A stretch of DNA of 64,000 bases from Hydrogenophaga sp. (GTDB lineage: Bacteria > Pseudomonadota > Gammaproteobacteria > Burkholderiales > Burkholderiaceae_C): assembly GCF_030651625.1 (NCBI RefSeq), contig NZ_JAUSCF010000023.1:62001-126000 (forward strand), given 5' to 3'. A model generated the notes under the pieces. That model saw only the letters and a program-made list of their open reading frames with translations. It was not told the DNA's origin and ran no database searches. Positions within the stretch are counted from its first letter, which is position 1. Every line of letters starts with the position of its first letter. Below are positions 1 to 64,000 of the stretch, piece by piece. The translations under genes and the position numbers were made by a program.

Positions 1-299
1 ACCCCGATGCCGTTGGTGGTGCCGGCAAACCAACCGTTGGCCCACTGGTAATCCACGCCAGGGTAGAGCCTCACCTGGTTTTCGTCCGAACCCCGGTACA
101 CCGGGCTGGCCACCACGGCCGCACCCACCGTTCCACCGCTTTGTCCCGGTGCTGCGCCGGTGAGGCGCACCGCTTCAAACGCTTGTGCGCGAGCGGTGCC
201 CTGTGAGACGACCAGAAAAAGCACCGTCAGTGCGCTCAGGGTCAGGGGCGCAATGGGAAATGCGCGAGGTGTGGCGGTGTGGGCTGGCAGGCGTGTCAT
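1..299 (-). CDS. MipA/OmpV family outer-membrane protein, partial (C-terminus outside window)
   Basis: The reverse strand opens with ATG at 299, a short basic N-terminus, a hydrophobic stretch at about residues 17-34 and a signal-peptidase-like ARA-QA site. A beta-barrel start follows, with the segments VGAAVVASPVYRGSDE, YPGVDYQW and GWFAGTTNGIG typical of the MipA/OmpV family. The family comprises outer-membrane barrels; MipA of E. coli scaffolds murein hydrolase MltA with PBP1B. Only about 99 residues are present. A long CTG triplet tract lies 93 bp upstream of the start. The family call rests on N-terminal motifs alone. Confidence 0.75.
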   Translation of the reverse strand, partial: MTRLPAHTATPRAFPIAPLTLSALTVLFLVVSQGTARAQAFEAVRLTGAAPGQSGGTVGAAVVASPVYRGSDENQVRLYPGVDYQWANGWFAGTTNGIG

Positions 300-390
300 G
301 GTGCAGGTCTGGCCAGGGCAGGTGTGACCAGATCAATAGTTAAACTAAAGAGTCTGCATTATGACTGACTGGTAAAATCCTGGGTGTTGG

Positions 391-455
<65 letters not shown>

Positions 456-481
456 ACGCAAAGCGCTGCCGTACGGGGCGG

Positions 482-1741
482 CTATGCCAGCGGCAATGTC
501 ACCGAGAAACACGAGCCCCCGCCCACATCGGCATGCACTTCGATGTGGCCGCCGTGCAGTTCGGCGATTTGCCGGCTGATGGACAGCCCCAGGCCGGTGC
601 CCTCGTAGTCTTTGCGCAAGTTCAGCCGCTGGAAAGGCTGGAACAACTTCGAGAGGTGTTCGGGGGCGACGCCGATGCCGTTGTCGCTCACTGTGACACG
701 CGCCATGTGCCCGTCGGTTTTCACCGTGACCCGCACCTCAGGGGCGCGCCCCGCCGGCACGAACTTGAGGGCATTGGCAAGCAGGTTCTGGAACAGCAGC
801 GAGAGCAGGCTGGCGTGTCCCATCACCACAGGCAGCGGCTCGATGTGCAGCGAACCACCACTGTTTTTCAGTCGGGCAGCGAGTGCGTCTCGCAAGTCAT
901 TCAGGATGGTATCGAGCGCCACCGGGCTGTGTGGCTCGGCTTCGCCCGTTTGTTGCAGCCGCGCGTAGCGCACCACGTCGTCAAGCAATGTGCGCATGCG
1001 CTGCCCTGCCTTGAGCACCAGTTGCAGATAGCGCCGGGCGTCTTCGGGCAGGACCTGTGCGTGGTCTTCCACCACCAGGCCGGTGAACTGAACCATGGTG
1101 TTGAGCGGTTCGCGCATGTCGTGCGAGGCCATTCGCACGAACTGCAGAAGCCCTTCGTTGGCCAGGGCCAGGTCGGCGGCCGTCTGCTTCAGCCGGGTGT
1201 GACTGGCGCGCAGGTCGTGCATCGCATCTGCCAGCTTGCGCCGGTCCTCGGCGGACAGGTGGCGCAGTTCGTCGTTGGCCTGCTTCAAGCGCAACTGGGT
1301 GCGCACCCGCGCCTGCACGATGGCGGGGCGCAGCGGCTTGGCAATGAAGTCGGCCGCTCCCTTTTCAAGCCCGGACTGTTCGAAGTCTTCTTCGGCATGG
1401 CTCGTGATCATGATCACAGGCAGATCGGTCAGCTGAGGGTCGAGGCGCATCGCATCGAGCACCTCGAAACCCGAGAGCCCAGGCATTTGCGCGTCGAGCA
1501 GCACCAGGTCTGGCGCCGACTCCTTCATCAGCCGCAGGGCAACGGCGCCGCGTGTGGCAAAACGAAGCCGACCCAGTCCTTGCAGTGTCTTGGCCAGTGC
1601 CTGGATCATGCCGGGGTCGTCGTCAACGATGAGGATGCCAGGCAGGCCTGCCTGGTCTTGCTCGCCAGGCGAAGAATCGCCACCCGAGGGCACGGCGGAC
1701 CCGGTGGACTCGGGGATGGCGGTGGGGGCAGCGGTGGTCAT
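482..1741 (-). CDS. Response-regulator/histidine-kinase hybrid (REC-HisKA-HATPase)
   Basis: A 419-aa soluble signalling protein. An N-terminal receiver domain (about residues 35-150; ILIVDDD, phospho-acceptor in LLDAQMPG, KPL lysine motif) is followed by a coiled linker, a HisKA dimerisation helix with the phospho-histidine in MASHDMREPLN (about 205), and a HATPase domain with NLLANALKF, DNGIG and GTGLGLSISR. There is no membrane segment, so it probably receives phosphoryl groups or signals from a partner. Its start overlaps the stop of the upstream 2113-aa hybrid kinase by four bases (ATGA), indicating translational coupling and a shared phosphorelay. The signal is unknown. Confidence 0.9.
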   Translation of the reverse strand: MTTAAPTAIPESTGSAVPSGGDSSPGEQDQAGLPGILIVDDDPGMIQALAKTLQGLGRLRFATRGAVALRLMKESAPDLVLLDAQMPGLSGFEVLDAMRLDPQLTDLPVIMITSHAEEDFEQSGLEKGAADFIAKPLRPAIVQARVRTQLRLKQANDELRHLSAEDRRKLADAMHDLRASHTRLKQTAADLALANEGLLQFVRMASHDMREPLNTMVQFTGLVVEDHAQVLPEDARRYLQLVLKAGQRMRTLLDDVVRYARLQQTGEAEPHSPVALDTILNDLRDALAARLKNSGGSLHIEPLPVVMGHASLLSLLFQNLLANALKFVPAGRAPEVRVTVKTDGHMARVTVSDNGIGVAPEHLSKLFQPFQRLNLRKDYEGTGLGLSISRQIAELHGGHIEVHADVGGGSCFSVTLPLA

Positions 1742-4700
1742 TTGGCGATCTCGTCGGCCAGCAGCGCAGCGGCGCTGGCAAAGTCCAGTTCCTCCAATTG
1801 TCTGCTCAGTCGCTCATGCAAGGCTTGGCCCAGCCTTGCACGCAGGGCAGGCGCATGGTGCTGAACCCATTCGAGAGCGGCCAGGTCCTGCTGTTCCAGC
1901 ATCGCTCCCAGTTGAACCAGGGCCTCGCTGGTCAGCGGTGCCTGATCGGCACTGGGCTCCACCGCAGGGGACGACACGCCGGCTTTCAGAAACGGTTCGG
2001 CCGCCGCAAAAAGGTGGTGCAGCTTGTGTCCAATCGCCTGCCAGTGCGGCAAAAGCTGGGCCACGGTCTTGCCATCTCGCAGGCCATTCTCAAGATCACC
2101 GGCCGACTGGTGGAGCGTCATGGCAGCCATCAAGCCAGCTGCCCCGCGCAATTTGTGCGCTTTGGCGGCGAACTCGGTGCGTTGTGCCGGCGATAGCGGA
2201 TCGGGCAGCGCGGTTTTTGGCCATTCGCCGAATTCGTTGAACAGACGGCGCAGCGATGAATGCAGCAGCGCGAGGTCACCGCTGAGGCGCTGGGCAGCGC
2301 GTGCGCTGTCGATCCCTTCAATGTCGGGCCAGTTGGACAGGTCGGTGGGCGCAGTGAGCGGCTCGGCCTGCCGCACCGCCAGGGCCTGGCCGGTCGCGGC
2401 TTCGATCACCTCGCGCACGGTGCGCACCAGCAGTTGCGGCTCCAGTGGCTTGGTGAGGAACGCACTCATGCCGGCGTCCATGGCGCGTCGCCGTTCTTCG
2501 GCCAGCGCGCCCGCCGTGAGGGCGATCACGGGCAGTTGGGCGAGCGTTGGACGCTGGCGCAACTGTCGCGTGGCCTCCAGCCCATCCATGTCGGGCATCT
2601 GGACATCCATCAACACCACGTCGAAGGCGTCGGGAGTGGCCTCCAGCCGTTGCAGCGCCTGTCGCCCCGAACTGGCGGTGACCACGGACGCACCTTCGCG
2701 TTTCAGCAGGTGCGACGCGATCTCCAGGTTGATGTCGCTGTCGTCCACCAGCAGCACCCGCACATCCGGCAGCCACAGCGTGTGCAGGCCTGGCATGGAG
2801 CGCAGCGGCATCACGCGGTCGCTGTTGCCCTGCCGCGTGACCACGCCATGGTTCACGGCATTGAACAGCACCGAAGCGTTCACCGGTTTGGTCAGGATGT
2901 CGCTAGCCAGTTGCCGGATGTCGAGCTGAAGCAGCCGTTCACGTTCCGATGCCGACACCATCAGCGCGGCGGGCAGCTGCTTGAGTCCGATGCGCTCGGT
3001 GAGCACGCCCAGCGCCTCGAGGCCGTCGATACCGCCCATCTGCCAGTCGACCAGCATGGCATCGGGCAGGGGCTGGCCAGACGACACGCGCTGCGTCATC
3101 CATTGCACCAGCGCTTCGCCGGAATCGCACACGTGGGTGCGCCAGCCAAAGGCCCGCGCCATGTCCACCAAGGCACGCCGGTCGTCTTCGGTGTCGTCCA
3201 CCACCAGGACTTCCAGACTCGCCTGGCGCGGATCGTCTGCCAGCGCACAGCTGGCGTCGGACATGCCCAGTGGCAGTTCAAACCAGAACGTGCTGCCTTC
3301 GTCAACCACGCTGTGCAGGCCCACACTGCCGCCCATGGCTTCAGCCATCTGACGCACGATGGACAGGCCCAGACCGGTACCGCCGAACTGTCGGGTGGTG
3401 GAAGCATCGGCCTGGGTGAAGGGCGTGAACAGACGGGCCTGTACCTCGGGCGAAATGCCCAGCCCCGTGTCTCGCACCTCGCCGCGCAGCCGCACGCTGC
3501 CGGGCGGGTCGCTGGCCTTCAGCGGTACGGCACACAGCTTCACGCGCACGCTGCCACCTTTGGTGAACTTGAACGCATTGCTCGTCAGGTTGTTGAGGAT
3601 CTGGCGCACCCGCATCGCGTCACCCACCAGCACGGCGGGCAGCGTCTCGCTGCGTTCGACCGCGAAGGTGATGCCTTTCAAATTCGACTGTTCACGGAAG
3701 AGGTTGTCGAGGTCGCTGACGAGGCTGTCGAGATAGAAGGGTTCGGGCAGCAGCGTCAGCTCACCGGCCTCGATCTTGGCGAGGTCGAGCACATCGTTGA
3801 CGATGCCCAGCAGCGACCGGCTGGCCATGAGCGACTTGTCCAGCAATTGCTGTTGTTGGGCGCTGACCGGCGTGTCGGCCAACAGGTGGGTCAGGCCGAT
3901 CACCGCGTGCAGGGGGGTGCGGATTTCATGGCTCATGTTGGCCAGGAATTCGCCCTTGGCCCTGGAGGCGGCTTCGGCCGCGTCGGTGGCACGCACCAGG
4001 TCGGTGATGTCGATGCGGAAGCCCACGGTGTGCCCGTCGGGCAGGCGGCGTTCAATGACGCGCACGGCACGGCCGCCGGAGAGGCGTTGCACGAAGTACG
4101 CGTCGCCGGCATTGTGTGCTCGCAATCGCTCGGCCACCCATTCTTCGAGACTGTCCTCGCCGAGCTCGTGGAACCCGCGTTCGCCCCAGGCCCGGATCAT
4201 GTGCTCGAAGGTTTCGCCCGGTACCGTCAGGTCGCGGATGCCTTCGTACATGCTGCGGTACTTCTCATTGCAAAGCACCATGCGGTCCTGCGGGTCGAAC
4301 AGCACGAAGGCTTCGCCCACCGCCTCGATGGCACCGCGCAGCAGCGCCTCGCTGCGGGCAATTTCCTGCTCGGCACGCTTGCGCTCACTGATGTCGGTGT
4401 AGGTGGTGACGAAACCGCCGCCGGGCATGGGCGTGCCCCGGATCTCCAGCGGCATGCCGTTGGGTCGCGTGCGCTCGAAGTTGTGCGCCACCGGGTGTCG
4501 TGCCCGTTCCAGCATGTCCTGGATCCTGGGCTCGAGCGGGCCATCGCCGTACTCGCCGCGCGCGGCATTGAGGCGCAGGATGTCCTCGAAGGTCGGCACG
4601 CCCTTCTCAAACAGCGGCTCCAGGCTGAGCAGACTCACGAACTGCGGGTTCCAGGCCACCAGCCGCAACTCGGCGTCAAAGGCGCTGAGCGCACAGGGCA

Positions 4701-7700
4701 TGTTCTCCAGAATGCTCTGCTGCAGGTCGTTGATGCGGCGCAGCTCGGCGTCCATGGCGTGGCGTGCGGTCACATCCTGCATGGCACCCACGATGCGCAC
4801 CACCTTGCCTGCCGTGTTGCGAATGGCTTCTCCGGCCACGCGCACATGAAGACGCCGGCCTTGCGCGGTGATGAGGGGTACTTCAATATCGAAGGGTGTG
4901 CCCTGCTTGCGCGCAGCCCTCAGTGCGGCCCTCACCTGGGCGCGTGCGCCATCGGGATGGAAGTCCAGCGGCTTGGTCGGATCCAGCTGAAAGTCAGGGT
5001 AGACCTCGTGGATGTCGTACATGGCCGGTGTCCACGCCATGGTCCAGTTCTCGATGTCGAACTGCCAGCCGCCAATACCGGCCACGCGACCGGTACGGTC
5101 CAGCAGTTCTTCGCTGCTGGCAAGTCGCTCCTGTGCCTGGTGTGCCACCGTCACGTCCCGGTGGGTGCCGTACATCCATTCGGGCTGGCCGTCGGCGGTG
5201 CGGCTGGTCACGCGCCCGCGGTCGAGTACCCAGACCCAGTGTCCGTCCTTGTGGCGCAGTCGCAGTTCACACTCGTACAACTCGGTCTCGCCGCCGAAAT
5301 GGCGTCGCAGTGCCGCGCTGGACACCTCCTTGTCGTCCGGGTGAATCAGGCTTTGCCAGGTGGCCAGGCGGTCGGGGCCGATATCGGCCAGCGCGTAGCC
5401 CATCATCTCTGCCCAGCGTTCGTTGTAGCGCCGCTCGCCGGTCTGAACGTTCCATTCCCAGGTGCCCGCATTGGTGGCCCGGAGGATGTTGTCCAGCCGC
5501 TGCTGTTCCGCCAGCAGGCTCGCGGTGCGTTCCTGCACGTCCTGTTCCAGGCGGGTGTTGAGTTCGGCCACGCTGCGCCGCGCCGCGCGCTCATCCGTGA
5601 TGTCACGAACAATGGCAGATGCGCCAGCCACAGTACCGTTGTTGCTCATCAGGGGCGACAGTGTGATCGCCACCTCGACCCGCTTTCCATCCCGGGTGCG
5701 GCGCCAGACCTCCAGCGGTGTGCGATCCACCTCGGTAGCAAGCCGGTTCACCAGCTGGAGCTGATCCGTTCCAGCACCCTCGGGCATGGTCAGTGCATCC
5801 AGCGACTGGCCAATGGCCTCTTCCGGCGAGTAGCCAAACAGCTGCTGGGCACCGCGGTTCCAGGACAGCACCACGCCGGTGGTGTCCAGGCCGATGATGG
5901 CGTCGGTTGTCTGGTCCACGATGGCGGCCAGGCGCAGCCGCTCGCTGCGTGCCTGCAAGGCGCGTTGCACGCTCACCCAGTACAGGTAAAGAATTACGAA
6001 AGCCACGGCGCCAATCAGCAGCAGCAGCAGCGCACCGCTGCGCACATCGGCCCATGCCGCCTGGTGCAATTGCGACACAGGAACCGTGGCGATGAATTGC
6101 AGGGTGCCCACGTTGCCTTGGCCATTGCCGCGCAGTGCTGCCTGGGCCCCCAGGACCTTGCCTTCGGGTCCGTTCCATTGCTTCATGGCGCCCGTGGCCG
6201 GCTCTTTGTCGGCCACAACGGACTGAAATTCATCGGCCCATCTGTGTGGCTGACCAAATTCAAAGCCGAACACTTTGCTGCTGTCGGGGTGCACCAGATA
6301 GTCACCCTGTGCATTGGTCACATAAATGGTCATGCCCGACGCATTGCGCGCCACAAAACCGTCCAGCGCGCCGGTCACGTCCACGTCCATGACGATGGCG
6401 CCAGCGGGGAGGCCCTCATCGTCGAACACCGGTGTGCCGTAGCGGATCCTGGGCCAGTGGGGAACGGACAACGCGCCGTGCTGGCGGTGAAGTTCAATGT
6501 CGGAGACCAGCACCTCCCCGGGCGATCGTCTCAGCACCTCTCCCAGAAATGCCGTGTCGCTGGCAGAAAGCGGACCCCCGGGTACCGGCACGTTCCCCGC
6601 AGCGCTTCCAAGTTGCACCACCCGCACCAGTTCCCGCCCGGTGGCGGCTGCATCAAAGAAGCGCAGTTTGCGCACTTCGGGTGATGAGGCCATGTAGCCG
6701 GTGAAAATCTGCTGCAGGGGCTGCTCCCACTGGTGGCTGCCTGACTGGTCGACGGGATCCAGACCTTGGTTCTGCACAGCGCGCACCAGGTCCTGCACCG
6801 GTGGGGTGGTGGCGAGGAACTGCAGGCCTCTGCTGCGGAACTCGCGCCGATCTTCCGTGAGTTGCGCCATGCCGTTGACCACGCGTTCAAGCGCGGCGCT
6901 GGTGGTCTGGTATTGCTTGTTGATCTGATACTGGTATTGCCATATGCCCAGCGCAGCCACGCCCAGCACAAAGGCCAGCAGCGACCGGACAGCGAGCGCG
7001 CTGCGCGCAAAAACCAGGGGTGAAAGGCTGCGCTGCCCTCGCGACAGCGAGCCGAATTCGCGCTGCCGCCGGGCCGCTTCGCGCACGCGACGGTTCTGTC
7101 CGATCAGGAAAAGCAAGAGGGCCAGCACGCTGGTCAGCCCGGCGCCCCTGATTCCGACCTCGATGGGCGATGTCAGGCGGCTGGCCTGCACCATCGCGGG
7201 CGTGGATTGGGCCGTGAGCTTCCAGGCCTGGCCATATACGTTCAGGAACAGACTGGTCGGCTCCAGCGGCGTGCTGCCGTCTTGTCCTTGAACGGTGGTG
7301 AAAAACGGTGTGTTGCCCTCGTACTCAGACAGGCTGAGGTTCAGTTCATGGGCGCTGGGGCCGAGGTCGGCCAGCACATCGTCGAGCAGAAGCGGGGCGT
7401 ACACCCAGCCCACGGTGGCTGCTTCGCGTGCACCAGGTGAGAGCGGCACCTGCCCGGCAGGGTACACCGGCAGCAGCATCAGCAGGCCCTTGCCCCGCTC
7501 GCCGCTGGCCTGCACCAGTGTGATGGGTGCCGTGATGCGTGCCTGTGCGGCGCGCGCCGCAATCAATGCTGCTTCGCGTCGGCGGACCTCTGAAGCAATG
7601 TCCAGCCCGGTGGCACCTTCATTGCCCTGGTCGGGGTAGATGTACTCGATGACAAACCGGTCGCCTTCGTTGGGCTCGATTTCCCGGATCGCGAAGTCAG

Positions 7701-8079
7701 GGCGCCCCTGCGCGCGCGCGGTCTCCAGGAACGTGTCCACCTCGGCCCTGGGTACTTTGCGGATGAAGCCGAACCCTCTGGCGCCGGGGAATTCATTGGT
7801 GGTGTCGCGGCTGTCGATATAGGCTTCAAATTGCTGGCGGGTCACCGCCGCACCGCCTGCCGCTGCCACCCCGCCTCGCGCACCGCGCAGACCGTATTCG
7901 TAGAGTGCGAAGCGCTCCTGGATCAGCTCGACGATTTCCGCGGTCAGACCACGCAAGCGTTCATCCAGCAGCGCCTGGTTGGCGCGCTGGGTCGACCAGA
8001 CAGCCCACCCAGTGACAATCAGGCCGATGCAAAAGAGCAAAAGTGCCCCGCGACGAAGGGGGTCGGCAATGAGCTTCAA
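1738..8079 (-). CDS. Very large CHASE/Cache-PAS hybrid histidine kinase with two receivers and HPt
   Basis: A 2113-aa membrane sensor. In order: a TM helix near 12-30, a periplasmic CHASE-like domain (about 40-300), TM helices near 311-327 and 362-380, a second periplasmic dCache-like sensor (about 390-680), a TM near 682-702, then several PAS domains (about 715-1370). The transmitter follows: HisKA at about 1375-1440 (MSHEIRTPLHAVIG), HATPase at about 1485-1605 (NLTSNAFKF, GTGLGLSIVR), receivers at about 1625-1745 (VDWQMGG) and 1775-1895 (MDVQMPDMDG), and an HPt domain with AHKLRGAAG near 1974. The start is TTG, with a GGGAGAAG ribosome site upstream. It is followed by the overlapping REC-kinase and preceded by a single-domain regulator. 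Ligand unknown; two extracytoplasmic sensors in one chain is unusual. Confidence 0.93.
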   Translation of the reverse strand: MKLIADPLRRGALLLFCIGLIVTGWAVWSTQRANQALLDERLRGLTAEIVELIQERFALYEYGLRGARGGVAAAGGAAVTRQQFEAYIDSRDTTNEFPGARGFGFIRKVPRAEVDTFLETARAQGRPDFAIREIEPNEGDRFVIEYIYPDQGNEGATGLDIASEVRRREAALIAARAAQARITAPITLVQASGERGKGLLMLLPVYPAGQVPLSPGAREAATVGWVYAPLLLDDVLADLGPSAHELNLSLSEYEGNTPFFTTVQGQDGSTPLEPTSLFLNVYGQAWKLTAQSTPAMVQASRLTSPIEVGIRGAGLTSVLALLLFLIGQNRRVREAARRQREFGSLSRGQRSLSPLVFARSALAVRSLLAFVLGVAALGIWQYQYQINKQYQTTSAALERVVNGMAQLTEDRREFRSRGLQFLATTPPVQDLVRAVQNQGLDPVDQSGSHQWEQPLQQIFTGYMASSPEVRKLRFFDAAATGRELVRVVQLGSAAGNVPVPGGPLSASDTAFLGEVLRRSPGEVLVSDIELHRQHGALSVPHWPRIRYGTPVFDDEGLPAGAIVMDVDVTGALDGFVARNASGMTIYVTNAQGDYLVHPDSSKVFGFEFGQPHRWADEFQSVVADKEPATGAMKQWNGPEGKVLGAQAALRGNGQGNVGTLQFIATVPVSQLHQAAWADVRSGALLLLLIGAVAFVILYLYWVSVQRALQARSERLRLAAIVDQTTDAIIGLDTTGVVLSWNRGAQQLFGYSPEEAIGQSLDALTMPEGAGTDQLQLVNRLATEVDRTPLEVWRRTRDGKRVEVAITLSPLMSNNGTVAGASAIVRDITDERAARRSVAELNTRLEQDVQERTASLLAEQQRLDNILRATNAGTWEWNVQTGERRYNERWAEMMGYALADIGPDRLATWQSLIHPDDKEVSSAALRRHFGGETELYECELRLRHKDGHWVWVLDRGRVTSRTADGQPEWMYGTHRDVTVAHQAQERLASSEELLDRTGRVAGIGGWQFDIENWTMAWTPAMYDIHEVYPDFQLDPTKPLDFHPDGARAQVRAALRAARKQGTPFDIEVPLITAQGRRLHVRVAGEAIRNTAGKVVRIVGAMQDVTARHAMDAELRRINDLQQSILENMPCALSAFDAELRLVAWNPQFVSLLSLEPLFEKGVPTFEDILRLNAARGEYGDGPLEPRIQDMLERARHPVAHNFERTRPNGMPLEIRGTPMPGGGFVTTYTDISERKRAEQEIARSEALLRGAIEAVGEAFVLFDPQDRMVLCNEKYRSMYEGIRDLTVPGETFEHMIRAWGERGFHELGEDSLEEWVAERLRAHNAGDAYFVQRLSGGRAVRVIERRLPDGHTVGFRIDITDLVRATDAAEAASRAKGEFLANMSHEIRTPLHAVIGLTHLLADTPVSAQQQQLLDKSLMASRSLLGIVNDVLDLAKIEAGELTLLPEPFYLDSLVSDLDNLFREQSNLKGITFAVERSETLPAVLVGDAMRVRQILNNLTSNAFKFTKGGSVRVKLCAVPLKASDPPGSVRLRGEVRDTGLGISPEVQARLFTPFTQADASTTRQFGGTGLGLSIVRQMAEAMGGSVGLHSVVDEGSTFWFELPLGMSDASCALADDPRQASLEVLVVDDTEDDRRALVDMARAFGWRTHVCDSGEALVQWMTQRVSSGQPLPDAMLVDWQMGGIDGLEALGVLTERIGLKQLPAALMVSASERERLLQLDIRQLASDILTKPVNASVLFNAVNHGVVTRQGNSDRVMPLRSMPGLHTLWLPDVRVLLVDDSDINLEIASHLLKREGASVVTASSGRQALQRLEATPDAFDVVLMDVQMPDMDGLEATRQLRQRPTLAQLPVIALTAGALAEERRRAMDAGMSAFLTKPLEPQLLVRTVREVIEAATGQALAVRQAEPLTAPTDLSNWPDIEGIDSARAAQRLSGDLALLHSSLRRLFNEFGEWPKTALPDPLSPAQRTEFAAKAHKLRGAAGLMAAMTLHQSAGDLENGLRDGKTVAQLLPHWQAIGHKLHHLFAAAEPFLKAGVSSPAVEPSADQAPLTSEALVQLGAMLEQQDLAALEWVQHHAPALRARLGQALHERLSRQLEELDFASAAALLADEIAK

Positions 8080-8286
8080 GGGACGCTTCTCCCGGCAACG
8101 AGTGCGTTGATGTTCCCCTCACCTGAGTCGTTCACCCGAAGCCTGAGGGATACCTGCGTACGGGGCTGGCACCGCCCAGTGGAACGGATGCAGGGCACTC
8201 TATCACCCCCCCTGCGTCGTCAATCGTGACAAAAGGACGGTGTGTGCCATCCATTTCCCAGGCAGTCAACCGGTGCCGTTGCCAGC

Positions 8287-8676
8287 TCAGCCCGGGATGA
8301 GTGCGGGCAGATCGGCAGCCGCTGTTCGTTCCAGTGGTTTGGTCAGGAAGCCGCGCACGCTGGCGAACCGGGTGGCGCGTTCGCGGTCGAGCGCGTCGCG
8401 CGAAGAAGACAGCAGGACCACGACGGTGTTGCCGCGCTGCCGGGGGGCAAGTGCCTCGAAGGCCTCGAGAAAATCGAAACCGTTCATCACCGGCATGTTG
8501 ATGTCCAGCAGGATCAGATCCACGCCGTGGTCGGCCGTGTTGCTCAGGTGGTCCAGAGCGTCCTGCGCCTTCTGGAAGGAGCGGACGTCGTAGTCGACGC
8601 CACACCGCGTCAGCGCGATCCGCGTGAACAGCAGATCGTCTTCGTTGTCATCGATCATCAGGATTCGCAACGGCAT
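8287..8676 (-). CDS. Single-domain CheY/Rcp1-like response regulator
   Basis: A 129-aa stand-alone receiver with the acidic pair in LMIDDNEDD, the phospho-acceptor aspartate in LILLDINMPVMNG, a conserved serine in VVLLSSS and the KPLE lysine motif. There is no output domain, so it acts by protein contact or as a phosphate shuttle. It lies about 210 bp upstream of the giant hybrid kinase on the same strand and probably belongs to the same phosphorelay. The DNEDD start and length resemble the Rcp1-type regulators that pair with sensor hybrids. Confidence 0.9.
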   Translation of the reverse strand: MPLRILMIDDNEDDLLFTRIALTRCGVDYDVRSFQKAQDALDHLSNTADHGVDLILLDINMPVMNGFDFLEAFEALAPRQRGNTVVVLLSSSRDALDRERATRFASVRGFLTKPLERTAAADLPALIPG

Positions 8677-8765
8677 GCTGGATGGCCTTGGAGGCTCGTG
8701 TGAGGAGGTTGAAGCATGGACGCGGGCGCGTGCTCCGTTGCAGGGCCCTTACCCAAACCAGAACA

Positions 8766-8782
8766 CAGACCTTTTTGGTCTG
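8766..8782. other. Small perfect stem-loop downstream of the binding-protein gene
   Basis: CAGACC and GGTCTG form a 6-bp perfect stem around a TTTTT loop; weaker outer pairing (CCAG with CTGG) extends it. It lies about 70 bp past the stop of the binding-protein gene and upstream of the response regulator. No T-run follows on the minus strand, so it is at best a weak terminator. Confidence 0.35.
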
Positions 8783-8849
8783 CGCTGGTGCCAAGTATCG
8801 CGGCACCGCGGGCGTTTGCAAGCATCCGCGACGCTTCACCCGATCGGCG

Positions 8850-10076
8850 TCACTGCGTTTTGCGCTGGATGAAGAGGTTGCGCCTGGCGTCTTCCGGGTA
8901 GGCAAAAGTGACCGCGCCGTTGCGCACCAGACCCATCACCAGCATGTTCTCGGTCACGGCGTCTTTGCTGGAGACATTGAACGGTTTGTCGTAAGTGGCC
9001 ACCACGCCGTAGTACACGCGCCGGATGTCCTCCAGCTGGGCCTTGATCGCCGGGCCGGTGAGCCGGCCATCGCGGATGCCGAACAGGGCGTACATCAGCA
9101 GGTAGGTGGCGTCATAGCCCTGGGCAGAAGCCATGGGCACGGCCATGCGGCTGTCCTTAAACATGCGCCGGTACGAACTCAGGAACGCCACGCGGCGTTC
9201 GTTGCTGGGCTCGGCGATGAAGGTCTGTACCGTCATGGTGCCCTCGGCCGCAGGCCCGGCCGTGTCGATGAAGTTGGGGAATGAGAGCGTCCACGGCCCC
9301 ACCAGTGGCGCGGTCCATTTCACGGCCGCACGGCTGCGGGCGATCACCGCGTTCTCTGGTCCCACCGTGTAGGCAATGATCACGTTGGCGCCCGCGTTGC
9401 GCGCCGCTTCCATTTCCGCGCTCAGGTCTTTCACACCCAGCGGAAACGAGGTGACATGGACCGGTTGAAGGTTGGCCGCAGCCAGCGCCTTGACGACATC
9501 GTTCTTGCCCGATTCGCCGTAGGGCGTGGCGTCGGCAAAGATCGCCACTTTGTTCAGGCCACGGCGCAGGATGTCCTTCACCATGAAGGGTGCCTTGATG
9601 TTCTCGCTTGGCGACACACGGAAGATGTAGCTCGCGGCGGGCTCCACCTGCTGAGTCACCGGAGAGCCGGCCGCGCATGGCACGATCAGCGGGTTCTGGT
9701 TGGACTGGAACACCGGAATCGCCTTGATCGCCACGCCAGTGTTGCAAAAACCGATGGTGGAAATCACCTTGTCCACCTTGACGAGTTCCTCGCTCATCTT
9801 CAGACCGGTTTCGGGATCGCCCTTATCGTCCTTGATCACCAGTTCCAGCGGGCGTCCCAGGTAACCGCCCACCGCGTTGATTTCCGACACAGCGATCTGA
9901 ATGCCGTTGAGCATGGCCTGCCCGAAGTCGGCCGAGCCCCCGCTCATGGGCCCGATGATGCCCAGCTTCAGCGGTGCCGGACTTTGTGCCATGACGCCCA
10001 TGGAACACAGGGCGGTGAGCGAAAGGATACCGGCGTGCAGGTAGTGCCGCGCGGCGTTGGTCAGGCTGGGGAGCAT
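8850..10076 (-). CDS. ABC-transporter periplasmic substrate-binding protein, LivK/branched-chain family
   Basis: A 408-aa secreted protein. The ATG at 10076 was chosen because it gives a classical signal peptide (about residues 1-30, ending VMA-QS) and has AGAGG eight bases upstream; an earlier in-frame codon adds 18 unlikely residues. The mature protein starts LKLGIIGPMSGGSADFG, the type I periplasmic-binding fold of Leu/Ile/Val-type receptors, and ends VTFAYPEDARRNLFIQRKTQ. No permease or ATPase genes are adjacent, so it may serve a transporter elsewhere or act as a sensory receptor. The ligand cannot be told. Confidence 0.85.
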   Translation of the reverse strand: MLPSLTNAARHYLHAGILSLTALCSMGVMAQSPAPLKLGIIGPMSGGSADFGQAMLNGIQIAVSEINAVGGYLGRPLELVIKDDKGDPETGLKMSEELVKVDKVISTIGFCNTGVAIKAIPVFQSNQNPLIVPCAAGSPVTQQVEPAASYIFRVSPSENIKAPFMVKDILRRGLNKVAIFADATPYGESGKNDVVKALAAANLQPVHVTSFPLGVKDLSAEMEAARNAGANVIIAYTVGPENAVIARSRAAVKWTAPLVGPWTLSFPNFIDTAGPAAEGTMTVQTFIAEPSNERRVAFLSSYRRMFKDSRMAVPMASAQGYDATYLLMYALFGIRDGRLTGPAIKAQLEDIRRVYYGVVATYDKPFNVSSKDAVTENMLVMGLVRNGAVTFAYPEDARRNLFIQRKTQ

Positions 10077-10336
10077 CGAGTCTTGCCTCTGGTGGTGCCC
10101 TGATGGGGCTTCATTGCGAAATCCGCGCATGGTCGCAGTTGCGACAGTACTTGCCCATGCGCACTTACCCGACTTGGCTCACAAGTCCGCCGAATCCGTG
10201 CGATTCGCCACGCCGGCACCCTCCCAGCGTCCGTTGCATGGGACGTTTGACTGGCTTGGAGTGGTCGAACTGACCCATGCAGGCGCCCCCGGCACCCTAC
10301 CCAGAGACAGGTGTCAGACCCTGGTTGGGTTACACA

Positions 10337-10378
10337 TGGATGCCAAATAGATTCCATATGGATTCCATTTGACATCCA
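10337..10378. promoter_or_regulatory. 42-bp imperfect palindrome, probable operator of the RHH regulator
   Basis: The two 21-base arms match at 18 positions when one is reverse-complemented; the centre is CCATATGG. Inside it the octamer GATTCCAT occurs twice as direct repeats (10350-10357 and 10361-10368). It ends 42 bp before the start of the CopG/Arc-type regulator gene. Ribbon-helix-helix proteins typically bind repeated short sites in their own promoters, so autoregulation is the likely role (inference). Confidence 0.6.
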
Positions 10379-10420
10379 TCAGGCCTATATTCGGGTCTTC
10401 CTTCAACACCGCCAGCCGCC

Positions 10421-10840
10421 ATGACAATGCCCACCACAGAACCCAGACCCCGCGTGGGCGATACCGAAAAGATGACCATCAACATGGGCGTGGTCGACCT
10501 CGGGCAGATCGATCTGCTCGTACAGGAAGGCTTCTATTCCAACCGGTCGGACCTGATCCGCACCGCCGTTCGCAACCTGCTGGCCGTGCACGCCGACACC
10601 CTGCGCCAGACCGTGGCGCGCCGCACCCTGACGCTGGGTCTGCAGAGCCTGGGCCGGGCCGACCTGGAGCGCGCGGTGGCCGCCGGCGAGCGGCTGAAGA
10701 TCCAGGTGGTGGGCCTCGCCCGCATCGATGCCGATGTGACCCCCGAACTGGCCCTGGCCGCGATCGAATCCGTGACGGTGCTGGGCGCCTTCCAGGCCAG
10801 CCCGGCCGTGCGAAAAGCGCTGGCCGACAGGACGAAGTAA
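10421..10840 (+). CDS. CopG/Arc-type ribbon-helix-helix transcriptional regulator
   Basis: A 139-aa protein. Residues about 16-60 (EKMTINMGVVDLGQIDLLVQ followed by GFYSNRSDLIRTAVRNLL) give the short beta strand and two helices of a ribbon-helix-helix DNA-binding domain. The C-terminal 75 residues are probably an oligomerisation or effector region. It is followed after about 200 bp by a PHB-depolymerase-like esterase on the same strand. A 42-bp palindrome lies just upstream. Start codons at 10421, 10427 or 10472 are all possible; no clear ribosome site decides between them. Confidence 0.8.
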   Translation: MTMPTTEPRPRVGDTEKMTINMGVVDLGQIDLLVQEGFYSNRSDLIRTAVRNLLAVHADTLRQTVARRTLTLGLQSLGRADLERAVAAGERLKIQVVGLARIDADVTPELALAAIESVTVLGAFQASPAVRKALADRTK

Positions 10841-10910
10841 CCCCCGCAGCGCTTCGCGCCACCCCACAAGACGGGCGATACCTGCGGCCCGGCAAGGCCG
10901 GTTCCAAGGT
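10841..10910 (+). repeat. Post-stop palindromic repeat, copy A
   Basis: It begins at the base after the TAA stop of the RHH gene. It shows the family pattern: a C-run, GCAGCGCTTCGCGCC, then CGGCCCGGCAAGGCCGGTTCC, whose CCGGC...GCCGG part can pair. Five more copies in the window share orientation relative to the preceding gene. This copy has a weaker C-run/G-run pairing than the others. Confidence 0.7.
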
Positions 10911-11036
10911 ACCCCGGGCCCAGACATTTCCGCCGGAAACCCGGTACCGCGCATCGCTTCATTTTTCAATCCATTCCATCCCTGTTCAGAGAACCACCCA
11001 TTGAAACTTCTACAACCCATCTCGGGCACCCTCGCC

Positions 11037-12176
11037 ATGAACATCCAGGACACCATCGAACAGGCCCTGGCCAGCGCCGGGCTCGACACCAAAGCGGGGC
11101 CCATGCAGGGCGTCACCGAGACCATTCGACAGGCCCTGGCCTCCGCTGGCCTGGGGATGGCCACTGCCCCGCAGGCTGTCTCACGGACCACCGCCGCCGC
11201 CGATGAAGCGCGCACGTTCGACGTGGAGGCGCGCGATCTGGGTGCAGCACCGGCTGCACCAGCAAGCGCGAAGGCCCGAGGGCAGTTCCTCGCACGCAGC
11301 CACACCGGCCCAGCCGGCAGCCGCAACTTCAAGCTCTACCTGCCGCCGCAGGCCGTAAAGACCGGCGCGGCGCCTCTGCCGCTGGTGGTCATGCTGCATG
11401 GCTGCACCCAGTCGCCCGACGACTTCGCCGCTGGCACGCGCATGAACCGCCTGGCCGACGAACATGGTCTGCTGGTGGTCTACCCCGAACAGCCTGCCGG
11501 GGCCAACCCGTCGCGCTGCTGGAACTGGTTCCGCACCCAGGACCAGGCGCGCGCCGGTGGCGAGCCTGAAATCATTGCCGGCATCGTGCGGGCGGTGCAG
11601 TCCGAACACGCCGTGGCCAATGGCCGGGTGTACGTGGCGGGCCTCTCGGCCGGTGCCGCCATGGCGCTGGTGCTGGGCGAAACCCACCCTGAGCTTTTCA
11701 GTGCGGTGGGGGTGCATTCCGGCCTGCCCTTCATGGCGGCCAGCGACATCCCTTCGGCGCTGGCCGCCATGAAGGGCCGCGCCGCTGCCGGCCCGGCCGC
11801 CCGGCCGGCCAGCACGCCAAAGGCCACTGGCCAGGCGCGCCAGGCGGTGCCCACCATCGTCTTTCATGGCGACCGCGACCACACGGTGCAGCACCGCAAC
11901 GGTGAACACATCGTGCAGCAGACGGTGGCGCTGCACGCGGCGCAAGCACCGCTGAGTGTGCGCACCGAGCCTGGCGTGTCGCCTGGCGGACGCCGCTACC
12001 AGCGCACCCTGCACACGGACACCGCGGGCAAGCCCATGGTCGAAGCGTGGACGCTGCACGGTGCCGGGCACACCTGGGCCGGCGGCGATGCCAGCGGCAG
12101 CCACACCGATCCCACCGGACCAGATGCCTCGGCGGCCATGCTGGCGTTCTTCATGGCCCACACCGGAGCCAGTTGA
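11037..12176 (+). CDS. PHB-depolymerase family esterase (alpha/beta hydrolase)
   Basis: About 379 aa. It carries the extracellular-type PHB depolymerase esterase fold: oxyanion region VVMLHGCTQSPDDFA, nucleophile box GLSAGAA (Ser of G-L-S-A-G), aspartate in VFHGDRDHTVQ and catalytic-type histidine in LHGAGHTWAGG. It probably cleaves short-chain polyhydroxyalkanoate or related esters. The first 90 residues are an extension containing two similar segments (DTIEQALASAGL and ETIRQALASAGL), an internal duplication of unknown role. No signal peptide is seen. An in-frame TTG at 11001 is an alternative start. The upstream RHH regulator probably controls it. Confidence 0.85.
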   Translation: MNIQDTIEQALASAGLDTKAGPMQGVTETIRQALASAGLGMATAPQAVSRTTAAADEARTFDVEARDLGAAPAAPASAKARGQFLARSHTGPAGSRNFKLYLPPQAVKTGAAPLPLVVMLHGCTQSPDDFAAGTRMNRLADEHGLLVVYPEQPAGANPSRCWNWFRTQDQARAGGEPEIIAGIVRAVQSEHAVANGRVYVAGLSAGAAMALVLGETHPELFSAVGVHSGLPFMAASDIPSALAAMKGRAAAGPAARPASTPKATGQARQAVPTIVFHGDRDHTVQHRNGEHIVQQTVALHAAQAPLSVRTEPGVSPGGRRYQRTLHTDTAGKPMVEAWTLHGAGHTWAGGDASGSHTDPTGPDASAAMLAFFMAHTGAS

Positions 12177-12218
12177 GCCATCCCGGTGCCTGTCCCCGGG
12201 CAGAAGGTGCTTGCCGGG

Positions 12219-13745
12219 TCAGCCCAGGCGGAACACCGCCACCGCTTCCACCAGCTGGCGCGACTGCCCCTGCAGACTGGCCGCAGCCGCCGCACTTTCT
12301 TCCACCAGTGCGGCGTTCTGCTGCGTGGCCTGGTCCATCTGGCTCACCGCGTCGCCCACCTGCGAAACGCCGGCGCTTTGCTGAGACGAGGCCGCGCTGA
12401 TCTCGCCCATGATGTCGGTCACGCGCTGTATCGAGGCCACGATCTCCGTCATGGTGCTGCCGGCCTCGTCCACCAGGGCGGTGCCCTGGCCCACGCGCTC
12501 CACACTGGCGTCGATCAGTGCCTTGATTTCCTTGGCCGCCGCCGCCGAGCGCACGGCCAGGCTGCGCACTTCCGAGGCCACCACCGCGAAGCCCCGGCCC
12601 TGTTCGCCGGCGCGGGCGGCTTCCACCGCAGCGTTCAGGGCCAGGATGTTGGTCTGGAAGGCGATGCCGTCGATCACACCAATGATGTCGGCGATGCGCT
12701 GGCTGCTGTCGTTGATGCCCTTCATGGTGTCGACCACCTGGCCCACCACGTCGCCGCCCCGCAGCGCCACGGTGGATGCGCTCTGTGCGAGCCGGTTGGC
12801 CTGACCCGCGTTGTCGGCGTTCTGGCGCACGGTGGTGCCCAGCTCTTCCATGGACGCAGCGGTTTCCTGCAGGGCCGAGGCCTGCTGTTCGGTGCGTTCG
12901 GACAGGTCCTGGTTGCCCTGGGCAATCTGTGAACTGGCCGAGGCCACGCTGTCGGCGTTGCGCCGCACCTCGGCGACCACGCGCGAAAGGTTGCCCTGCA
13001 TGGCAACCAGGGCGTGCAGCAACTGCGCCACTTCGTCTTTGCCGCGCGCGTTCACCTTCACGCTCAGGTCCCCGTCGGCCACCGCTTTGGCCACCGCCAC
13101 GGCTTCGGCAATCGGGCGGGTGATCGAGCGGCTGAAGGCAACGCCGGCCAGCACCGCGGCTGCGCACACCACCACCATCAACACAATGCTCAGCCACGTG
13201 GCCCGCTGCGCCTGCGCGCTGGCGATTTCGGCCGCAGCCACGCCATCGGCAGCGATGCGGGCAGCGGCTTCGTCCAGCAGCTTGGCGGGTTCGCGGTCCA
13301 TGCCACTCACCGCCTTGTCGCCCAGGGTGGGATCAAAGTCGCCTTCGCGAAACGCTTCGAACGCCTTGCGGTAGTTCACCCCCATGGTGGTGTGGGATTG
13401 TGCGAACTGCTCCACCAACTGGCGGGATTCGCCGGCTGGCAGGCGCGTGGCAAGGGCCTCCAGCGTGGGGCGCATGTCGGTCTCGATCCGGTTGAAAGCA
13501 CCCCAGTGCCGGTCGAGTGCCTTGGCGTCTTTGCCGCGCAGCAGCGTGTTTTTCCATTCCTGCACCTGCGTCTTGAACTGCACCAGCAGTTCACTGGCGG
13601 CTGCCGCGTTCTGCTGGCTGGTCTGCAGGGCGTTGCCGTAGGAAATGGTGGCCTGGTTCAGGTTGTGAATGCCATAGAGCGCCGCGCACAGCAGCACCAG
13701 CATGGCCGTGGCAAACGCCAGCGGCAGTTTGAGTGTGAGTTTCAT
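12219..13745 (-). CDS. Methyl-accepting chemotaxis protein
   Basis: A 508-aa chemoreceptor. TM1 lies near residues 6-28 ([20 protein letters not shown]), a periplasmic four-helix-bundle ligand domain spans to about 185, and TM2 lies near 190-212. A HAMP domain and a long cytoplasmic helical bundle follow, with the hairpin-tip signature [15 protein letters not shown]. The start at 13745 was chosen because TM1 follows directly; upstream in-frame sequence is not protein-like. No che genes are adjacent. The ligand is unknown. It converges on the esterase gene with only 42 bp between stops. Confidence 0.93.
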
Positions 13746-14273
13746 GAAAGTCTCGAAGCGGTGAGGGCGTTGCCCTGCAAAGGTCCCGCAGCGCTGGCTC
13801 TTGGCCGGCGCCACCGAGCACAGAAGGATGTCTGTGGCTCTGTGGCCTGTATCGGCAGGCCGCACAGATCCGTGAAATGTGAAATGCGGCACAAAAACAG
13901 GCCACTTCGTCGCCGTGGGCCGCCAACCCTTGCCGCCTTCCTGCCTGCCGCGCAGGCTCCTAGCCACCTTGTCCGGGCCGTCTGATTTGGCCCTGGCCAG
14001 TGCCGGTTGCTGGCCGGTTCCTATAATCCCCCGATGTCGCAGCCTTTCATCCCCTTTGGCGTCTCGCTGGCGGACCCGTGCCCATCGGCGGGGGTGGCGG
14101 TGAACGTGTGCGAGCACGTACGCGCGGCCGGGCCACGTCAGCCAGCCGCACTTTCCTGAGCCCGGCGATCCCCTTTTTCTTTCTTTTGCGCAAACCAACG
14201 ATCGCCGGGCACCTGCCCCGCGCGAACGCGTGCCCGCCTTTCAGCGGCGGGACCGCACCCGTTGGAGTGCTTC
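13746..14273. other. Intergenic region between chemoreceptor and Rnk-like gene
   Basis: Divergent promoter region of about 530 bp. A TATAAT hexamer on the plus strand (14022-14027) may be the -10 element of the downstream Rnk-like gene, but no convincing -35 box at normal spacing was found. The sequence from 14040 on is GC-rich and codes for nothing convincing. No RNA gene recognised. Confidence 0.4.
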
Positions 14274-14675
14274 ATGAATCTGAAACCGCCGGCTGAGCGC
14301 CTGCTCACCGAACTCGACTTCGCCCGCCTGAACCAGATCGACAGCGGTGACCCGCCGTCCGCTCTGGAGCAGGTGCTCGCCGCCACCGACCTGGTGGCGT
14401 CACGCGCCGTACCTGCCGATGTACTCACCATGTATTCGCAGGTCGTGCTGGAGGACCCGGCCTCCCTGCGCCAGCAGACCTTCACCTTGTGCTACCCGGC
14501 CGATGCCGAGCCCGCAGAGGGCTTCATATCGGTGCTCTCGCCGCTGGGCGCGGCCCTGATCGGCCTGCGCGTGGGCGATGTGGCGCGCTGGACCACGCCA
14601 GACGGCAAGCTGCGCGAGGCCCAGGTGCTTGGCTTGTTGTTCCAGCCCGAAGCGAGTGGCGACTACGTCACCTGA
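14274..14675 (+). CDS. Rnk-like GreA/GreB-family protein (nucleoside diphosphate kinase regulator type)
   Basis: A 133-aa protein. An N-terminal segment of about 50 residues (ERLLTELDFARLNQI) precedes a C-terminal FKBP-like GreA/GreB domain (about 60-130) with VVLEDP, FTLCYPADA, ISVLSPLGAALIGLRVGD and LGLLFQPE. Rnk proteins lack the long coiled coil of GreA and bind RNA polymerase at the secondary channel. The ATG at 14274 has GGAG seven bases upstream and gives the usual MNLKPP-type start. It stands alone, with a hairpin downstream. Confidence 0.8.
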   Translation: MNLKPPAERLLTELDFARLNQIDSGDPPSALEQVLAATDLVASRAVPADVLTMYSQVVLEDPASLRQQTFTLCYPADAEPAEGFISVLSPLGAALIGLRVGDVARWTTPDGKLREAQVLGLLFQPEASGDYVT

Positions 14676-14739
14676 ATGGGTTGCGGCTGCCGCTCACCGC
14701 TTGAGCTTGCCACAGCGACGCCCCCACCTGTGCAACTTG

Positions 14740-14778
14740 CGCTTGCCATGGAGCTCACCAGCACCATGGCAAGCGTTT
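14740..14778 (+). terminator. Probable terminator hairpin after the Rnk-like gene
   Basis: CGCTTGCCATGG pairs perfectly with CCATGGCAAGCG (12-bp stem, 12-nt loop), followed by TTT. It lies between convergent genes (Rnk-like, plus; SWIB, minus). The T-run is short, so efficiency is uncertain. Confidence 0.5.
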
Positions 14779-14890
14779 CGACTGGACCAGCCTGAACGAT
14801 GGCGGTCCGGCGCGCGGGATGCTGGTCATCTTCCGAGCCCGCCGAGTGGGGTGGCGCTGCTGTTGCAGAACAGCGCGTCGCGGCTTCCAG

Positions 14891-15148
14891 TCAGCTCAGG
14901 TGCTTGCCCACCAATCCGGTCATCTCGAACATGGTGACTTCATCTTTTCCGAAGACGGCCTTGAGCTTGGCGTCCGCCAGGATGTTGCGCTTGTTCTTCG
15001 GATTCTGCAGGTTGTTGGCCTTGATGTATTCCCACATCAGCTTCACAACTTCGGTGCGGGGTTGCGGCGTCGCACCGATCACAGCGGCCAGCTCGGCGCT
15101 GGGGGTGAGGGCACGGTTGAAGGCGGTTGGCTTCTTGGCAGTGGTCAT
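14891..15148 (-). CDS. SWIB/MDM2-domain protein
   Basis: An 85-aa protein consisting of a SWIB fold: LTPSAELAAVIGATPQPRTE, then VVKLMWEYIKANNLQNPKNK, the NILAD turn, KAVFGKDEVTMFEMTGLV and the end KHLS. SWIB domains occur in eukaryotic chromatin remodellers, chlamydiae and many Burkholderiales, where the bacterial proteins are small and probably DNA-associated; their role is not established. The ATG at 15148 gives the MTTAKKPTAF start; the reading frame extends further upstream but that part looks non-coding. Confidence 0.85.
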   Translation of the reverse strand: MTTAKKPTAFNRALTPSAELAAVIGATPQPRTEVVKLMWEYIKANNLQNPKNKRNILADAKLKAVFGKDEVTMFEMTGLVGKHLS

Positions 15149-15650
15149 GGGAGGCTCTTCAGTTGAAACAAGCATTCTAGGCCGCGCTTCCGTTCCCTCT
15201 GTAACCGGCTTCCATCGGGTAAGCGGTATCGAGAATTTTGTCGGAAGGAGGAAGGGTTTGTTCAATGGCCGTTTTTGCGCGGACTCTCGCGACAGCAATC
15301 GACCAGGAGCGACCGTTCAAACCACGGCAGACAAGGTCAGGTCTAGGCTGGATGCTGCCGCTCCAGTTTGACGCGATGAACGGCTGTACCAGCTCTAACC
15401 TGTCTTTCAGTTGCTCTCGGTCAGTTTGCTCCTCAACCCGCACCCCGCTTTAGTGCCGCTTGAAATGGACAACCTGTATATGACGGGAGTTCAATAACTG
15501 ACTTAAGGAACTTTGACCGCAGCAGGGCATGAATGCCGCCCCGCCTGGAGATGGCAATTCGCCTCGCTGGTGCCGTTCTGGCAAGTGCTGCGCCGTGTGC
15601 AACGGTCAAACAAGAAACTCGCAGGATCAATACAACTTCCGGCGCACCAG
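15149..15650. other. Intergenic region with no recognised gene
   Basis: About 500 bp between the SWIB gene and the lipoprotein group. Short open frames on both strands have no recognisable domains and poor codon character. G+C falls towards the lipoprotein genes, suggesting the edge of acquired DNA. No repeat, tRNA or clear promoter seen. Confidence 0.4.
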
Positions 15651-16127
15651 CTAGTTCACATTAGACCTAATGAAAATGCTTTGCTGGATCTTGGCAAATG
15701 CGCTCTGGTAAGGAGCCGGATCAGTTATTGGGATATCACGCTCACCCACCTTACCAAACCCAGTGCTTTTTTGCTCGGTCCTCACAAAAGTCAGCCTAAC
15801 CTTTGTTCGATTGGGCGCAATCTGTTCGATGAAGGCATTTGCCTTTTCATCCGTAATGATGTATCCGGAAAAAATCACCATCTCCGTCTTGGCTGGACTT
15901 TTTGCTGTAATGAATCCGGTCTCAAGCGAAGCAGAATTCACGATGTAACCGAGATCTTGAAAAACAGACATCACCGCAGTAAAGGCTGTTCTTTGATTGG
16001 TCTCAAACTCCTTGACCTGGATAGCCTGCAACTCAAGAGCAGACTTCTGTTCGATTGGCTGAGTGACACATCCAGCCGTAACGAGTGCAGCCACAATGGT
16101 CAGCGCAGAGAGAAAATGCATGATCAC
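15651..16127 (-). CDS. Small lipoprotein, unknown function
   Basis: A 158-aa protein with an N-terminal signal and lipobox LVTAGC (Cys about 19), so probably lipid-anchored. The mature part contains a predicted alpha/beta domain (QRTAFTAVMSVFQDLGYIVN, then TGFITAKSPAK) resembling small Gram-negative lipoproteins of unknown function that modify a sensor or transport partner. It is last in a row of three minus-strand lipoprotein genes, three bases after the preceding gene. Base composition is lower in G+C than its surroundings. Confidence 0.65.
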   Translation of the reverse strand: MIMHFLSALTIVAALVTAGCVTQPIEQKSALELQAIQVKEFETNQRTAFTAVMSVFQDLGYIVNSASLETGFITAKSPAKTEMVIFSGYIITDEKANAFIEQIAPNRTKVRLTFVRTEQKSTGFGKVGERDIPITDPAPYQSAFAKIQQSIFIRSNVN

Positions 16128-16129
16128 CC

Positions 16130-16561
16130 TTAAAATGCGGTTGAGTTGTAGGAAAAATCTCGAACACTCGAATTTTCGAACTTAATGATAATGGTGAGTG
16201 TCCGTTGAACGGTGGAGGATGCCCCAGATGCACTAGCGCCACCGCCTACTCCGGCGCCACCAGAGCCGATCACAAGCCCCGCAACGCCACCGTTGCTGGT
16301 TGAATATGCACGGTCCGTGCTGAACTTGTCATAAACCCAGGTTTCGACACCGGATCTGTCTCTTGTGACCATGTTTGGCGAACCAAGCGCCGTGACCACT
16401 TCTGCCTGTGACATACCAACTTGGATGGTTCTCTGGGCGACGCCCAAGGTCAACTTGTTCTCTGAGGCATCAGTGACTGCCTTTCTGTGGTCTGCAACGG
16501 TACTACATCCCGTCACCAAAATCGCAACACAAAGAATTGAAAAGAACTTTATCCGTATCAT
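16130..16561 (-). CDS. Small lipoprotein with SmpA/OmlA (BamE)-like segment
   Basis: A 143-aa protein with lipobox LVTGCS (Cys 19). The segment QRTIQVGMSQAEVVTALGSP followed by NMVTRDRSGVETWVYD is the short helix-helix-strand pattern of SmpA/OmlA-type domains, found in BamE and many outer-membrane lipoproteins. A glycine-rich stretch (GSGGAGVGGGASASG) interrupts the C-terminal half. It is the middle gene of the three-lipoprotein group. Its specific function is unknown. Confidence 0.65.
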   Translation of the reverse strand: MIRIKFFSILCVAILVTGCSTVADHRKAVTDASENKLTLGVAQRTIQVGMSQAEVVTALGSPNMVTRDRSGVETWVYDKFSTDRAYSTSNGGVAGLVIGSGGAGVGGGASASGASSTVQRTLTIIIKFENSSVRDFSYNSTAF

Positions 16562-16611
16562 ATAATTTCTTGCAGTTTTGATAAAAACTAAAGCGAGTTC
16601 TCCAGAAAGAA

Positions 16612-17085
16612 CTAATACATAAAGCGATATTCCGCGCCATCAGTTGAACGGCACGTTCCGAATCCGTGAAATGTCGTGAAGTCCTGGGTAATTTCACATT
16701 GCAGCGATGCTCCACTTGGGCTCACCGCCATTGCAACGCCCTGGCCTTTCATGTTCTGCGACACGCCAAATGCCAGACCCGTTCCTGTGATAGGCATAGC
16801 CCCAGGGACGACAACACTTGACATTGACGTAGAAACACCAACGGAGCCGCCGGCAGCAATGCTGAATCGCCCACGGTAGGCCTCTCCCCCAGGGACGACA
16901 ACCTCGATTGAACCAGCAGTCCACCCACCACCGGTGTCCGGGACCATTCTTGCTTTGAATGGTTGCGCAGTCAAAGCCGAGGCAGTGCTGTTGATCGGGT
17001 AAAAATCAGGTTCGCGCAGTGTGACGCAAGATGTCAGAAAAACCGCCGTAGCAATAGCGAGTGACTTCGTAAAACACAGTCTCAT
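16612..17085 (-). CDS. Putative lipoprotein, unknown function
   Basis: A 157-aa protein starting MRLCFTKSLAIATAVFLTSC, a signal peptide with lipobox FLTSC. The mature part is rich in Gly, Ser and Val (GGWTAGSIEVVVPGGEAYRG, then GVSTSMSSVVVPGAMPITG), suggesting a beta-rich fold. It is first of three adjacent lipoprotein genes on the minus strand. The ATG at 17085 was chosen because the lipoprotein signal follows immediately. I do not recognise the family. Confidence 0.6.
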   Translation of the reverse strand: MRLCFTKSLAIATAVFLTSCVTLREPDFYPINSTASALTAQPFKARMVPDTGGGWTAGSIEVVVPGGEAYRGRFSIAAGGSVGVSTSMSSVVVPGAMPITGTGLAFGVSQNMKGQGVAMAVSPSGASLQCEITQDFTTFHGFGTCRSTDGAEYRFMY

Positions 17086-17727
17086 CGACAAGATGTTACG
17101 CGATGTTTTCAGACTAGTCAGCATCTGTCGAAGTGTGAAGGCGAAAGTCGTGAATTGCTCTGGTTGATCGCGACAGCAGTTTTGGAACATGGAGAGCAGC
17201 AGATCTCGGCAAGGAGGCCACTTAAATTCCACCTAGGCCTATGACCGCTTGGTATCAGCCAGCGTGAGTACCCGAGGCGGCGGCTACCGGCAGCAAACGC
17301 TGCATCGCTGTCTCTAGGTTGCGCAAAGTCGGTTCCAGGCTGGGTCCTGACATTGGAGAATGCCGCCAAAACGCGTGCGAGCGCCGCAACCGGTCATTCA
17401 CCGAGCGTGAACTCAAGCAAGCGCTTGGCCACCCGGACCAGCCGCCGACGGAGGGCGACCAGACCATGTTCCAGCAACGATCGCTCATGAAAGGTACGAA
17501 CTGGTGCCAAGACCCGCACCTGTTGTTCCATTCGAATCCACGCCGCAGGAGCCCACCTGTGCGTCATGCGTCGAGAGGCGCAGGGCTGATTGGAAGTTTG
17601 ACAACCCACGGGTGAAACAGGCTTTGACGCAGGTGCCTACCCGTTCAGGCGATTGCCCAGCATCCCGCCTGTTCACAACATGTCGAGCGAGTTCGTGGCA
17701 CACCACACCTGTTCCGAGGAACGCGGG
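17086..17727. other. Long intergenic region without a convincing gene
   Basis: About 640 bp between the first lipoprotein gene and the end of the soe cluster. Several frames of 70-100 codons are open on both strands, but none has a domain, signal or clean ribosome site. A minus-strand frame near 17400-17600 ending RRLVRVAKRLLEFTLGE could be a decayed fragment. No inverted terminal repeats were found to prove an insertion element. Confidence 0.35.
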
Positions 17728-18354
17728 CTACCAATACGCCAGCAGGCGGTTATTGTCGACCCTGGATTCGAAGCGCTTTAGCGGACTGTTCCCATTCTTG
17801 ATGCAGGCGCCGCTGTGTGCATCAAACTCCCACTGGTGCTTGGGGCAGGTCAGGATGTTGTTCTTAAGGGCCAGTTCGGAGATGTCGGTATTTTGGTGCG
17901 GGCATCGGCTGTCGAACACCTGATAGGACTGCTGGTCGCGGTAGATGAAGAGGCCCCGGCCGTCACATTCCGTGCGAACGACTGTGCCATCCGGGACCTC
18001 GGCACAGGCCATCACGTCGTGCCATTGGGCGAGCCGGGTGAGCGCCTCCGGCTGGAACCCAGGTAGGTCCATTTCCAGGATGATGTCCACCGCCCAGATG
18101 ATTTTTGCCAACCCCAGCGTGGGAAAGGCCATCAGCAGCGCGTCCAGCACCTCCATTGGCGTGCTGCCCTCGCGCAGTGCCCGGCCCAGGTACTGCTTGA
18201 AGCCGCGTTCGGTCTGCGCATCGACCTTCGTGATCACCGAGATCAGGTTGCGGGTCTTGGGGTCCAGGTGTTTGCCTGCATCCTTAAGAAAAGCAAAATA
18301 GTGGCTCAGCGCATCGGGCCGGGCCTTGAGCAGGTAGTTCAGTGCGTCACTCAT
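17728..18354 (-). CDS. Carboxymuconolactone decarboxylase-like domain fused to a Rieske [2Fe-2S] domain
   Basis: A 208-aa fusion. Residues about 1-100 form an all-helical AhpD/CMD-like domain (HYFAFLKDAGKHLDPKTRNL, GSTPMEVLDALLMAFPTLGL). Residues about 110-208 are a Rieske ferredoxin with the cluster motifs CPHQ and CPKHQWEF (C-x-H/C-x2-H). The N-terminal half shows no CxxC redox pair. The ATG at 18354 has AAGGAAG upstream. It is the last gene of the soeABC-exporter group, pointing to a redox or scaffolding role in sulfite handling (inference). This two-domain order is unusual. Confidence 0.8.
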   Translation of the reverse strand: MSDALNYLLKARPDALSHYFAFLKDAGKHLDPKTRNLISVITKVDAQTERGFKQYLGRALREGSTPMEVLDALLMAFPTLGLAKIIWAVDIILEMDLPGFQPEALTRLAQWHDVMACAEVPDGTVVRTECDGRGLFIYRDQQSYQVFDSRCPHQNTDISELALKNNILTCPKHQWEFDAHSGACIKNGNSPLKRFESRVDNNRLLAYW

Positions 18355-18589
18355 GTGTGCTTCCTTGTGTGTCGTTGGAAGATGTTCGGTTGTTGGCGTT
18401 GGCCACCAGCATGTTGCAGACCTTTTCGTCCCCCGGCAGTCTGACGTCCTGCGGTTCCGCTGCCTCGTGATAGGGGGTGTTGACGCTGGGCTGCCAAGCG
18501 AGCCAGCCGGATGGCCAGTGCACCTTGCAGGGCGCACCCCTCGCGCACCTTGAGAAGGTCCATTGAAGCGGCCTGGTGGCGTGCTCCAT
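18347..18589 (-). CDS. Putative 80-aa protein inside the soe operon
   Basis: The ATG follows the stop of the upstream membrane-protein gene by one base (TGAAATG), and its own stop overlaps the start of the CMD-Rieske gene by eight bases. That tight packing is typical of a translated operon gene. The sequence (CARGAPCKVHWPSGWLAWQP, then DVRLPGDEKVCNMLVANANN) has three cysteines but no domain I recognise. Support is only positional; another frame is also open here. Confidence 0.4.
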   Translation of the reverse strand: MEHATRPLQWTFSRCARGAPCKVHWPSGWLAWQPSVNTPYHEAAEPQDVRLPGDEKVCNMLVANANNRTSSNDTQGSTHE

Positions 18590-18590
18590 T

Positions 18591-19028
18591 TCAGTGCCCC
18601 CCTGTCAGAACGCCCGATGCTGCCAGCAGCACCACGGCAGCGTCGGCCAGACACACAAATACGAAGGCCTTGTCGCCACGTGCCGCGTGCAGCGGCACCA
18701 GCGACAGCAGGCACAGCACCGAACAACCTGCCAGCAGGGCGATGCCTCCCAGGCTGAAGAAATCGCTGCGCTGCACCAGCGCGAGCCAGCCCCAGCCGGT
18801 GGGCGTGCCGGTCTGTGCAAGGTACTGGTCCAATGACAGGGTCCACAGTTCGGGCAGGCGTTCCAGGGGCACTTGTGGCGCCACCTGGCCGCTGACGTAG
18901 GCCGCAAATCCCAGCAGCACCACGACCAGCCCCACCCGGGTGCTCCACACCAGCAGGTCGGCGTAGCGCTGTTGCTCGGGCGGTTGCACCGGCGTGGTCT
19001 GCGGCGGGAGCACGTCGTTCACGGCCAT
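18591..19028 (-). CDS. Small membrane protein of the soe cluster
   Basis: A 145-aa protein with about three hydrophobic helices: near 29-50 (VGLVVVLLGFAAYVSG), 90-112 (SLGGIALLAGCSVLCLLSLV) and 120-140 (FVCLADAAVVLLAASGVL). The long second segment may bend. It overlaps the exporter gene by ten bases (its start lies inside the 3' end of that gene). It resembles small DUF1634-type proteins that accompany TauE-family exporters, but identity is uncertain. It probably assists export of sulfite or another anion. Confidence 0.6.
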   Translation of the reverse strand: MAVNDVLPPQTTPVQPPEQQRYADLLVWSTRVGLVVVLLGFAAYVSGQVAPQVPLERLPELWTLSLDQYLAQTGTPTGWGWLALVQRSDFFSLGGIALLAGCSVLCLLSLVPLHAARGDKAFVFVCLADAAVVLLAASGVLTGGH

Positions 19029-19978
19029 ATCCCGGTGCCCTTGAGCAGCGCGCGCGCGCCGGCAAACAGCAGCACGCCGATCACCAGTTTGCGGATCACC
19101 GATCCCTTGAGCACATCCAGCAAGCGCGCGCCAATGCGCGCGCCCAGCATCATGCCCACCACCGAAGGTACGGCGATCATGGGCAGCACCGCACCCTTGT
19201 TGATGTAGACCCAGGCGGCCGACGAGTCCACCAGCGACAGCACGACGCTCGATGTGCCAGCCGATACCTTCAACGGTGCGCCCATCAGCAGATTGAGCGC
19301 CGGCACATTGGCCCAGCCCGCGCCGATGCCGAACATGCCCGCCAACACGCCGATGAGCAGGAAAGTGACCAGACCAGGTATGGTGCGGTGCACCTGCCAG
19401 TGGATGACGCGGCGTGAAGCCCCGTCGATGAAAACGCCGTTCAGCGCCAGCGCCTGTGACAGCGCGTCAGGCTGGGCCACATGCGGGTACTCGGAACTCT
19501 TGTACACGAACATCAGCACCACGATACCCAGCACCACACCACCCAGCAGCATCTGCACCACGTTGACCGGCATGGAAAGGCCCAGCATGGCACCACCGAT
19601 TGAGCTGGCTGCCGCCAGCGCCGAGAGCGGCAGGGCCAGGCGCAGGCTGCCCAGGCCGCCGCGCATCAGCGAGGGGCCGGCGGCCAGTGCGCTGGCCAGT
19701 GCCACCAGCAGGCCGGCGCCGCGCACGAAATCCAGGTGAAAGGGAAAAAAGCTTCCCACGATGGGCACGAACAACGTGCCGCCACCAATGCCCGCGGGCA
19801 CCGCGACGATGCCCATCAGGAAGCACGCCCCGAACAATGCCAGTGGCCATACCCACCAGGCCACGGCGGTGCCCGCAGCCACCGCAGCGCCGGCCGCCGC
19901 ATGGGCGGGCGAAGCCATCAGCATGGCGGTCATGGCCAGCAGCCAGGCAATCCAGCGGGCAGTGTGACCAACTCGCAT
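19019..19978 (-). CDS. tauE: TauE/SafE-family sulfite/organosulfonate exporter
   Basis: A 319-aa permease with an N-terminal signal-like helix and about eight TM segments. The family repeats appear as FLMGIVAVPAGIGGGTLFVP in the first half and LLIGVLAGMFGIGAGWANVP in the second, each containing the G-x-G-G/A-x-loop motif. Known members export sulfite, sulfoacetate or related anions. The ATG at 19978 overlaps the stop of soeC by one base (TGATG). Position directly after soeABC suggests export of excess sulfite or its products. Confidence 0.85.
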   Translation of the reverse strand: MRVGHTARWIAWLLAMTAMLMASPAHAAAGAAVAAGTAVAWWVWPLALFGACFLMGIVAVPAGIGGGTLFVPIVGSFFPFHLDFVRGAGLLVALASALAAGPSLMRGGLGSLRLALPLSALAAASSIGGAMLGLSMPVNVVQMLLGGVVLGIVVLMFVYKSSEYPHVAQPDALSQALALNGVFIDGASRRVIHWQVHRTIPGLVTFLLIGVLAGMFGIGAGWANVPALNLLMGAPLKVSAGTSSVVLSLVDSSAAWVYINKGAVLPMIAVPSVVGMMLGARIGARLLDVLKGSVIRKLVIGVLLFAGARALLKGTGIWP

Positions 19979-20898
19979 CAGGCCACCGTCTGGTAGTACA
20001 GGTTCTGCGGGTGGTTGGCCTGCGCGAAGAAGAACCAGCGCTCGGCCAGCAGGCCCAGGTACTGCACCGCGAAGGCCAGCACCAGCAGACCGGCCGAGGC
20101 CGACACAAGGCCCAACGCCACCAGCGCAAGCGGCAGCACGAAAGCGCCAAGCAGAAAGGCCCATTTCACGTTGCGCAGCGCACCGGGCGTCTTGCCGTGA
20201 AAGAACTCGCGCGTGTTGAACGAGCCGCCCATGAAGCCCTGGGCGCGCTGAGTGATCTGCGGGTGGCGAATGCCGATCGCGGTCTGCAGCGTGGAGCGCG
20301 GCACCAGGCGCTCATTGCGCGCCAGCGACAGGCCCCGGCTGACCAGCCCCACCGCCGTGAACAGCAGAGCCGCCACACCGAAGCCACCGACCAGCTCCGG
20401 TGCCAGTTGGCCCGCCAGCGCCGTGGCCAGCGTGCAGCCCGAGGCCAGGCCCAGCAGGGTGTAGTTCACCAGCGTGTACGCGCTGGCCCACTCCTGCAGG
20501 AACTTGATGGACGCGTAGATCATGGCCGTGCAGACAAACAGGACCCCGCAGGCCAGCGCCGTGAGCACGCCCAGGGCCAGCGTTTGGCCCAGCCCCATCG
20601 CCTGCGCGATCGTCCAGAGGAACAGGCTGCCCATGAAAAGCGGCAGGGCGATCACTTCGCGGCTGAGCCAGGAGGTGCGCCACATGGTGGCGGTGCGCCA
20701 GGCGCGCTCGGGCCGGCCCAGGTGGAAGAACGAGGCCACCAGACCCGCCACCGTCAACGCCAGCGCCACAGCGCCGCCGGTGGCCAGAAAGAACGGTGAT
20801 GCCAGGCCCGCCAACTGCGCGCCGAACAAGGCCAGGAACAGGCCCTGCGCCGCGCCGATCAGCGTCGTGAGGAAGATGACCGAGAAGGCTGGGTTCAT
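19978..20898 (-). CDS. soeC: SoeC, DmsC-like membrane anchor of sulfite dehydrogenase
   Basis: A 306-aa protein with about eight TM helices. The N-terminal FSVIFLTTLIGAAQGLFLAL and SFFHLGRPERAWRTATMWRT are typical of the DmsC/NrfD-like anchors, whose HLGRP motif lies at the quinone side. It anchors SoeAB and passes electrons from cytoplasmic sulfite oxidation to quinone. It follows soeB by 18 bases in the same operon. Confidence 0.88.
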   Translation of the reverse strand: MNPAFSVIFLTTLIGAAQGLFLALFGAQLAGLASPFFLATGGAVALALTVAGLVASFFHLGRPERAWRTATMWRTSWLSREVIALPLFMGSLFLWTIAQAMGLGQTLALGVLTALACGVLFVCTAMIYASIKFLQEWASAYTLVNYTLLGLASGCTLATALAGQLAPELVGGFGVAALLFTAVGLVSRGLSLARNERLVPRSTLQTAIGIRHPQITQRAQGFMGGSFNTREFFHGKTPGALRNVKWAFLLGAFVLPLALVALGLVSASAGLLVLAFAVQYLGLLAERWFFFAQANHPQNLYYQTVA

Positions 20899-20916
20899 GG
20901 TGTGTCTGGGCCTCCG

Positions 20917-21645
20917 TCAAGTTGCATAGTCTTCGCGGCCTGCACCTTGTTGTGGCAATTCGGGTTGCTGGCCGTCGATCTTGAGTGGGTTGTCCACCCG
21001 AACCAGGTCTTCGGCATGGATGGTGATTTCGGTGCGGCGGCGCGGCAGGTAGTGGTTGGACGGCCGTGTGTTCCACTCCGGCATCAGCGCGTAGCCACCC
21101 TGCTCGCGGATGGCCGTCGAGACCACCGATTCGGGGTCGTGCACGTCGCCAAACAGGCGCGCCTTGGCTGGGCAGGCCAGCACGCAGGCGGGCTGGCGCT
21201 CGGCCACGGGCAGCGTGGTGCTGGTGATGCGGTCCACGCACAGCGTGCACTTGTTCATCACCTTTCGGTCTTCGTCGAACTCGCGCGCGCCATATGGGCA
21301 GGCCCAGCTGCAGTACTTGCAGCCGATGCACTTGTCCACGTCCACCAGCACGATGCCGTCTTCGGCCCGTTTGTAGCTGGCGCCAGTGGGGCACACCGGC
21401 ACGCAGGGGGGGTCTTCGCAATGCAGGCAGCTCTTGGGGAAGTGCACGGTCTGGGTGTTCGGGTACTCACCCACCTCGAAGGTTTGCACGCGGTTGAAGA
21501 AGGTGCCGGTGGGGTCGGCGCCATAAGGGTTGTCGTCCACCAGCGGGCCGGCGGCGCCGGAGGTGTTCCACTGTTTGCAACTGGTGACGCAGGCGTGGCA
21601 ACCCACGCAGACGTTGAGGTCGATGACCAGCGCGAGTTGTGTCAC
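20917..21645 (-). CDS. soeB: SoeB, four-cluster ferredoxin subunit of sulfite dehydrogenase
   Basis: A 242-aa iron-sulfur protein. Cysteine groups CVGCHACVTSC, CLHCEDPPCVPVC, CIGCKYCSWAC and CTLCVDRI with a later CVLAC supply four [4Fe-4S] clusters, as in DmsB/PhsB-type subunits. It transfers electrons from the molybdenum subunit to SoeC. No signal sequence, matching the cytoplasmic orientation of SoeABC. It lies between soeA and soeC with short spacers. Confidence 0.92.
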   Translation of the reverse strand: MTQLALVIDLNVCVGCHACVTSCKQWNTSGAAGPLVDDNPYGADPTGTFFNRVQTFEVGEYPNTQTVHFPKSCLHCEDPPCVPVCPTGASYKRAEDGIVLVDVDKCIGCKYCSWACPYGAREFDEDRKVMNKCTLCVDRITSTTLPVAERQPACVLACPAKARLFGDVHDPESVVSTAIREQGGYALMPEWNTRPSNHYLPRRRTEITIHAEDLVRVDNPLKIDGQQPELPQQGAGREDYAT

Positions 21646-21673
21646 GGCTTGCCCTCCTGGGTTCCCAGCGGGG

Positions 21674-24607
21674 TCACGGCTGCCCCTTTCTCTTGCCCAT
21701 GCCCATCCCGGCCATCCAGCCGCGGCGCTTCGGCGCTTCGCTCATGCCCGGCACCAGGGTCATGGGCCGCTCGGCCTGTGGCCAGGTTTGCTGAGGTTCG
21801 TCGGGGCCGGCCGGGTAGATGCGGACCCGCACGTCGTACCAGGCGGCCTGGCCGGTGACGGGATCGCTGTTCGAGACGGTCTTGCCGTTGGCGGTGGGCA
21901 GCTCTTCCCTGATCAGGTGGTTGAGCAGGAAGCCGCGTTGCGATTCGTTGGCATCGGCGCTGAGGTTCCAGGCACCCGCCGCCTTGCCGATGGCGTTCCA
22001 GGTCCAGACCGTGCCGGGCTCCACCGCTTCACTGTGGCGGCACATGCAGCGCACCTTGCCCCAGGGCGACTCGACCCACATCCAGCCACCGTCGGCAATG
22101 CCCTGGGCCTGCGCGGTACGGGTGTTGACGAAGAGGTAGTTGTGGGTGTGGATCTGGCGCAGCCAGGCGTTCTGCGAATCCCATGAGTGGTACATCGCCA
22201 TGGGGCGCTGCGTCACCGCATTGAGCGGGTAGCGCGTGGTGTCGGTGGCCTGCTCTTCGAGTGGGGCGAAGTAGAACGGCAGCGGGTCGAAATAGGTGAT
22301 CACGCGCTGGCGCAGGCGGTCCGGCGGCTGCCTGGGTCCCTGACCCGAGGGCTTCCTGCCCTGTGCGGCCAGGCGGAAACGCTGCATGAATTCCGAATAG
22401 ATGTGGATGACGACGGGGTCGCGGTCGCGTCGCAGGCCCACGCCCTGGGCCCAGCGCATGTAGTTGTCGTTCCAGTTGCGCATGTACTGCTGCGAGGGCT
22501 CCAGTTGGTGGTGGAACACGCAGTTGTTCTTCTCGTACATCTCCCACTGCTTGGGGTTGGGCTCGCCGCGCATGCTTTTTTCGCCACCCTTGCCGCGCCA
22601 GCCGGCCAGGAAGCCAATGCCCGAGCCGGGCGCGGTTTCGTAGTTGACGACGAAGTCGGGGTAATCGCGGAACTTGCGGCCGCCGTCGGCCGCGGTGAAG
22701 GCTGGCAGCTTGAGCCGCGAGGCCAGCTCGACGATCACATCCTGGAAGGGCTTGCACTGGCCGGTGGGCGCCAGCACCGGGATGCGCACCGCATCCACCG
22801 GGCCGTCGAACTCGCTGATGGGGCGGTCCAGCAACGACATGCAGTCGTGCCGCTCCAGGTAGGTGGTGTCGGGCAGGATCAGGTCGGCGTAGGCCGTCAT
22901 CTCGCTCTGGAACGCGTCGCACACCACCAGGAAGGGAATCTTGTACTCGCCGTCCTCGCGTTTGTCGTTGAGCATTTTGCGGACCTCGGATGTGTTCATC
23001 GTCGAGTTCCAGGCCATGTTGGCCATGAAGATCATCAGCGTGTCGATCGGGTAGGGGTCACCGCGCCAGGCGTTGGTGATGGCGTTGTGCATCAGGCCGT
23101 GTGCCGAGAGCGGGTGCTCCCAGCTGAAGCCCTTGTCGATGCGCACCGGCTCGCCCTGGTCGTCCACGAACAGGTCGTCGGGGCTCTCGGGCCATCCCAG
23201 TGGCGCGCCGCCCAGCGGCGTGTCGGGCTGGACGGCATCCGGTCCTTTCGGTGGCCTGGCGTTGGGTGGCACGGCGCGCGGATAAGGCGCCTTGTGGCGG
23301 AAGCCGCCCGGACGGTCGATGGTGCCCAGCAGGCTCATCAGGATGGCCAGTGTGCGGATGGTGTGAAAGCCGTTGCTGTGCGCCGCCAGGCCGCGCATGG
23401 CGTGGAAGGCCACGGGATTGCCAATGACCGATTCGTGGCGTTTGCCCCAGCTGTCGGTCCAGGCGATGGGCAGCTCGATCTTCTGGTCGCGCGCGGTGAT
23501 GCCCATCTCGCGTGCCAGGCGGCGGATGGTGTCGGCCGGGATGCCGGTGATGCCTTCGGCCCAGTCGGCCGTGTAGGGCTTGACGCGTTCCTGCAGCAGC
23601 TGGAAGGCCGGTACGGCGGGCGTGCCATCGGGCATCTGGAAATGGCCCAGCAGCGCAGGGTCGGTGCCCTCGGTGTGGTCGGCCACCGGGGACTGGCTGT
23701 GGCGGTCCCACCAGTAGAAGTTGGCCGGTCGCAGCGGGTTGACGATGTCGCCCTCGGCGTTGCGCAGCATCAGGCCGAAGTCATCGCTGTCGGCGTTCTG
23801 GTTCACCAACTGGCCGGCATTGGTGTAGCGCGCCAGGAACTCACGGTCGTACAGGCCCAGCGCGATGATCTCGTGCACCAGGGCCAGCAGCAGCGCGCCG
23901 TCGGTACCGGGCTTGATGGGCACCCACTCGTCGGCAATGGCCGAATAGCCGGTGCGCACCGGGTTGATGCTGACGAAGCGCCCGCCCTGGCGCTTGAACT
24001 TGGCCAGCGCCGTTTTCATCGGGTTGCTGTGGTGGTCTTCGGCGGTGCCGATCATCACGAACAGCTTGGCGCGGTCCAGGTCGGGGCCGCCGAACTCCCA
24101 GAACGATCCCCCGATGGTGTAGATCATGCCGGCGGCCATGTTGACCGAGCAGAAGCCGCCGTGCGCCGCGTAGTTGGGCGTGCCGAACTGGCGCGCGAAC
24201 AGCCCGGTCAAGGCTTGCATCTGATCGCGGCCGGTGAACAGCGCGAACTGCTTCGGGTCGGTGCTGCGCAGGTGGCGAAGGCGGTCTTCCAGTATCTGGA
24301 AAGTCTCGTCCCAGCTGATCGGCTCGAACTCGGCGGCGCCACGCTCGCTACCCGCCTTGCGGCGCAGCGGCTGCGTGAGCCGCGCGGGCGAGTACTGTTT
24401 CATGATGCCCGACGAGCCCTTGGCGCAGATCACGCCCTGGTTCAAAGGATGCTCGGGGTTCCCCTCGATGTAGCGCACCTCTCCATTGCGCAGGTGCACC
24501 CGGATGCCGCAGCGGCAGGCGCACATGTAGCAGGTGGTGTTGCGCGTCTCGGTGGTGGCGCCGGCCAGGGGAGCAGTGCAGGGGTCGTGAAGCGGTGTGG
24601 CAGACAT
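21674..24607 (-). CDS. soeA: SoeA, molybdopterin subunit of cytoplasmic sulfite dehydrogenase
   Basis: A 977-aa bis-MGD oxidoreductase. The N-terminal [4Fe-4S] site is C26-x2-C29-x3-C33-x27-C61 (TTCYMCACRCG and GVICAKGSSG). Further blocks include NPLRPANFYWWDRHSQ, the mid-protein VIGNPVAFHAMRGLAAHSNG, and the C-terminal MoCo domain with MAMYHSWDSQNAWLRQIHTH. No Tat signal precedes the cluster, as expected for the cytoplasmic SoeABC that oxidises sulfite to sulfate and reduces quinone, and unlike periplasmic PhsA/PsrA. Context (dsr operon, TauE exporter) agrees. A conserved regulatory box lies about 110-150 bp upstream. Confidence 0.9.
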   Translation of the reverse strand: MSATPLHDPCTAPLAGATTETRNTTCYMCACRCGIRVHLRNGEVRYIEGNPEHPLNQGVICAKGSSGIMKQYSPARLTQPLRRKAGSERGAAEFEPISWDETFQILEDRLRHLRSTDPKQFALFTGRDQMQALTGLFARQFGTPNYAAHGGFCSVNMAAGMIYTIGGSFWEFGGPDLDRAKLFVMIGTAEDHHSNPMKTALAKFKRQGGRFVSINPVRTGYSAIADEWVPIKPGTDGALLLALVHEIIALGLYDREFLARYTNAGQLVNQNADSDDFGLMLRNAEGDIVNPLRPANFYWWDRHSQSPVADHTEGTDPALLGHFQMPDGTPAVPAFQLLQERVKPYTADWAEGITGIPADTIRRLAREMGITARDQKIELPIAWTDSWGKRHESVIGNPVAFHAMRGLAAHSNGFHTIRTLAILMSLLGTIDRPGGFRHKAPYPRAVPPNARPPKGPDAVQPDTPLGGAPLGWPESPDDLFVDDQGEPVRIDKGFSWEHPLSAHGLMHNAITNAWRGDPYPIDTLMIFMANMAWNSTMNTSEVRKMLNDKREDGEYKIPFLVVCDAFQSEMTAYADLILPDTTYLERHDCMSLLDRPISEFDGPVDAVRIPVLAPTGQCKPFQDVIVELASRLKLPAFTAADGGRKFRDYPDFVVNYETAPGSGIGFLAGWRGKGGEKSMRGEPNPKQWEMYEKNNCVFHHQLEPSQQYMRNWNDNYMRWAQGVGLRRDRDPVVIHIYSEFMQRFRLAAQGRKPSGQGPRQPPDRLRQRVITYFDPLPFYFAPLEEQATDTTRYPLNAVTQRPMAMYHSWDSQNAWLRQIHTHNYLFVNTRTAQAQGIADGGWMWVESPWGKVRCMCRHSEAVEPGTVWTWNAIGKAAGAWNLSADANESQRGFLLNHLIREELPTANGKTVSNSDPVTGQAAWYDVRVRIYPAGPDEPQQTWPQAERPMTLVPGMSEAPKRRGWMAGMGMGKRKGQP

Positions 24608-24717
24608 GCGTTGGGGTCTTTTCGCTGGCGGGTCTACAAAACGGAGCCATGCCAGCCTCGCTTCGCACAGGCCGGACCGTCAGAGAGGTCCTATTAAAAG
24701 CAGGGGCCGCATCCCCG

Positions 24718-24758
24718 TCTATTACCGACACGGGTGACCCGGCATCACCCAGATGGGT
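24718..24758 (-). promoter_or_regulatory. soeA promoter: shared sulfur-regulon box
   Basis: On the minus strand: palindrome ACCCATCTGGGT (24747-24758), ten bases, CACCCGT, five bases, then TAATAGAC with a candidate -10 hexamer at 24718-24723. The centre of the dyad lies 29.5 bases before the hexamer, about -41.5 from the expected start site. The same arrangement with identical spacing occurs before tusA and before the Cas6-like operon. There is no -35 box, so an activator on the dyad is likely. No good -10 lies at the mirror position towards the NarX-like gene. Confidence 0.65.
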
Positions 24759-24914
24759 AGCGTCGCCCCGTGCGGGGCGGGCTGACCGCCACCCGGCACA
24801 TCCATGACGCATTACGCAAAGGCGACTTGGGGTTTTCAGCATGTATCAGTACATGCTTGTGCACTACTATGGTTCGTTTGCACAGCCATGCCCAAGCCGG
24901 GGCCCCTACAGAAC

Positions 24915-26114
24915 ATGACCACGATTGCATGCAACCCAACGCAGGATGGCGCCACCTCCCTGGGTGTGGCGACGTCGGTGGATTGGGACGAAACCGGTCT
25001 GGAGTTGCTGCTGCAACGCTTCCTGGTGTCCATTGCCGAACTGGCGGGCGCCCAGGCCGGTGCGGTGCGCGTGCTGACCGATGACGGCCATCACATGCGG
25101 CTGGTGGCGCAGCAGGGCCTGCCACCCCATGTGCAGGAAGCGGAGCGGCTGGTGGACCGGGGCTGCGGCATGTGTGGCACCGCGGTCGATGGCGACGTGC
25201 TGGGCTGGGTGGACGATCTGCGGTCGTGTGAACGAAAAGGCGGTGGGCACTATTTCGGCGGACAGTGCCAGGGCGTGTTGGCCATATCGCTGACGCACGC
25301 CGGCGAGGTACTGGGGATCTACAACCTGTTCTTTGAATCCCGGTTCGATCTCCCGCCGGCGACTCAAACCATCCTGCGCCTGATCGGGCAGTTGCTGGGA
25401 CTGTCACTGCACAATGCCCGCATCGAGCGCGAGCGCCTGCGGGTCACCGTCTTGAAGGAGCGGCAGGAAATGGTCAACGAGGTGCATGACTCGATCGCGC
25501 AGACCCTGGCGTACGCGCGCATGCGGCTGCCCCTGCTGAAAGACGCCATGCTGGACCACGACGACCCGAAAGCCATCAAGTACTTTTCAGACGTCAAGCA
25601 GGCGGTGGGAGAGGTGCACGACAACCTGCGCGAGGTCATGACCTATTTCCGTACCCGCATGGACCCGCTGGGTCTGCTGCACGCGCTGCAGGGCATTGCC
25701 GACGGATTCTTCGGTCGGACCGGCATCGCGCTGGAGATCCACAACACAGTCCGGTGCCTGAACCTGTCCGATGCGCAGGAGGTCCAGGTGTTCTTCATCG
25801 TGCAGGAAGCGCTGGCCAACATCGCCAAGCACTCCATGGCCCGCCACGCGGCGGTGATCATCAACAAGACTCCGGCAGGACTTGAATTCGTCATCGAGGA
25901 TGATGGCCTGGGCATGGCAGCGCCGGGCGTCTCCACCATCGTGACCTCGGCCAAAGAGCTCGCGGCATCCACCCACTTCGGGCTGGAGATCATGCAGAGT
26001 CGGGCCCAGCGCCTCGGTGCGAGCCTGGAGGTGGGTGACAATGCGGGTGGCGGTACCCGCGTGCGCCTGTTGCTGCCCGCGTCCACCGCCACCACCGCAG
26101 AACACACACCATGA
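24915..26114 (+). CDS. NarX/NreB-type sensor kinase with cysteine-bearing GAF domain
   Basis: A 399-aa soluble kinase. A GAF domain (about residues 25-165) carries cysteines at 84, 87, 105 and 118 (GCGMCGTAV, RSCERKG, GGQCQGV). A HisKA_3 helix follows with the phospho-histidine in NEVHDSIAQTLAY (His about 191), then a HATPase_c domain (IEDDGLGM; GGGTRVRLLLP). There is no TM segment. The four cysteines could bind an Fe-S cluster or react with sulfur species (inference). An ATG at 24888 is an alternative start; neither has a strong ribosome site. Placed between soe and dsr, divergent from soeA, it probably senses redox or sulfur state. Confidence 0.85.
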   Translation: MTTIACNPTQDGATSLGVATSVDWDETGLELLLQRFLVSIAELAGAQAGAVRVLTDDGHHMRLVAQQGLPPHVQEAERLVDRGCGMCGTAVDGDVLGWVDDLRSCERKGGGHYFGGQCQGVLAISLTHAGEVLGIYNLFFESRFDLPPATQTILRLIGQLLGLSLHNARIERERLRVTVLKERQEMVNEVHDSIAQTLAYARMRLPLLKDAMLDHDDPKAIKYFSDVKQAVGEVHDNLREVMTYFRTRMDPLGLLHALQGIADGFFGRTGIALEIHNTVRCLNLSDAQEVQVFFIVQEALANIAKHSMARHAAVIINKTPAGLEFVIEDDGLGMAAPGVSTIVTSAKELAASTHFGLEIMQSRAQRLGASLEVGDNAGGGTRVRLLLPASTATTAEHTP

Positions 26115-26836
26115 CGACACCCGCCACGCAGGCCATGCAGACCCGGGTGATGCTGGTGGACGACCATGCCATGTGCCGCAGCGGGCTGTCCGAGTTGCTG
26201 CAGAACCGCAGCGGCATGGTCGTGGTCGCGGCCACCGGTGACCGTGCGCAGGTGATTCCCCTGCTGCGCGAGTTTCAGCCCGAGCTGATGGTGCTGGACC
26301 TGAGCCTGGGCCCGGTCGATGGCCTGAGTGTCCTGCGCGCGGTGCGCACCGAAGGCATCGAGGTGCCGGTGGTCGTGCTGACCATGAGCAACAGCGAAGA
26401 AGACCTGTCGGCGGCGCTGCGGGCTGGCGTGCGCGGCTACCTGCTCAAGGACATGGATCCCGACGACGTGATCGAATCCATCGGTCGTGCCGCGCGTGGT
26501 GAGCTGGTGGTGGCACCGACCATGGCCCTGAAGCTGGCCCAGATGTGGCAGAGCGGACAGAAGGGATCGGTCAAGCGCGACCTGGTGGACACGCTGACCG
26601 AGCGCGAACGGCAGGTGCTGGATCAGGTGGCGCGCGGCAAGAGCAACAAGGTGATCGCGCAGACACTGGATATCAGCCACAACACCGTCAAGCTGCATGT
26701 GCGCCACATCATGGCCAAGCTCGACCTGGGCTCGCGCGTGGAAGCGGCCGTGTTCGCGTTCGAGCACCGCACATCGACCGAACATTCAGGCAGGGGCGGT
26801 GACCCGGACAACTCCTCCGGACGCCGTTCGAACTGA
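26111..26836 (+). CDS. NarL/FixJ-family response regulator
   Basis: A 241-aa regulator: receiver domain (about 12-130; MLVDDHAMCR, phospho-Asp in LMVLDLSLGPVDG, YLLKDMDPDD) and a LuxR-type HTH (about 160-222; LTEREREV-like start, then KSNKVIAQTLDISHNTVKLH). The start overlaps the kinase stop (ATGA), so the two form a cognate pair. Its location beside soeA and facing the dsr operon makes it the best candidate to bind the TACCCA-type dyads found before the sulfur genes; the half-site resembles NarL heptamers (inference). Confidence 0.92.
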   Translation: MTTPATQAMQTRVMLVDDHAMCRSGLSELLQNRSGMVVVAATGDRAQVIPLLREFQPELMVLDLSLGPVDGLSVLRAVRTEGIEVPVVVLTMSNSEEDLSAALRAGVRGYLLKDMDPDDVIESIGRAARGELVVAPTMALKLAQMWQSGQKGSVKRDLVDTLTERERQVLDQVARGKSNKVIAQTLDISHNTVKLHVRHIMAKLDLGSRVEAAVFAFEHRTSTEHSGRGGDPDNSSGRRSN

Positions 26837-26885
26837 AGGCCGGAGCGCCACCCCTTTGCATGAAGCGATGCAGCCCAGGGCACCG

Positions 26886-26971
26886 CCGGGTCGCCCTTCG
26901 ACAAGCTCAGGACGGACGGCCAGTACCGCCCCCTTGAGTGGGTAGCGCGAAGCGCTGCGGCGGTGCTCACT
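26886..26971. repeat. Interspersed repeat and C-run/G-run palindrome between convergent genes
   Basis: The stretch contains CCCTTCGACAAGCTCAGGAC, a motif that recurs widely in proteobacterial genomes as an intergenic repeat. Next comes, on the minus strand directly after the cobA stop, CCGCAGCGCTTCGCGCTACC and a G-run, resembling the post-stop palindromic family. It may end transcription of narL-like and cobA genes. Confidence 0.5.
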
Positions 26972-27823
26972 TCAGTTGGCTACTGCCGCATTGAGCGCCG
27001 GCAACTGCTGAGGCACCTCGTGGTGGGCGGGCGAGAGGCTGCTGTCGGCAGCGGTCTGCGGGTCGAACCAGTGCAGCGTGCCGTGCAGCCTCACCACGTC
27101 GCCCACGATCAGCAGGCTGGGTGATGTGAAGCCGCTGCCTGCCACCTTGGCCGGGAGGTCGCCCAGTGTGCCCGTGAGCACCTGCTGCGTGGACAGCGTA
27201 CCGTGCTGAACGGCGGCAATCGGTCGCGTGGCCGGAGCGCCGTGCGCCATCAGCTGGCGGCAGATGTCGGGCAGCGCGTTCAGCCCCATGTAGATCACAA
27301 CGGTCTGGTGCGGGCGCACCAGCGCTTCCCAGTCCAGATTGGCACTGCCGTCCTTGAGATGACCGGTGACGAACAGACAGCCCTGTGCGTGGTCGCGGTG
27401 TGTGAGCGGGATGCCAGCGTAGCTGGCCACCCCGCAGGCGGCGGTCACGCCGGGGACCACCTCGAAGTCCACACCGTGTGCGGCGAGCTCCTGCATTTCT
27501 TCGCCGCCGCGCCCAAAGACGAAGGGATCGCCCCCCTTGAGCCGGACCACCCGCTTGCCTTCGCGCGCCAGTTGCACCAGCAACAGATTGATCTGTTCCT
27601 GGCGCATGGTGTGCTCGTTGCGCCGCTTGCCAGCAAAGATGCGTTGCGCATCGGGCGAAGCAAAGTCCAGCACGCCTGATGACACGAGGTTGTCGTAGAC
27701 GACGACGTCGGCCCGCTCCAGCAGCCGCACCGCCTTCAGCGTCAGCAGTTCCGGGTCGCCCGGCCCGGCGCCCACCAGGTAGACACAGCCGCGTGACCGG
27801 TCGCCAAAAGGTCGGATGTTCAT
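26972..27823 (-). CDS. cobA: Uroporphyrinogen-III C-methyltransferase (SUMT) at the end of the dsr operon
   Basis: A 283-aa SUMT. It carries the SAM-methyltransferase signatures [20 protein letters not shown] and [17 protein letters not shown], and the mid-domain [20 protein letters not shown]. It makes precorrin-2, the precursor of siroheme, which the DsrAB sulfite reductase needs. There is no CysG-type dehydrogenase/ferrochelatase domain, so those steps are encoded elsewhere. The ATG at 27823 overlaps the stop of dsrR by four bases, fixing the start and showing it belongs to the dsr operon. Confidence 0.93.
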
Positions 27824-28218
27824 AGGGTCATGCTCCCGGAGCCACAGCCGCCACCCGTGCCACAACCACCGCTGCCGCAACCGCCACCACCCCCTCCGGT
27901 GCTGCAGCCGCTGGTGGCGGGGACCTGGGCCAAGGGCTGCTGGCTTGCGAAAATGAAGTTGAACTGGCCCGGCTCCAGCTCGACGAAATCGAGCACGGTG
28001 TCTTCCAGCAGGTCGGCGTGCGCCGCGGCGATCACCACCGCCACGTCTTCCAGCATCAGGCGCGTGTCGTTGTCCGCAACATCGTCAAAGCCCATGCCGT
28101 AGCCGATGGAGCCGTCGGGCTCGCGCCGGGCGGCCACGCGCAGGGCCAGTTGTTCGGCGTCGCTCTCGCGAGCGGCTTGTCGTATCTGCTGTGCTGCTGT
28201 TGCTGTGAGTGTGAACAT
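27820..28218 (-). CDS. dsrR: DsrR, IscA/HesB-like protein with Cys/Gly-rich tail
   Basis: A 132-aa protein. Residues 1-100 form an A-type carrier (HesB/IscA) fold ([42 protein letters not shown]), without the three cysteines that bind Fe-S in IscA, as known for DsrR. The tail after residue 103 is almost all Gly, Ser and Cys, with Cys 105, 114, 119 and 125. DsrR of purple sulfur bacteria is needed for proper Dsr levels. It sits between a dsrC paralogue and cobA. The cysteine-rich tail is an added feature. Confidence 0.85.
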
Positions 28219-28233
28219 GCTGCGGGTCGCCTT

Positions 28234-28608
28234 TCAGTGTTCGCCTTTGGTGCGCAACAGGCCGGCCAGCCGGTTGCCCTGTTTCTGCGGACCCCCGCGG
28301 GGGAAGAGATCGTGCAGGTGGTGGTTGCTGCCGCGCTCGGGGCCCCAGACCGCCGTGAAGTGTTTGATCATGGCGCGCACCTGGGCCTGCACGCCGTGCT
28401 CGGCGTAGTACGCCCGCAGGTAGCGCACCAGCTGCCAGTGTTCGTCGGTCAGCGTCAACTCCTCCTGTGCGGCGAGCGCGCGCACGAAGTCTTCCGACCA
28501 GTCGCCGAGATGGCGCAAGTAACCTTCGGAGTCAGTTTCGACCGGGTGGCCGTTGACCGTCAGGATGCGGGTGAACGCATCGGCTGGATAGGTCAAGGTC
28601 GAGTTCAT
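28234..28608 (-). CDS. DsrC/TusE-family paralogue without cysteines (RspA-like)
   Basis: A 124-aa member of the DsrC fold: VNGHPVETDSEGYLRHLGDW, LTDEHWQLVRYLRAYYAEHG, LHDLFPRGG. The C-terminal arm reads GNRLAGLLRTKGEH, so both cysteines of true DsrC are missing; the protein contains no cysteine at all. It cannot carry the DsrC trisulfide and is more likely regulatory or structural, like the cysteine-free RspA group. The ATG at 28608 overlaps the dsrN stop (ATGA), placing it within the dsr operon. Confidence 0.88.
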   Translation of the reverse strand: MNSTLTYPADAFTRILTVNGHPVETDSEGYLRHLGDWSEDFVRALAAQEELTLTDEHWQLVRYLRAYYAEHGVQAQVRAMIKHFTAVWGPERGSNHHLHDLFPRGGPQKQGNRLAGLLRTKGEH

Positions 28609-30017
28609 GCCGCCAGCCTCTCTTGCGAGGCAACACGGGCGCTGAGCGAACGCCGGGCGCGCACGAAGTCGACAAAATGGCGTGCCCAGTCGGTGCCCGC
28701 CACGCTGCGCAGGTGGGTGTAGGTGGCCAGCAGGTTGTGCTGCACGATGCCGTCGTGCCGTCCGTCGATGCCGTGACCGCGCGTGACGCGCCAGGCAAAG
28801 CGCGTGTCTGCGGGCAGCCCGTCCAGGCTGGAATAGTGGAACTCGTGGCCGCGCAGGGACCGACCCTGCAGACCGCTCCAGGGCATGTGGTCGGTGGCGG
28901 CCAAGTGCACATACCCGCGCCCCACCGGTTTCTCGTGCAGCGTGGCATCGCCCGCCAAGGCGCCCACCATGGCGCAGCGTTCGCCGCGCCATTGCAGCGA
29001 ACGGGCCAGGTACATCAGGCCACCGCACTCGGCGTAGGTCGGCAGACCTTCCGCTATTGCAGCGGCGATCTTTGAGCGCAGCGAAGCGTTGGCCTGCAGC
29101 TCACGCATGAACAGCTCGGGGAAGCCGCCGCCGATGAAGAGACCGTCGATGGCCTCGGGCAGCGCCGGGTCGATCAGGGAGTCGAAGGGGAGCAGCTCGG
29201 CGCCGGCGTCGCGCAGGGTCTGCAGGTCATCTGGGTAGTAGAAACCGAAGGCCCGGTCCTGCGCCAGGGCGATTCGCACGGGCTTGACAAGGTTCACGGT
29301 GGGCGCCACGTGAATGGATGACAGGGCCAGCGCCGGCGCACTGGAAGCCAGCGCCCGCACGCGCTCCAGATCGACCTGGTCCGCGATGCGCTCACCGATC
29401 AGGTCGATCTGGTGTGCGGCGTCGGCGTGTTCGTTGCTCGGCATCAGGCCGAGGTGGCGTTCGGCCACCGCGAGGTCGGTGTCTTCGGCAATCGCGCCCA
29501 GCACCGGCACGTCGGTGTAGTGTTCGATCACGGCGCGCAGCTTGGCCTCGTGCCGGCTGCCGCCCAGCCGGTTCAGGATGACGCCGCCGATGCGGACCCG
29601 GCGGTCAAAGGCCTGGTAGCCCAGGATCAGCGGCGCGATGCCGCGCGTCATGCCGCGCGCGTCGATCACCAGCAGCACCGGCAGGTCCAGCAGTTGTGCG
29701 AGCGCTGCGTTGCTGTTGCTGCCGTCGAGCGCGAGACCGTCGTACAGGCCCTTGTTGCCCTCGACGATGCTGATGTCGGCGCCGACGGCCTGCCGGGCAA
29801 ACACGGCGCCGATCTGCTCCGGGGTCATGAGGTAAGGGTCGAGGTTGTGGCAGGCGCGGGCGCTGGCCCGTCCCAGCCACATCGGGTCGATGTAGTCAGG
29901 CCCCTTCTTGAAGGGCTGCACAGCGAGGCCGCGTGCGGCGAAGGCCGCGCACAGGCCCAGGCTGACCGTGGTCTTGCCCGAAGACTTGTGTGCCGCGGAG
30001 ATCAGCAGGCGGTTCAT
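28605..30017 (-). CDS. dsrN: DsrN, siroheme amidase (cobyrinate a,c-diamide synthase family)
   Basis: A 470-aa glutamine amidotransferase. The N-terminal ATP-binding part has a P-loop SAAHKSSGKTTVSLGLCAAF and VQPFKKGPDYIDPMWL. The C-terminal class I amidotransferase domain has the catalytic cysteine in PTYAECGGLMYLA and the partner histidine in RGHEFHYS. CobB-family enzymes amidate tetrapyrrole carboxylates; in dsr operons DsrN makes siroheme amide for DsrAB. It overlaps the cysteine-free dsrC paralogue downstream and follows dsrP by two bases. Confidence 0.93.
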   Translation of the reverse strand: MNRLLISAAHKSSGKTTVSLGLCAAFAARGLAVQPFKKGPDYIDPMWLGRASARACHNLDPYLMTPEQIGAVFARQAVGADISIVEGNKGLYDGLALDGSNSNAALAQLLDLPVLLVIDARGMTRGIAPLILGYQAFDRRVRIGGVILNRLGGSRHEAKLRAVIEHYTDVPVLGAIAEDTDLAVAERHLGLMPSNEHADAAHQIDLIGERIADQVDLERVRALASSAPALALSSIHVAPTVNLVKPVRIALAQDRAFGFYYPDDLQTLRDAGAELLPFDSLIDPALPEAIDGLFIGGGFPELFMRELQANASLRSKIAAAIAEGLPTYAECGGLMYLARSLQWRGERCAMVGALAGDATLHEKPVGRGYVHLAATDHMPWSGLQGRSLRGHEFHYSSLDGLPADTRFAWRVTRGHGIDGRHDGIVQHNLLATYTHLRSVAGTDWARHFVDFVRARRSLSARVASQERLAA

Positions 30018-30019
30018 GA

Positions 30020-31192
30020 TCAGACCTTGGCGGACACGAAGTCGTCCTGCGGCATGAAGTCGAAGGCGCGGACGCCCACGACCGTGAGCAGCAGGGCCGC
30101 CCCAAGACCTCCGACACCGAGCAGGAACTCTGGCAGCGAGGGAACATAGCTCGCAATCACGCCGTCGCCGAAGCTGCTGCTCACCTCGTGGCCGGGGAAG
30201 ATCTCCAGCGGGAAGGCCTGGCCGCCGATGATGAAGACATAGAGAAAGGCAAACGCGCCGCCCACGACTAGCACCGACGCGGCGAAGGTGGTTCGCTCGC
30301 TGGAGAGCCTCGGGTGAAACACCAGCAGCAGCGGCAGCACCGAGCCGATCAGCACATAGCCGACCCAGAACAGCAAGGGATAGATGCCGCCGTCGACGAG
30401 CAGGAAACGCTCGAACGCGACCTGCTTGGCGTAGTAGAGGTTTGTCAGGTGGTAGACCGCCACCAGGTACAGCGATGCAGCGATGAAGATCCCCAGCAGC
30501 CGGGCCATGCGGCGCCGGATCGCGCTGTCGAGAACGCGACCCTCCCACGCATACATCGTGGACTGCACGATAAGGAAGACCGCCAGGCCCCAGCCGAAGC
30601 TCAGCACGATGAACAGCGGCGCCAGCAGCGCCGACTGGTACGCCTGACGCGCGACCAGGAAGGCGAAGATCGAGCCGGTCCCGGTGGTCAGCACGAAGCG
30701 CCAGACGAGGGCCGCCAGGCCGGCGGTCTTCGAATACTTGTTCATGCGCCGCTCGAACATCGTCCACAGGTAGACCGCCACGATGGCCGTCATGCCCGAG
30801 TAGAGGAAGACGTTCCATGCGAAGACCGATTTGAAGTTGTAGTGTGTGGCCGCGACGATCACGCGGTCGGGCCGACCCAGGTCCAGCATCAGCACCATCA
30901 GTCCGCCCATCAGCAAGGCGATGCACAGAAGGCCCGAGAGCGGTGCGCGGTGCTTGTACGCCGCCTGGCCGAAGACCGAGCCGATCGAGGCGACGTTGAG
31001 CACGCCCGAGGCTGCGACGACCATGAAGATCGCGAACACGTGGGGCAGACCCCAGACGATCTGGTTGTTCATGCCGGTGACGATGTGGCCGTGCACCTCC
31101 ATGTAGTGCGACGCGCCCAGGCCGACGGCCGTGATCGCGCCAGCCAGGATGGCGAGCAGCCAGAAGTTGCGGGTGTCTTCGCGGGTTCTCAT
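30020..31192 (-). CDS. dsrP: DsrP, NrfD-like membrane subunit of DsrMKJOP
   Basis: A 390-aa protein with about ten TM helices (for example NFWLLAILAGAITAVGLGAS, VFAIFMVVAASGVLNVASIG). It has the NrfD-type motif LDLGRPDRVI followed by VFAWNVFLYSG. It is a quinone-interacting subunit of the complex that oxidises DsrC. It ends two bases before dsrN and starts 17 bases after dsrO. Confidence 0.93.
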   Translation of the reverse strand: MRTREDTRNFWLLAILAGAITAVGLGASHYMEVHGHIVTGMNNQIVWGLPHVFAIFMVVAASGVLNVASIGSVFGQAAYKHRAPLSGLLCIALLMGGLMVLMLDLGRPDRVIVAATHYNFKSVFAWNVFLYSGMTAIVAVYLWTMFERRMNKYSKTAGLAALVWRFVLTTGTGSIFAFLVARQAYQSALLAPLFIVLSFGWGLAVFLIVQSTMYAWEGRVLDSAIRRRMARLLGIFIAASLYLVAVYHLTNLYYAKQVAFERFLLVDGGIYPLLFWVGYVLIGSVLPLLLVFHPRLSSERTTFAASVLVVGGAFAFLYVFIIGGQAFPLEIFPGHEVSSSFGDGVIASYVPSLPEFLLGVGGLGAALLLTVVGVRAFDFMPQDDFVSAKV

Positions 31193-31209
31193 GGTCGAGC
31201 TTCCTGGGG

Positions 31210-31983
31210 CTAGATACCGTGGTAACGGACGCCAGGGTCCAGCTTCAGGTCGGCGCGCAACTGCGAGGTCTGGATCGCGCGGATGCGCTTCGAAATCTCG
31301 CTCTCCGGGTCGTTCAGGTTGCCGAAGACGATGGCGCCGTGGCCTGCGGCGCTGCAGGCCTGCACGCAGGCGGGCTGCTCGCCGCGGTCCACCTTGTGCA
31401 CGCACATCGTGCAACCCTCCACCGTGCCCATGCCGCGCGGCACGTCGGGGTTCTGGTTGGTCACGGGTTCATGGATGAACGAGCGCGCCTTGTAGGGGCA
31501 GGCCATCACACAGTAGCGGCACCCGATGCAGATGTGCTTGTCCACCAGCACGATGCCGTCGGCCCGCTTGAACGAGGCGCCGGTAGGGCACACATCCACG
31601 CAGGGTGGTTCGGCGCAGTGCTGGCACATCACGGGCAGAGACTGCGTCCTGCCGGTGCGCACCTCTTTGATCTCGATCTTGCGGATCCACTGCGCACCGG
31701 TCGTTCCGGGGTTCTCGGGCAGTCCGTTTTCGGTGCGGCAGGCGGTCACACAGTCGGTGCAGCCGCTGCTGCACTTTGTGCTGTCGATCAACATGCCCCA
31801 GCGCACCTGGGGGTCGGCACCAGCGGTGGCCGCACCGGCCGCAGGCGATGCCTGCGCAATTTCGATCAGTCGCACGCCGGGCGCCAGCAGGATGCCGGCC
31901 AGGCCCGCCGCTGCCATGCCCAGGAAGCCGCGGCGCCCGGGCTGGGCAGCCTTCTGTGACGAGGTGGGAGGCGCCGGGTTCAT
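31210..31983 (-). CDS. dsrO: DsrO, periplasmic ferredoxin subunit of DsrMKJOP
   Basis: A 257-aa protein with a Tat-type N-terminus (GRRGFLGMAAAGLAGILLAP), then cysteine groups CSSGCTDCVTAC, CQHCAEPPCVDVC, CIGCRYCVMAC and CTMCVHKV with CVQAC for several [4Fe-4S] clusters. It passes electrons on the periplasmic side between DsrJ and DsrP. The ATG at 31983 overlaps the dsrJ stop (ATGA). All features match the family. Confidence 0.93.
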   Translation of the reverse strand: MNPAPPTSSQKAAQPGRRGFLGMAAAGLAGILLAPGVRLIEIAQASPAAGAATAGADPQVRWGMLIDSTKCSSGCTDCVTACRTENGLPENPGTTGAQWIRKIEIKEVRTGRTQSLPVMCQHCAEPPCVDVCPTGASFKRADGIVLVDKHICIGCRYCVMACPYKARSFIHEPVTNQNPDVPRGMGTVEGCTMCVHKVDRGEQPACVQACSAAGHGAIVFGNLNDPESEISKRIRAIQTSQLRADLKLDPGVRYHGI

Positions 31984-32471
31984 GGTTGGGACGTTGCAGG
32001 GGCGCCCTCGGCACCGAGCGCGCGCACCAGCCGGGTGAGCTGGGCGGTGGTGCCGGTGGGGTGGGCCAACGGGTGGAAGGCCGATGTCGCCGCAGGTTTC
32101 GTGGCGTGGCATTCGAAACAGTCGATCTTCACTGCGGCAAAGCTGTGGCAGCTGACGCAGAAGTTGGTTTTGCTGGCCGCCACGCTCTGGGTGGTCTGGC
32201 TGGCGTGGCATTCAATGCAGGCCTTCAGGCTGTGCTTCGCACCGCGCACGCCACCGTGCACGGTTTCGTCGCGCTGGTGCTGGAGGAACTTCATGTGGTC
32301 ACGCCGCATGGTGGCCGGGTCTTCCACACACTGGCCACCGCGCGCGGGCTCGATCACGGGCTGCGGCACGCGAGGTGCCACACCCGGCGTATCGGCGGCC
32401 AGCACAGCGGCGCTGGCCAGCAGCAGCCACAGGGCCGCAGCGCGAGGGAGGTGTCGAAGCAGGTGGCCCAT
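31980..32471 (-). CDS. dsrJ: DsrJ, triheme cytochrome c of DsrMKJOP
   Basis: A 163-aa exported cytochrome. An N-terminal signal (RAAALWLLLASAAVLA-AD) is followed by three heme motifs CIECH, CVSCH and CFECH. Before them is the GGQCVEDPATMRRDHM segment, whose cysteine matches the unusual His/Cys heme ligand known for DsrJ. The ATG at 32471 lies five bases after the dsrL stop. It is the periplasmic redox end of the complex. Confidence 0.93.
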   Translation of the reverse strand: MGHLLRHLPRAAALWLLLASAAVLAADTPGVAPRVPQPVIEPARGGQCVEDPATMRRDHMKFLQHQRDETVHGGVRGAKHSLKACIECHASQTTQSVAASKTNFCVSCHSFAAVKIDCFECHATKPAATSAFHPLAHPTGTTAQLTRLVRALGAEGAPATSQP

Positions 32472-32476
32472 GGCCG

Positions 32477-34429
32477 TCACTCGCCCAAGCCCATCTGGAT
32501 GTAGCCGGTCGGGCAGACGTCCTGGCAGATGTGGCAGCCGATGCACTTGCTGTAGTCGGTGTCCACATAACGCCCGGTGGTGGACTTGGACTTGGGGACC
32601 TTGAACACGGCGGTCTGGGGGCAATAGACCACGCAGTTGTCGCACTCGAAGCACTGGCCACAGCTCATGCAGCGCTTGGCCTCGGCCTGGGCTTGCGCCT
32701 CCACCAGCGCCTGCAGGCGCTCGTCGAAGTTGCCCAGGGCCTCTTCGGCGGTGAGGTTGACGATGGTCCGCCGGTTGCGCGGCGTGTAGTTGAAGTGGCC
32801 GAGGAACAGCTCCTTGTGCGAGATCACGTAGCGGTCAGAGCGGTTGTCAAAGTTGTGTATCGCCACATTGCTTGCGTCGGTGCCGTGGATCGGTTCGTGC
32901 ACCTCGCTGAAACTCAGACCCTTCTCGATCATCTTGCGCTGGAGGTCGAAGACATGCACATCGATCTTGGGCCGCTTCTCCAGCGCTTCACCCTGCAGGA
33001 AGCGGTCAATGCCCTCTGCCGCGATGGCGCCGTGGCCGATGGCGGTGGTTAGAAGGTGTGGACGGATGATGTCGCCGCCGGCGAACACGCCCGGCTGTAC
33101 CTGGTAGTTCTTGTCGGCCGGCACCGCGCCCTTGCCGTTGTTGAACTCCTCCAGCCCGGTAAAGTCCACCGCCTGGCCAATCGCCGAGACAATCAGGTCG
33201 GCCGGGAGGTCTTCTTCAGTGCCTTCGATGTTCTTGATCTCCAGCTTGCCGCCCACGATCTTGGCCTCGCAGCGGATGACGCGCAGCGCTGTGGCGCGCC
33301 CGTCCGGCCCGCGGACCACACCCACTGGCGCCAGACCGCCGCGGATGGAAATGCCCTCCGACAGCGCGTGCTCGACCTCGTGGCGCGAGGCCTGCATCTT
33401 GTCCACCGCGAAGATGGAGGTCAGGGTCACGTCCGCGCCCTGCTTGGCCGACACCGCCGCCACGTCATGCGCCACATGACCCGCGATCGCATGCTCGGGG
33501 CGGTCACTCTCGTGGATCTGGTCGATGTGGCCGAGGCGGCGCGCCACGGTGGCCACATCGATCGAGGTGTCGCCACCACCGACCACCACCACGCGTTTGC
33601 CCACATGGCGCAGGCGCCCGTCGTTGAAGGCCTTGAGGAAGGAAGTCGCAGTCACGCAATTGGGTGCGTCCGCACCCTCGACCGGCAGGCCGCGGCCGGA
33701 CTGGGCGCCGAGACCGAGGAACACGGCGTCGAAATCGGCGCGGATCTGTTCCATCGTGATGTCGGTGCCGATGCGGCAGTTGGTGCGCGCCTGCACACCC
33801 AGGTCCAGGATGCGCTGGATCTCGGCGTCGAGCACCTGGCGCGGTGTGCGAAAGCCCGGGATGCCGTAGCGCATCATGCCGCCGAGCTCGGCGCGTTCGT
33901 CAAACAGCGTGACGGCGTGGCCGCGCAGCGCGAGCTGGTAGGCCGTTGACAGGCCGGCCGGGCCACCGCCGATGACCGCCACCTTTTTGCCGCTGGAGAA
34001 ATCTGGCTTCCTGAAAGCCAGGTTGTTGGCGATGGCGTACTCGCCCAGGAAGTGTTCGACCGAGTTGATGCCGACGAAGTCTTCGACCTGGTTGCGGTTG
34101 CAGCCCGATTCGCAGGGCGCCGGACAGACCCGGCCCATGACGGAGGGGAAGGGGTTGGCCTCGGTCAGGCGGCGAAAGGCGTATTCCTGCCAGGGCATGC
34201 CTGCCGGCGGCTTCTCGACGCCGCGCACGATGTTCAGATAGCCGCGAATGTCCTCACCCGATGGACAACTGCCCTGGCAGGGTGGCGTGCTCTGGATGTA
34301 GGTCGGGCACTTGTGCGAATGATCGGCGTTGAAGATCTGTTTCTGCCAAGGCCCCGGCTTGTGGTCGCCGTCCTTGTAGCGCCGGAAGTTGAGGGGCTGG
34401 ACGCTGACGGATTCGGGGTTGGCTGACAT
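32477..34429 (-). CDS. dsrL: DsrL, NAD(P)H:acceptor iron-sulfur flavoprotein
   Basis: A 650-aa protein of the glutamate-synthase small-subunit type. An N-terminal Fe-S part (HKCPTYIQSTPPCQGSCPSG, VCPAPCESGC) is followed by FAD (VAVIGGGPAGLSTAYQLALR) and NAD(P)H-binding (RVVVVGGGDTSIDVATVARR) domains. A C-terminal diferredoxin ends it (CMSCGQCFECDNCVVYC, CIGCHICQDVCPTG). DsrL interacts with DsrAB and marks the oxidative pathway. AGGAGACACGAC upstream supports the start at 34429. Confidence 0.95.
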   Translation of the reverse strand: MSANPESVSVQPLNFRRYKDGDHKPGPWQKQIFNADHSHKCPTYIQSTPPCQGSCPSGEDIRGYLNIVRGVEKPPAGMPWQEYAFRRLTEANPFPSVMGRVCPAPCESGCNRNQVEDFVGINSVEHFLGEYAIANNLAFRKPDFSSGKKVAVIGGGPAGLSTAYQLALRGHAVTLFDERAELGGMMRYGIPGFRTPRQVLDAEIQRILDLGVQARTNCRIGTDITMEQIRADFDAVFLGLGAQSGRGLPVEGADAPNCVTATSFLKAFNDGRLRHVGKRVVVVGGGDTSIDVATVARRLGHIDQIHESDRPEHAIAGHVAHDVAAVSAKQGADVTLTSIFAVDKMQASRHEVEHALSEGISIRGGLAPVGVVRGPDGRATALRVIRCEAKIVGGKLEIKNIEGTEEDLPADLIVSAIGQAVDFTGLEEFNNGKGAVPADKNYQVQPGVFAGGDIIRPHLLTTAIGHGAIAAEGIDRFLQGEALEKRPKIDVHVFDLQRKMIEKGLSFSEVHEPIHGTDASNVAIHNFDNRSDRYVISHKELFLGHFNYTPRNRRTIVNLTAEEALGNFDERLQALVEAQAQAEAKRCMSCGQCFECDNCVVYCPQTAVFKVPKSKSTTGRYVDTDYSKCIGCHICQDVCPTGYIQMGLGE

Positions 34430-34477
34430 GTCGTGTCTCCTGGGATCGTTGTGTGGTCGCGGGGCGTCGGCGCGCGC

Positions 34478-36007
34478 TTACTTGTCACCGAGCCGGATGG
34501 CCTTGCTCACGAGCTGGTGCACACCGCCCACCATGCTCATGTCAAAGCCGTACTGCGGTAGCACCTTGGTGAACTGCGCCTTGCAGATGGCGCAGATGGT
34601 GGCCATGAAGTTCACGCCGTGTTCATCGACCACGTTCTTCAGCGCCTCCATGCGCGGCAGCGCACCCTTGACGCGCAGCTCCAGCAGGTCGTCGGTCAGC
34701 AGGCCGCCGCCACCACCGCAGCAGAAGGTGCTTTCATGGATGGTTTCGGGCGCCATGTCGTGGAAGTGGTTGGCCACCGCCTTGATGATGTCGCGAGGGA
34801 TGGTGAACTGGCCGCCGGCAAAGTCGCCCATGCGCGAAGCGCGCGCGACGTTGCACGAGTCGTGGAAGGTGATGATGCGGTTGTCGTTTTTCTCTTTGTC
34901 GAATTGCAGTGCGCCGCGCTCGATCAGGTCGTGCGTGAACTCGCAGATGTGCATGGGCTGCTTGTAGCGGTGGTCCAGCTGGTTCTGCAGCTCAATGGCA
35001 AATGGATCCTTGCCACCGGCGCCGACGCCCACCAGCGTGTTCCAGAAGCTGTAGGCCACTCGCCAGGCATGTCCACATTCGCCGACCACGATGCGTTTGA
35101 CACCCAGCTCCAGCGCGGCCTCGCGGATGCGCAGCGCGATCTTGCGCAACTGCTCGTAGTTGCCGATGAACATGCCGAAGTTGCCCGCTTCGCTGGCCAT
35201 GCTGGAGAGCGTCCAGCTGACGCCCGCAGCGTGGAACACCTTGGCGTAGCCGATCAGGCTGTCCACGTGCGGCTCGCTGAAGAAGTCGGCCGACGGCGTG
35301 ATCAGCAGCACCTCGGCGCCCTTGACGTCGAGCGGGAAACGCACGTCCAGGCCGGTCTCGTCCCTGGTGTCTTCTTCCAGCCCCAGCAGGGTGTTTTCCA
35401 GCGCCGGCCCGGGAATGCCCAGGTTGTTGCCGATGCGGTGCACCTTGCCGATGATCTCGTTGGAATATTTCTGGCCCATGCCGATCGAGTCCATGATCTC
35501 GCGCGCGGCCATGGTGACTTCGGCGGTGTCGATGCCGTAGGGGCAGAACACCGAGCAGCGGCGGCATTCGGAGCACTGGTGGTAGTAGCTGTACCAGTCG
35601 TCCAGCACCTCGCGCGTCAGGTCCTTGGCGCCGACCAGTCGGGGGAAGTGTTTGCCGGCAAAGGTGAAGTAGCGGCGGTAGACCTGTCGCATCAGGTCCT
35701 GGCGCGCCACCGGCATGTTCTTGGGATCTTCGGTGCCGAGGAAGTAGTGGCATTTGTCGGAGCAGGCCCCGCAGTGCACGCAGGCGTCCATGTAGACACG
35801 CAGCGAGCGGTACTTGCCCAGCAGCTCGCCCATCTTGGCGATCGCCTTGGCTTGCCAGTCCTCCACCAGCTCACCCGGAAAGCCCAGGTTCTTCTGGATC
35901 GCTTCCGATGCCACGAAGGGCTTGAGGTGCGAGGTGGCGCCCACCTGCACCAGCGGGATGACCGGGTAGGGCTTCAGCTTGGGGGTGGTGAATGCGGCGG
36001 TGGCCAT
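34478..36007 (-). CDS. dsrK: DsrK, heterodisulfide-reductase-like subunit of DsrMKJOP
   Basis: A 509-aa cytoplasmic protein. Two [4Fe-4S] motifs, CVHCGACSDKCHY (about 76-88) and CSECRRCSVFCPYG, precede the HdrD-type catalytic region: FHDSCNVAR, STFCCGGGGG and ICAICKAQF, the CCG-type residues that hold the noncubane cluster. It oxidises/reduces the DsrC disulfide or trisulfide. It lies 16 bases downstream of dsrM. Confidence 0.95.
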   Translation of the reverse strand: MATAAFTTPKLKPYPVIPLVQVGATSHLKPFVASEAIQKNLGFPGELVEDWQAKAIAKMGELLGKYRSLRVYMDACVHCGACSDKCHYFLGTEDPKNMPVARQDLMRQVYRRYFTFAGKHFPRLVGAKDLTREVLDDWYSYYHQCSECRRCSVFCPYGIDTAEVTMAAREIMDSIGMGQKYSNEIIGKVHRIGNNLGIPGPALENTLLGLEEDTRDETGLDVRFPLDVKGAEVLLITPSADFFSEPHVDSLIGYAKVFHAAGVSWTLSSMASEAGNFGMFIGNYEQLRKIALRIREAALELGVKRIVVGECGHAWRVAYSFWNTLVGVGAGGKDPFAIELQNQLDHRYKQPMHICEFTHDLIERGALQFDKEKNDNRIITFHDSCNVARASRMGDFAGGQFTIPRDIIKAVANHFHDMAPETIHESTFCCGGGGGLLTDDLLELRVKGALPRMEALKNVVDEHGVNFMATICAICKAQFTKVLPQYGFDMSMVGGVHQLVSKAIRLGDK

Positions 36008-36023
36008 GGCGGATGGGTTCCGT

Positions 36024-36752
36024 TTATTTGTCCAGGGCCGCGGCCCAGCTGGCCAGATGCCGGGCTTCGCGCGGGTTGTCGGTCATGTTGCGCGTCGGGC
36101 TGAAGAACAGGCCAGGCGCGTGCAGCAGCTTGCTGATGGGGAAGATGATCATCAGCAGGGCCACCAGCGACAGGTGCACCAGCAGCACCGGGTCGGCAGG
36201 CAGCGGCTGGATGGACAGTCGCATCAGGCCCAGCATGAACACCTTGACCGCCACGATGTCGGTGTGCGCGACGAAGCGCATCGCCAGGCCGGTCAGGCCA
36301 ATGGCGATCAGCAGTGCCAGCATCAGGTGGTCCGATGGGGTGGAGATGTAGCGCACGCGGTCCACCAGGAAGCGCCGCGCCCACAGGCCGGCCAGACCGG
36401 CCACCATGGCGAAACCCGCGTAGGTTCCGAAGGGCTGGACCATGGCAATGGGCAGCCAGACCGGTTCCTGGAAATAGCGCACATGGCGCAGCACCACCAG
36501 CAGCAGCGCGGCATGGAACATCCAGCCAAACAGCCAGGTCCATTTGCTGGAGCGGAACAGACTCTCGAAAAACACCACTTCGCGCGTCAGGCGCCAGCCC
36601 ACGCCGGTGGTCGTGAGCGGTGCGGGTGTGAGGGCGATCTTCAACGGCGCGGGCGTGACCGCGTACTGCCGGATCTTCAACGCCAGCCCGACCACGAAGA
36701 TGGCGGTGGCCAGGTAGAACAGCGCAGCGAAGAAGATCGAGAGGGCGCTCAT
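36024..36752 (-). CDS. dsrM: DsrM, NarI-like cytochrome b subunit
   Basis: A 242-aa membrane protein with about five to six TM helices and histidines suited to ligate b hemes (WMFHAALLLVVLRHVRYFQE; LLVHLSLVALLMIIFPISKL with HAPG after it). It links DsrK to the quinone pool. It lies 77 bp after the true dsrC and directly before dsrK. Confidence 0.93.
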   Translation of the reverse strand: MSALSIFFAALFYLATAIFVVGLALKIRQYAVTPAPLKIALTPAPLTTTGVGWRLTREVVFFESLFRSSKWTWLFGWMFHAALLLVVLRHVRYFQEPVWLPIAMVQPFGTYAGFAMVAGLAGLWARRFLVDRVRYISTPSDHLMLALLIAIGLTGLAMRFVAHTDIVAVKVFMLGLMRLSIQPLPADPVLLVHLSLVALLMIIFPISKLLHAPGLFFSPTRNMTDNPREARHLASWAAALDK

Positions 36753-36829
36753 CGCATGGACCTGGGTCGGGGTGGCGAAGGGGTCAGGAAGTCAGGTCGA
36801 ACCCGGCAGGCCGGGCGGAAGCTGATGCT

Positions 36830-37162
36830 TCAGACGCAGCCGGTCGGCTTGGGCAGGCCGGCGATCTTGCAGGCCTGTTTGGCGGGGCCGTAGGGGAACA
36901 GGTCGTACAGGTACTTGCTGTTGCCCTTCTCTTCGCCGAACTGCTTGCCGATGGCCTTGGTCAGCACGCGCACGGCCGGGGCGATCTGGTACTCGTTGTA
37001 GTACTCGCGCAGGAAGTTGATGACTTCCCAGTGGTTGTCGGTCAGCGGGACCTTCTCTTCCTCGGCGATGTGCTCGGCGATCTCCCTGTTCCAGTCGGCC
37101 AGGTTGATCAGGTAGCCTTCTTCGTCGGTTTCGTAGGTGGCGCCATTGATTGCGATGCTCAT
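36830..37162 (-). CDS. dsrC: DsrC, sulfur-carrier protein with both redox cysteines
   Basis: A 110-aa canonical DsrC. The C-terminal arm KQACKIAGLPKPTGCV carries Cys98 and the penultimate Cys109, which form the trisulfide that DsrAB makes or uses and DsrK oxidises. The core has ETDEEGYLINLADWNREIA and the LYDLFPYGPAK turn. This is the only one of three DsrC-family genes in the window with the cysteines. The ribosome site GAGGAAATCACC precedes the ATG at 37162. Confidence 0.96.
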   Translation of the reverse strand: MSIAINGATYETDEEGYLINLADWNREIAEHIAEEEKVPLTDNHWEVINFLREYYNEYQIAPAVRVLTKAIGKQFGEEKGNSKYLYDLFPYGPAKQACKIAGLPKPTGCV

Positions 37163-37209
37163 GGTGATTTCCTCAGTTTGTCGGAATGAAAATGCAGCTG
37201 GCTCTGGCT

Positions 37210-37509
37210 TCAGAGCCAGCTGTTCGATGCGCTGTGTTCGGCCACGAGATCCACGAAGCCGCCGTAATCCACCAGCGTCACGTTGTCCAGGGCGCGCGAC
37301 GCCATGCCGCGCGCGTCCATGTCGGGCCTGAGTGCGTAGAACCTGACTTGCGAACCGGCTTCGCGCAGGTGGGCCTCCACCGGGCTGCCGGTGGTGGCGG
37401 CGTAGATGCCGTCCTCGATCAGCAGCACGGCGTGTCCGGGCAGGGCCATGCGCAGGCAGCTCGCCAGCGAGCCGGTCTGGTGGGGGGATTTGTTGACGAT
37501 GTGCAGCAT
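37210..37509 (-). CDS. dsrH: DsrH (TusB family)
   Basis: A 99-aa subunit of the DsrE2F2H2 sulfurtransferase, starting MLHIVNKSPHQTGSLASCLR. It forms the hexamer with DsrE and DsrF that hands sulfur to DsrC. It follows dsrF by 10 bases and precedes dsrC. The family length is usual. Confidence 0.92.
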   Translation of the reverse strand: MLHIVNKSPHQTGSLASCLRMALPGHAVLLIEDGIYAATTGSPVEAHLREAGSQVRFYALRPDMDARGMASRALDNVTLVDYGGFVDLVAEHSASNSWL

Positions 37510-37519
37510 GGGGTTCTCC

Positions 37520-37876
37520 TCAGAAACTCAGGACCACGTCCTGCTGCGCCATCAGTTCGGCCATCTGCGCGGTGTCCAGCACCTCGACCGGCACCAGCAG
37601 GTCGACCTCGTTCAGGCCACGCTGCGCCAGGGAGGCCTGATCCACGTAGAGCTTCTCCACGTCGTAGCCTTCCAGTGCGCGGTAGCTGGGCGAGAAGTTC
37701 TTGATGCCGATGTCCTTGGTCTGCTGGCCTTTGACCAGTTCGTAGACACCGTCGTCCATGAACACCAGGCTGACATCCTGGTCGAGCGTGGCGGTGATCA
37801 GCACCACCTCCAGACTCTCCAGCGCGTAGATCGTGCCGTAGGGAGCCTTGCGGTTGATGAACATGAACTTCTTCAT
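37520..37876 (-). CDS. dsrF: DsrF (TusC family)
   Basis: A 118-aa subunit of DsrEFH with the family segments APYGTIYALESLEVVLITAT and VSLVFMDDGVYELVKGQQT. It has no catalytic cysteine, as in other DsrF proteins. It is separated from dsrE by 167 bp containing a palindromic repeat, a break in the otherwise tight operon. Confidence 0.92.
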   Translation of the reverse strand: MKKFMFINRKAPYGTIYALESLEVVLITATLDQDVSLVFMDDGVYELVKGQQTKDIGIKNFSPSYRALEGYDVEKLYVDQASLAQRGLNEVDLLVPVEVLDTAQMAELMAQQDVVLSF

Positions 37877-37951
37877 TCAGACATCCTCGATTTCAAAGAC
37901 TCAACCAGTCAGCATGGGACTGGGGAGTGAAATGGCCTGGGCGGGAAACGC

Positions 37952-38035
37952 CGTGGAACCGGCTTTGCCGGGCCACTGGCGTTGCCCCCTTGAGGGGGGA
38001 TGCGGCCACACGAAGTGGGCAAGCAACGGGGGTGT
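37952..38035 (-). repeat. Post-stop palindromic repeat, copy B (between dsrE and dsrF)
   Basis: Read on the minus strand, it starts within ten bases of the dsrE stop: a first C-run and GTTGCTTGCCC, then CATCCCCCCTCAAGGGGGC, and finally CAGTGGCCCGGCAAAGCCGG followed by TTCCACGGCG. CCCCC pairs with GGGGG and CCGG-CAAAG-CCGG forms a second hairpin. It sits inside the dsr operon and could act as an attenuator or RNA-processing site. Confidence 0.8.
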
Positions 38036-38043
38036 TCTTCATA

Positions 38044-38403
38044 TCAATCGCCAAAGGTCACGAGGCGGTCGGCCTTGATGCCGCTGTCCACCAGCTGACC
38101 CAGGCCCGATATGCGAAACCCCGGGGCCAGCACCTCGTCCTTGATGCCGCGGCGCAGCGCGGCGGCCACGCAGACCACGAGGTCGACGTTGTGCTCGGCC
38201 TTCAGGGCCGACCAGCGGTTGACGATGTGCCGGTCGTCCTGCGGCGGCTCCGTCAATCGCGTGGCGTTGTTGACGCCGTCGTGATAGAAGAAAACGCGCT
38301 GGATCTCATGCCCCTTTGCAATCGCTGCCACGCAGAACTGGTAGGCGCTGTCCGAGGCCTGGTGCGTGTAGGGCCCCTCGCTGACAAGTAGTCCGAATTT
38401 CAT
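38044..38403 (-). CDS. dsrE: DsrE (TusD family), catalytic sulfurtransferase subunit
   Basis: A 119-aa protein with the active cysteine in DLVVCVAAALRRG (Cys about 78), the residue that accepts sulfur in DsrE. The start MKFGLLVSEGPYTHQASDSA is typical. It begins 22 bases after the dsrB stop and is followed by the palindromic repeat before dsrF. Confidence 0.94.
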   Translation of the reverse strand: MKFGLLVSEGPYTHQASDSAYQFCVAAIAKGHEIQRVFFYHDGVNNATRLTEPPQDDRHIVNRWSALKAEHNVDLVVCVAAALRRGIKDEVLAPGFRISGLGQLVDSGIKADRLVTFGD

Positions 38404-38425
38404 GGGCTGGGTCCGCAGGCGTTGG

Positions 38426-39496
38426 TCAGAAACGGATGTGGGTCGACGCGTTCAGGCTGGCGCGTGAACCGCGCCAGTCGTCGATCAGGTACTTGGTGAA
38501 CGGCAGTTCGCACTTCTCGAAGAAATTCGGCCAGCCGATGCGCTCCACCCAGTCCGACAGGCGCTCCCAGGGGCGAGCGTCGGCCTTGTAGGTGTAGAGG
38601 ATCTTCTTGACGATCTCCGACACCTCGGGCCAGCGTGGCGGGTTGTTCGGAATGCCGGAAGCCACCATCTTCATGAAGGTCGGTTTGCCGCGCGCGTTGG
38701 AGTTCTTGCCGCCAACCCAGATGGCGAATTTGGAGTGCTCCGGGTCGTTGATCTGCATCGGCGGGCAGGGCGGGAAACAGGCGCCGCAGCAGATGCATTT
38801 CTTCTCGTCCACCTCCAGCGACGGCTTGCCGTTGACCAGCGCCGGGCGGATGGCCGCCACCGGGCAGCGCGCCACCACGGCCGGGCGTTCGCAGGCGTTG
38901 GCCACCAGGTCGTGGTTGATCTTGGGCGGCTTGGTGTGCTGGATCACGATCGCGATGTCGGCCTGGCCGCCGCAATTGATCTCGCAGCAGCTGGTGGACA
39001 GGTGCACGCGGTTGGGCATGTCCTCGCGGATGAACTCGGTATAGAGCTCGTCCATCAGGGCCTTCACCGCGCCCGAGGCATCGGTGCCGGGAATGTCGCA
39101 GTGCAGCCAACCCTGGGTGTGCGCAATCATCGACACCGAGTTGCCGGTGCCGCCCACGGGGAATCCACTTTCGGTCAGGGCCGAGATCAGTGGCGCCACC
39201 TTGTTCGGGTCGGCCACCATGAACTCGATGTTCGAGCGGATGGTGAAGCGCACATGCCCTTCGGCATAGGTATCGGCGATGTCGCACAGCTTGCGGATCG
39301 TGTGCACGTCCATCTGGCGCTGGGTGCCCGCGCGCACCGACCAGACCTCGTCACCGCTGTGCGAGACGTGGTGCAGCACGCCGGGCCGTGGGCGGTCGTG
39401 GTAACGCCAGTTGCCGTAGTTTTTAAGCAGGGTCGGATGCAGGTACGGCTTGTTGTCCGGCACGCCGCTTTCGATGGGTGTTCGCATTTGGGCCAT
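38426..39496 (-). CDS. dsrB: DsrB, beta subunit of reverse dissimilatory sulfite reductase
   Basis: A 356-aa subunit. The siroheme-[4Fe-4S] region STSCCEINCGGQADIAIVIQ and ANACERPAVVARCPVAAI are followed by the inserted ferredoxin KKCICCGACFPPCPPMQIND. It pairs with DsrA; in the oxidative direction the enzyme releases sulfite from DsrC-bound sulfur. The co-occurrence of dsrEFH and dsrL marks a sulfur oxidiser. Confidence 0.96.
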   Translation of the reverse strand: MAQMRTPIESGVPDNKPYLHPTLLKNYGNWRYHDRPRPGVLHHVSHSGDEVWSVRAGTQRQMDVHTIRKLCDIADTYAEGHVRFTIRSNIEFMVADPNKVAPLISALTESGFPVGGTGNSVSMIAHTQGWLHCDIPGTDASGAVKALMDELYTEFIREDMPNRVHLSTSCCEINCGGQADIAIVIQHTKPPKINHDLVANACERPAVVARCPVAAIRPALVNGKPSLEVDEKKCICCGACFPPCPPMQINDPEHSKFAIWVGGKNSNARGKPTFMKMVASGIPNNPPRWPEVSEIVKKILYTYKADARPWERLSDWVERIGWPNFFEKCELPFTKYLIDDWRGSRASLNASTHIRF

Positions 39497-39564
39497 GGGT
39501 TGCCTTCCCGGGTTGGACGGTGGAGGAGTTGGACGGAAGGATGAAGGATGGCGCGAGGTGCCGG

Positions 39565-40863
39565 TCAGGCGGAGGCCTGCTTGCGCGCCATGTACTTGGC
39601 GGCTTCTTCGTCCCAGTCGTCGGTGCGCACATAGGGGTTGGTGCGCGGGGTGGAAACCATGTTGGGGTCCACTTCCAGCTCGATGCCTTCGAGGAAATTG
39701 ACCAGGCCGATACGCTCGATCATCTCGCCGGTGCGCTCGTGTTCCAGCGCGTTCTCGGCAAAGAAATCGATGATCTTCTGCGCCAGCTGGACCAGGCCCT
39801 TGTAGTCCTCGTCGGTCTTGAGCGACATGAAAGGCACCACCACCGTGCCCATCAGGTCACCGATCTTGAGCGTGCGCTTGCCACCGACCAGAATGGTGGC
39901 GCCGGTGTCGGTGCCGTGGGCCAGCGCGCCGGTCATGACGTTGATGCAGTGCATGCAGCGCACGCAGTTGCCGTTGTCGATTTCCAGGCACTGCGTGTCG
40001 TTGATCTTCACGCTGGAGATCTTCGGGCCCTGGGCCACGTCCTTGACCTCCTTGAGCATGATGGTCTTGGTCGGGCAGCGGCTGATGACATCGTTCACCA
40101 GCTCGTTCATGCCGTGCTTGTCGAACCACTTGCGCGCCAGGGTTTCGTCGGTGCGCATGTTGTCGCGCCAGGTGCCGATGACAGCCATGTCCGAGCGCTG
40201 GATCGAGTTCATGCAGTCGTTGGAGCAACCCGAGAACTTGAACTTGAACTTGTAGGGCAGTGCCGGGCGGTGGATGTCGTCGAGGAAGGTGTTGATCACC
40301 TGTCGGTGCGCCTTGGCCTCGTCGTAGCAGCTCTGTTCGCAACGTGCCGCGCCGACGCAGCTCATCGAGGTTCGAACCGCCGGTCCGGCCCCGCCGAGGT
40401 CGAAGCCGAGTTCGTTGAGCGCGTCGAAGGCGTCCTGCACCTTGTCGGTCTTGGCGCCCTGGAACATGATGTCGCCCGACTGGCCGTGGAAGGCAATCAG
40501 GCCGGAGCCGTGCTCTTCCCAGATGTCACACATCTTGCGCAGCACATCGGTGTCGTAGTGCATGCCGGGTGGCGGCTGCACGCGCAACGTGTGGAACTCG
40601 GCCGCATCGGGGAACTGGGGCTTGCCATCGGCGTCCTTGAGCTCGGTGAAGCGCGGGATCACCCCGCCGCCATAGCCGAACACGCCGACCGTGCCGCCCT
40701 TCCAGTAGCCCTTGCGCGTCCGGTAAGAGGTCTCCAGCTGACCCATCAGGTCCACCATGTAGTCCTTCTCACCGGCCAGCCGCTTGAGGCCGGTCACGAA
40801 GCTGGGCCACGGGCCACTCTCGAGCTCGTCAAGCATCGGGGTGTCGTGCATTTTTTTGGCCAT
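39565..40863 (-). CDS. dsrA: DsrA, alpha subunit of reverse dissimilatory sulfite reductase
   Basis: A 432-aa subunit, first gene of the dsr operon. It carries the siroheme/cluster motifs MSCVGAARCEQSCYDEAKAH and KFKFSGCSNDCMNSIQRSD, then the ferredoxin insert DNGNCVRCMHCINVMTGAL. The ATG at 40863 gives the usual MAKKMHDTPMLDEL start with AGGAGACAAG upstream. A palindromic regulatory box lies about 150 bp before the start. Confidence 0.96.
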   Translation of the reverse strand: MAKKMHDTPMLDELESGPWPSFVTGLKRLAGEKDYMVDLMGQLETSYRTRKGYWKGGTVGVFGYGGGVIPRFTELKDADGKPQFPDAAEFHTLRVQPPPGMHYDTDVLRKMCDIWEEHGSGLIAFHGQSGDIMFQGAKTDKVQDAFDALNELGFDLGGAGPAVRTSMSCVGAARCEQSCYDEAKAHRQVINTFLDDIHRPALPYKFKFKFSGCSNDCMNSIQRSDMAVIGTWRDNMRTDETLARKWFDKHGMNELVNDVISRCPTKTIMLKEVKDVAQGPKISSVKINDTQCLEIDNGNCVRCMHCINVMTGALAHGTDTGATILVGGKRTLKIGDLMGTVVVPFMSLKTDEDYKGLVQLAQKIIDFFAENALEHERTGEMIERIGLVNFLEGIELEVDPNMVSTPRTNPYVRTDDWDEEAAKYMARKQASA

Positions 40864-40985
40864 GTCTTGTCTCCTGTCGGGGTGCCACTGTCGGCAACGG
40901 CGGTCTCGCATCGTGGGCATTGCGGGGGCTCTGTCGGCCCGCCTTCCGGTATGGGTTGCATCGTAGGAGGCGAGAGGGGCGTCTT

Positions 40986-41055
40986 GCTATCCCCCTCGTT
41001 GGCTAGGCGGGACTACCCATATGGGTTATGCAGCCCCACCCGTCCCGGCTATAGA
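40986..41055. promoter_or_regulatory. Divergent promoter box between dsrA and the Cas6-like operon
   Basis: The perfect dyad ACCCATATGGGT (41015-41026) is followed on the plus strand by ten bases, CACCCGT, five bases, then CTATAGAC; candidate -10 TATAGA is at 41050-41055. The dyad centre lies 29.5 bases before the hexamer, so at about -41.5. At the mirror distance on the minus strand lies GATAGC (40986-40991), a possible -10 for dsrA. Spacing is identical to the soeA and tusA boxes. The half-site TACCCA resembles NarL-family heptamers. Confidence 0.65.
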
Positions 41056-41088
41056 CTGCCGGCCCCGGAATTGCGCCAATAGCAAATG

Positions 41089-41148
41089 AACCTGGAGACG
41101 GCAGTTGGACAGTCCCACTCCGGCCTGTCCAACTGCCGTCTCCAGGTT
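41089..41148 (+). other. Perfect 24-bp inverted repeat (hairpin) in the leader of the Cas6-like operon
   Basis: The arm at 41089-41112 (starting AACCTGGAGACGG) is the exact reverse complement of 41125-41148, with a 12-nt loop between. There is no T-run, so it is not a normal terminator. It lies about 27 bases after the predicted start site and 45 bases before the first gene, so the transcript would carry a very stable hairpin. It could also act in DNA as an operator. The next operon gene but one encodes a protein of a hairpin-cleaving RNase family. Confidence 0.8.
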
Positions 41149-41193
41149 GACCGAAGCCCGCCAGCCGGCGCCGACCCCTGGAGTGACGGAGAC

Positions 41194-41421
41194 ATGAGCC
41201 AGATCACCCCGCTAGACCGATTCCGGGTCCCCCTCGGTGGGCAGGAGATCGAGTTGCAGCAGCACGACCACGACGCTGGTGGCATGAGCCTGCTTCGCAC
41301 GCGCATCCGCGAAGGGCGCCGCTTCACGATCTTCGACATCGACCCCCATACCGCCGAGCACTGGGGCCAGGCGTTGCTGCGTTGGGCGCGGGAACAACCC
41401 GGACGGACGGGTACCTCATGA
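41194..41421 (+). CDS. 75-aa protein of unknown function, first gene of the accessory operon
   Basis: It starts MSQITPLDRFRVPLGGQEIE with a GACGGAGAC ribosome site upstream; the longer open frame runs into the hairpin and is unlikely. The middle contains HDHDAGGMSLLRTRIREGRR and TIFDIDPHTAEHWGQALLRW. I recognise no domain. The stop overlaps the start of the Cas6-like gene (ATGA), so the two are translationally coupled. Confidence 0.65.
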   Translation: MSQITPLDRFRVPLGGQEIELQQHDHDAGGMSLLRTRIREGRRFTIFDIDPHTAEHWGQALLRWAREQPGRTGTS

Positions 41422-42044
41422 GCGCCAGCCTTGACGAACAGCTGCTCGCCACCGTGATCGACATCGTCTTTCCGCTGGGTGGTCATAGCCTGCCGCGCGA
41501 TGCGGCGCCGGCCTTGCGGGCGGCGCTTCAGCGGGAAATGCCCTGGCTCGACCACGAGCCGCTGGCCGGCATACACCCCCTCAAGCTGGTACCCGGCACC
41601 GAAGCCGAGGCCTTGCTGTCGCAACGCACGCGACTGCTGCTGAGGCTGCCACGGGAGCGCTTCGCTGCCGCGACCGGGCTCGCCGGCCGCACCTTGCAAC
41701 TGGGTGACCAGGCGGTGACCCTGGGCCAGCCGCATGCGCGTGAACTGCTGCCGCACCGCACCCTGTATGCCTATGCGGTGGCCGCCGAGGTGGACGACGA
41801 GATCGCCTTCATGCAGACGATGGACGCCGATCTGCAGACGCTGGCCGTGCGCTCGCAGCTGATCTGCGGCAAGCGCCAGCAACACGCCTGGCCCGCCGGC
41901 GCGCTGACCACCTTCAGCCTGATGCTGCATGGGCTCTCCGCATCCGATTCGCTGCGCCTGCAGGAGCTCGGTCTCGGCCGGCACCGCCTGCTGGGCTGCG
42001 GCATCTTCGTGCCGCACAAGTCGGCCGCGGCGGTCGGCGAATAG
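41418..42044 (+). CDS. Cas6/Cmx6-like RAMP protein without CRISPR context
   Basis: A 208-aa protein that resembles the Cas6/Cmx6 (type I-MYXAN) family along its length: VIDIVFPLGGHSLPRDAAPA near the start, PWLDHEPLAGIHPLKLVPGT, RTRLLLRLPRERF, RELLPHRTLYAYAVA, and the end LRLQELGLGRHRLLGCGIFV followed by PHKS, which has the G-rich loop of Cas6 RAMPs. Cas6 enzymes bind and cleave RNA hairpins to make crRNA. No CRISPR repeats or other cas genes are in the window. It is coupled to the 75-aa gene and followed by a DsrC-like gene. RNA cleavage or RNA binding here is inference; His in GIHPL could be functional. Confidence 0.75.
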   Translation: MSASLDEQLLATVIDIVFPLGGHSLPRDAAPALRAALQREMPWLDHEPLAGIHPLKLVPGTEAEALLSQRTRLLLRLPRERFAAATGLAGRTLQLGDQAVTLGQPHARELLPHRTLYAYAVAAEVDDEIAFMQTMDADLQTLAVRSQLICGKRQQHAWPAGALTTFSLMLHGLSASDSLRLQELGLGRHRLLGCGIFVPHKSAAAVGE

Positions 42045-42082
42045 GGCGCTTCCCTCAACAACCCTCACACGGAGACACCAGC

Positions 42083-42412
42083 ATGGGCTATCAGATCAAT
42101 GGCGTTGAAATCGAAACCGATGCCGAAGGCTACCTGCTCGAACCCGACTACAGCGAGGAGGCGGTGCAGGTGATCGCGGCGGCCGACGGCATCGTCCTGA
42201 CGGCCGAACACTGGGAAGTCATCGGCTACATGCGGGACCAGTACCGCGAGCACGGCCACACACCCAACTTCCGCAACATGCTCAAGGGCTACAGCGAGAT
42301 CCGCCAGGGCGTGGACAGCAAGTACCTGTACGACCTGTTCCCGCTTGGGCCGGCCAAGCAGGCGGCGAAGGTGGCCGGCTTGCCGCAGCCGCTCGGCAAG
42401 GGCGGATATTGA
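42083..42412 (+). CDS. DsrC/TusE-family paralogue without cysteines (RspA-like), accessory operon
   Basis: A 109-aa protein clearly of the DsrC family (EIETDAEGYLLEPDYSEEAV, LTAEHWEVIGYMRDQYREHG, KYLYDLFPLGPAKQAAKVAG). The arm ends PQPLGKGGY, so the Cys98 position is Ala and the penultimate Cys is replaced; no cysteine remains. The core is closer to the true DsrC than the paralogue near dsrN. It lies between the Cas6-like gene and an unknown gene. Confidence 0.9.
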   Translation: MGYQINGVEIETDAEGYLLEPDYSEEAVQVIAAADGIVLTAEHWEVIGYMRDQYREHGHTPNFRNMLKGYSEIRQGVDSKYLYDLFPLGPAKQAAKVAGLPQPLGKGGY

Positions 42413-42421
42413 GACGTTCGC

Positions 42422-43030
42422 ATGGCCCTGCGCATCAAGAACCAGTGGTTTGACAACGGGCGACCGAAGTCCGCGAAGGAGACCGCGAGCGTCGTCGCCT
42501 TCATCGTCTGGCGCGTGACGCAGAACATGGTCAGGCAGATGCGTGAAGCCCGCTTCGACATCGACGTCGGCCCGCAGTATTTCGCCTTCATGCGCGAGAT
42601 CCTGGGCTTTCTTCTGCAGGTGGTGGACCGCATGGCGTTCGAACGCATGGGCATGGAACAGCGCGGCGAGTTCACGGCTGCGCTGGTGCGCCGCGTGGCC
42701 GAGATCCTGGAAGAGAGCGAACTCGAATGGCTCGGGCCGCCGCCCGCCGGCGCGGACAGCTGGCGCAACCAGTTCATCGATTTCTGCAACGAAATGGGCC
42801 AAGCCTATGCCGACTTCGGGCACGGCCCCGACGGGCCGGACTTCGGTTTCGTGCGCTACCTGGGCAGCCGCATCGAGGGCGTCATGCCGGCCAAGGACCG
42901 GCACTGGGTCAAAGACCAGCTGATGGCCATCGAGGTGCCGGAGGCGCTGGAGATGGTGCGCCGGGGTATGCACGGCGCCCTGTCCACCGAGCCGCGACCC
43001 AAACGCCGCGCCGCGATCAGCGGAGACTAG
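42422..43030 (+). CDS. 202-aa protein of unknown function in the dsr-linked operon
   Basis: A mainly helical protein (KETASVVAFIVWRVTQNMVR, MREILGFLLQVVDRMAFERM, LVRRVAEILEESELEWLGPP) with a tryptophan/aromatic-rich middle (WRNQFIDFCNEMGQAYADFG). No membrane segment or known catalytic motif. It follows the DsrC-like gene by nine bases and is probably co-translated with it. The combination with DsrC-like and Cas6-like genes suggests a shared role. Confidence 0.7.
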   Translation: MALRIKNQWFDNGRPKSAKETASVVAFIVWRVTQNMVRQMREARFDIDVGPQYFAFMREILGFLLQVVDRMAFERMGMEQRGEFTAALVRRVAEILEESELEWLGPPPAGADSWRNQFIDFCNEMGQAYADFGHGPDGPDFGFVRYLGSRIEGVMPAKDRHWVKDQLMAIEVPEALEMVRRGMHGALSTEPRPKRRAAISGD

Positions 43031-43036
43031 AAATGG

Positions 43037-43115
43037 TGCCCCCCTGCGTCGGCTCCGTTGCCTTCCCCCCAGAGGGGGACCACGCTGGTGGCCTGGCAAA
43101 GCCGGTTCCACGGCG
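43037..43115 (+). repeat. Post-stop palindromic repeat, copy C
   Basis: Starts about six bases after the stop of the 202-aa gene: CCCCCCTGCGTCGG, CTTCCCCCCAGAGGGGGAC, then TGGCCTGGCAAAGCCGGTTC and CACGGCG. Same strand and order as the other copies. It separates the first four genes of the accessory operon from the dioxygenase gene. Confidence 0.8.
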
Positions 43116-43195
43116 TGTGCTGTGGCAGCCACGCACTCCGATGGGACTCTCGCTTGCGTCGGCTTCGCGACGCCTGTGTATCCGGAGGCGATAAC

Positions 43196-44143
43196 ATGAA
43201 TCTGCTTGCGAAAAACAGCCCGTTTGACCTTGACCAGCCGCAGGCGTATGCGCAGTGGCGGGCGGCCAAGCTGGCCACCCAGCCCAGGTGCGTGGAAGAC
43301 CTGATTGTCGACGTGGCCGATCCGCGGTACCTGAGCGCAGGCGAGCGCGCTGCCCTGCTGCACAGCTGCGCGCGTGCCAACATGGTGATTTACCGCAGCC
43401 CGGTCGTCGAAGAGGACAAGGCGCTGCCCCGCTTGCTCGGGGCGCAGCTGGGCCTGCACCGGCTCGACGCCAACTGGCTGGCCGACGAAGACGGCATTTC
43501 GCCGATCGCGGTGTCATCCCGGGCGGCGGGCGCCCGAGCCGACTTCATTCCCTACACCGACAAGCCCATCCGCTGGCACACCGACGGCTACTACCATCCA
43601 CTCTCGCGTCGCATCGAAGGCATGGTCCTGCACTGCGTGCGAGAGGCGGGTGTGGGCGGGATGAGCGGGCTGGTGGACCACGACCGGGTCTACATCGCGC
43701 TGCGCGATGCCAACCCGGCATGGGTACGCGCGCTGATGGCACCCGACGCCATGACCATTCCCGAGCGGACTGACGCGCACGGCGTGGCCCGCTCCGCGCA
43801 GAGCGGACCGGTGTTCACTGTGTTACCAGCGTTGGGCGCCCTGCACATGCGCTACACCGCGCGCACCCGCAGCATCAACTGGAAGGACGACACCGACACG
43901 AAGGCGGCGGTCGCTTTTGTGGAGCAACTGCTGTCCAGCCAAGCACCCTGGATCTTTCGCCTGCGGCTGCAGCCTGGCATGGGCATCGTCGCCAACAACG
44001 TGCCGCACGAGCGCAGCGACTTCACCGATGACCCGCAGCGCCCGCGCCTGCTGTACCGGGCCCGTTTTCTCGACCGTGTCGGAGCGCCGCCAGTGCCCAA
44101 TCGCCATGCGTCCCAGGCGGCCCAGCCGGAGCTGTTGGCATGA
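43196..44143 (+). CDS. TauD/TfdA-family Fe(II)/2-oxoglutarate-type dioxygenase
   Basis: A 315-aa protein. The iron facial triad is visible as the H-x-D pair in IRWHTDGYYHPL and the distal His in IVANNVPHERSDF, with an Arg for 2-oxoglutarate in RPRLLYRARFLD. TauD relatives oxidise sulfonates and other substrates; a sulfur-containing substrate is plausible in this operon but not shown. The start at 43196 has GGAGG upstream. A palindromic repeat separates it from the 202-aa gene. Confidence 0.8.
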   Translation: MNLLAKNSPFDLDQPQAYAQWRAAKLATQPRCVEDLIVDVADPRYLSAGERAALLHSCARANMVIYRSPVVEEDKALPRLLGAQLGLHRLDANWLADEDGISPIAVSSRAAGARADFIPYTDKPIRWHTDGYYHPLSRRIEGMVLHCVREAGVGGMSGLVDHDRVYIALRDANPAWVRALMAPDAMTIPERTDAHGVARSAQSGPVFTVLPALGALHMRYTARTRSINWKDDTDTKAAVAFVEQLLSSQAPWIFRLRLQPGMGIVANNVPHERSDFTDDPQRPRLLYRARFLDRVGAPPVPNRHASQAAQPELLA

Positions 44144-44198
44144 GCGCAGCGCCGGGCCGCTCCCAAGCCAGCTCGCACCGCAGCCCGCAGGGCGAGGC

Positions 44199-45704
44199 AT
44201 GCCGATGAGCCACTGGCTGACCATCTGGCGTGCGGCCCAGCTCGTGGGCGTGCCGCGGGGTGTGCTGCAGCAGCAGGTGCGTTCGGGCACCCTGACGCTG
44301 ACCGAGGGTCTGGTGTCCACCGACGAGTTGCTGCGGCTCTATCCCGGCGTGCAGCTGGAAGAATCCGGTCTGCTGGAGCGGGTGGCCCACATCCGCGACG
44401 AGGCCTTCGGCAAGCGGCTGCGCGAGCGGCTGCTGCCCAGCCAGGAGGTGCTGGCGCAGCGGCTCTTCCACCAGACGCAGGAGCTGGCCGATGTGCGGCG
44501 CTGGTTGCAGCGGTACCACGCGCTGGTCATTGCGCTGCAGGCGCGCATCCATGCCCTGCAAGACAACGGCGCCACGCCGCTGGCGTTGTCTGAACTGCAG
44601 GATTTTGTCGACCAGGGTCTGGCCCAGGCGCTCGCGACCGAACAGGCCGACCTGCTCACGGTGATGGACGACATGCTCAAGGTCATGACAGCCCAGGTGA
44701 CGGTGCGCCCCAGCGGACACCAGTTCTGTGTAGAGGGTCACGACACGCTGTTGCAGGCCGGCCTGCGCGCCGGGCTCAAACTCAACTACGGCTGCGGCAA
44801 CGGTACCTGCGGCATGTGCAAGGTGCGCGTGATCTCAGGCCAGGTGGCACGCACCCAGCCCTGCGACTACCCGCTGTCCGAGGCGGAGCGTGCGCAGGGT
44901 TATACCCTGGCGTGTGCGCACACCGCAGCCAGCAGCGAGCTGACGCTGGAACTCCTGGAGGCCAGCGGCCCGCAGGACATCCCGCAGCAGCAGATCGTCG
45001 CCACGGTGCGGGCCGTCACGCAACTGGCGCCGGGCACGCGCCTGCTGCACCTGCAGACGCCGCGCAGCCACCGCCTGCGTTTCCTGGCGGGCCAGTCGGT
45101 CACGCTGGGCCTGAACCGACCTGACGGCAGCGACGTGCACGCCCTGTACCCCATCGCCAGCTGCCCGTGCGACGACCGCAACCTGCATTTTTTCATCGAG
45201 CGCCATGCACGGGACCCGTTTTCGCGCCAGCTGTTTTCAGACGGTATCCACACCGGCGACAGCGTCACGGTGTGGGGGCCGGTGGGGGATTTCGTGCTGG
45301 CCGAGAGCGCCCGAGCGCTGGTCTTCGCCGCCTGCGACACCGGTTTTGCGCCAGTCAAGAGCCTGGTCGAACATGCCCTGGCCCTCGACAACGCGCCCTC
45401 GCTCTCGCTCTTCTGGCTTGCCACGCGGCCGGACGGGCACTTTCTGGCCAACCAGTGCCGGGCCTGGTCGGAGGCACTGGACCCGTTCGAATACGAGCTG
45501 CTGGCCGAGCCCGACGTGACCTTCGGTGCGCTGCAACTGGCGCGCACCATGCGCTCCGACCTGTTCGAGATCGACTGCGACTTCTACCTCGCCGGACCAG
45601 AGGCCTTCGTGGAGGCGCTCGACACCGAACTGCGCGCTGCGGGCGTGCCGGCGACGCAGATCCACACCCTGATGCTGGCCGAGCCAGTGGGGGAGACCGC
45701 GTGA
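44199..45704 (+). CDS. [2Fe-2S] ferredoxin-flavin reductase with N-terminal HTH/coiled extension
   Basis: About 501 aa. Residues 1-165 begin like a MerR/excisionase-type winged helix (IWRAAQLVGVPRGVLQQQVR, STDELLRLYP) and continue as long helices (QTQELADVRRWLQRYHALVI). A plant-type ferredoxin follows with Cys199, Cys204, Cys207 and a fourth near 239 (YGCGNGTCGMCKVRV, LACAH). The rest is a ferredoxin-reductase-like FAD/NAD domain (FLAGQSVTLGL, LYPIASCPCDDR, DFYLAGPEAFVEAL). It resembles phenol/CDP-glucose reductase components. The ATG at 44205 is an alternative start. It may be a redox partner of the dioxygenase or DsrL-type reactions (inference). Confidence 0.82.
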   Translation: MPMSHWLTIWRAAQLVGVPRGVLQQQVRSGTLTLTEGLVSTDELLRLYPGVQLEESGLLERVAHIRDEAFGKRLRERLLPSQEVLAQRLFHQTQELADVRRWLQRYHALVIALQARIHALQDNGATPLALSELQDFVDQGLAQALATEQADLLTVMDDMLKVMTAQVTVRPSGHQFCVEGHDTLLQAGLRAGLKLNYGCGNGTCGMCKVRVISGQVARTQPCDYPLSEAERAQGYTLACAHTAASSELTLELLEASGPQDIPQQQIVATVRAVTQLAPGTRLLHLQTPRSHRLRFLAGQSVTLGLNRPDGSDVHALYPIASCPCDDRNLHFFIERHARDPFSRQLFSDGIHTGDSVTVWGPVGDFVLAESARALVFAACDTGFAPVKSLVEHALALDNAPSLSLFWLATRPDGHFLANQCRAWSEALDPFEYELLAEPDVTFGALQLARTMRSDLFEIDCDFYLAGPEAFVEALDTELRAAGVPATQIHTLMLAEPVGETA

Positions 45705-46078
45705 GTGCAGCGCAGGAAGACCTGCCCGTCGATGCCCGGTCGAGCGCTACCGGGGCATTGGCCGCCGTGGGGGCATGTTCAGGCAGCGAAGCTTTTGCCC
45801 TGCGCGTGCTTGGCACCAGCATGGAGCCCGAGTTCCTGGAGGGCGAGATCATCCTCATCGAGCCCGGGGGGCTGGTGCGCGACGGCAGTTTCGTGCTGGC
45901 CCAGCATGGCGGCGAGTGGATCTTCCGCCAGCTCTGCCGGCAGGCCAGCGGCTGGACCCTGCACGCGCTCAACCCGGCCTTCGCCGACCGGCCGTTGCCC
46001 GATCTCTCGGCCGTGCGGGGTGTGATCATCCAGAAGGCGCTGCCTGGACGGCGCAATGCCAGCAAACGCTACGTATGA
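45701..46078 (+). CDS. S24/LexA-like protein, probably without peptidase activity
   Basis: A 125-aa protein. It shows the S24 core: LRVLGTSMEPEFLEGEIILI with the serine, and DGSFVLAQHGGEWIFRQLCR where active S24 peptidases have a lysine (VKRL-like); here it is Arg, so self-cleavage is doubtful. There is no DNA-binding domain. The GTG start overlaps the reductase stop (GTGA). It may be a regulatory or chaperone-like remnant of a LexA fold. Confidence 0.7.
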   Translation: MSAAQEDLPVDARSSATGALAAVGACSGSEAFALRVLGTSMEPEFLEGEIILIEPGGLVRDGSFVLAQHGGEWIFRQLCRQASGWTLHALNPAFADRPLPDLSAVRGVIIQKALPGRRNASKRYV

Positions 46079-46107
46079 GCCCATCCCTGTCCCTTTGAGG
46101 AACCCCC

Positions 46108-46326
46108 GTGCCGTACTACATCTACCGCATCAGGCCCTTTGGCCAGCTCGACAAACTGGAAGAGCACGGCGCCTTTGCCGCCGCCTCCGGCCAGGCCAAG
46201 ACGGTGCGTGCCGCACTGCCGCCAGACACGCCCGACAAGGTGAAGGTGATCTTCGCCGAGAACGAATGGCAGGCCGAAGAACTGCTGTGCCAGGTGCGCG
46301 AACCGGGTCCACCGGGCGAAGAATAA
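46108..46326 (+). CDS. 72-aa protein, unknown function
   Basis: A small protein (start VPYYIYRIRPFGQLDKLEEH, then FAAASGQAKTVRAALPPDTP, FAENEWQAEELLCQ) of a kind seen beside sulfur-oxidation and respiratory genes. The GTG start has TTGAGGAA upstream. It is translated 29 bases after the S24-like gene and 14 bases before the next gene. Confidence 0.65.
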   Translation: MPYYIYRIRPFGQLDKLEEHGAFAAASGQAKTVRAALPPDTPDKVKVIFAENEWQAEELLCQVREPGPPGEE

Positions 46327-46340
46327 AGAAGGTCCGGCAC

Positions 46341-46784
46341 ATGGTCGACGAGGCCGCCTACCGTCGCACCCAGGCCGAGGTCAACCACCTGCCCTGTGTG
46401 TTCAGGTCGGCAATGCTGTCGCGCCAGGCCGTTTGCGAGCTGGCGGTCCGGCACTCGGTGGCCGAGCGCGAGGTGCTGGCCTGCAGCCAGGCCCCGGCTC
46501 ACCTGAACTGTGAAACGCTGGAGCGCCTGTTCCTGGAGCGGGCCACCTTTCCGCTGAAGCTGCGCCCGGGCGCACCACTCACCCACGGCACCGTCATGCG
46601 CCTCCACTGTGGTGGCCTCAGAGGTCTGCAGCAGGTGCTGAACGCCCCACAGCCCGATGTGCACCGCCTGGTGGTGCAGGCCCAGCGGGAACACGGCAGC
46701 CTGGTGCAACTGCCCTGGGAACACATCGTCGCGCAGATCCTGGCCACACAGCCGCGGCGGCGCGCCTCGACGCCAGACGCGTGA
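46341..46784 (+). CDS. 147-aa cysteine-containing protein, unknown function
   Basis: Last gene of the accessory operon. It has four cysteines (LPCVFRSAML, QAVCELAVRH, EVLACSQAP, HLNCETLERLF) and the C-terminal part TVMRLHCGGLRGLQQVLNAP, adding a fifth. I recognise no domain. A Cys-rich soluble protein could bind metal or sulfur. The end is followed by 86-bp tandem repeats. Confidence 0.6.
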   Translation: MVDEAAYRRTQAEVNHLPCVFRSAMLSRQAVCELAVRHSVAEREVLACSQAPAHLNCETLERLFLERATFPLKLRPGAPLTHGTVMRLHCGGLRGLQQVLNAPQPDVHRLVVQAQREHGSLVQLPWEHIVAQILATQPRRRASTPDA

Positions 46785-46819
46785 AACGACGGGGCGTGGG
46801 GGCATAGAGTCCGTGCCGG

Positions 46820-47057
46820 TCCACCCCAAGCCGAATCAGCCCCCTCGGGGGGGCAGCGACCCGCGCAGCGGTGGAGCGTTGGGGTCAAAAAGACCGCAGC
46901 GCCGGGCCGCCCCAAGCAAGGTCAGCCCCCTCGGGGGGCAGCGACCCGCGTCAGCGGTGGAGCGTGGGGGTCAAAAAGACCGCAGCGCCGGGCCGCCCCA
47001 AGCAAGGTCAGCCCCCTCGGGGGGGCAGCGACCCGCGTCAGCGGTGGAGCGTGGGGG
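46820..47057. repeat. Tandem repeat, unit about 86 bp, about 2.6 copies
   Basis: The unit starts near CAGCCCCCTCGGGGGG at 46838, 46923 and 47009, continues with GACCCGCG, GCGGTGGAGCG and TCAAAAAGACCGCAGCGCC, and ends in GCCCCAAGCAAGGT. Spacings are 85 and 86 bp; the third copy is truncated. Each unit has a C-run/G-run stem. It fills the gap between the convergent accessory operon and the yeeE gene. Confidence 0.92.
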
Positions 47058-47070
47058 CTTGATAAACGGA

Positions 47071-48174
47071 TCAGCGCTGCTGCCACTTCATCGTGGCCAC
47101 GGCACCGCCCACGATGCCCGTCAGCGCCAGGAAGGAGCCGATCGCCAGCGTGGAAACGCCCGACAGGCCCTGACCGATCGTGCAGCCCATCGCCGTGACC
47201 CCGCCAAAGCCCATCAGCACCGCGCCGATGAGCTGGGTGCGCAGATCCTCCATCGAGGCAAAGCCTTCCCAGCGAAACTGCCGCGTGCTGATGGCATAGA
47301 CGAAAGAGCCGAGCACCACGCCGATGGCCGATGCAATGCCGAAGGTCATGCGCAGCGACTTGTCGGTCCACAGCATCAGCATTTCCAGGTTGAAGGCGAC
47401 CGGCGCAACGAAGCTCAAGGATTCCAGCGTTCGCGTGTTGGTGGCGAAGTAGACCGTTTCAAGCGTCTCGGGATCTTCACCGTACCCGAGATGACCGGTG
47501 AGGTACCAAGCGGCCACGACCAGCAGGCCCAGCACCAGCGCGCCGAACACGTGCGATGGGTTGCTGCGGAAGCGCTTGTCCTTGAACACGAAGGCCAGCA
47601 GGGCCAGCCCCACCACGCTCATGGTGATCAGCAGTGCCGTCTTGTCCGGCAGACCGGTCAGCCTGGACAGCACCTGCGGCAGGCCCTGGTCACTGAATCC
47701 CCACTTCGACAGGTCCACAGAGACCGGGTCGAGGAAGCTGGCGCGCCACTGGCCAAACAGACCCTTGAGCGTCATGTAGGCCGAGATCGCCAGAACGGTC
47801 AGCACCACCACCGATCGCAGGCTGCCCCCGCCCACCCGCACCAGGTTCTTGTTGGCGCAGCCGGCGGCGATCGTCATACCCACGCCGAACAGGGCGCCGC
47901 CCAGCAGCAACGACAGCCAGGGCAGCACCGGTCGCTGGTAGACCGATTTGGACAGATCGATCAGACCGAAGTAATAGAGCAGGTTGGCTCCGATCACCGC
48001 CACGGCAATGGTCAGCAGCCACATGCGCATGCGGCCCCAGTGCTCCATGTTGACCACGTCCGAAATCGCGCCCATGGTGCAGAAATTGGTCTTGTTGGCC
48101 ACAGCGCCAAAGATGAAGGCCAGGACAAAACCGCCCCAGACGACCAGCATCGACGGGTTCATTCCTTCGTTCAT
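47071..48174 (-). CDS. YeeE/YedE-family sulfur-compound transporter
   Basis: A 367-aa permease with about nine TM helices. Conserved cysteines lie in helix-loop motifs NKTNFCTMGAISD, IAAGCANKNLVRVGGGS and TAMGCTIGQGLSG, as in YeeE thiosulfate uptake proteins, which relay the substrate through such cysteines. It is third in tusA-dsrE2-yeeE, so it probably imports thiosulfate or sulfane sulfur for the TusA route. Confidence 0.88.
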   Translation of the reverse strand: MNEGMNPSMLVVWGGFVLAFIFGAVANKTNFCTMGAISDVVNMEHWGRMRMWLLTIAVAVIGANLLYYFGLIDLSKSVYQRPVLPWLSLLLGGALFGVGMTIAAGCANKNLVRVGGGSLRSVVVLTVLAISAYMTLKGLFGQWRASFLDPVSVDLSKWGFSDQGLPQVLSRLTGLPDKTALLITMSVVGLALLAFVFKDKRFRSNPSHVFGALVLGLLVVAAWYLTGHLGYGEDPETLETVYFATNTRTLESLSFVAPVAFNLEMLMLWTDKSLRMTFGIASAIGVVLGSFVYAISTRQFRWEGFASMEDLRTQLIGAVLMGFGGVTAMGCTIGQGLSGVSTLAIGSFLALTGIVGGAVATMKWQQR

Positions 48175-48274
48175 GTGCAGGGCTCCATTTCAGGCAAAGA
48201 CCAACCGCTGCAGCAGCACGCGGCAGCATGGGACGACCACCTCGCCGTGTTTGCTGCCTTGCCGGAACAGGGTG

Positions 48275-48745
48275 TCAGATGAACAGGCAGACGTCCGACT
48301 CGCCGGCGAATTTCATGAAGGTCGCGGCGCCGCCGTATTCGACTTCCTTGATGAATTCGCTGGTCTCGAACTCGAACAGGTCCACCGTCATCTGGCAGGC
48401 GACGAACTTGACATCGAGCTCCAGGCACACGTCGCGCAGTTCTTGCAGCGAGGCCACGCCCTTGGACTTCATCTTCTTCTTCATCATCATCGTGGCCATC
48501 GCTTCCATGCCGGGCAGCATCTGCACCATCACAGGCATCGGCACAGGCATCGGCATGGCGGGGTTCGCCAGCGGGCTGATCTGGACGCCATCCAGGCTCT
48601 TGCGCAGCAGTTGCAGGCCATAGAAGGTGAAGAAGACCTGCACATCCCAGCCCAGTGAGGCCGCGGTGGACGCCAGAATGAACGGCGGGTAGGCCATATC
48701 CAGCGTGCCCTTGGTGGCGATCAACGCCATTTTTTTTGTTGCCAC
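48275..48745 (-). CDS. dsrE2: DsrE2-type peroxiredoxin-like sulfur carrier protein
   Basis: A 156-aa protein. It starts with GTG at 48745, with AGGAG eight to nine bases upstream; an ATG 15 bases later is weaker. The sequence ALIATKGTLDMAYPPFILAS, LGWDVQVFFTFYGLQLLRKS and the cysteine region VKFVACQMTVDLFEF match DsrE2, a membrane-associated sulfur carrier that pairs with TusA. The methionine/lysine-rich loop MATMMMKKKMKSKG is unusual in composition. Confidence 0.9.
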   Translation of the reverse strand: MATKKMALIATKGTLDMAYPPFILASTAASLGWDVQVFFTFYGLQLLRKSLDGVQISPLANPAMPMPVPMPVMVQMLPGMEAMATMMMKKKMKSKGVASLQELRDVCLELDVKFVACQMTVDLFEFETSEFIKEVEYGGAATFMKFAGESDVCLFI

Positions 48746-48783
48746 GTTGCGTGTCTCCTGCGGGTGAATGGGCGCGAAGGGGT

Positions 48784-49011
48784 TCAGGCCTTCTTGAGGT
48801 AGAACACGAACTTGCTGTTCTCGTTGCCCTGTTCGAGCAGTGCGTTGCCCGTCTGCTCGGCAAACGCGGCCATGTCGCACACCGAGCCGGGGTCGGTCGC
48901 CACGACGCGCAGGATCTGTCCGCTGGTCATGTCCGCCAGCGCTTTCTTGGTCTTGACGATCGGCATCGGGCAGGCCAGGCCCGAGGCGTCAAATTCCTTG
49001 TTGAATTCCAT
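48784..49011 (-). CDS. tusA: TusA sulfur carrier
   Basis: A 75-aa TusA protein with the sulfur-binding cysteine in DASGLACPMPIVKTKKAL (Cys14). It passes sulfane sulfur to DsrEFH/DsrC. The ATG at 49011 has CAGGAGACACAG upstream. It is first of tusA-dsrE2-yeeE; the conserved promoter box lies about 75-115 bp upstream. Confidence 0.95.
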   Translation of the reverse strand: MEFNKEFDASGLACPMPIVKTKKALADMTSGQILRVVATDPGSVCDMAAFAEQTGNALLEQGNENSKFVFYLKKA

Positions 49012-49087
49012 CTGTGTCTCCTGAAGTGTTCTGGGCAGGCGTCCATCGCCGCGTGGAAACCGATTCTTCAAGAGGTCGCCCGAACCG

Positions 49088-49128
49088 TCTATCACCGCGA
49101 CGGGTGATGACGCGTAGTCCATCTGGGT
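49088..49128 (-). promoter_or_regulatory. tusA promoter: shared sulfur-regulon box
   Basis: On the minus strand: ACCCAGATGGAC (49117-49128), ten bases, CACCCGT, five bases, TGATAGAC with a candidate -10 hexamer at 49088-49093. The dyad centre to hexamer distance is 29.5 bases, as at soeA and at the Cas6-like operon. The region is shared with the divergent FadL-type gene. Confidence 0.65.
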
Positions 49129-49212
49129 AATGCGGTTTCCACCCATGTTCACGCCATACCCGCGTGCGTAATCTTGGGCCGCCATCAACTTCCTCCACCT
49201 TGGGGCCCTCGC

Positions 49213-50511
49213 ATGTCAAACGCTCAACGACGTCATTTCAACCACAAGCGCACCGCCATCACCGCGGCCCTGATCTGTCTGGTGTCTGTGCCTGCGGCAG
49301 CCACCAATGGCATGAACCTCGAAGCCTACGGTGCCAAAGCGGGTGGCATGGGAGGGGCTTCGTTCGGTTACGACAATGGCAACTCCGCGCTGATGAACAA
49401 CCCGGCCACGCTGGGCTTGCGAGCCGAGGGAATCAACCTCGGGTTGGGGTGGACCCTGTTGTCCCCCAATGTCAACACCAGCATGAACCATCCGATGGCC
49501 GGCCCCATGAGCGCCAAATCCGGGGGAGACGCCTATCACATGCCGTCCTTGTCTTTCATTCGGAAGACGGGTCAGCTGACCTACGGATTCGGCATGCTGG
49601 CCCAGGGCGGCATGGGGACGGAGTACGGATCAAACTCGTTCCTGTCCAACGGCACGGGTTTGCCCATGCGGTCCGAGGTGGGCTTCGGCCGCCTGATGGT
49701 GCCGTTGGCCTATAGCGTCAACGAAGCATTGACGGTGGCTGGTCAAGTCGACTACGTCTGGGCCAGTATGGACGTGCAGATGCTGATGCCAGACGGATCT
49801 GGACACGTCAGCTTCAGCAACAGCAGCGACTTCACCGGCCAGACGAAAGGCAATGGCTGGGCATACAAGCTCGGCGCGCACTACAAGGTGTCCGATACGC
49901 TGTCAATCGGGGGCACTTACCACAGCAAGACCGACATCAGCGATCTGGAAGGGAGCGGCACCTTCACCATGTTCCCCAACGCGATGTTCCCCCAGGGTGG
50001 GCAGATACCCACACAATTCAAAGTGGTGGACTTCCAATGGCCAGAAACATTCGGCGCAGGTGTGGCCTGGCAAGCCACGCCCAGATTCATGCTGGCGGCC
50101 GACATCAAGCGCCTGCAGTGGTCCAGCAGCATGAAAACCTTCCGCCTGGCCATGGACATGGGCATGGGCTTCCAGGAAGGTTCCATCCCGCAGAACTGGA
50201 AAAATCAGACCGTCTTCATGTTGGGTGGCCAGTACATGCTCACACCGAACGTGGCTTTGCGTGCAGGCATCAACCACGGCAAAAACCCTGTGCCCGATAG
50301 CGCGTTGAACCCCCTCTTTCCTGCCACGGTCGAAACCCACTACACGTTGGGCATGGGCTGGAGCAGCGGTGGCGGGCACTCGGTGGCAGGCTCCGTGGCC
50401 ATTGCGCCCAAGGTGACGCGCACCAACCCCAACATGTTTGGCCCAGGCATGGCAGGCACGGTGTCGCACAGCCAGACAACCCTGAGAATCAACTACAACT
50501 ACAGTTTCTGA
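49213..50511 (+). CDS. OmpP1/FadL-family outer-membrane transport protein
   Basis: A 432-aa beta-barrel with a signal peptide (KRTAITAALICLVSVPAAA) and the mature start TNGMNLEAYGAKAGGMGGAS, the FadL-type N-terminal hatch with NPATLGL. Barrel strands end in aromatic YNYSF. FadL proteins move hydrophobic compounds across the outer membrane. Placed divergently from tusA, it might take up hydrophobic sulfur compounds or elemental sulfur (inference). Confidence 0.88.
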   Translation: MSNAQRRHFNHKRTAITAALICLVSVPAAATNGMNLEAYGAKAGGMGGASFGYDNGNSALMNNPATLGLRAEGINLGLGWTLLSPNVNTSMNHPMAGPMSAKSGGDAYHMPSLSFIRKTGQLTYGFGMLAQGGMGTEYGSNSFLSNGTGLPMRSEVGFGRLMVPLAYSVNEALTVAGQVDYVWASMDVQMLMPDGSGHVSFSNSSDFTGQTKGNGWAYKLGAHYKVSDTLSIGGTYHSKTDISDLEGSGTFTMFPNAMFPQGGQIPTQFKVVDFQWPETFGAGVAWQATPRFMLAADIKRLQWSSSMKTFRLAMDMGMGFQEGSIPQNWKNQTVFMLGGQYMLTPNVALRAGINHGKNPVPDSALNPLFPATVETHYTLGMGWSSGGGHSVAGSVAIAPKVTRTNPNMFGPGMAGTVSHSQTTLRINYNYSF

Positions 50512-50822
50512 ACCTGTTCTCAGCAGCACACATGATCCCGGACCGACCAAGGTCCAGGCCTTGTTTCGGGGGCACGAAACCCGGAGGCATCCCTCATTCC
50601 AGCACGAACAAAAAGGCTGGTTCCTGGGTTGTGTCCAGTAAGCTGCTTGAAGTAGGAAGCCCGCGCCAGGTCGGCAGTGCCTGTCGGACCATTCAGTCAA
50701 CTGGTGCTCGGCCGGCCTCGGCCCCATGGCCGCAGACAACGACAGCATTGCCCCAAGAACGGTCATCGGGCCAGCGACACTGGAGGTGCCTGGATGACAG
50801 CCCCGTGTACAGGACCGGGCTA

Positions 50823-50984
50823 GTGTGCTGTCCCACAAATAACTTGCATATGAAGCCGCGCCTTCACACCCATGGCTGCGTTGCAAATCCTCGCGATAGC
50901 ACAGGCTATCGCTGCGGTTTGCGCCTTGCCCTGGGCGCGAATTCATCGGCTTCATTTCATGCAACTATTTGCGGGACAGCACAC
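50823..50984. mobile_element. MITE-like element, 162 bp, with long terminal inverted repeats
   Basis: The left end GTGTGCTGTCCCACAAATA is repeated in inverted form at the right end (TATTTGCGGGACAGCACAC); the similarity runs on through AACTTGCATATGAAGCCG against CGGCTTCATTTCATGCAA, about 36 bp with few mismatches. The interior holds the palindrome GCGATAGC-acag-GCTATCGC (50893-50912). It has no coding capacity. No clear target-site duplication. Confidence 0.75.
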
Positions 50985-51086
50985 CAGGTGCGCGACCACC
51001 AAGGACCGTAGTCGCTGCAGGACGGTCCGCCAGCAGTGCAATGCGAACGGCTTCAACGGGTCGAAGCACGGACACCTGGTCTTCCC

Positions 51087-52010
51087 TCACCCCCAAACCG
51101 CATCCAGCGCACCCCAAGCCGCTTCAATTACCGGCTCTCCCCCCCGCTCCGCCAGGCAAACAAAACTCAGCTCACAAATCAGCGACACCTGATCGGCAAT
51201 CACCAGCCCGCGCGCCTGTGCCTCGCGCATGGCAATGGCGTCGCGCACCAGGCTCAGGCCCACGCCGCTTTTCACCAGATCCAGCATGGAGGTTTCCTGG
51301 TCCACCAGCGCAACACGGTGCGGCTCTACCCCGGTGAGCGAACCCGGGCCGAACACGCTGCGCTGCAGCCGATGGTGCGCGCTGGCTGCGGGCGTGGCCA
51401 GCCAGGGCAGGGCGGCCAGGGCTTTCCAGTCTTTGCCCGCCACCTGTGGTCCCCAGCCAGCGGGGGCCAGCACGCGGTAGGTGAAGCGGGTGAGCGGGCG
51501 CAGGCGGTAGCGGGGCTCGGGCGGGTCGTCGGGCAGGTTCAGGAAAAAGCCCACATCCAGATCGCCACGTTCCACCAGCACCAGCACATCGCCGCTCATG
51601 CCCTGGCGCAGCTCGGTGCCCACCTGCGGGTTCTGCGCCACCAGCTGTTTCAGGAACGCCCCCAGCCGCGTGAACTCCGGGTCCAGGATGGTGCCGATGC
51701 GCAGTGTGCCGCGCACCGTGTGGTGCAGGCCGGCAGCGGCCTGGCCGAAGTCGGCCAGCGCCGCCAGCGCCCTTTCTGCCATGGGCAGGAGGGCGCCGCC
51801 GTCGGGTGTGAGCACCATGCCTTGCGGCGTGCGGGTGAAAAGCTGCAAGCCCGTGGTCTGCGCCAGCGATTTGAGCTGCAGGCTCACCGCCGGCTGGCTC
51901 AGATGCAGGCGCAGCGCGGCGCGCGACACGCTGCCTTCGCGCGCCACGGCGGCAAAAGCGCGAAGGGTTTGCGGGTCCACGGGAGGCAGGGACGAGGGTT
52001 TGGGTGTCAT
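51087..52010 (-). CDS. LysR-family transcriptional regulator
   Basis: A 307-aa regulator. The N-terminal winged helix (LRAFAAVAREGSVSRAALRL, HLSQPAVSLQLKSLAQTTGL) is followed by a periplasmic-binding-like effector domain (about 100-307; TLRIGTILDPEFTRLGAFL). It is divergent from the DUF2007-GMC gene pair and probably regulates it. The effector is unknown. Confidence 0.92.
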   Translation of the reverse strand: MTPKPSSLPPVDPQTLRAFAAVAREGSVSRAALRLHLSQPAVSLQLKSLAQTTGLQLFTRTPQGMVLTPDGGALLPMAERALAALADFGQAAAGLHHTVRGTLRIGTILDPEFTRLGAFLKQLVAQNPQVGTELRQGMSGDVLVLVERGDLDVGFFLNLPDDPPEPRYRLRPLTRFTYRVLAPAGWGPQVAGKDWKALAALPWLATPAASAHHRLQRSVFGPGSLTGVEPHRVALVDQETSMLDLVKSGVGLSLVRDAIAMREAQARGLVIADQVSLICELSFVCLAERGGEPVIEAAWGALDAVWG

Positions 52011-52202
52011 GGTTGTCTGACGAACAGGCTGAGACTGTTATTTGCCGTGCTTATACCCCTGTTCAGCCGATTTCATTGGATTTCTGCTGGCTAACGCGGC
52101 AGACTGCGCCCCATGCCCCGCCCACACACCATCAGCCCAGCAAATACGCAGCCCCGCCGCCGGGCCACGCGAGCGCGGCGCTGAATCACCCGGTACGCAC
52201 CC

Positions 52203-52487
52203 ATGCACGGCGACAGCCCCTACGACCCCGAAGACGGCGACTGGCAGACGCTGGCCACCTTCTTCAGTCCCACCGAGGCCTATCTGCTGCGTGGCTGCCT
52301 GCAGGCCGGTGGTGTGCCCGCCGTGGTGGCCGATGCGCACCTGGTGCAGACCCACAGCCTGCTCGCTGGCGCCATACAGGTGCGTGTGCTGGTGCCCGAG
52401 CGCCGCGTGGCGGATGCCGAAGCCGTGATGGCGGCCTACCAGCGCGGCGATTTCAGCCTGCCCGACGACGAACTCCCACCCGCTTGA
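52203..52487 (+). CDS. DUF2007-type putative signal-transducing protein
   Basis: A 94-aa protein with the DUF2007 pattern WQTLATFFSPTEAYLLRGCL, GGVPAVVADAHLVQ and IQVRVLVPERRVADAEAVM, related to GlnB-like regulatory folds. It begins 192 bp from the LysR start and ends 19 bases before the GMC gene. Function unknown. Confidence 0.8.
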   Translation: MHGDSPYDPEDGDWQTLATFFSPTEAYLLRGCLQAGGVPAVVADAHLVQTHSLLAGAIQVRVLVPERRVADAEAVMAAYQRGDFSLPDDELPPA

Positions 52488-52506
52488 TTCCAGAAAAAAG
52501 CAGCCC

Positions 52507-54165
52507 ATGAGCGACACCACCTTCGACCACATTGTCATCGGCGCCGGCACGGCCGGCTGCCTGCTCGCCAATCGGCTCAGCGCAGACCCTGCCCGGCGCG
52601 TGCTGCTGATTGAAGCCGGTCGAAAGGACGACTACCACTGGATCCACATTCCGGTGGGCTACCTCTACTGCATTGGCAACCCGCGCACCGACTGGCTCTA
52701 CCAGACCGAGGCCGACGCTGGCCTCAACGGCCGCAAGCTGCGCTACCCGCGCGGCAAGACGCTGGGCGGTTGTTCCAGCATCAACGGCATGATCTACATG
52801 CGCGGCCAGGCGCGCGACTACGACCAGTGGGCCAGCCTCACCGGTGACGACGACTGGGGCTGGGAAAGCTGCCTGAAAGACTTCAAGGCCCACGAAGACC
52901 ACTACCGCCTGGACGCTCAGGCTGACCCGGCCTTCGCCGCGCTGCATGGTAACCGCCACCAGGGTGGCGGCGGCGAATGGCGGGTGGAGAAACAGCGCCT
53001 GCGCTGGGACGTGCTCGACGCCTTCGCCCAGGCCGCGCAGGAAGCCGGCATACCGGCCACGGCCGACTTCAACACCGGCAACAACGAAGGCGTGGGCTAC
53101 TTCGAGGTGAACCAGAAGGCCGGTTGGCGCTGGAACGCGTCAAAGGCATTTTTGCGACCGGTTCAACACCGGCCCAACCTCACGGTGTGGACCGAAACGC
53201 ATGTGCAAAAACTCACCCTGGCGCGCGACCCCGGTGGGGTGCTGCGCTGCACCGGCGCCGAAGTGCTGCGTGGCGGCCAGACCGTGCAGGTGAACGCGAG
53301 CCGCGAGGTGGTGCTCAGTGCCGGCGCCATCGGTTCGCCGCAAATACTGCAGCTCTCCGGCATTGGGCCGGCGCCGCTGCTCAACCAGATCGGTGTGCCG
53401 GTGCAGCACCCCCTGCCGGGCGTGGGCGAGAACCTGCAGGACCACTTGCAGATCCGCTCGGTCTACAAAGTCACTGGCGCCAAAACGCTCAACGCCCTGG
53501 CCAGTTCCCTCTGGGGCAAGGCCAGCATCGGTCTGGAATATGTGCTCAAACGCAGCGGCCCAATGAGCATGGCACCCAGCCAGCTCGGCGCCTTCACTCG
53601 CAGCGATCCCGCACAGCCGTGGCCGAATCTCGAATACCACGTGCAGCCGCTCAGCCTGGAAGCCTTCGGCGAACCGCTGCACGCCTTCCCGGCGTTCACC
53701 GCCAGCGTGTGCAACCTCAACCCCAGCAGCCGGGGGCATGTGCGCATCAAGACCGCGCGCGCGGCCGACGCGCCCGCCATTGCGCCTTGTTACCTCAGCA
53801 CCGACGAAGACCGCCGCGTCGCCGCCGACAGCTTGCGCGTGACCCGACGCATCGTGTCGCAGCCCGCGCTGGCGAAGTACAAGCCGGAAGAATTCAAGCC
53901 CGGCGTGCAGTTCCAGACCGACGAAGAGCTCGCCCGTCTGGCCGGCGACATCGCCAGCACCATCTTCCACCCGGTGGGCACCACCCGCATGGGCCGTGCC
54001 GATGACGGCATGGCCGTGGTCGACAGCCACCTGCGCGTGCGCGGCGTGGCGGGTCTGCGCGTGGTGGACGCGGGCGTGATGCCCACCATCACCAGCGGCA
54101 ACACCAACAGCCCCACGCTCATGATTGCGGAAAAAGCGGCGCGGTGGATGCTGGCCGGGGACTAG
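52507..54165 (+). CDS. GMC-family FAD oxidoreductase (choline/alcohol dehydrogenase type)
   Basis: A 552-aa flavoprotein. N-terminal FAD fold HIVIGAGTAGCLLANRLSAD and VLLIEAG; GMC signature 1 RGKTLGGCSSINGMIYMRG; signature 2 SAGAIGSPQILQLSGIGP; C-terminal HPVGTTRMG and DAGVMPTITSGNTNSPTLMI. It oxidises an alcohol; the substrate cannot be told. The hairpin after its stop probably ends transcription. Regulated probably by the divergent LysR. Confidence 0.92.
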   Translation: MSDTTFDHIVIGAGTAGCLLANRLSADPARRVLLIEAGRKDDYHWIHIPVGYLYCIGNPRTDWLYQTEADAGLNGRKLRYPRGKTLGGCSSINGMIYMRGQARDYDQWASLTGDDDWGWESCLKDFKAHEDHYRLDAQADPAFAALHGNRHQGGGGEWRVEKQRLRWDVLDAFAQAAQEAGIPATADFNTGNNEGVGYFEVNQKAGWRWNASKAFLRPVQHRPNLTVWTETHVQKLTLARDPGGVLRCTGAEVLRGGQTVQVNASREVVLSAGAIGSPQILQLSGIGPAPLLNQIGVPVQHPLPGVGENLQDHLQIRSVYKVTGAKTLNALASSLWGKASIGLEYVLKRSGPMSMAPSQLGAFTRSDPAQPWPNLEYHVQPLSLEAFGEPLHAFPAFTASVCNLNPSSRGHVRIKTARAADAPAIAPCYLSTDEDRRVAADSLRVTRRIVSQPALAKYKPEEFKPGVQFQTDEELARLAGDIASTIFHPVGTTRMGRADDGMAVVDSHLRVRGVAGLRVVDAGVMPTITSGNTNSPTLMIAEKAARWMLAGD

Positions 54166-54216
54166 GGCCTGTTGACACTATTTTTCCATCTTGAAAAAAT
54201 AGTGCTAGCAGGCCCT
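54164..54216 (+). terminator. Strong hairpin after the GMC gene
   Basis: AGGGCCTGttGACACTATTT pairs with AAATAGTGctAGCAGGCCCT, an interrupted stem of about 20 bp beginning in the stop codon (TAG). U-rich arm sequence lies inside the stem rather than after it, so it may be a two-sided terminator between convergent genes. A palindromic repeat follows directly. Confidence 0.6.
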
Positions 54217-54290
54217 AACCCCCCGCGTCGCCTTTGGCGCCACCCCCTGAAAGGGGGCGACACCTGAGGCCCGGCAGCGCCGGTTCCCTG
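54217..54290 (+). repeat. Post-stop palindromic repeat, copy D
   Basis: Follows the GMC hairpin: CCCCCCGCGTCGCCTTTGGC, CACCCCCTGAAAGGGGGCGA, then GGCCCGGCAGCGCCGGTTCC. Same order and strand as the gene before it. Confidence 0.8.
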
Positions 54291-54365
54291 GTGTTTCTGG
54301 ATGGGGGACACCTCCGCTGGCTGCGCCATTCAATGCCACCATTGACGGCTTTTCGGCGCTCAGGA

Positions 54366-54824
54366 TCAGCGAATTCCGCCCACATAGCGCCCGCCGGGCT
54401 CGTCATCTTCCGGTTTGCGCGCAGAGCCAAACACGGATGAAAGCGTGGACTCCAGGAAGCCGCTGGCGGGCACCGAGTCTGCGAACCCGCTGCGGCGTGC
54501 GGGCACAGGTGCGGCGGTCTGTGCAGGTGCTGGTGAAGTCGATGCCGCCGTCTGAGCACTGTGCAGTCGCTCGGCGGCCGCCTGCAGCAGAGGTTTGCGG
54601 GCCACGGCGCCCATGGACGGAATCAGTGCTTCGAGCTTGTCGGCCAGTGGCAGCAGCTCGGTGTGCCCATCGCTGGCCGCCTGGGCGCGCGCATACGCAA
54701 CCATGGCGGTTGCGTACTCGGCGTTGTTCACCATCCACTCGGTGTCGGTCACCCGCCCGGTCTTGCGACGCAACACCACATGCAAGTGCGCCGCGATCGC
54801 GAACAGGTCATTCGTGGTGCTCAT
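54366..54824 (-). CDS. Hypothetical protein (151 aa)
   Basis: The N-terminal half is helical (DLFAIAAHLHVVLRRKTGRV, WMVNNAEYATAMVAYARAQA) and the C-terminal half low-complexity (STSPAPAQTAAPVPARRSGF). No signal peptide or domain recognised. It seems to be a Comamonadaceae-type conserved hypothetical. The ATG at 54824 follows a GGAGGC-type site. It lies downstream of the ammonium transporter. Confidence 0.7.
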   Translation of the reverse strand: MSTTNDLFAIAAHLHVVLRRKTGRVTDTEWMVNNAEYATAMVAYARAQAASDGHTELLPLADKLEALIPSMGAVARKPLLQAAAERLHSAQTAASTSPAPAQTAAPVPARRSGFADSVPASGFLESTLSSVFGSARKPEDDEPGGRYVGGIR

Positions 54825-54915
54825 GGCGCCTCCGTATGGCAGAAGCCTTCGCGCACCGAATCGCTGTTTGCCCCCTTCGCTCGGGTAGCGCAAGCGTCGC
54901 AGGCGCGAGAGGGGG

Positions 54916-56271
54916 TCAATTCAGGCTTTCGTTGTGCAGCGCCAGGTCCAGGCCCGTGCGTTCTTCCACCTCGCGCACCCTCAACCGGGTCACGCGCGAC
55001 GTGATCCACAGCACCAGCGCCGTCATCACCAGGCTGTAGGCCAGCACGGCGGCACAGGCAATCACCTGGGCCAGCAGGCTGGCTTCCACACCAGCAATCG
55101 CAGGGTCGGCCAGCAGACCGGTGAGCAGTGCACCCACCAGACCGCCCACGCCGTGCACGCCAAACACATCGAGCGAATCGTCGGCGCGCAGCTTGCGCTT
55201 GAGCACGGTCGCGCCCCAGTAGCAGGCCGCACCCGCCACCAGGCCAATGACCACTGCGCCGCGCAGCGTGACAAAACCGGCCGCTGGTGTGATCGCCACC
55301 AGCCCGGACACCACGCCCGAACACAAGCCCAGCAAAGAGGCGCGTTTGCGTGCCAGCCATTCGGCAGCCATCCACGACAGGGCGCCCGCAGCTGCGGCGA
55401 TGTGCGTCACCGCGATGGCCAACCCGGCACGGCCGTCGGCGGCGAGCGCGGAGCCTCCGTTGAAGCCGAACCAGCCCACCCACAGCAACCCGGTGCCGGC
55501 CATGGTCATGCCCAGGTTGTAGGGAACAAAAGGTTCACGGCCGTAACCCTCGCGCGGCCCCAGTGCGTAGGCGCACACCAGCGCCGCGGCGCCTGCGTTG
55601 ATATGCACCACCGCGCCGCCGGCAAAGTCCAGCGCGCCCAGCTGGGCCAGCCAGCCACCCGGCTCCCACACCCAGTGCGCCACCGGTGCGTACACCAGCA
55701 CCAGCCACAGGCTGGCAAACAGCAGCAACGCACCAAAGTGCATGCGCTCCACCAGCGCGCCCACCACCAGCGCACAGGTGATGATGGCAAAGGTGAGCTG
55801 GAACATGGCAAACACCGATTCGGGCAGGTGCGGGGCAATGTGGCTCACCGCCACCTGACCCGTGCTGCCCAGGTATTCCAGCCCGGAAAATCCCATGCGC
55901 TCCACACCACCGACCCACCCGCCCAGGCCGCCATAGCCAGGGGTGAAGGCCAGTGAATAGGCCAGCCCGAACCACAGCAGACTCACCACCGCCGCGATGC
56001 CGACCACGCTGGCCATGGTGTTGATGACATTGAAACGACGCACCATGCCGCCATAAAACAGGGCAATCCCTGGCAAGGTCATGAGCAGCACCAATGCGGT
56101 GCTGACCATGATCCAGGCGGTGTCTGCGCCCTGCAGCGCCTGGCTGGCGACCAGACCCGGTGCACTCAGAGGTGTGGCCTCCGGGGTGGCCGTCTGGGCC
56201 CACAGGTTGGAAGACATCAGGAAGGCGGACGCGCTCGCCGCGCCCGCAGGAAACCAGCGGTTTTGGTGCAT
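54916..56271 (-). CDS. amtB: Ammonium transporter (Amt/MEP/Rh family)
   Basis: A 451-aa channel with a signal peptide and eleven expected TM helices. Visible marks: LMTLPGIALFYGGMVRRFNV, the pore histidine in DFAGGAVVHINAGAAALV, GRTHEG-like loops and the second pore histidine in GVHGVGGLVGALLTG. No adjacent glnK. A C-run/G-run palindrome follows its stop on the minus strand (54871-54914). Confidence 0.95.
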   Translation of the reverse strand: MHQNRWFPAGAASASAFLMSSNLWAQTATPEATPLSAPGLVASQALQGADTAWIMVSTALVLLMTLPGIALFYGGMVRRFNVINTMASVVGIAAVVSLLWFGLAYSLAFTPGYGGLGGWVGGVERMGFSGLEYLGSTGQVAVSHIAPHLPESVFAMFQLTFAIITCALVVGALVERMHFGALLLFASLWLVLVYAPVAHWVWEPGGWLAQLGALDFAGGAVVHINAGAAALVCAYALGPREGYGREPFVPYNLGMTMAGTGLLWVGWFGFNGGSALAADGRAGLAIAVTHIAAAAGALSWMAAEWLARKRASLLGLCSGVVSGLVAITPAAGFVTLRGAVVIGLVAGAACYWGATVLKRKLRADDSLDVFGVHGVGGLVGALLTGLLADPAIAGVEASLLAQVIACAAVLAYSLVMTALVLWITSRVTRLRVREVEERTGLDLALHNESLN

Positions 56272-56489
56272 TTTGTTACCTCAGCCAACGACAGAGCGAA
56301 CAGTGCATTTCCTGTGCCAAGGGTTGTCCCGGGTGCGGGAAAGCCCCGATGCACAGCGCTGGTGCGAACGGATACAGTCCATGCACTCGCAAACAGCGCA
56401 CTGCGCTGGTGACCGCGGGGGACCGAGGAGACAACCCAGTCCAACAAGAACAACCTGTTTCAGCGTCCCCAGAGATGCCAGAGATCAGC

Positions 56490-56518
56490 AGCCAACCCCC
56501 CGGGGTTGGCTTTTTTTT
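56490..56518 (+). terminator. Intrinsic terminator with no upstream plus-strand gene
   Basis: AGCCAACCCC pairs with GGGGTTGGCT (10-bp stem, two-base loop, possibly opening to four), followed by eight T. It is a textbook rho-independent terminator. The only plus-strand transcription that could reach it starts in the amtB leader, so it may end a small RNA or stop read-through before the hup promoter. Confidence 0.85.
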
Positions 56519-56657
56519 CGTCCGTGCGCGGCGCGACTGACGCCTTCACAGATGGAAATTCTTTTATCGGTCTGTTTCATGAAATGGAACAATAGTTTCC
56601 ACTCCCTGTGGTGAACGGATTTTGAGCCGACGAATGTCATCGTAAAAACATGATTGA

Positions 56658-56670
56658 AATCAATGCCTTG
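56658..56670 (+). promoter_or_regulatory. IHF consensus site upstream of hupS
   Basis: The sequence AATCAATGCCTTG fits the IHF consensus WATCAA-N4-TTR at every position. It lies 39 bp before a sigma54-type promoter, as IHF sites do when they bend DNA to bring an NtrC-type activator to the polymerase. A near-palindrome GGAACAATAGTTTCC (56586-56600), further upstream, is a possible activator site. Confidence 0.55.
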
Positions 56671-56708
56671 AATGCATTGATCGGTGTTTTCCCTCGGTTG
56701 GTCTGTCG

Positions 56709-56724
56709 TGGCCTGGCGATTGCA
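56709..56724 (+). promoter_or_regulatory. Sigma54 (-24/-12) promoter of the hup operon
   Basis: TGGC, seven bases, TTGCA matches the -24/-12 consensus with the correct 12-base GG-to-GC distance. It lies about 70 bp before hupS. Membrane-bound hydrogenase operons in Cupriavidus and relatives use sigma54 with the NtrC-type activator HoxA, which fits. Confidence 0.7.
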
Positions 56725-56794
56725 GACGGTCACATACCTGCCTGTATGGGCGAGGCCCGGTTCTGCCCCAGATCAGCCAACGGAGACAACCCCC

Positions 56795-57886
56795 ATGATG
56801 GAAACCTTTTACGAGGTGATGCGCCGAAAGGGCATTTCGCGCCGCAGCTTTCTGAAGTACTGCTCGCTCACCGCCACTTCACTGGGGCTGGCGCCCTCGT
56901 TCGTGCCCCAGATCGCGCACGCCATGGAAACCAAGCCGCGCACGCCGGTGCTCTGGCTGCACGGGCTGGAATGCACCTGCTGCACCGAATCGTTCATCCG
57001 CTCGGCGCACCCGCTGGCCAAGGACGTGGTGCTGTCCATGATCTCGCTGGACTACGACGACACCCTGATGGCCGCCGCCGGCCACCAGGCCGAGGCGATC
57101 CTGGAGGAGATCATGACCAAGTACAAAGGCCAGTACATCCTGGCCGTGGAGGGCAACCCGCCGCTGAACGAGGGCGGCATGTTCTGCATCCAGTCGGGCA
57201 AGCCCTTCATCGAGAAGCTCAAGCACGTGGCGAAAGACGCCAAGGCCATCATCGCCTGGGGATCGTGTGCGTCGTGGGGCTGTGTGCAGGCCGCCAAGCC
57301 CAACCCGACGCAGGCCACGCCGATCCACAAGGTCATCACCGACAAACCCATCATCAAGGTGCCAGGCTGCCCGCCCATCCCCGAGGTGATGACGGGCGTG
57401 ATCACCTACATGCTGACGTTTGACCGCATCCCCGAACTGGACCGCCAGGGTCGGCCCAAGATGTTCTACAGCCAGCGTATTCACGACAAGTGCTATCGCC
57501 GGCCCCACTTCGACGCCGGCCAGTTCGTCGAGGCCTGGGACGACGAGTCCGCGCGCCGCGGCTACTGCCTCTACAAGGTCGGCTGCAAGGGCCCGACCAC
57601 CTACAACGCCTGCTCCACCGTGCAATGGAACGAGGGCACCAGCTGGCCCATCAAGGCTGGCCACGGCTGCATCGGCTGCTCGGAAGACGGCTTCTGGGAC
57701 AAGGGTTCTTTCTACGACCGCCTGACCACCATCCACGCCTTCGGCATCGAAGCCAACGCTGACCAGATCGGTGGCACGACGGCCGGTGTGGTGGGCGCTG
57801 CGGTGGCCGCGCACGCCGCCGTCTCGGTGGCCAAGCGCTCGCGCGACAAGGCCGCCGAGAAGAAAGCGGCTTCCGCCAACAGCTGA
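56795..57886 (+). CDS. hupS: Uptake [NiFe]-hydrogenase small subunit, group 1d, O2-tolerant type
   Basis: A 363-aa precursor. Tat signal [10 protein letters not shown] with cleavage after AHA at residue 43. Proximal-cluster cysteines are 60, 62, 63, 158, 163 and 192 of the precursor, that is 17, 19, 20, 115, 120 and 149 of the mature protein. The two extra ones (19 and 120) mark the [4Fe-3S] cluster of O2-tolerant enzymes. The C-terminus has a hydrophobic anchor [20 protein letters not shown]. Start at 56795 with CGGAGACAA upstream. Confidence 0.96.
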
Positions 57887-57910
57887 TCCAGACCACACAG
57901 GAAGAACACC

Positions 57911-59770
57911 ATGGGTGCATACGAAACACAGGGCTTCAACCTCGACAACACCGGCCGGCGCATCGTCGTCGACCCGGTCACGCGCATCGAAGGCCACATG
58001 CGCTGCGAGGTCAACCTTGACAGCAACAACGTCATCCGCAATGCGGTGTCCACGGGCACCATGTGGCGCGGTCTGGAGGTGATTCTGAAAGGCCGCGATC
58101 CGCGTGACGCCTGGGCGTTTGTGGAGCGCATCTGCGGCGTCTGCACCGGCTGCCACGCGCTTACCTCGGTGCGCGCGGTGGAAGATGCGCTGGGCATCCG
58201 CATCCCGCTGAACGCCCACCTGATCCGCGAGATGATGGCCAAGACGCTGCAGGTGCACGACCACGCGGTGCATTTCTACCACCTGCACGCGCTGGACTGG
58301 GTCGACGTGATCTCCAGCCTGCAGGCCGACCCGAAAAAGACCAGCGATCTGCAACACCTGGTCTCGCCCTCGCACCCGATGTCCTCGCCCGGCTACTTCC
58401 GCGACGTGCAGAACCGCCTGAAGAAGTTCGTCGAGAGTGGCCAGCTCGGCCCGTTTGCCAACGGCTACTGGGGCTCCAAGGCCTATGTGCTGCCGCCCGA
58501 GGCCAACCTGATGGCCGTGACGCACTATCTGGAGGCGCTGGACCTGCAGAAGGAGTGGGTGAAGGTGCACACCGTCTTCGGTGGCAAGAACCCACACCCC
58601 AACTACCTGGTGGGCGGTGTGCCCTGCGCCATCAACATCGATGGCAACGGTGCCGCAGGGGCCCCGATCAACATGGAGCGCCTGAACTTTGTGCAGGCCC
58701 GTATCCAGGAGATGATCGATTTCAACAACAACGTCTACATCCCGGACGTGCTGGCCATCGGCACGATTTACAAGAACGCCGGCTGGCTGTACGGCGGCGG
58801 CCTGAGCGCCACCAACGTGGCCGACTACGGCACGTATGAGAAGGTGCCGTACGACTTCAGCACCCACCAGCTGCCGGGTGGCGTGATTCTCGATGGCAAC
58901 TGGGACAAGATCCACGAGATTGACCCGCGCGACCCCGAGCAGGTGCAGGAATTCGTGAGCCACAGCTGGTACAAATACGCCGACGAAACCAAGGGCCTGC
59001 ACCCCTGGGAAGGCGTGACGGAAGCAAACTACGCCCCCGAAGGCCCGAACTTCAAGGGTACGCGCACCCGGATCGAACAGATCGACGAGTCGGCCAAGTA
59101 CTCGTGGATCAAGAGCCCGCGCTGGCGGGGTCACGCGGTCGAGGTCGGCCCGCTCTCGCGCTACATCCTGGGCTACGCCCACGCGGTGCAGGGCAACAAA
59201 TGGTGCCAGCGCGTGAAGGAACAGGTGGACGAATCGGCGGTGGCCATCAACAGTGCCATTCCCAAGGCACTGGGCCTGCCCGAGACGAACTACACGCTCA
59301 AGCAACTGCTGCCCACCACCATCGGCCGCACCCTGGCGCGCGCGCTGGAGAGCCAGTACAGCGCCGAGATGATGATGGACGACTTCCGCCAGATGGTGCA
59401 GAACATCAAGGACGGCGACAGCAGCACCGCCAATGTCGAGAAGTGGGATCCGGCCACCTGGCCGAAAGAAGCCAAGGGCGTGGGCACGGTCGCTGCGCCG
59501 CGCGGCATGCTGGGCCACTGGATCAAGATCAAGGACGGCAAGATCGAGAACTACCAGTGCGTGGTGCCCACCACCTGGAACGGATCGCCACGCGACACCA
59601 AGGGCCAGATCGGCGCCTTCGAGGCCTCGCTGATGAACACGCCCATGGTCAATCCCGAGCAGCCGCTGGAGATCCTGCGCACGCTGCACAGCTTCGACCC
59701 CTGCCTGGCCTGCTCGACTCACGTGATGAGCGAAGACGGGCAGGAGATGGCACGGGTCACGGTGAGGTGA
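57911..59770 (+). CDS. hupL: Uptake [NiFe]-hydrogenase large subunit
   Basis: A 619-aa subunit holding the Ni-Fe(CN)2CO site. The L1 motif [15 protein letters not shown] gives Cys75 and Cys78; the C-terminal DPCLACSTH gives Cys598 and Cys601. The 15-residue tail [15 protein letters not shown] after His604 is removed by the HupD protease. It folds with hupS in the Tat pathway. A palindromic repeat follows its stop. Confidence 0.96.
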
Positions 59771-59843
59771 CCCCCCTGCGCCGCTTCGCGTCTTCCCCCC
59801 GGAGGGGGGACGCACCCAGTGGCCCGGCAAAGCCGGTTCCACG
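59770..59843 (+). repeat. Post-stop palindromic repeat, copy E (between hupL and hupE)
   Basis: Begins at the stop of hupL: CCCCCCTGCGCCGCTTCGCG, TCTTCCCCCCGGAGGGGGGA, then AGTGGCCCGGCAAAGCCGG and TTCCACGG. Its position between structural and accessory hydrogenase genes could lower downstream expression or protect the hupSL mRNA. Confidence 0.85.
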
Positions 59844-59922
59844 GGTGCCCTGGACAAGCCCCGTCGCGCTCGCAATGTCTCTGGACCATTGAACTGTTCT
59901 GAACCTACACGAGGAGAAACAC

Positions 59923-60525
59923 ATGCAATCGAAAAACATCCGTCGCGTCACAGCGGCCGTGCTGCTGGCCGGTCTCGCCAGCGCGGCCCAGGCCCATCCG
60001 GGCCACGGCGCCACCAGCCTCATGGAAGGCCTGGTGCACCCCTTCGGCCTGGACCACCTGCTGGCCATGGTGGCCGTGGGTGTGTGGTCGGTCTCGGCCC
60101 TGCCGAAAGGCAAGTCCTGGCAGGGCCCGGCCACCTTCCTGCTGGCGCTGGTCATCAGCGCCGCGCTGGGCGCAGCGGGCGTGAGCCTGCCGTTCCTGGA
60201 GCAGGGCGTGGCGTTGTCGGTGGTGCTGTTCGGCGCCATGCTGGTGCTGGCCCGCCAGCCGATGCCGGCCGCCGTCGGCCTGGGGCTGGTGGCCGCAGCG
60301 GCTTCGCTGCACGGTCTGGCGCACGGCGCTGAAACACCGGCCACGGGCTTCGCGGGCTATGCCGCGGGCTTTCTGCTGACCACCGCTGCGCTGCACATCG
60401 GCGGCGTGTTCGCCGGCCTCGGCATCCGCCGCGCGCTGGCCGAACGCAGCGGCTGGGCGCTGGGTGGCCTGGGCGCGCTGCTGGGCGCATCGGGCCTGGT
60501 GCTCTTCGGTCAGCTGTCGGCCTGA
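59923..60525 (+). CDS. hupE: HupE/UreJ-family nickel permease
   Basis: A 200-aa membrane protein with a cleavable signal peptide (AAVLLAGLASAAQA) and then HPGHGATSLMEGLVHPFGLD followed by HLLAMVAVG, the metal-binding histidine motif of HupE/UreJ. It supplies Ni2+ for the hydrogenase. GAGGAG precedes the start. About six TM helices. Confidence 0.93.
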   Translation: MQSKNIRRVTAAVLLAGLASAAQAHPGHGATSLMEGLVHPFGLDHLLAMVAVGVWSVSALPKGKSWQGPATFLLALVISAALGAAGVSLPFLEQGVALSVVLFGAMLVLARQPMPAAVGLGLVAAAASLHGLAHGAETPATGFAGYAAGFLLTTAALHIGGVFAGLGIRRALAERSGWALGGLGALLGASGLVLFGQLSA

Positions 60526-60566
60526 CGGCCACCCCGATCCACGGCAACCGTTATTTGGAGGCCACC

Positions 60567-61298
60567 ATGTCCACCACATCCCCCGAACGCCTCGCCGATG
60601 TCACCGGCATCGACGAGAGTGCCGTCTCGCACGGCCAGAGCACCAAGTCCGTCTACGTGTACGAAGCGCCGGTGCGCCTCTGGCACTGGATCAACGCGGC
60701 GTCCATCACTGTGCTGGCAGTCACTGGCTACTTCATCGGCGTGCCACTGCCCACCATGCCCGGTGAAGCCAGCGACCACTACCTGATGGGCTACATCCGT
60801 TTCGCCCACTTCACCGCGGGCTACCTGCTGGCCGTGGGCCTGCTGGGTCGTGCCTACTGGGCCATCGTTGGCAACCACCACGCGCGCGAGATGTTCTGGG
60901 TGCCCATCTTCCAGAAAGCCTACTGGCATGAGGTGTTCACCATGCTCAAGTGGTACGCCTTTCTGATTCCCCGGCCCGGCCGCTACGTGGGCCACAACCC
61001 GCTGGCGCGGCTGGCCATGTTCTCGGGCTTCCTGATGCTCTCGATCTTCATGATCGTCACCGGCTTCGCGCTCTACGGCGAAGGGGCTCAGGTGGGTTCG
61101 TGGCAGGAGCGCATGTTCGGCTGGGTGATCCCGTTGTTCGGCCAGAGCCAGGACGTGCACACCTGGCACCGCATGGGCATGTGGGCGCTGATCATCTTCA
61201 TCGTCCTGCATGTGTACGCCGCGATCCGCGAAGACATCATGGGCCGCCAGTCCATCGTCTCGACCATGATCTCCGGCCGTAGAACGTTCAAGGACTGA
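60567..61298 (+). CDS. hupC: Ni/Fe-hydrogenase b-type cytochrome subunit
   Basis: A 243-aa protein with four TM helices and heme b ligands (VRLWHWINAASITVLAVTGY, IRFAHFTAGYLLAVGL, DVHTWHRMGMWALII, FIVLHVYAAIREDIM). It passes electrons from HupSL to quinone. The ATG at 60567 follows TTTGGAGG. Four-helix HyaC family, usual length. Confidence 0.95.
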   Translation: MSTTSPERLADVTGIDESAVSHGQSTKSVYVYEAPVRLWHWINAASITVLAVTGYFIGVPLPTMPGEASDHYLMGYIRFAHFTAGYLLAVGLLGRAYWAIVGNHHAREMFWVPIFQKAYWHEVFTMLKWYAFLIPRPGRYVGHNPLARLAMFSGFLMLSIFMIVTGFALYGEGAQVGSWQERMFGWVIPLFGQSQDVHTWHRMGMWALIIFIVLHVYAAIREDIMGRQSIVSTMISGRRTFKD

Positions 61299-61370
61299 CC
61301 CCCCCGCGCCGCCTTCGGCGTCACCCCCCAGGGGCGGCGCTGGAGGCCCGGCAAAGCCGGTTCCTCGGCG
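61299..61370 (+). repeat. Post-stop palindromic repeat, copy F
   Basis: Starts at the first base after the hupC stop: CCCCCCCGCGCCGCCTTCGG, CGTCACCCCCCAGGGGCGGC, then GGCCCGGCAAAGCCGGTTCC. It separates hupC from the higA-like gene. Confidence 0.85.
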
Positions 61371-61410
61371 CCCTGAACTTCCATCCCTTCGCTCCACCAG
61401 CTTGCCCATC

Positions 61411-61758
61411 ATGTCGCGTCTTGCTCCACATCGTCTGCACACCATCGCGTCGGTGATCCCGCCGCGGGGCGTTCCGGTGCGCACGCCCATGCACCCGGGG
61501 CGGCTGCTGGCGCGCACCTGCCTGGCGCCGCTGGGGCTGAGCCAGAGCGAGGCGGCCCGGGTGCTGGGCCTGTCGCGCCGCCGGCTGCACGAGCTGGTGC
61601 ACGGCCAGCGCGCGATGTCGCCCGACACCGCCATCCGCTGCGCGCGCCAGTTCGGCATCGACGCCGGCTTCTGGCTCGCGCACCAGGCCGCCTGGGACAG
61701 CTTCCACGCCTGGAAGCGCCTGTGTTCCGGTTCGGTCACCCCTTCCGCCTCCCACTGA
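61411..61758 (+). CDS. Orphan HigA-family (XRE) regulator inside the hup cluster
   Basis: A 115-aa protein with a HigA-type helix-turn-helix: HPGRLLARTCLAPLGLSQSE, AARVLGLSRRRLHELVHGQR and SPDTAIRCARQFGIDAGFWL. HigA antitoxins normally pair with a HigB toxin; none lies here. It may have been taken over as a regulator of the hydrogenase genes. The start at 61411 has no strong ribosome site. Confidence 0.8.
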   Translation: MSRLAPHRLHTIASVIPPRGVPVRTPMHPGRLLARTCLAPLGLSQSEAARVLGLSRRRLHELVHGQRAMSPDTAIRCARQFGIDAGFWLAHQAAWDSFHAWKRLCSGSVTPSASH

Positions 61759-61778
61759 GTTTTTCGGGACCACCCACC

Positions 61779-62450
61779 ATGAGCGCCCATCCGTCCGAAT
61801 CCACCTGTCACCCCTGTGGTGACACCCCCGCCCGGCCACAGACCATCGTGGTGCTCGGCATCGGCAACCTGCTCTGGGCCGACGAAGGTTTTGGCGTGCG
61901 CTGCATCGAAGCGCTGCAACGCCGCTTCGAGTTCGCCGACCACGTGTCGCTCATCGACGGCGGCACGCAGGGCCTGTATTTGATCCAGCACGTGCAGGCG
62001 GCCGACGCGCTGCTGATCTTCGATGCCATCGACTACGGCCTGGAGCCCGGCACGCTGAAAGAAGTGCGCGACGATGCCGTGCCGCGTTTCATGGGCGCCA
62101 AGAAGATGAGCCTGCACCAGACCGGCTTCCAGGAAGTGCTCTCGCTCGCGCAGCTCACCGGCAAGTACCCGGCCCAGGTGCTGCTGATCGGCTGCCAGCC
62201 GCAGGAGCTGGAAGACTACGGCGGCAGCCTGCGCCCTGTGGTCAAGGCCGCGATGGAAGAGGCGCTGGCCCTGGGCGTTTCCGAAATCGCGCGCTGGGGC
62301 GGCGAGCCCGCGCCGCGCCGCACGCCGCTGGGCGAGCGCGAGGCCGTGACCATGGACGAACTCGCCCTGGCCGCCTACGAGACGCAGCGCCCAGCAGCCC
62401 AAGAAGCTTGCCGGATTGGCGACGACCGCTTCATGCCCAAGGAAGCCTGA
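61779..62450 (+). CDS. hupD: Hydrogenase maturation endopeptidase
   Basis: A 223-aa HyaD/HoxM-type protease. Ni-binding residues appear in GIGNLLWADEGFGVRCIEAL, the aspartate in LLIFDAIDYGLEPG and the histidine in MSLHQTGFQEVL. It removes the HupL tail after Ni insertion. N- and C-terminal extensions of about 20-40 residues are somewhat longer than usual. Confidence 0.94.
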   Translation: MSAHPSESTCHPCGDTPARPQTIVVLGIGNLLWADEGFGVRCIEALQRRFEFADHVSLIDGGTQGLYLIQHVQAADALLIFDAIDYGLEPGTLKEVRDDAVPRFMGAKKMSLHQTGFQEVLSLAQLTGKYPAQVLLIGCQPQELEDYGGSLRPVVKAAMEEALALGVSEIARWGGEPAPRRTPLGEREAVTMDELALAAYETQRPAAQEACRIGDDRFMPKEA

Positions 62451-62453
62451 GCC

Positions 62454-62759
62454 ATGTGCATCGGCATGCCCATGCAGGTCACGTCCACCGAGCCCGGCCA
62501 CGCCTGGTGCGAAGGCCGCGGCGAGCGCCGCCGTGTGACCACCGCGCTGGTCGGCCCGCTGGAGCCGGGCGACTGGTTGCTGGTGTTCCTGGGCGACGCG
62601 CGAGAGCGCATCGACGCCACCCGCGCGGCCGAAGTCAACAGCGCGCTGAACCTCGTGCTCGGCGCCATGCAGGGCTTCGAAGCCAGCGGCGACGCGGGCT
62701 TTTCGTTGCCCTCCCAGATGACCGCCGAGCAGTTGAAACAGCTGTCCGGCCAGACCTGA
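62454..62759 (+). CDS. hupF: HypC/HupF-family hydrogenase chaperone
   Basis: A 101-aa protein with the N-terminal MCIGMPMQV, whose cysteine (Cys2) binds the iron centre or the large subunit. It resembles HoxL/HupF, specific for membrane-bound hydrogenases under air. It lies three bases after hupD. Confidence 0.92.
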   Translation: MCIGMPMQVTSTEPGHAWCEGRGERRRVTTALVGPLEPGDWLLVFLGDARERIDATRAAEVNSALNLVLGAMQGFEASGDAGFSLPSQMTAEQLKQLSGQT

Positions 62760-62781
62760 ATTTCCACACACAGGAGACCCC

Positions 62782-63282
62782 ATGAATACCGCCACAGAAA
62801 CCCCCAGCCGCGCCTTTGCCCTGCCCGTGCCCGACACCAACCCCGCGCCCCCGCTGGTGATGCGCCTGGCGCGCGACTTCGGCGCCGCCTGGGTGGATGA
62901 GACCACGGTGGCCGCGTGGAGCGCAGGCGGCAGCGACCGCGTCGTGCTGCTCGCCGGCGACCCGGTGCGCTTTCCCGAAGGCCAGGACGTCGCGGCCGTG
63001 TTGCCCGAACTCATGAAGAGCTTCGCCAACCGCTTCCAGATCGCCGTGGTGCCGCGCGACCATGAAGACGCGGTGGCGCGCCGCTACGGTTCGCAACGCT
63101 GGCCCACTCTGCTGTTCTTCCGCGACGGCCAGTACGTCACCGCCATCGCCGGCATGCAGGACTGGGACGTGTACCTGAACGGTGTGGCCGCCGCGCTCAC
63201 CATGCCACCCTCGCGCCCGCCCACCATCGGCATCCCGGTCGTGAGCCAGACCGGTGCGGCCACTGACGGCGGCTGCCATTGA
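62782..63282 (+). CDS. hupG: HupG/HyaE/HoxO-family hydrogenase accessory protein
   Basis: A 166-aa thioredoxin-fold protein (VVLLAGDPVRFPEGQDVAAV, VARRYGSQRWPTLLFFRDGQ) lacking the CxxC pair, as HyaE/HoxO do. They hold the small subunit precursor during assembly of O2-tolerant enzymes. CAGGAG precedes its start. Confidence 0.9.
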   Translation: MNTATETPSRAFALPVPDTNPAPPLVMRLARDFGAAWVDETTVAAWSAGGSDRVVLLAGDPVRFPEGQDVAAVLPELMKSFANRFQIAVVPRDHEDAVARRYGSQRWPTLLFFRDGQYVTAIAGMQDWDVYLNGVAAALTMPPSRPPTIGIPVVSQTGAATDGGCH

Positions 63283-63307
63283 ACCGTCAGACCACCCAGG
63301 ACACCCC

Positions 63308-64000
63308 ATGAAAGACTTCCCCATCCCGCTCGTCGCCCTCGGCCCGGGCACCCAGTCCGAAGACGAGTTGCTGGACTACCTGCCCATGCCGAAAGACATG
63401 GACACCTACCGCCCGCCGTTGCTGCCCGAGCCCGAAGAGCTGGCCGGCCGCGATGCGGCCCGTGCGGTGCTGGCCCAGGTGCTGGCGTTGCTGGACCGCA
63501 CGGCCGAACGTGGCCCGGGCGGCCAGTTGTCGCTGACCGCATTGCCCGCGGCCGACCTGCGGCTGGTCAACCAGATCATGGGCGAGGGTGAGGCCAGCGC
63601 CCTGGTGCGCGAGGAAGACGGCGCGCTCGAAGTGCGCATCCAGGAGTCGGTGCTCGCGGGCGTGTGGCGTCTCATCACCTTCCGCACCGTGGACGGCGAG
63701 CGCCGCCTGATCGACGACGTGATCGAGGTCGGCCCGGTGCCGGCGCTGCTGCGCGCCATCGCGGTGGACGACGTGTGGCCCCAGGGCGCCCAGCCGCAGT
63801 GGGCCGGCCCGCTGCCACCCAACGTGCAGAACGCGCCCCTGCTGGTGGAAGAAATCCGCGACCAGGTGTCTGGCTGGAAGCCCGGCCAGACCCCGCACGT
63901 GGTCAACCTCACGCTGCTGCCGGTCACGCCCGAAGACATCAGCTTTCTCGACCACCACCTGGGCACCGGCCGCGTGCTGATGCTGTCACGAGGGTACGGC
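63308..64000 (+). CDS. hupH: HupH/HyaF/HoxQ-family accessory protein, partial
   Basis: 231 codons visible; the 3' end is beyond the window. The start MKDFPIPLVALGPGTQSEDE and EDELLDYLPMPKDMDTYRPP match HyaF/HoxQ, which act with HoxO on the small subunit. The end LDHHLGTGRVLMLSRGYG runs into the C-terminal domain. It follows hupG by 25 bases. Confidence 0.92.
   Translation, partial: MKDFPIPLVALGPGTQSEDELLDYLPMPKDMDTYRPPLLPEPEELAGRDAARAVLAQVLALLDRTAERGPGGQLSLTALPAADLRLVNQIMGEGEASALVREEDGALEVRIQESVLAGVWRLITFRTVDGERRLIDDVIEVGPVPALLRAIAVDDVWPQGAQPQWAGPLPPNVQNAPLLVEEIRDQVSGWKPGQTPHVVNLTLLPVTPEDISFLDHHLGTGRVLMLSRGYG

Follow-up and report, generated by a model that had tools for sequence, protein, structure and literature searches.

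The window, a 64,000-nucleotide stretch of a Hydrogenophaga genome, carries a dsr cluster, three further operons and a kinase-regulator pair, arranged as follows.

19978..24607 (-): soe target operon, named soeABC by context
21674-24607 (-): soe operon, molybdopterin oxidoreductase (soeA)
20917-21645 (-): soe operon, Fe-S subunit
19978-20898 (-): soe operon, DmsC-type anchor
24804..26114 (+): sensor histidine kinase, GAF_2 + HisKA_3 + HATPase, conserved Cys 121, 124, 142 and 155; start codon uncertain
26111..26836 (+): NarL-like response regulator, receiver + LuxR/GerE helix-turn-helix, candidate binder of the box described below
26972..40920 (-): dsr cluster dsrA, dsrB, dsrE, dsrF, dsrH, dsrC, dsrM, dsrK, dsrL, dsrO, dsrP, dsrN, cobA
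41194..45704 (+): Cas6-like target operon
41194-41421 (+): Cas6-like operon, DUF6967
41382-42044 (+): Cas6-like operon, Cas6-like protein
42083-42412 (+): Cas6-like operon, DsrC-like protein
42422-43030 (+): Cas6-like operon, unknown protein
from 43058 (+): Cas6-like operon, TauD-like protein
43917-45704 (+): Cas6-like operon, Fer2/FAD reductase
47071..49011 (-): tusA target operon
48784-49011 (-): tusA operon, tusA
48275-48709 (-): tusA operon, dsrE2
47071-48174 (-): tusA operon, YeeE/sulfur transport

The dsr cluster is assumed to be one transcript; within it, dsrL, dsrN and dsrE/F are named from family match and place, and dsrM and dsrP scored below their cut-offs. To our knowledge, DUF6967 and the Cas6-like protein have no known role.

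A sequence-only reading of this DNA had proposed a repeated box at three promoter sites. A pattern scan of the window recovered all three, at 24717-24758 (-), 41015-41056 (+) and 49087-49128 (-); the positions and strands held, but each box extends one base further on one side. Allowing up to 3 mismatches, the pattern ACCCANNTGGRN11CACCCGTN7ATAGAC has exactly 3 matches in the window and 0 in each of 100 dinucleotide shuffles. Significance resides in the combination of the dyad with the CACCCGT/ATAGAC half, each unremarkable alone in the window: there are 4 matches to the dyad ACCCANNTGGGT at 1 mismatch against an expected 2.07, and 9 to CACCCGTN7ATAGAC at 3 mismatches against an expected 10.86. 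A relaxed pattern run over all 4.27 Mb of the genome returned the three boxes, its sole good matches, plus one 3-mismatch match on contig C28. Neither the 19-kb stretch of this genome that surrounds soxB nor the rest of contig C22 yielded a box, and sox is therefore not placed in the regulon. On C22 the highest matrix score apart from the boxes themselves was -9.3, from a frame overlapping box 2, and the best in the sox stretch was -26.9; the genome beyond these two regions was covered by the pattern.

Matches in other genomes indicated what the box controls. Among 299 genomes of the family, the true pattern matched in 28 and a reversed-pattern control in 3. Frequent hits at unrelated promoters had been named as the outcome that would count against a regulon; dsrA is present in 19/19 genomes matched at 2 mismatches or fewer, and the 9 genomes with 3-mismatch matches only are divided, 5 with dsrA and 4 without. 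A looser exact pattern found at least 117 stretches, mostly titled betaproteobacteria. Columns fixed by this pattern (CCCA, TGG, A, ACCC, T, GG, ATAGAC) are 100% conserved by construction and were excluded as evidence; for this reason no weight is given to the perfectly symmetric dyad cores either. Among the matches listed, 118 box instances in 117 loci precede tusA (50), soeA (36), DUF6967 (23) or other genes (2); the script gave no target for the remaining 7, 2 of which precede sat. One box, at L094, precedes a frame without Pfam match. Altogether, 109/118 listed instances lie upstream of tusA-dsrE2, soeA or the DUF6967/Cas6-like operon opposite dsrA, and the same three target operons recur across many genera among these matches. 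Target identity thus supports the shared sulfur regulon originally proposed.

Comparative data revised the anatomy of the promoter. ATAGAC had been read as the -10 element, with the dyad centred at -41.5. Instead, in all 110 unique sites among the matches listed, ATAGAC contains the -35 (TAGACG) and the -10 lies farther downstream, its final AAT set by a spacer of 17 (67 sites) or 18 bp (43 sites) past TAGACG and by one of 16 or 19 bp in none (0/110); the AAT bases are absent from the search pattern. This spacing falls within the 17 +/- 1 bp of sigma70-type promoters, and both hexamers match weakly. CACCCGT lines up with the left half of the first dyad (dyad 1) and forms one arm of another, imperfect dyad (dyad 2) 23 bp away; at locus L059 this entire second element reproduces the dyad 1 consensus in full. 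Dyad 1 is itself imperfect, its core and end symmetries differing by half a base, and dyad 2 has little symmetry past ACC/GGT, with ends paired in 29-36% of sites among the matches listed. Counted by hand, the predicted dyad centres are at about -66 and -43, or 54-55 and 31-32 bp upstream of the -10, and transcription is predicted to start about 30 bp downstream of the earlier prediction. The activator-type layout survives this revision, since both dyads lie upstream of the -35 at working NarL distances. The elements of the three promoters, apart from a shared dyad given further below, are:

24745..24759 (-): soe promoter dyad 1 (TACCCATCTGGGTGA), predicted centre about -66
24722..24736 (-): soe promoter dyad 2 (CACCCGTGTCGGTAA), imperfect, predicted centre about -43
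24716..24721 (-): soe promoter -35 (TAGACG), 17-bp spacer to -10
24693..24698 (-): soe promoter -10 (TTTAAT), predicted start near 24686
41037..41051 (+): Cas6-like-operon promoter dyad 2 (CACCCGTCCCGGCTA)
41052..41057 (+): Cas6-like-operon promoter -35 (TAGACT)
41075..41080 (+): Cas6-like-operon promoter -10 (GCCAAT), predicted start near 41087
49115..49129 (-): tusA promoter dyad 1 (TACCCAGATGGACTA)
49092..49106 (-): tusA promoter dyad 2 (CACCCGTCGCGGTGA)
49086..49091 (-): tusA promoter -35 (TAGACG)
49063..49068 (-): tusA promoter -10 (AAGAAT), predicted start near 49056

A sigma54 promoter was rejected, as TGGCA-N6-8-TGC occurs in 1/110 sites among the matches listed; GG-N10-GC after the -35 is at chance level in the same set (42 sites versus a shuffle mean of 38.85). 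By eye, a 27-bp inverted repeat in the Cas6-like-operon leader was found in 3 of 11 leaders (our own, L078 and L112), and is for this reason not part of the box.

The dyad at the Cas6-like operon had also been said to face dsrA, which is supported by a fourth, divergent promoter sharing dyad 1.

41014..41028 (+): dyad 1 (TACCCATATGGGTTA), common to the Cas6-like-operon and divergent dsrA promoters
40990..41004 (-): dsrA-facing dyad-2 equivalent (AGCCAACGAGGGGGA)
40984..40989 (-): dsrA promoter -35-like element (TAGCAA), at equal distance from the shared dyad
40960..40965 (-): dsrA promoter -10-like element (TACGAT), 18-bp spacer, predicted start near 40953

This promoter itself had been overlooked in the sequence-only reading. 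All 22 unique sequences, our own included, carry CAACGAGG at the dyad-2 equivalent and TANNAT at a spacer of 17 (10 sequences) or 18 bp (12), with 0/22 at any of the remaining offsets between 3 and 39. A strict regular expression found 0 matches in 20 further family loci outside these 22 sequences, the expression being too tight. The matrix applied to C22 scores the dsrA-facing promoter at -17.7 and is therefore blind to promoters of this variant. Outside the family we hand-picked 20 genomes, mostly one per family and all with a good regulator match; intergenics were usable in 18 of 20 and 19 of 20 stretches, and a relaxed dyad, defined after viewing these sequences, was present in 9/18 dsrA intergenics. 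The Cas6-like gene occurs in 15/20 of these genomes.

The regulator at 26111 had been suggested as the binder, a candidacy strengthened by its neighbourhood, its co-inheritance and a recognition helix (TVKLHVRHI) close to that of NarL (TVKVHVKHM). It comprises PF00072 and PF00196 domains and scores 206.1 bits against the NarL equivalog NF007935, below the curated cut-off of 250 bits. Its partner kinase likewise falls below the cut-offs for NarQ (139.4 of 553 bits) and NarX (102.3 of 578), matching over the C-terminal half only; its Pfam domains are GAF, HisKA_3 and HATPase only, and comparison with the PDB gave weak HisKA/HATPase matches only. Within a 38-row alignment, Cys 121, 124 and 142 are present in 36/36 and Cys 155 in 33/36 ungapped rows, and outside the family the four residues are kept in 17, 19, 19 and 17 of 20 rows, respectively. 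Among the matches listed, the kinase is divergent from soeA in 35/36 soeA instances, with 215 bp of room in the 36th (L050), and the regulator also lies within the examined flanking DNA in 29. Long open frames had raised a kinase-regulator fusion, which was dropped when the spacing of tblastn matches in L156, L166 and L170, checked by hand, indicated different frames.

The regulator closely tracks dsr. In the family sample it occurs in 25/299 genomes and dsrA in 26/299, with both in 25. Across the order sample of 399 genomes, dsrA is found in 87, the regulator in 84 and both in 82, that is, the regulator in 82/87 genomes with dsrA versus 2/312 without; both genes share one contig in 49 of the 82, within 40 kb in 43. 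Relatedness among these genomes means that co-occurrence p-values overstate independence. Among family genomes with dsrA and a box, 23/24 have the regulator, the exception being G101, and two genomes (G107 and G249) have regulator and dsrA with no box at 3 mismatches. Outside the family, the regulator is present in 75/80 dsrA-positive genomes at E<=1e-50 and the family-type box in 7/80; five dsrA-positive genomes of low completeness (G418, G456, G465, G557 and G578) were left out of the 80 and included in the order sample. The regulator is so faithfully inherited with dsr that co-occurrence cannot separate box binding from a shared pathway.

One of the closest known systems is E. coli NarX/NarL with its ogt and yeaR promoters, whose receiver-GerE regulator has a closely similar recognition helix. 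The NarL heptamer consensus, TACYYMT, accommodates the TACCC half-site of the box and would put TACCC and GGNTA 6 bp apart. Here they are 5 bp apart with an imperfect right half, a shorter gap than in the NarL 7-2-7 operator, which neither dyad fits. E. coli NarX is a nitrate-sensing membrane kinase, in contrast to the GAF kinase and sulfur-gene targets found here; NreB/NreC of Bacillus licheniformis are a HisKA_3 kinase and a NarL-family regulator; and the known targets of SoxR and sHdrR of Hyphomicrobium denitrificans lie outside dsr. The ogt promoter resembles the box in having tandem NarL sites, one abutting the -35, and a single site at -44.5 left its expression uncoupled from nitrate, while its site spacing of 33 bp, implied by -44.5 and -77.5, differs from the 23 bp seen here (PMC7419079). 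In derivatives of ogt, NarL sites placed 32 and 55 bp ahead of the -10 are functional, values close to those of the box dyads (PMC9314961). Two-component control of sulfur oxidation is also exerted by TspS/TspR and RsrS/RsrR of Acidithiobacillus caldus, though over sox-II and tetH/tqo rather than dsr/soe (PMC6335251), and by the sulfide-sensing NreB/NreC, with a PAS rather than a GAF sensor and sqr and pdo as targets in a Gram-positive host (PMC9918477). The ArsR-type SoxR and sHdrR place sulfur oxidation under sulfane-sulfur control as one-component repressors, unlike the system here (PMC10451225, PMC12423496), and DsrR of Allochromatium vinosum, also implicated in regulating Dsr sulfur oxidation, is an IscA-like protein rather than a DNA-binding two-component regulator (PMC11406059).

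Some alternatives accept a sulfur-regulon promoter and differ on how it works. Another binder, for example a TspR-like enhancer-binding protein, is unlikely: the A. caldus TspR target TGTCCCAAATGGGACA has a CCCA-NN-TGGG core like that of the box (PMC6335251) and the regulator-box link here is by association, but TspR is sigma54-dependent, to judge by the title of a work cited there, whereas sigma54 elements are at chance here, sigma70-type spacing holds throughout the unique sites listed and the adjacent regulator has a near-NarL helix. We regard as slightly less probable still that the NarL-like regulator represses these promoters until a sulfur signal releases it, as the repressors SoxR and sHdrR of Hyphomicrobium might suggest (PMC10451225, PMC12423496), because both dyads sit upstream of a poor -35, off the -10 and predicted start, at distances where NarL activates.

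The original layout, with ATAGAC as -10, dyad 1 as a class II site and CACCCGT as a separate element, draws on a loose likeness of ATAGAC to TATAAT and a constant 29.5-bp dyad distance; the invariant AAT placement among the listed sites, the match of CACCCGT to dyad 1 and the full dyad copy at L059 make it very improbable. That the genome has only three pattern copies could fit chance or a mobile repeat without regulatory role, a notion we give almost no credence given the empty shuffles, the reversed control and the recurrence of three operons in many genera; target specificity already contradicts it.

From the sites, geometry, targets and co-inheritance that the sequences establish, we infer binding by the regulator, activation and a kinase signal. 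The box is probably the operator-promoter of a dedicated sulfur-oxidation regulon, bound and activated by the NarL-like regulator at 26111, its likely binder. Phosphorylated regulator (26111-26836) would bind two tandem dyads with TACCC half-sites, centres 23 bp apart, and from about -66 and -43 recruit sigma70-type RNA polymerase to a weak promoter (-35 TAGACG, 17/18 bp, -10 NNNAAT). Since a promoter of like layout faces dsrA and has its dyad in common with the Cas6-like-operon promoter, a single regulator may switch on all four units together: soeABC (or sat-apr), core dsr, the DUF6967/Cas6-like/DsrC-like operon and tusA-dsrE2-yeeE. The partner GAF kinase, with its four conserved GAF cysteines, probably reads an internal sulfur or redox signal. 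More tentatively, and a little short of what we would call probable, the pair could act throughout betaproteobacteria as the general master switch for reverse-Dsr sulfur oxidation, in which the four-cysteine kinase reads intracellular sulfane sulfur (or Fe-S/redox state) and the regulator turns on dsr, soe or sat-apr, TusA-DsrE2 and the Cas6-fold operon as one unit, including the divergent dsrA/Cas6-like double promoter on one shared dyad.

The box had been called undescribed, and we found no description of it or the regulator in the open-access literature, where absence is not proof. Reverse-Dsr oxidation is a main sulfur-oxidation route, and apart from DsrR that literature says little about how its transcription is controlled (PMC11406059). 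Regulator, operator, promoter geometry and target list are here predicted together. Conserved in many sulfur-oxidising betaproteobacteria, the box flags the operons for oxidation of stored sulfur to sulfate; it offers a sequence marker for genes acting with Dsr, including DUF6967 and the Cas6-like protein, and a testable answer to how stored-sulfur oxidation is turned on.

The repeated promoter sequence, or box, is real, and both wider and more regular than the sequence-only reading could see. Its three copies lie within one base of where that reading placed them, and its promoter assignment is corrected here. The features concerned are as follows.

24717-24758, minus strand: box before soeA
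24804-26114, plus strand: kinase
26111-26836, plus strand: NarL-like response regulator
40960-40965, facing dsrA: -10-like element of the dsrA promoter, by homology with 22 aligned sequences
40984-40989, facing dsrA: -35-like element of the same promoter, by the same homology
41015-41056, plus strand: box before the Cas6-like operon
41194-42412, plus strand: DUF6967, Cas6-like (middle) and DsrC-like genes, facing dsrA
49087-49128, minus strand: box before tusA-dsrE2-yeeE

The full pattern matched three times in the window and in none of 100 shuffles, so the combination is not due to chance; each half alone occurred at chance level. Across all 39 contigs of the 4.27 Mb genome, a stricter pattern recovered these three boxes only, and a relaxed one added a single 3-mismatch match on another contig. 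Matrix scores for the boxes were 54-60, against -9.3 for the runner-up in the window.

Scanned across this genome and its relatives, as had been proposed for a possible sulfur regulon, the box tracks dsrA in 24 of the 28 family genomes with a match (28/299 at up to 3 mismatches; 3 for the reversed control pattern). All 19 with a box at up to 2 mismatches carry dsrA, as do five (G100, G157, G171, G273, G281) of the nine with 3-mismatch matches only; the other four (G139, G231, G268, G280) lack it. An exact pattern search with one genome per species returned at least 117 stretches. Among the matches listed, titles name Rhodoferax, Hydrogenophaga, Polaromonas, Piscinibacter, Rubrivivax, Curvibacter, Azohydromonas, Aquabacterium, Leptothrix and Hylemonella, two Nitrosomonadales bins, and bins called only Burkholderiales, beta- or gammaproteobacteria, Proteobacteria or Pseudomonadota. 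Loci of MAG HGW-Betaproteobacteria-16 are among the nearest by protein identity (soeA 97%, L037; dsrE2 99%, L138). Outside the family, the family-type box is rarer, occurring in 7 of 80 dsrA-positive genomes at 3 mismatches, and the regulator in 75 of 80 (E ≤ 1e-50). Of the usable dsrA intergenics there, 9 of 18 contain the looser dyad TACCC-N4/5-GG(N)TA, whose form was set only after viewing these sequences (mean 0.125 and at most 3 in 200 shuffles), as do 13 of 19 within the family (shuffle maximum 2). Such counts fit an operator whose half-sites stayed while the rest drifted.

ATAGAC had been read as the -10 element, with dyad 1 centred at -41.5 and CACCCGT as a separate element. In all 110 unique sites, AAT, which is absent from the search pattern, closes a hexamer 17 bp (67 sites) or 18 bp (43 sites) past TAGACG, with none at 16 or 19 and at most five at the other offsets tested (5 to 34). 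Because of this fixed spacing, we assign the TTGACA-like TAGACG as the predicted -35 and TTTAAT, TCTAAT, AAGAAT, GCTAAT, CCCAAT and similar hexamers as the predicted -10, which contradicts the earlier assignment. CACCCGT forms the left half of a further element, YACCC-N5-GGTNA, which lines up with dyad 1 (TACCC-N5-GGYTA) 23 bp away; at L059 this dyad 2 reproduces the dyad 1 consensus in full, TACCCATATGGGCTA. If transcription begins 7 bases beyond the -10, the dyad centres would fall near -66 and -43, dyad 1 thus moving to about -66. Neither dyad is perfectly symmetrical: the TA ends of dyad 1, paired in 86-90% of sites, have their centre half a base away from that of its core, CCCA-NN-TGGG, most of which the search pattern fixes, and dyad 2 pairs well only at ACC/GGT (outer base 70%; ends 29-36%). 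Conserved columns outside the search pattern, in the aligned unique sites, were T-1 (86%), A0 (92%), G10 (95%), T12 (95%), C31 (96%) and G42 (90%).

On the strand facing dsrA, dyad 1 is followed by CAACGAGG in 22 of 22 unique sequences (24 loci, our own included), with TAG or TGG at the -35 place at the same distance from dyad 1. TANNAT follows at a spacer of 17 (10/22) or 18 (12/22), and none of the sequences has it at another offset between 3 and 39. Since this promoter shares dyad 1 and has its own -35/-10 spacing, a single dyad probably serves both the dsr cluster and the Cas6-like operon, which are transcribed away from it on either side. Another 20 family stretches, drawn from the 26 dsrA-positive genomes and separate from the 22 aligned sequences, keep this divergent gene order; a strict expression for the dsrA-facing promoter had no match in these 20. 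The Cas6-like gene (TIGR02807, 139 bits; cut-off 98.85) seems tied to dsr, because a match stands at the dsrA-facing place in 20/20 family dsr-positive stretches and 15/20 outside. Just past the operon's predicted start lies a 27-bp inverted repeat (41089-41148; 6-base loop, 96% complementary); by eye, only L078 and L112 of 11 leaders compared have a similar one.

Among 118 box instances in the matches listed, the first recognised downstream gene was tusA in 50, soeA in 36 and DUF6967 (u41086 in the window, where it opens the Cas6-like operon) in 23, with single cases of a TauE-like match (L094) and a Rieske match (L113). At L094 (Rubrivivax albus, 3017 onward), the box is followed by a 479-aa frame lacking a Pfam match, then a Usp-family protein. 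In 35 of the 36 soeA instances the kinase gene runs divergently from soeA (the one left offers 215 bp of space), and in 29 the fetched DNA takes in the regulator as well. At DUF6967, dsrA is the divergent neighbour in 19 of 23, and each of the other four offers <240 bp. Automatic assignment left 7/118 instances without a target. Five (L038, L040, L044, L060, L098) sit where the fetched DNA ends, and in L060 and L098 the kinase-regulator pair flanks the box on its opposite side. The remaining boxes precede sat plus an APS reductase beta-subunit gene (L051) or sat (L127); both lie beside the kinase (at L051 the regulator too), with sat, of the alternative sulfite-oxidation route, where other genomes carry soeABC. 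The window's soeABC takes its name from context: the large subunit matched several molybdopterin families, all below cut-off, and the third gene is DmsC-type. The dsrA, dsrB, dsrK, dsrO, DsrC and DsrH families scored above NCBIfam cut-offs, dsrM and dsrP below. Beyond soeC (17728-19900, minus strand) lie a CMD-Rieske protein and a TauE/SafE exporter; matches to these proteins turn up close to box genes at several loci, and at L113 the box is directly upstream of the Rieske match.

The pair at 24804-26836 comprises a GAF/HisKA_3 kinase and a receiver-GerE regulator. In the family sample (299 genomes) the regulator (E ≤ 1e-50) occurs in 25 genomes, all dsrA-positive, and dsrA in 26; the 26th, G101, has dsrA and a box, with the regulator absent at that threshold. 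G107 and G249 have regulator and dsrA, with no box at 3 mismatches. The order sample (399 genomes) holds dsrA in 87, the regulator in 84 and both in 82, on one contig in 49 of the 82 and within 40 kb in 43. The regulator stands without dsrA in G358 (42% identity) and G639 (66% complete), and dsrA without the regulator in G491, G495, G533, G548 and G562. In G533 and G562, dsrA scores 598 bits versus about 480-536 for other full-length matches, and the regulator match, only 44% identical, lies about 13 kb away; their dsr is perhaps reductive-type with a diverged regulator. Among 20 hand-chosen, fetched genomes outside the family, the kinase adjoins the regulator in 20 and DUF6967 faces dsrA in 18. 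Kinase residues 121-155 hold a nearly invariant CGxCG and two more cysteines. Over 38 rows, GAF cysteines 121, 124 and 142 are present in 36/36 gap-free rows and 155 in 33/36; outside the family the four occur in 17, 19, 19 and 17 of 20 rows. The cluster is a possible thiol, metal or Fe-S site, and because these cysteines are nearly invariant, a sulfur or redox signal is plausible.

NarL recognizes the heptamer TACYYMT, which the half-site TACCC fits, and the regulator's recognition helix, TVKLHVRHI with few variants, closely resembles NarL's TVKVHVKHM. By our count the dyads lie 54-55 and 31-32 bp from the -10; in ogt derivatives, NarL works from 65, 55 or 32 bp upstream (PMC9314961), and native ogt needs two NarL sites (PMC7419079). 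The parallel is limited, because in the latter study expression from a single NarL site at -44.5 was uncoupled from nitrate and most other positions gave poor promoters. With the co-inheritance with dsrA, these likenesses keep the NarL-like regulator at 26111, as the sequence-only reading had suggested, a candidate binder of the box. The system is not NarL itself: scores fall below the cut-offs, the half-sites stand closer together than in a NarL 7-2-7 site, and the kinase matches NarX/NarQ in its C-terminal half only. The TspR target shares the inner CCCA-NN-TGGG with dyad 1 and belongs to a sigma54 system (PMC6335251); sigma54 elements in the box promoters were at chance level only.

Our literature search, mostly of top-ranked matches, brought up nothing that describes the box or any two-component system governing reverse dsr. 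Nor did it yield an account of the regulon, of the way its operator is laid out, of the divergent dsrA promoter with its shared dyad, or of the near-perfect link with dsrA. The kind of system would be a familiar one: NarL-type two-component activation.
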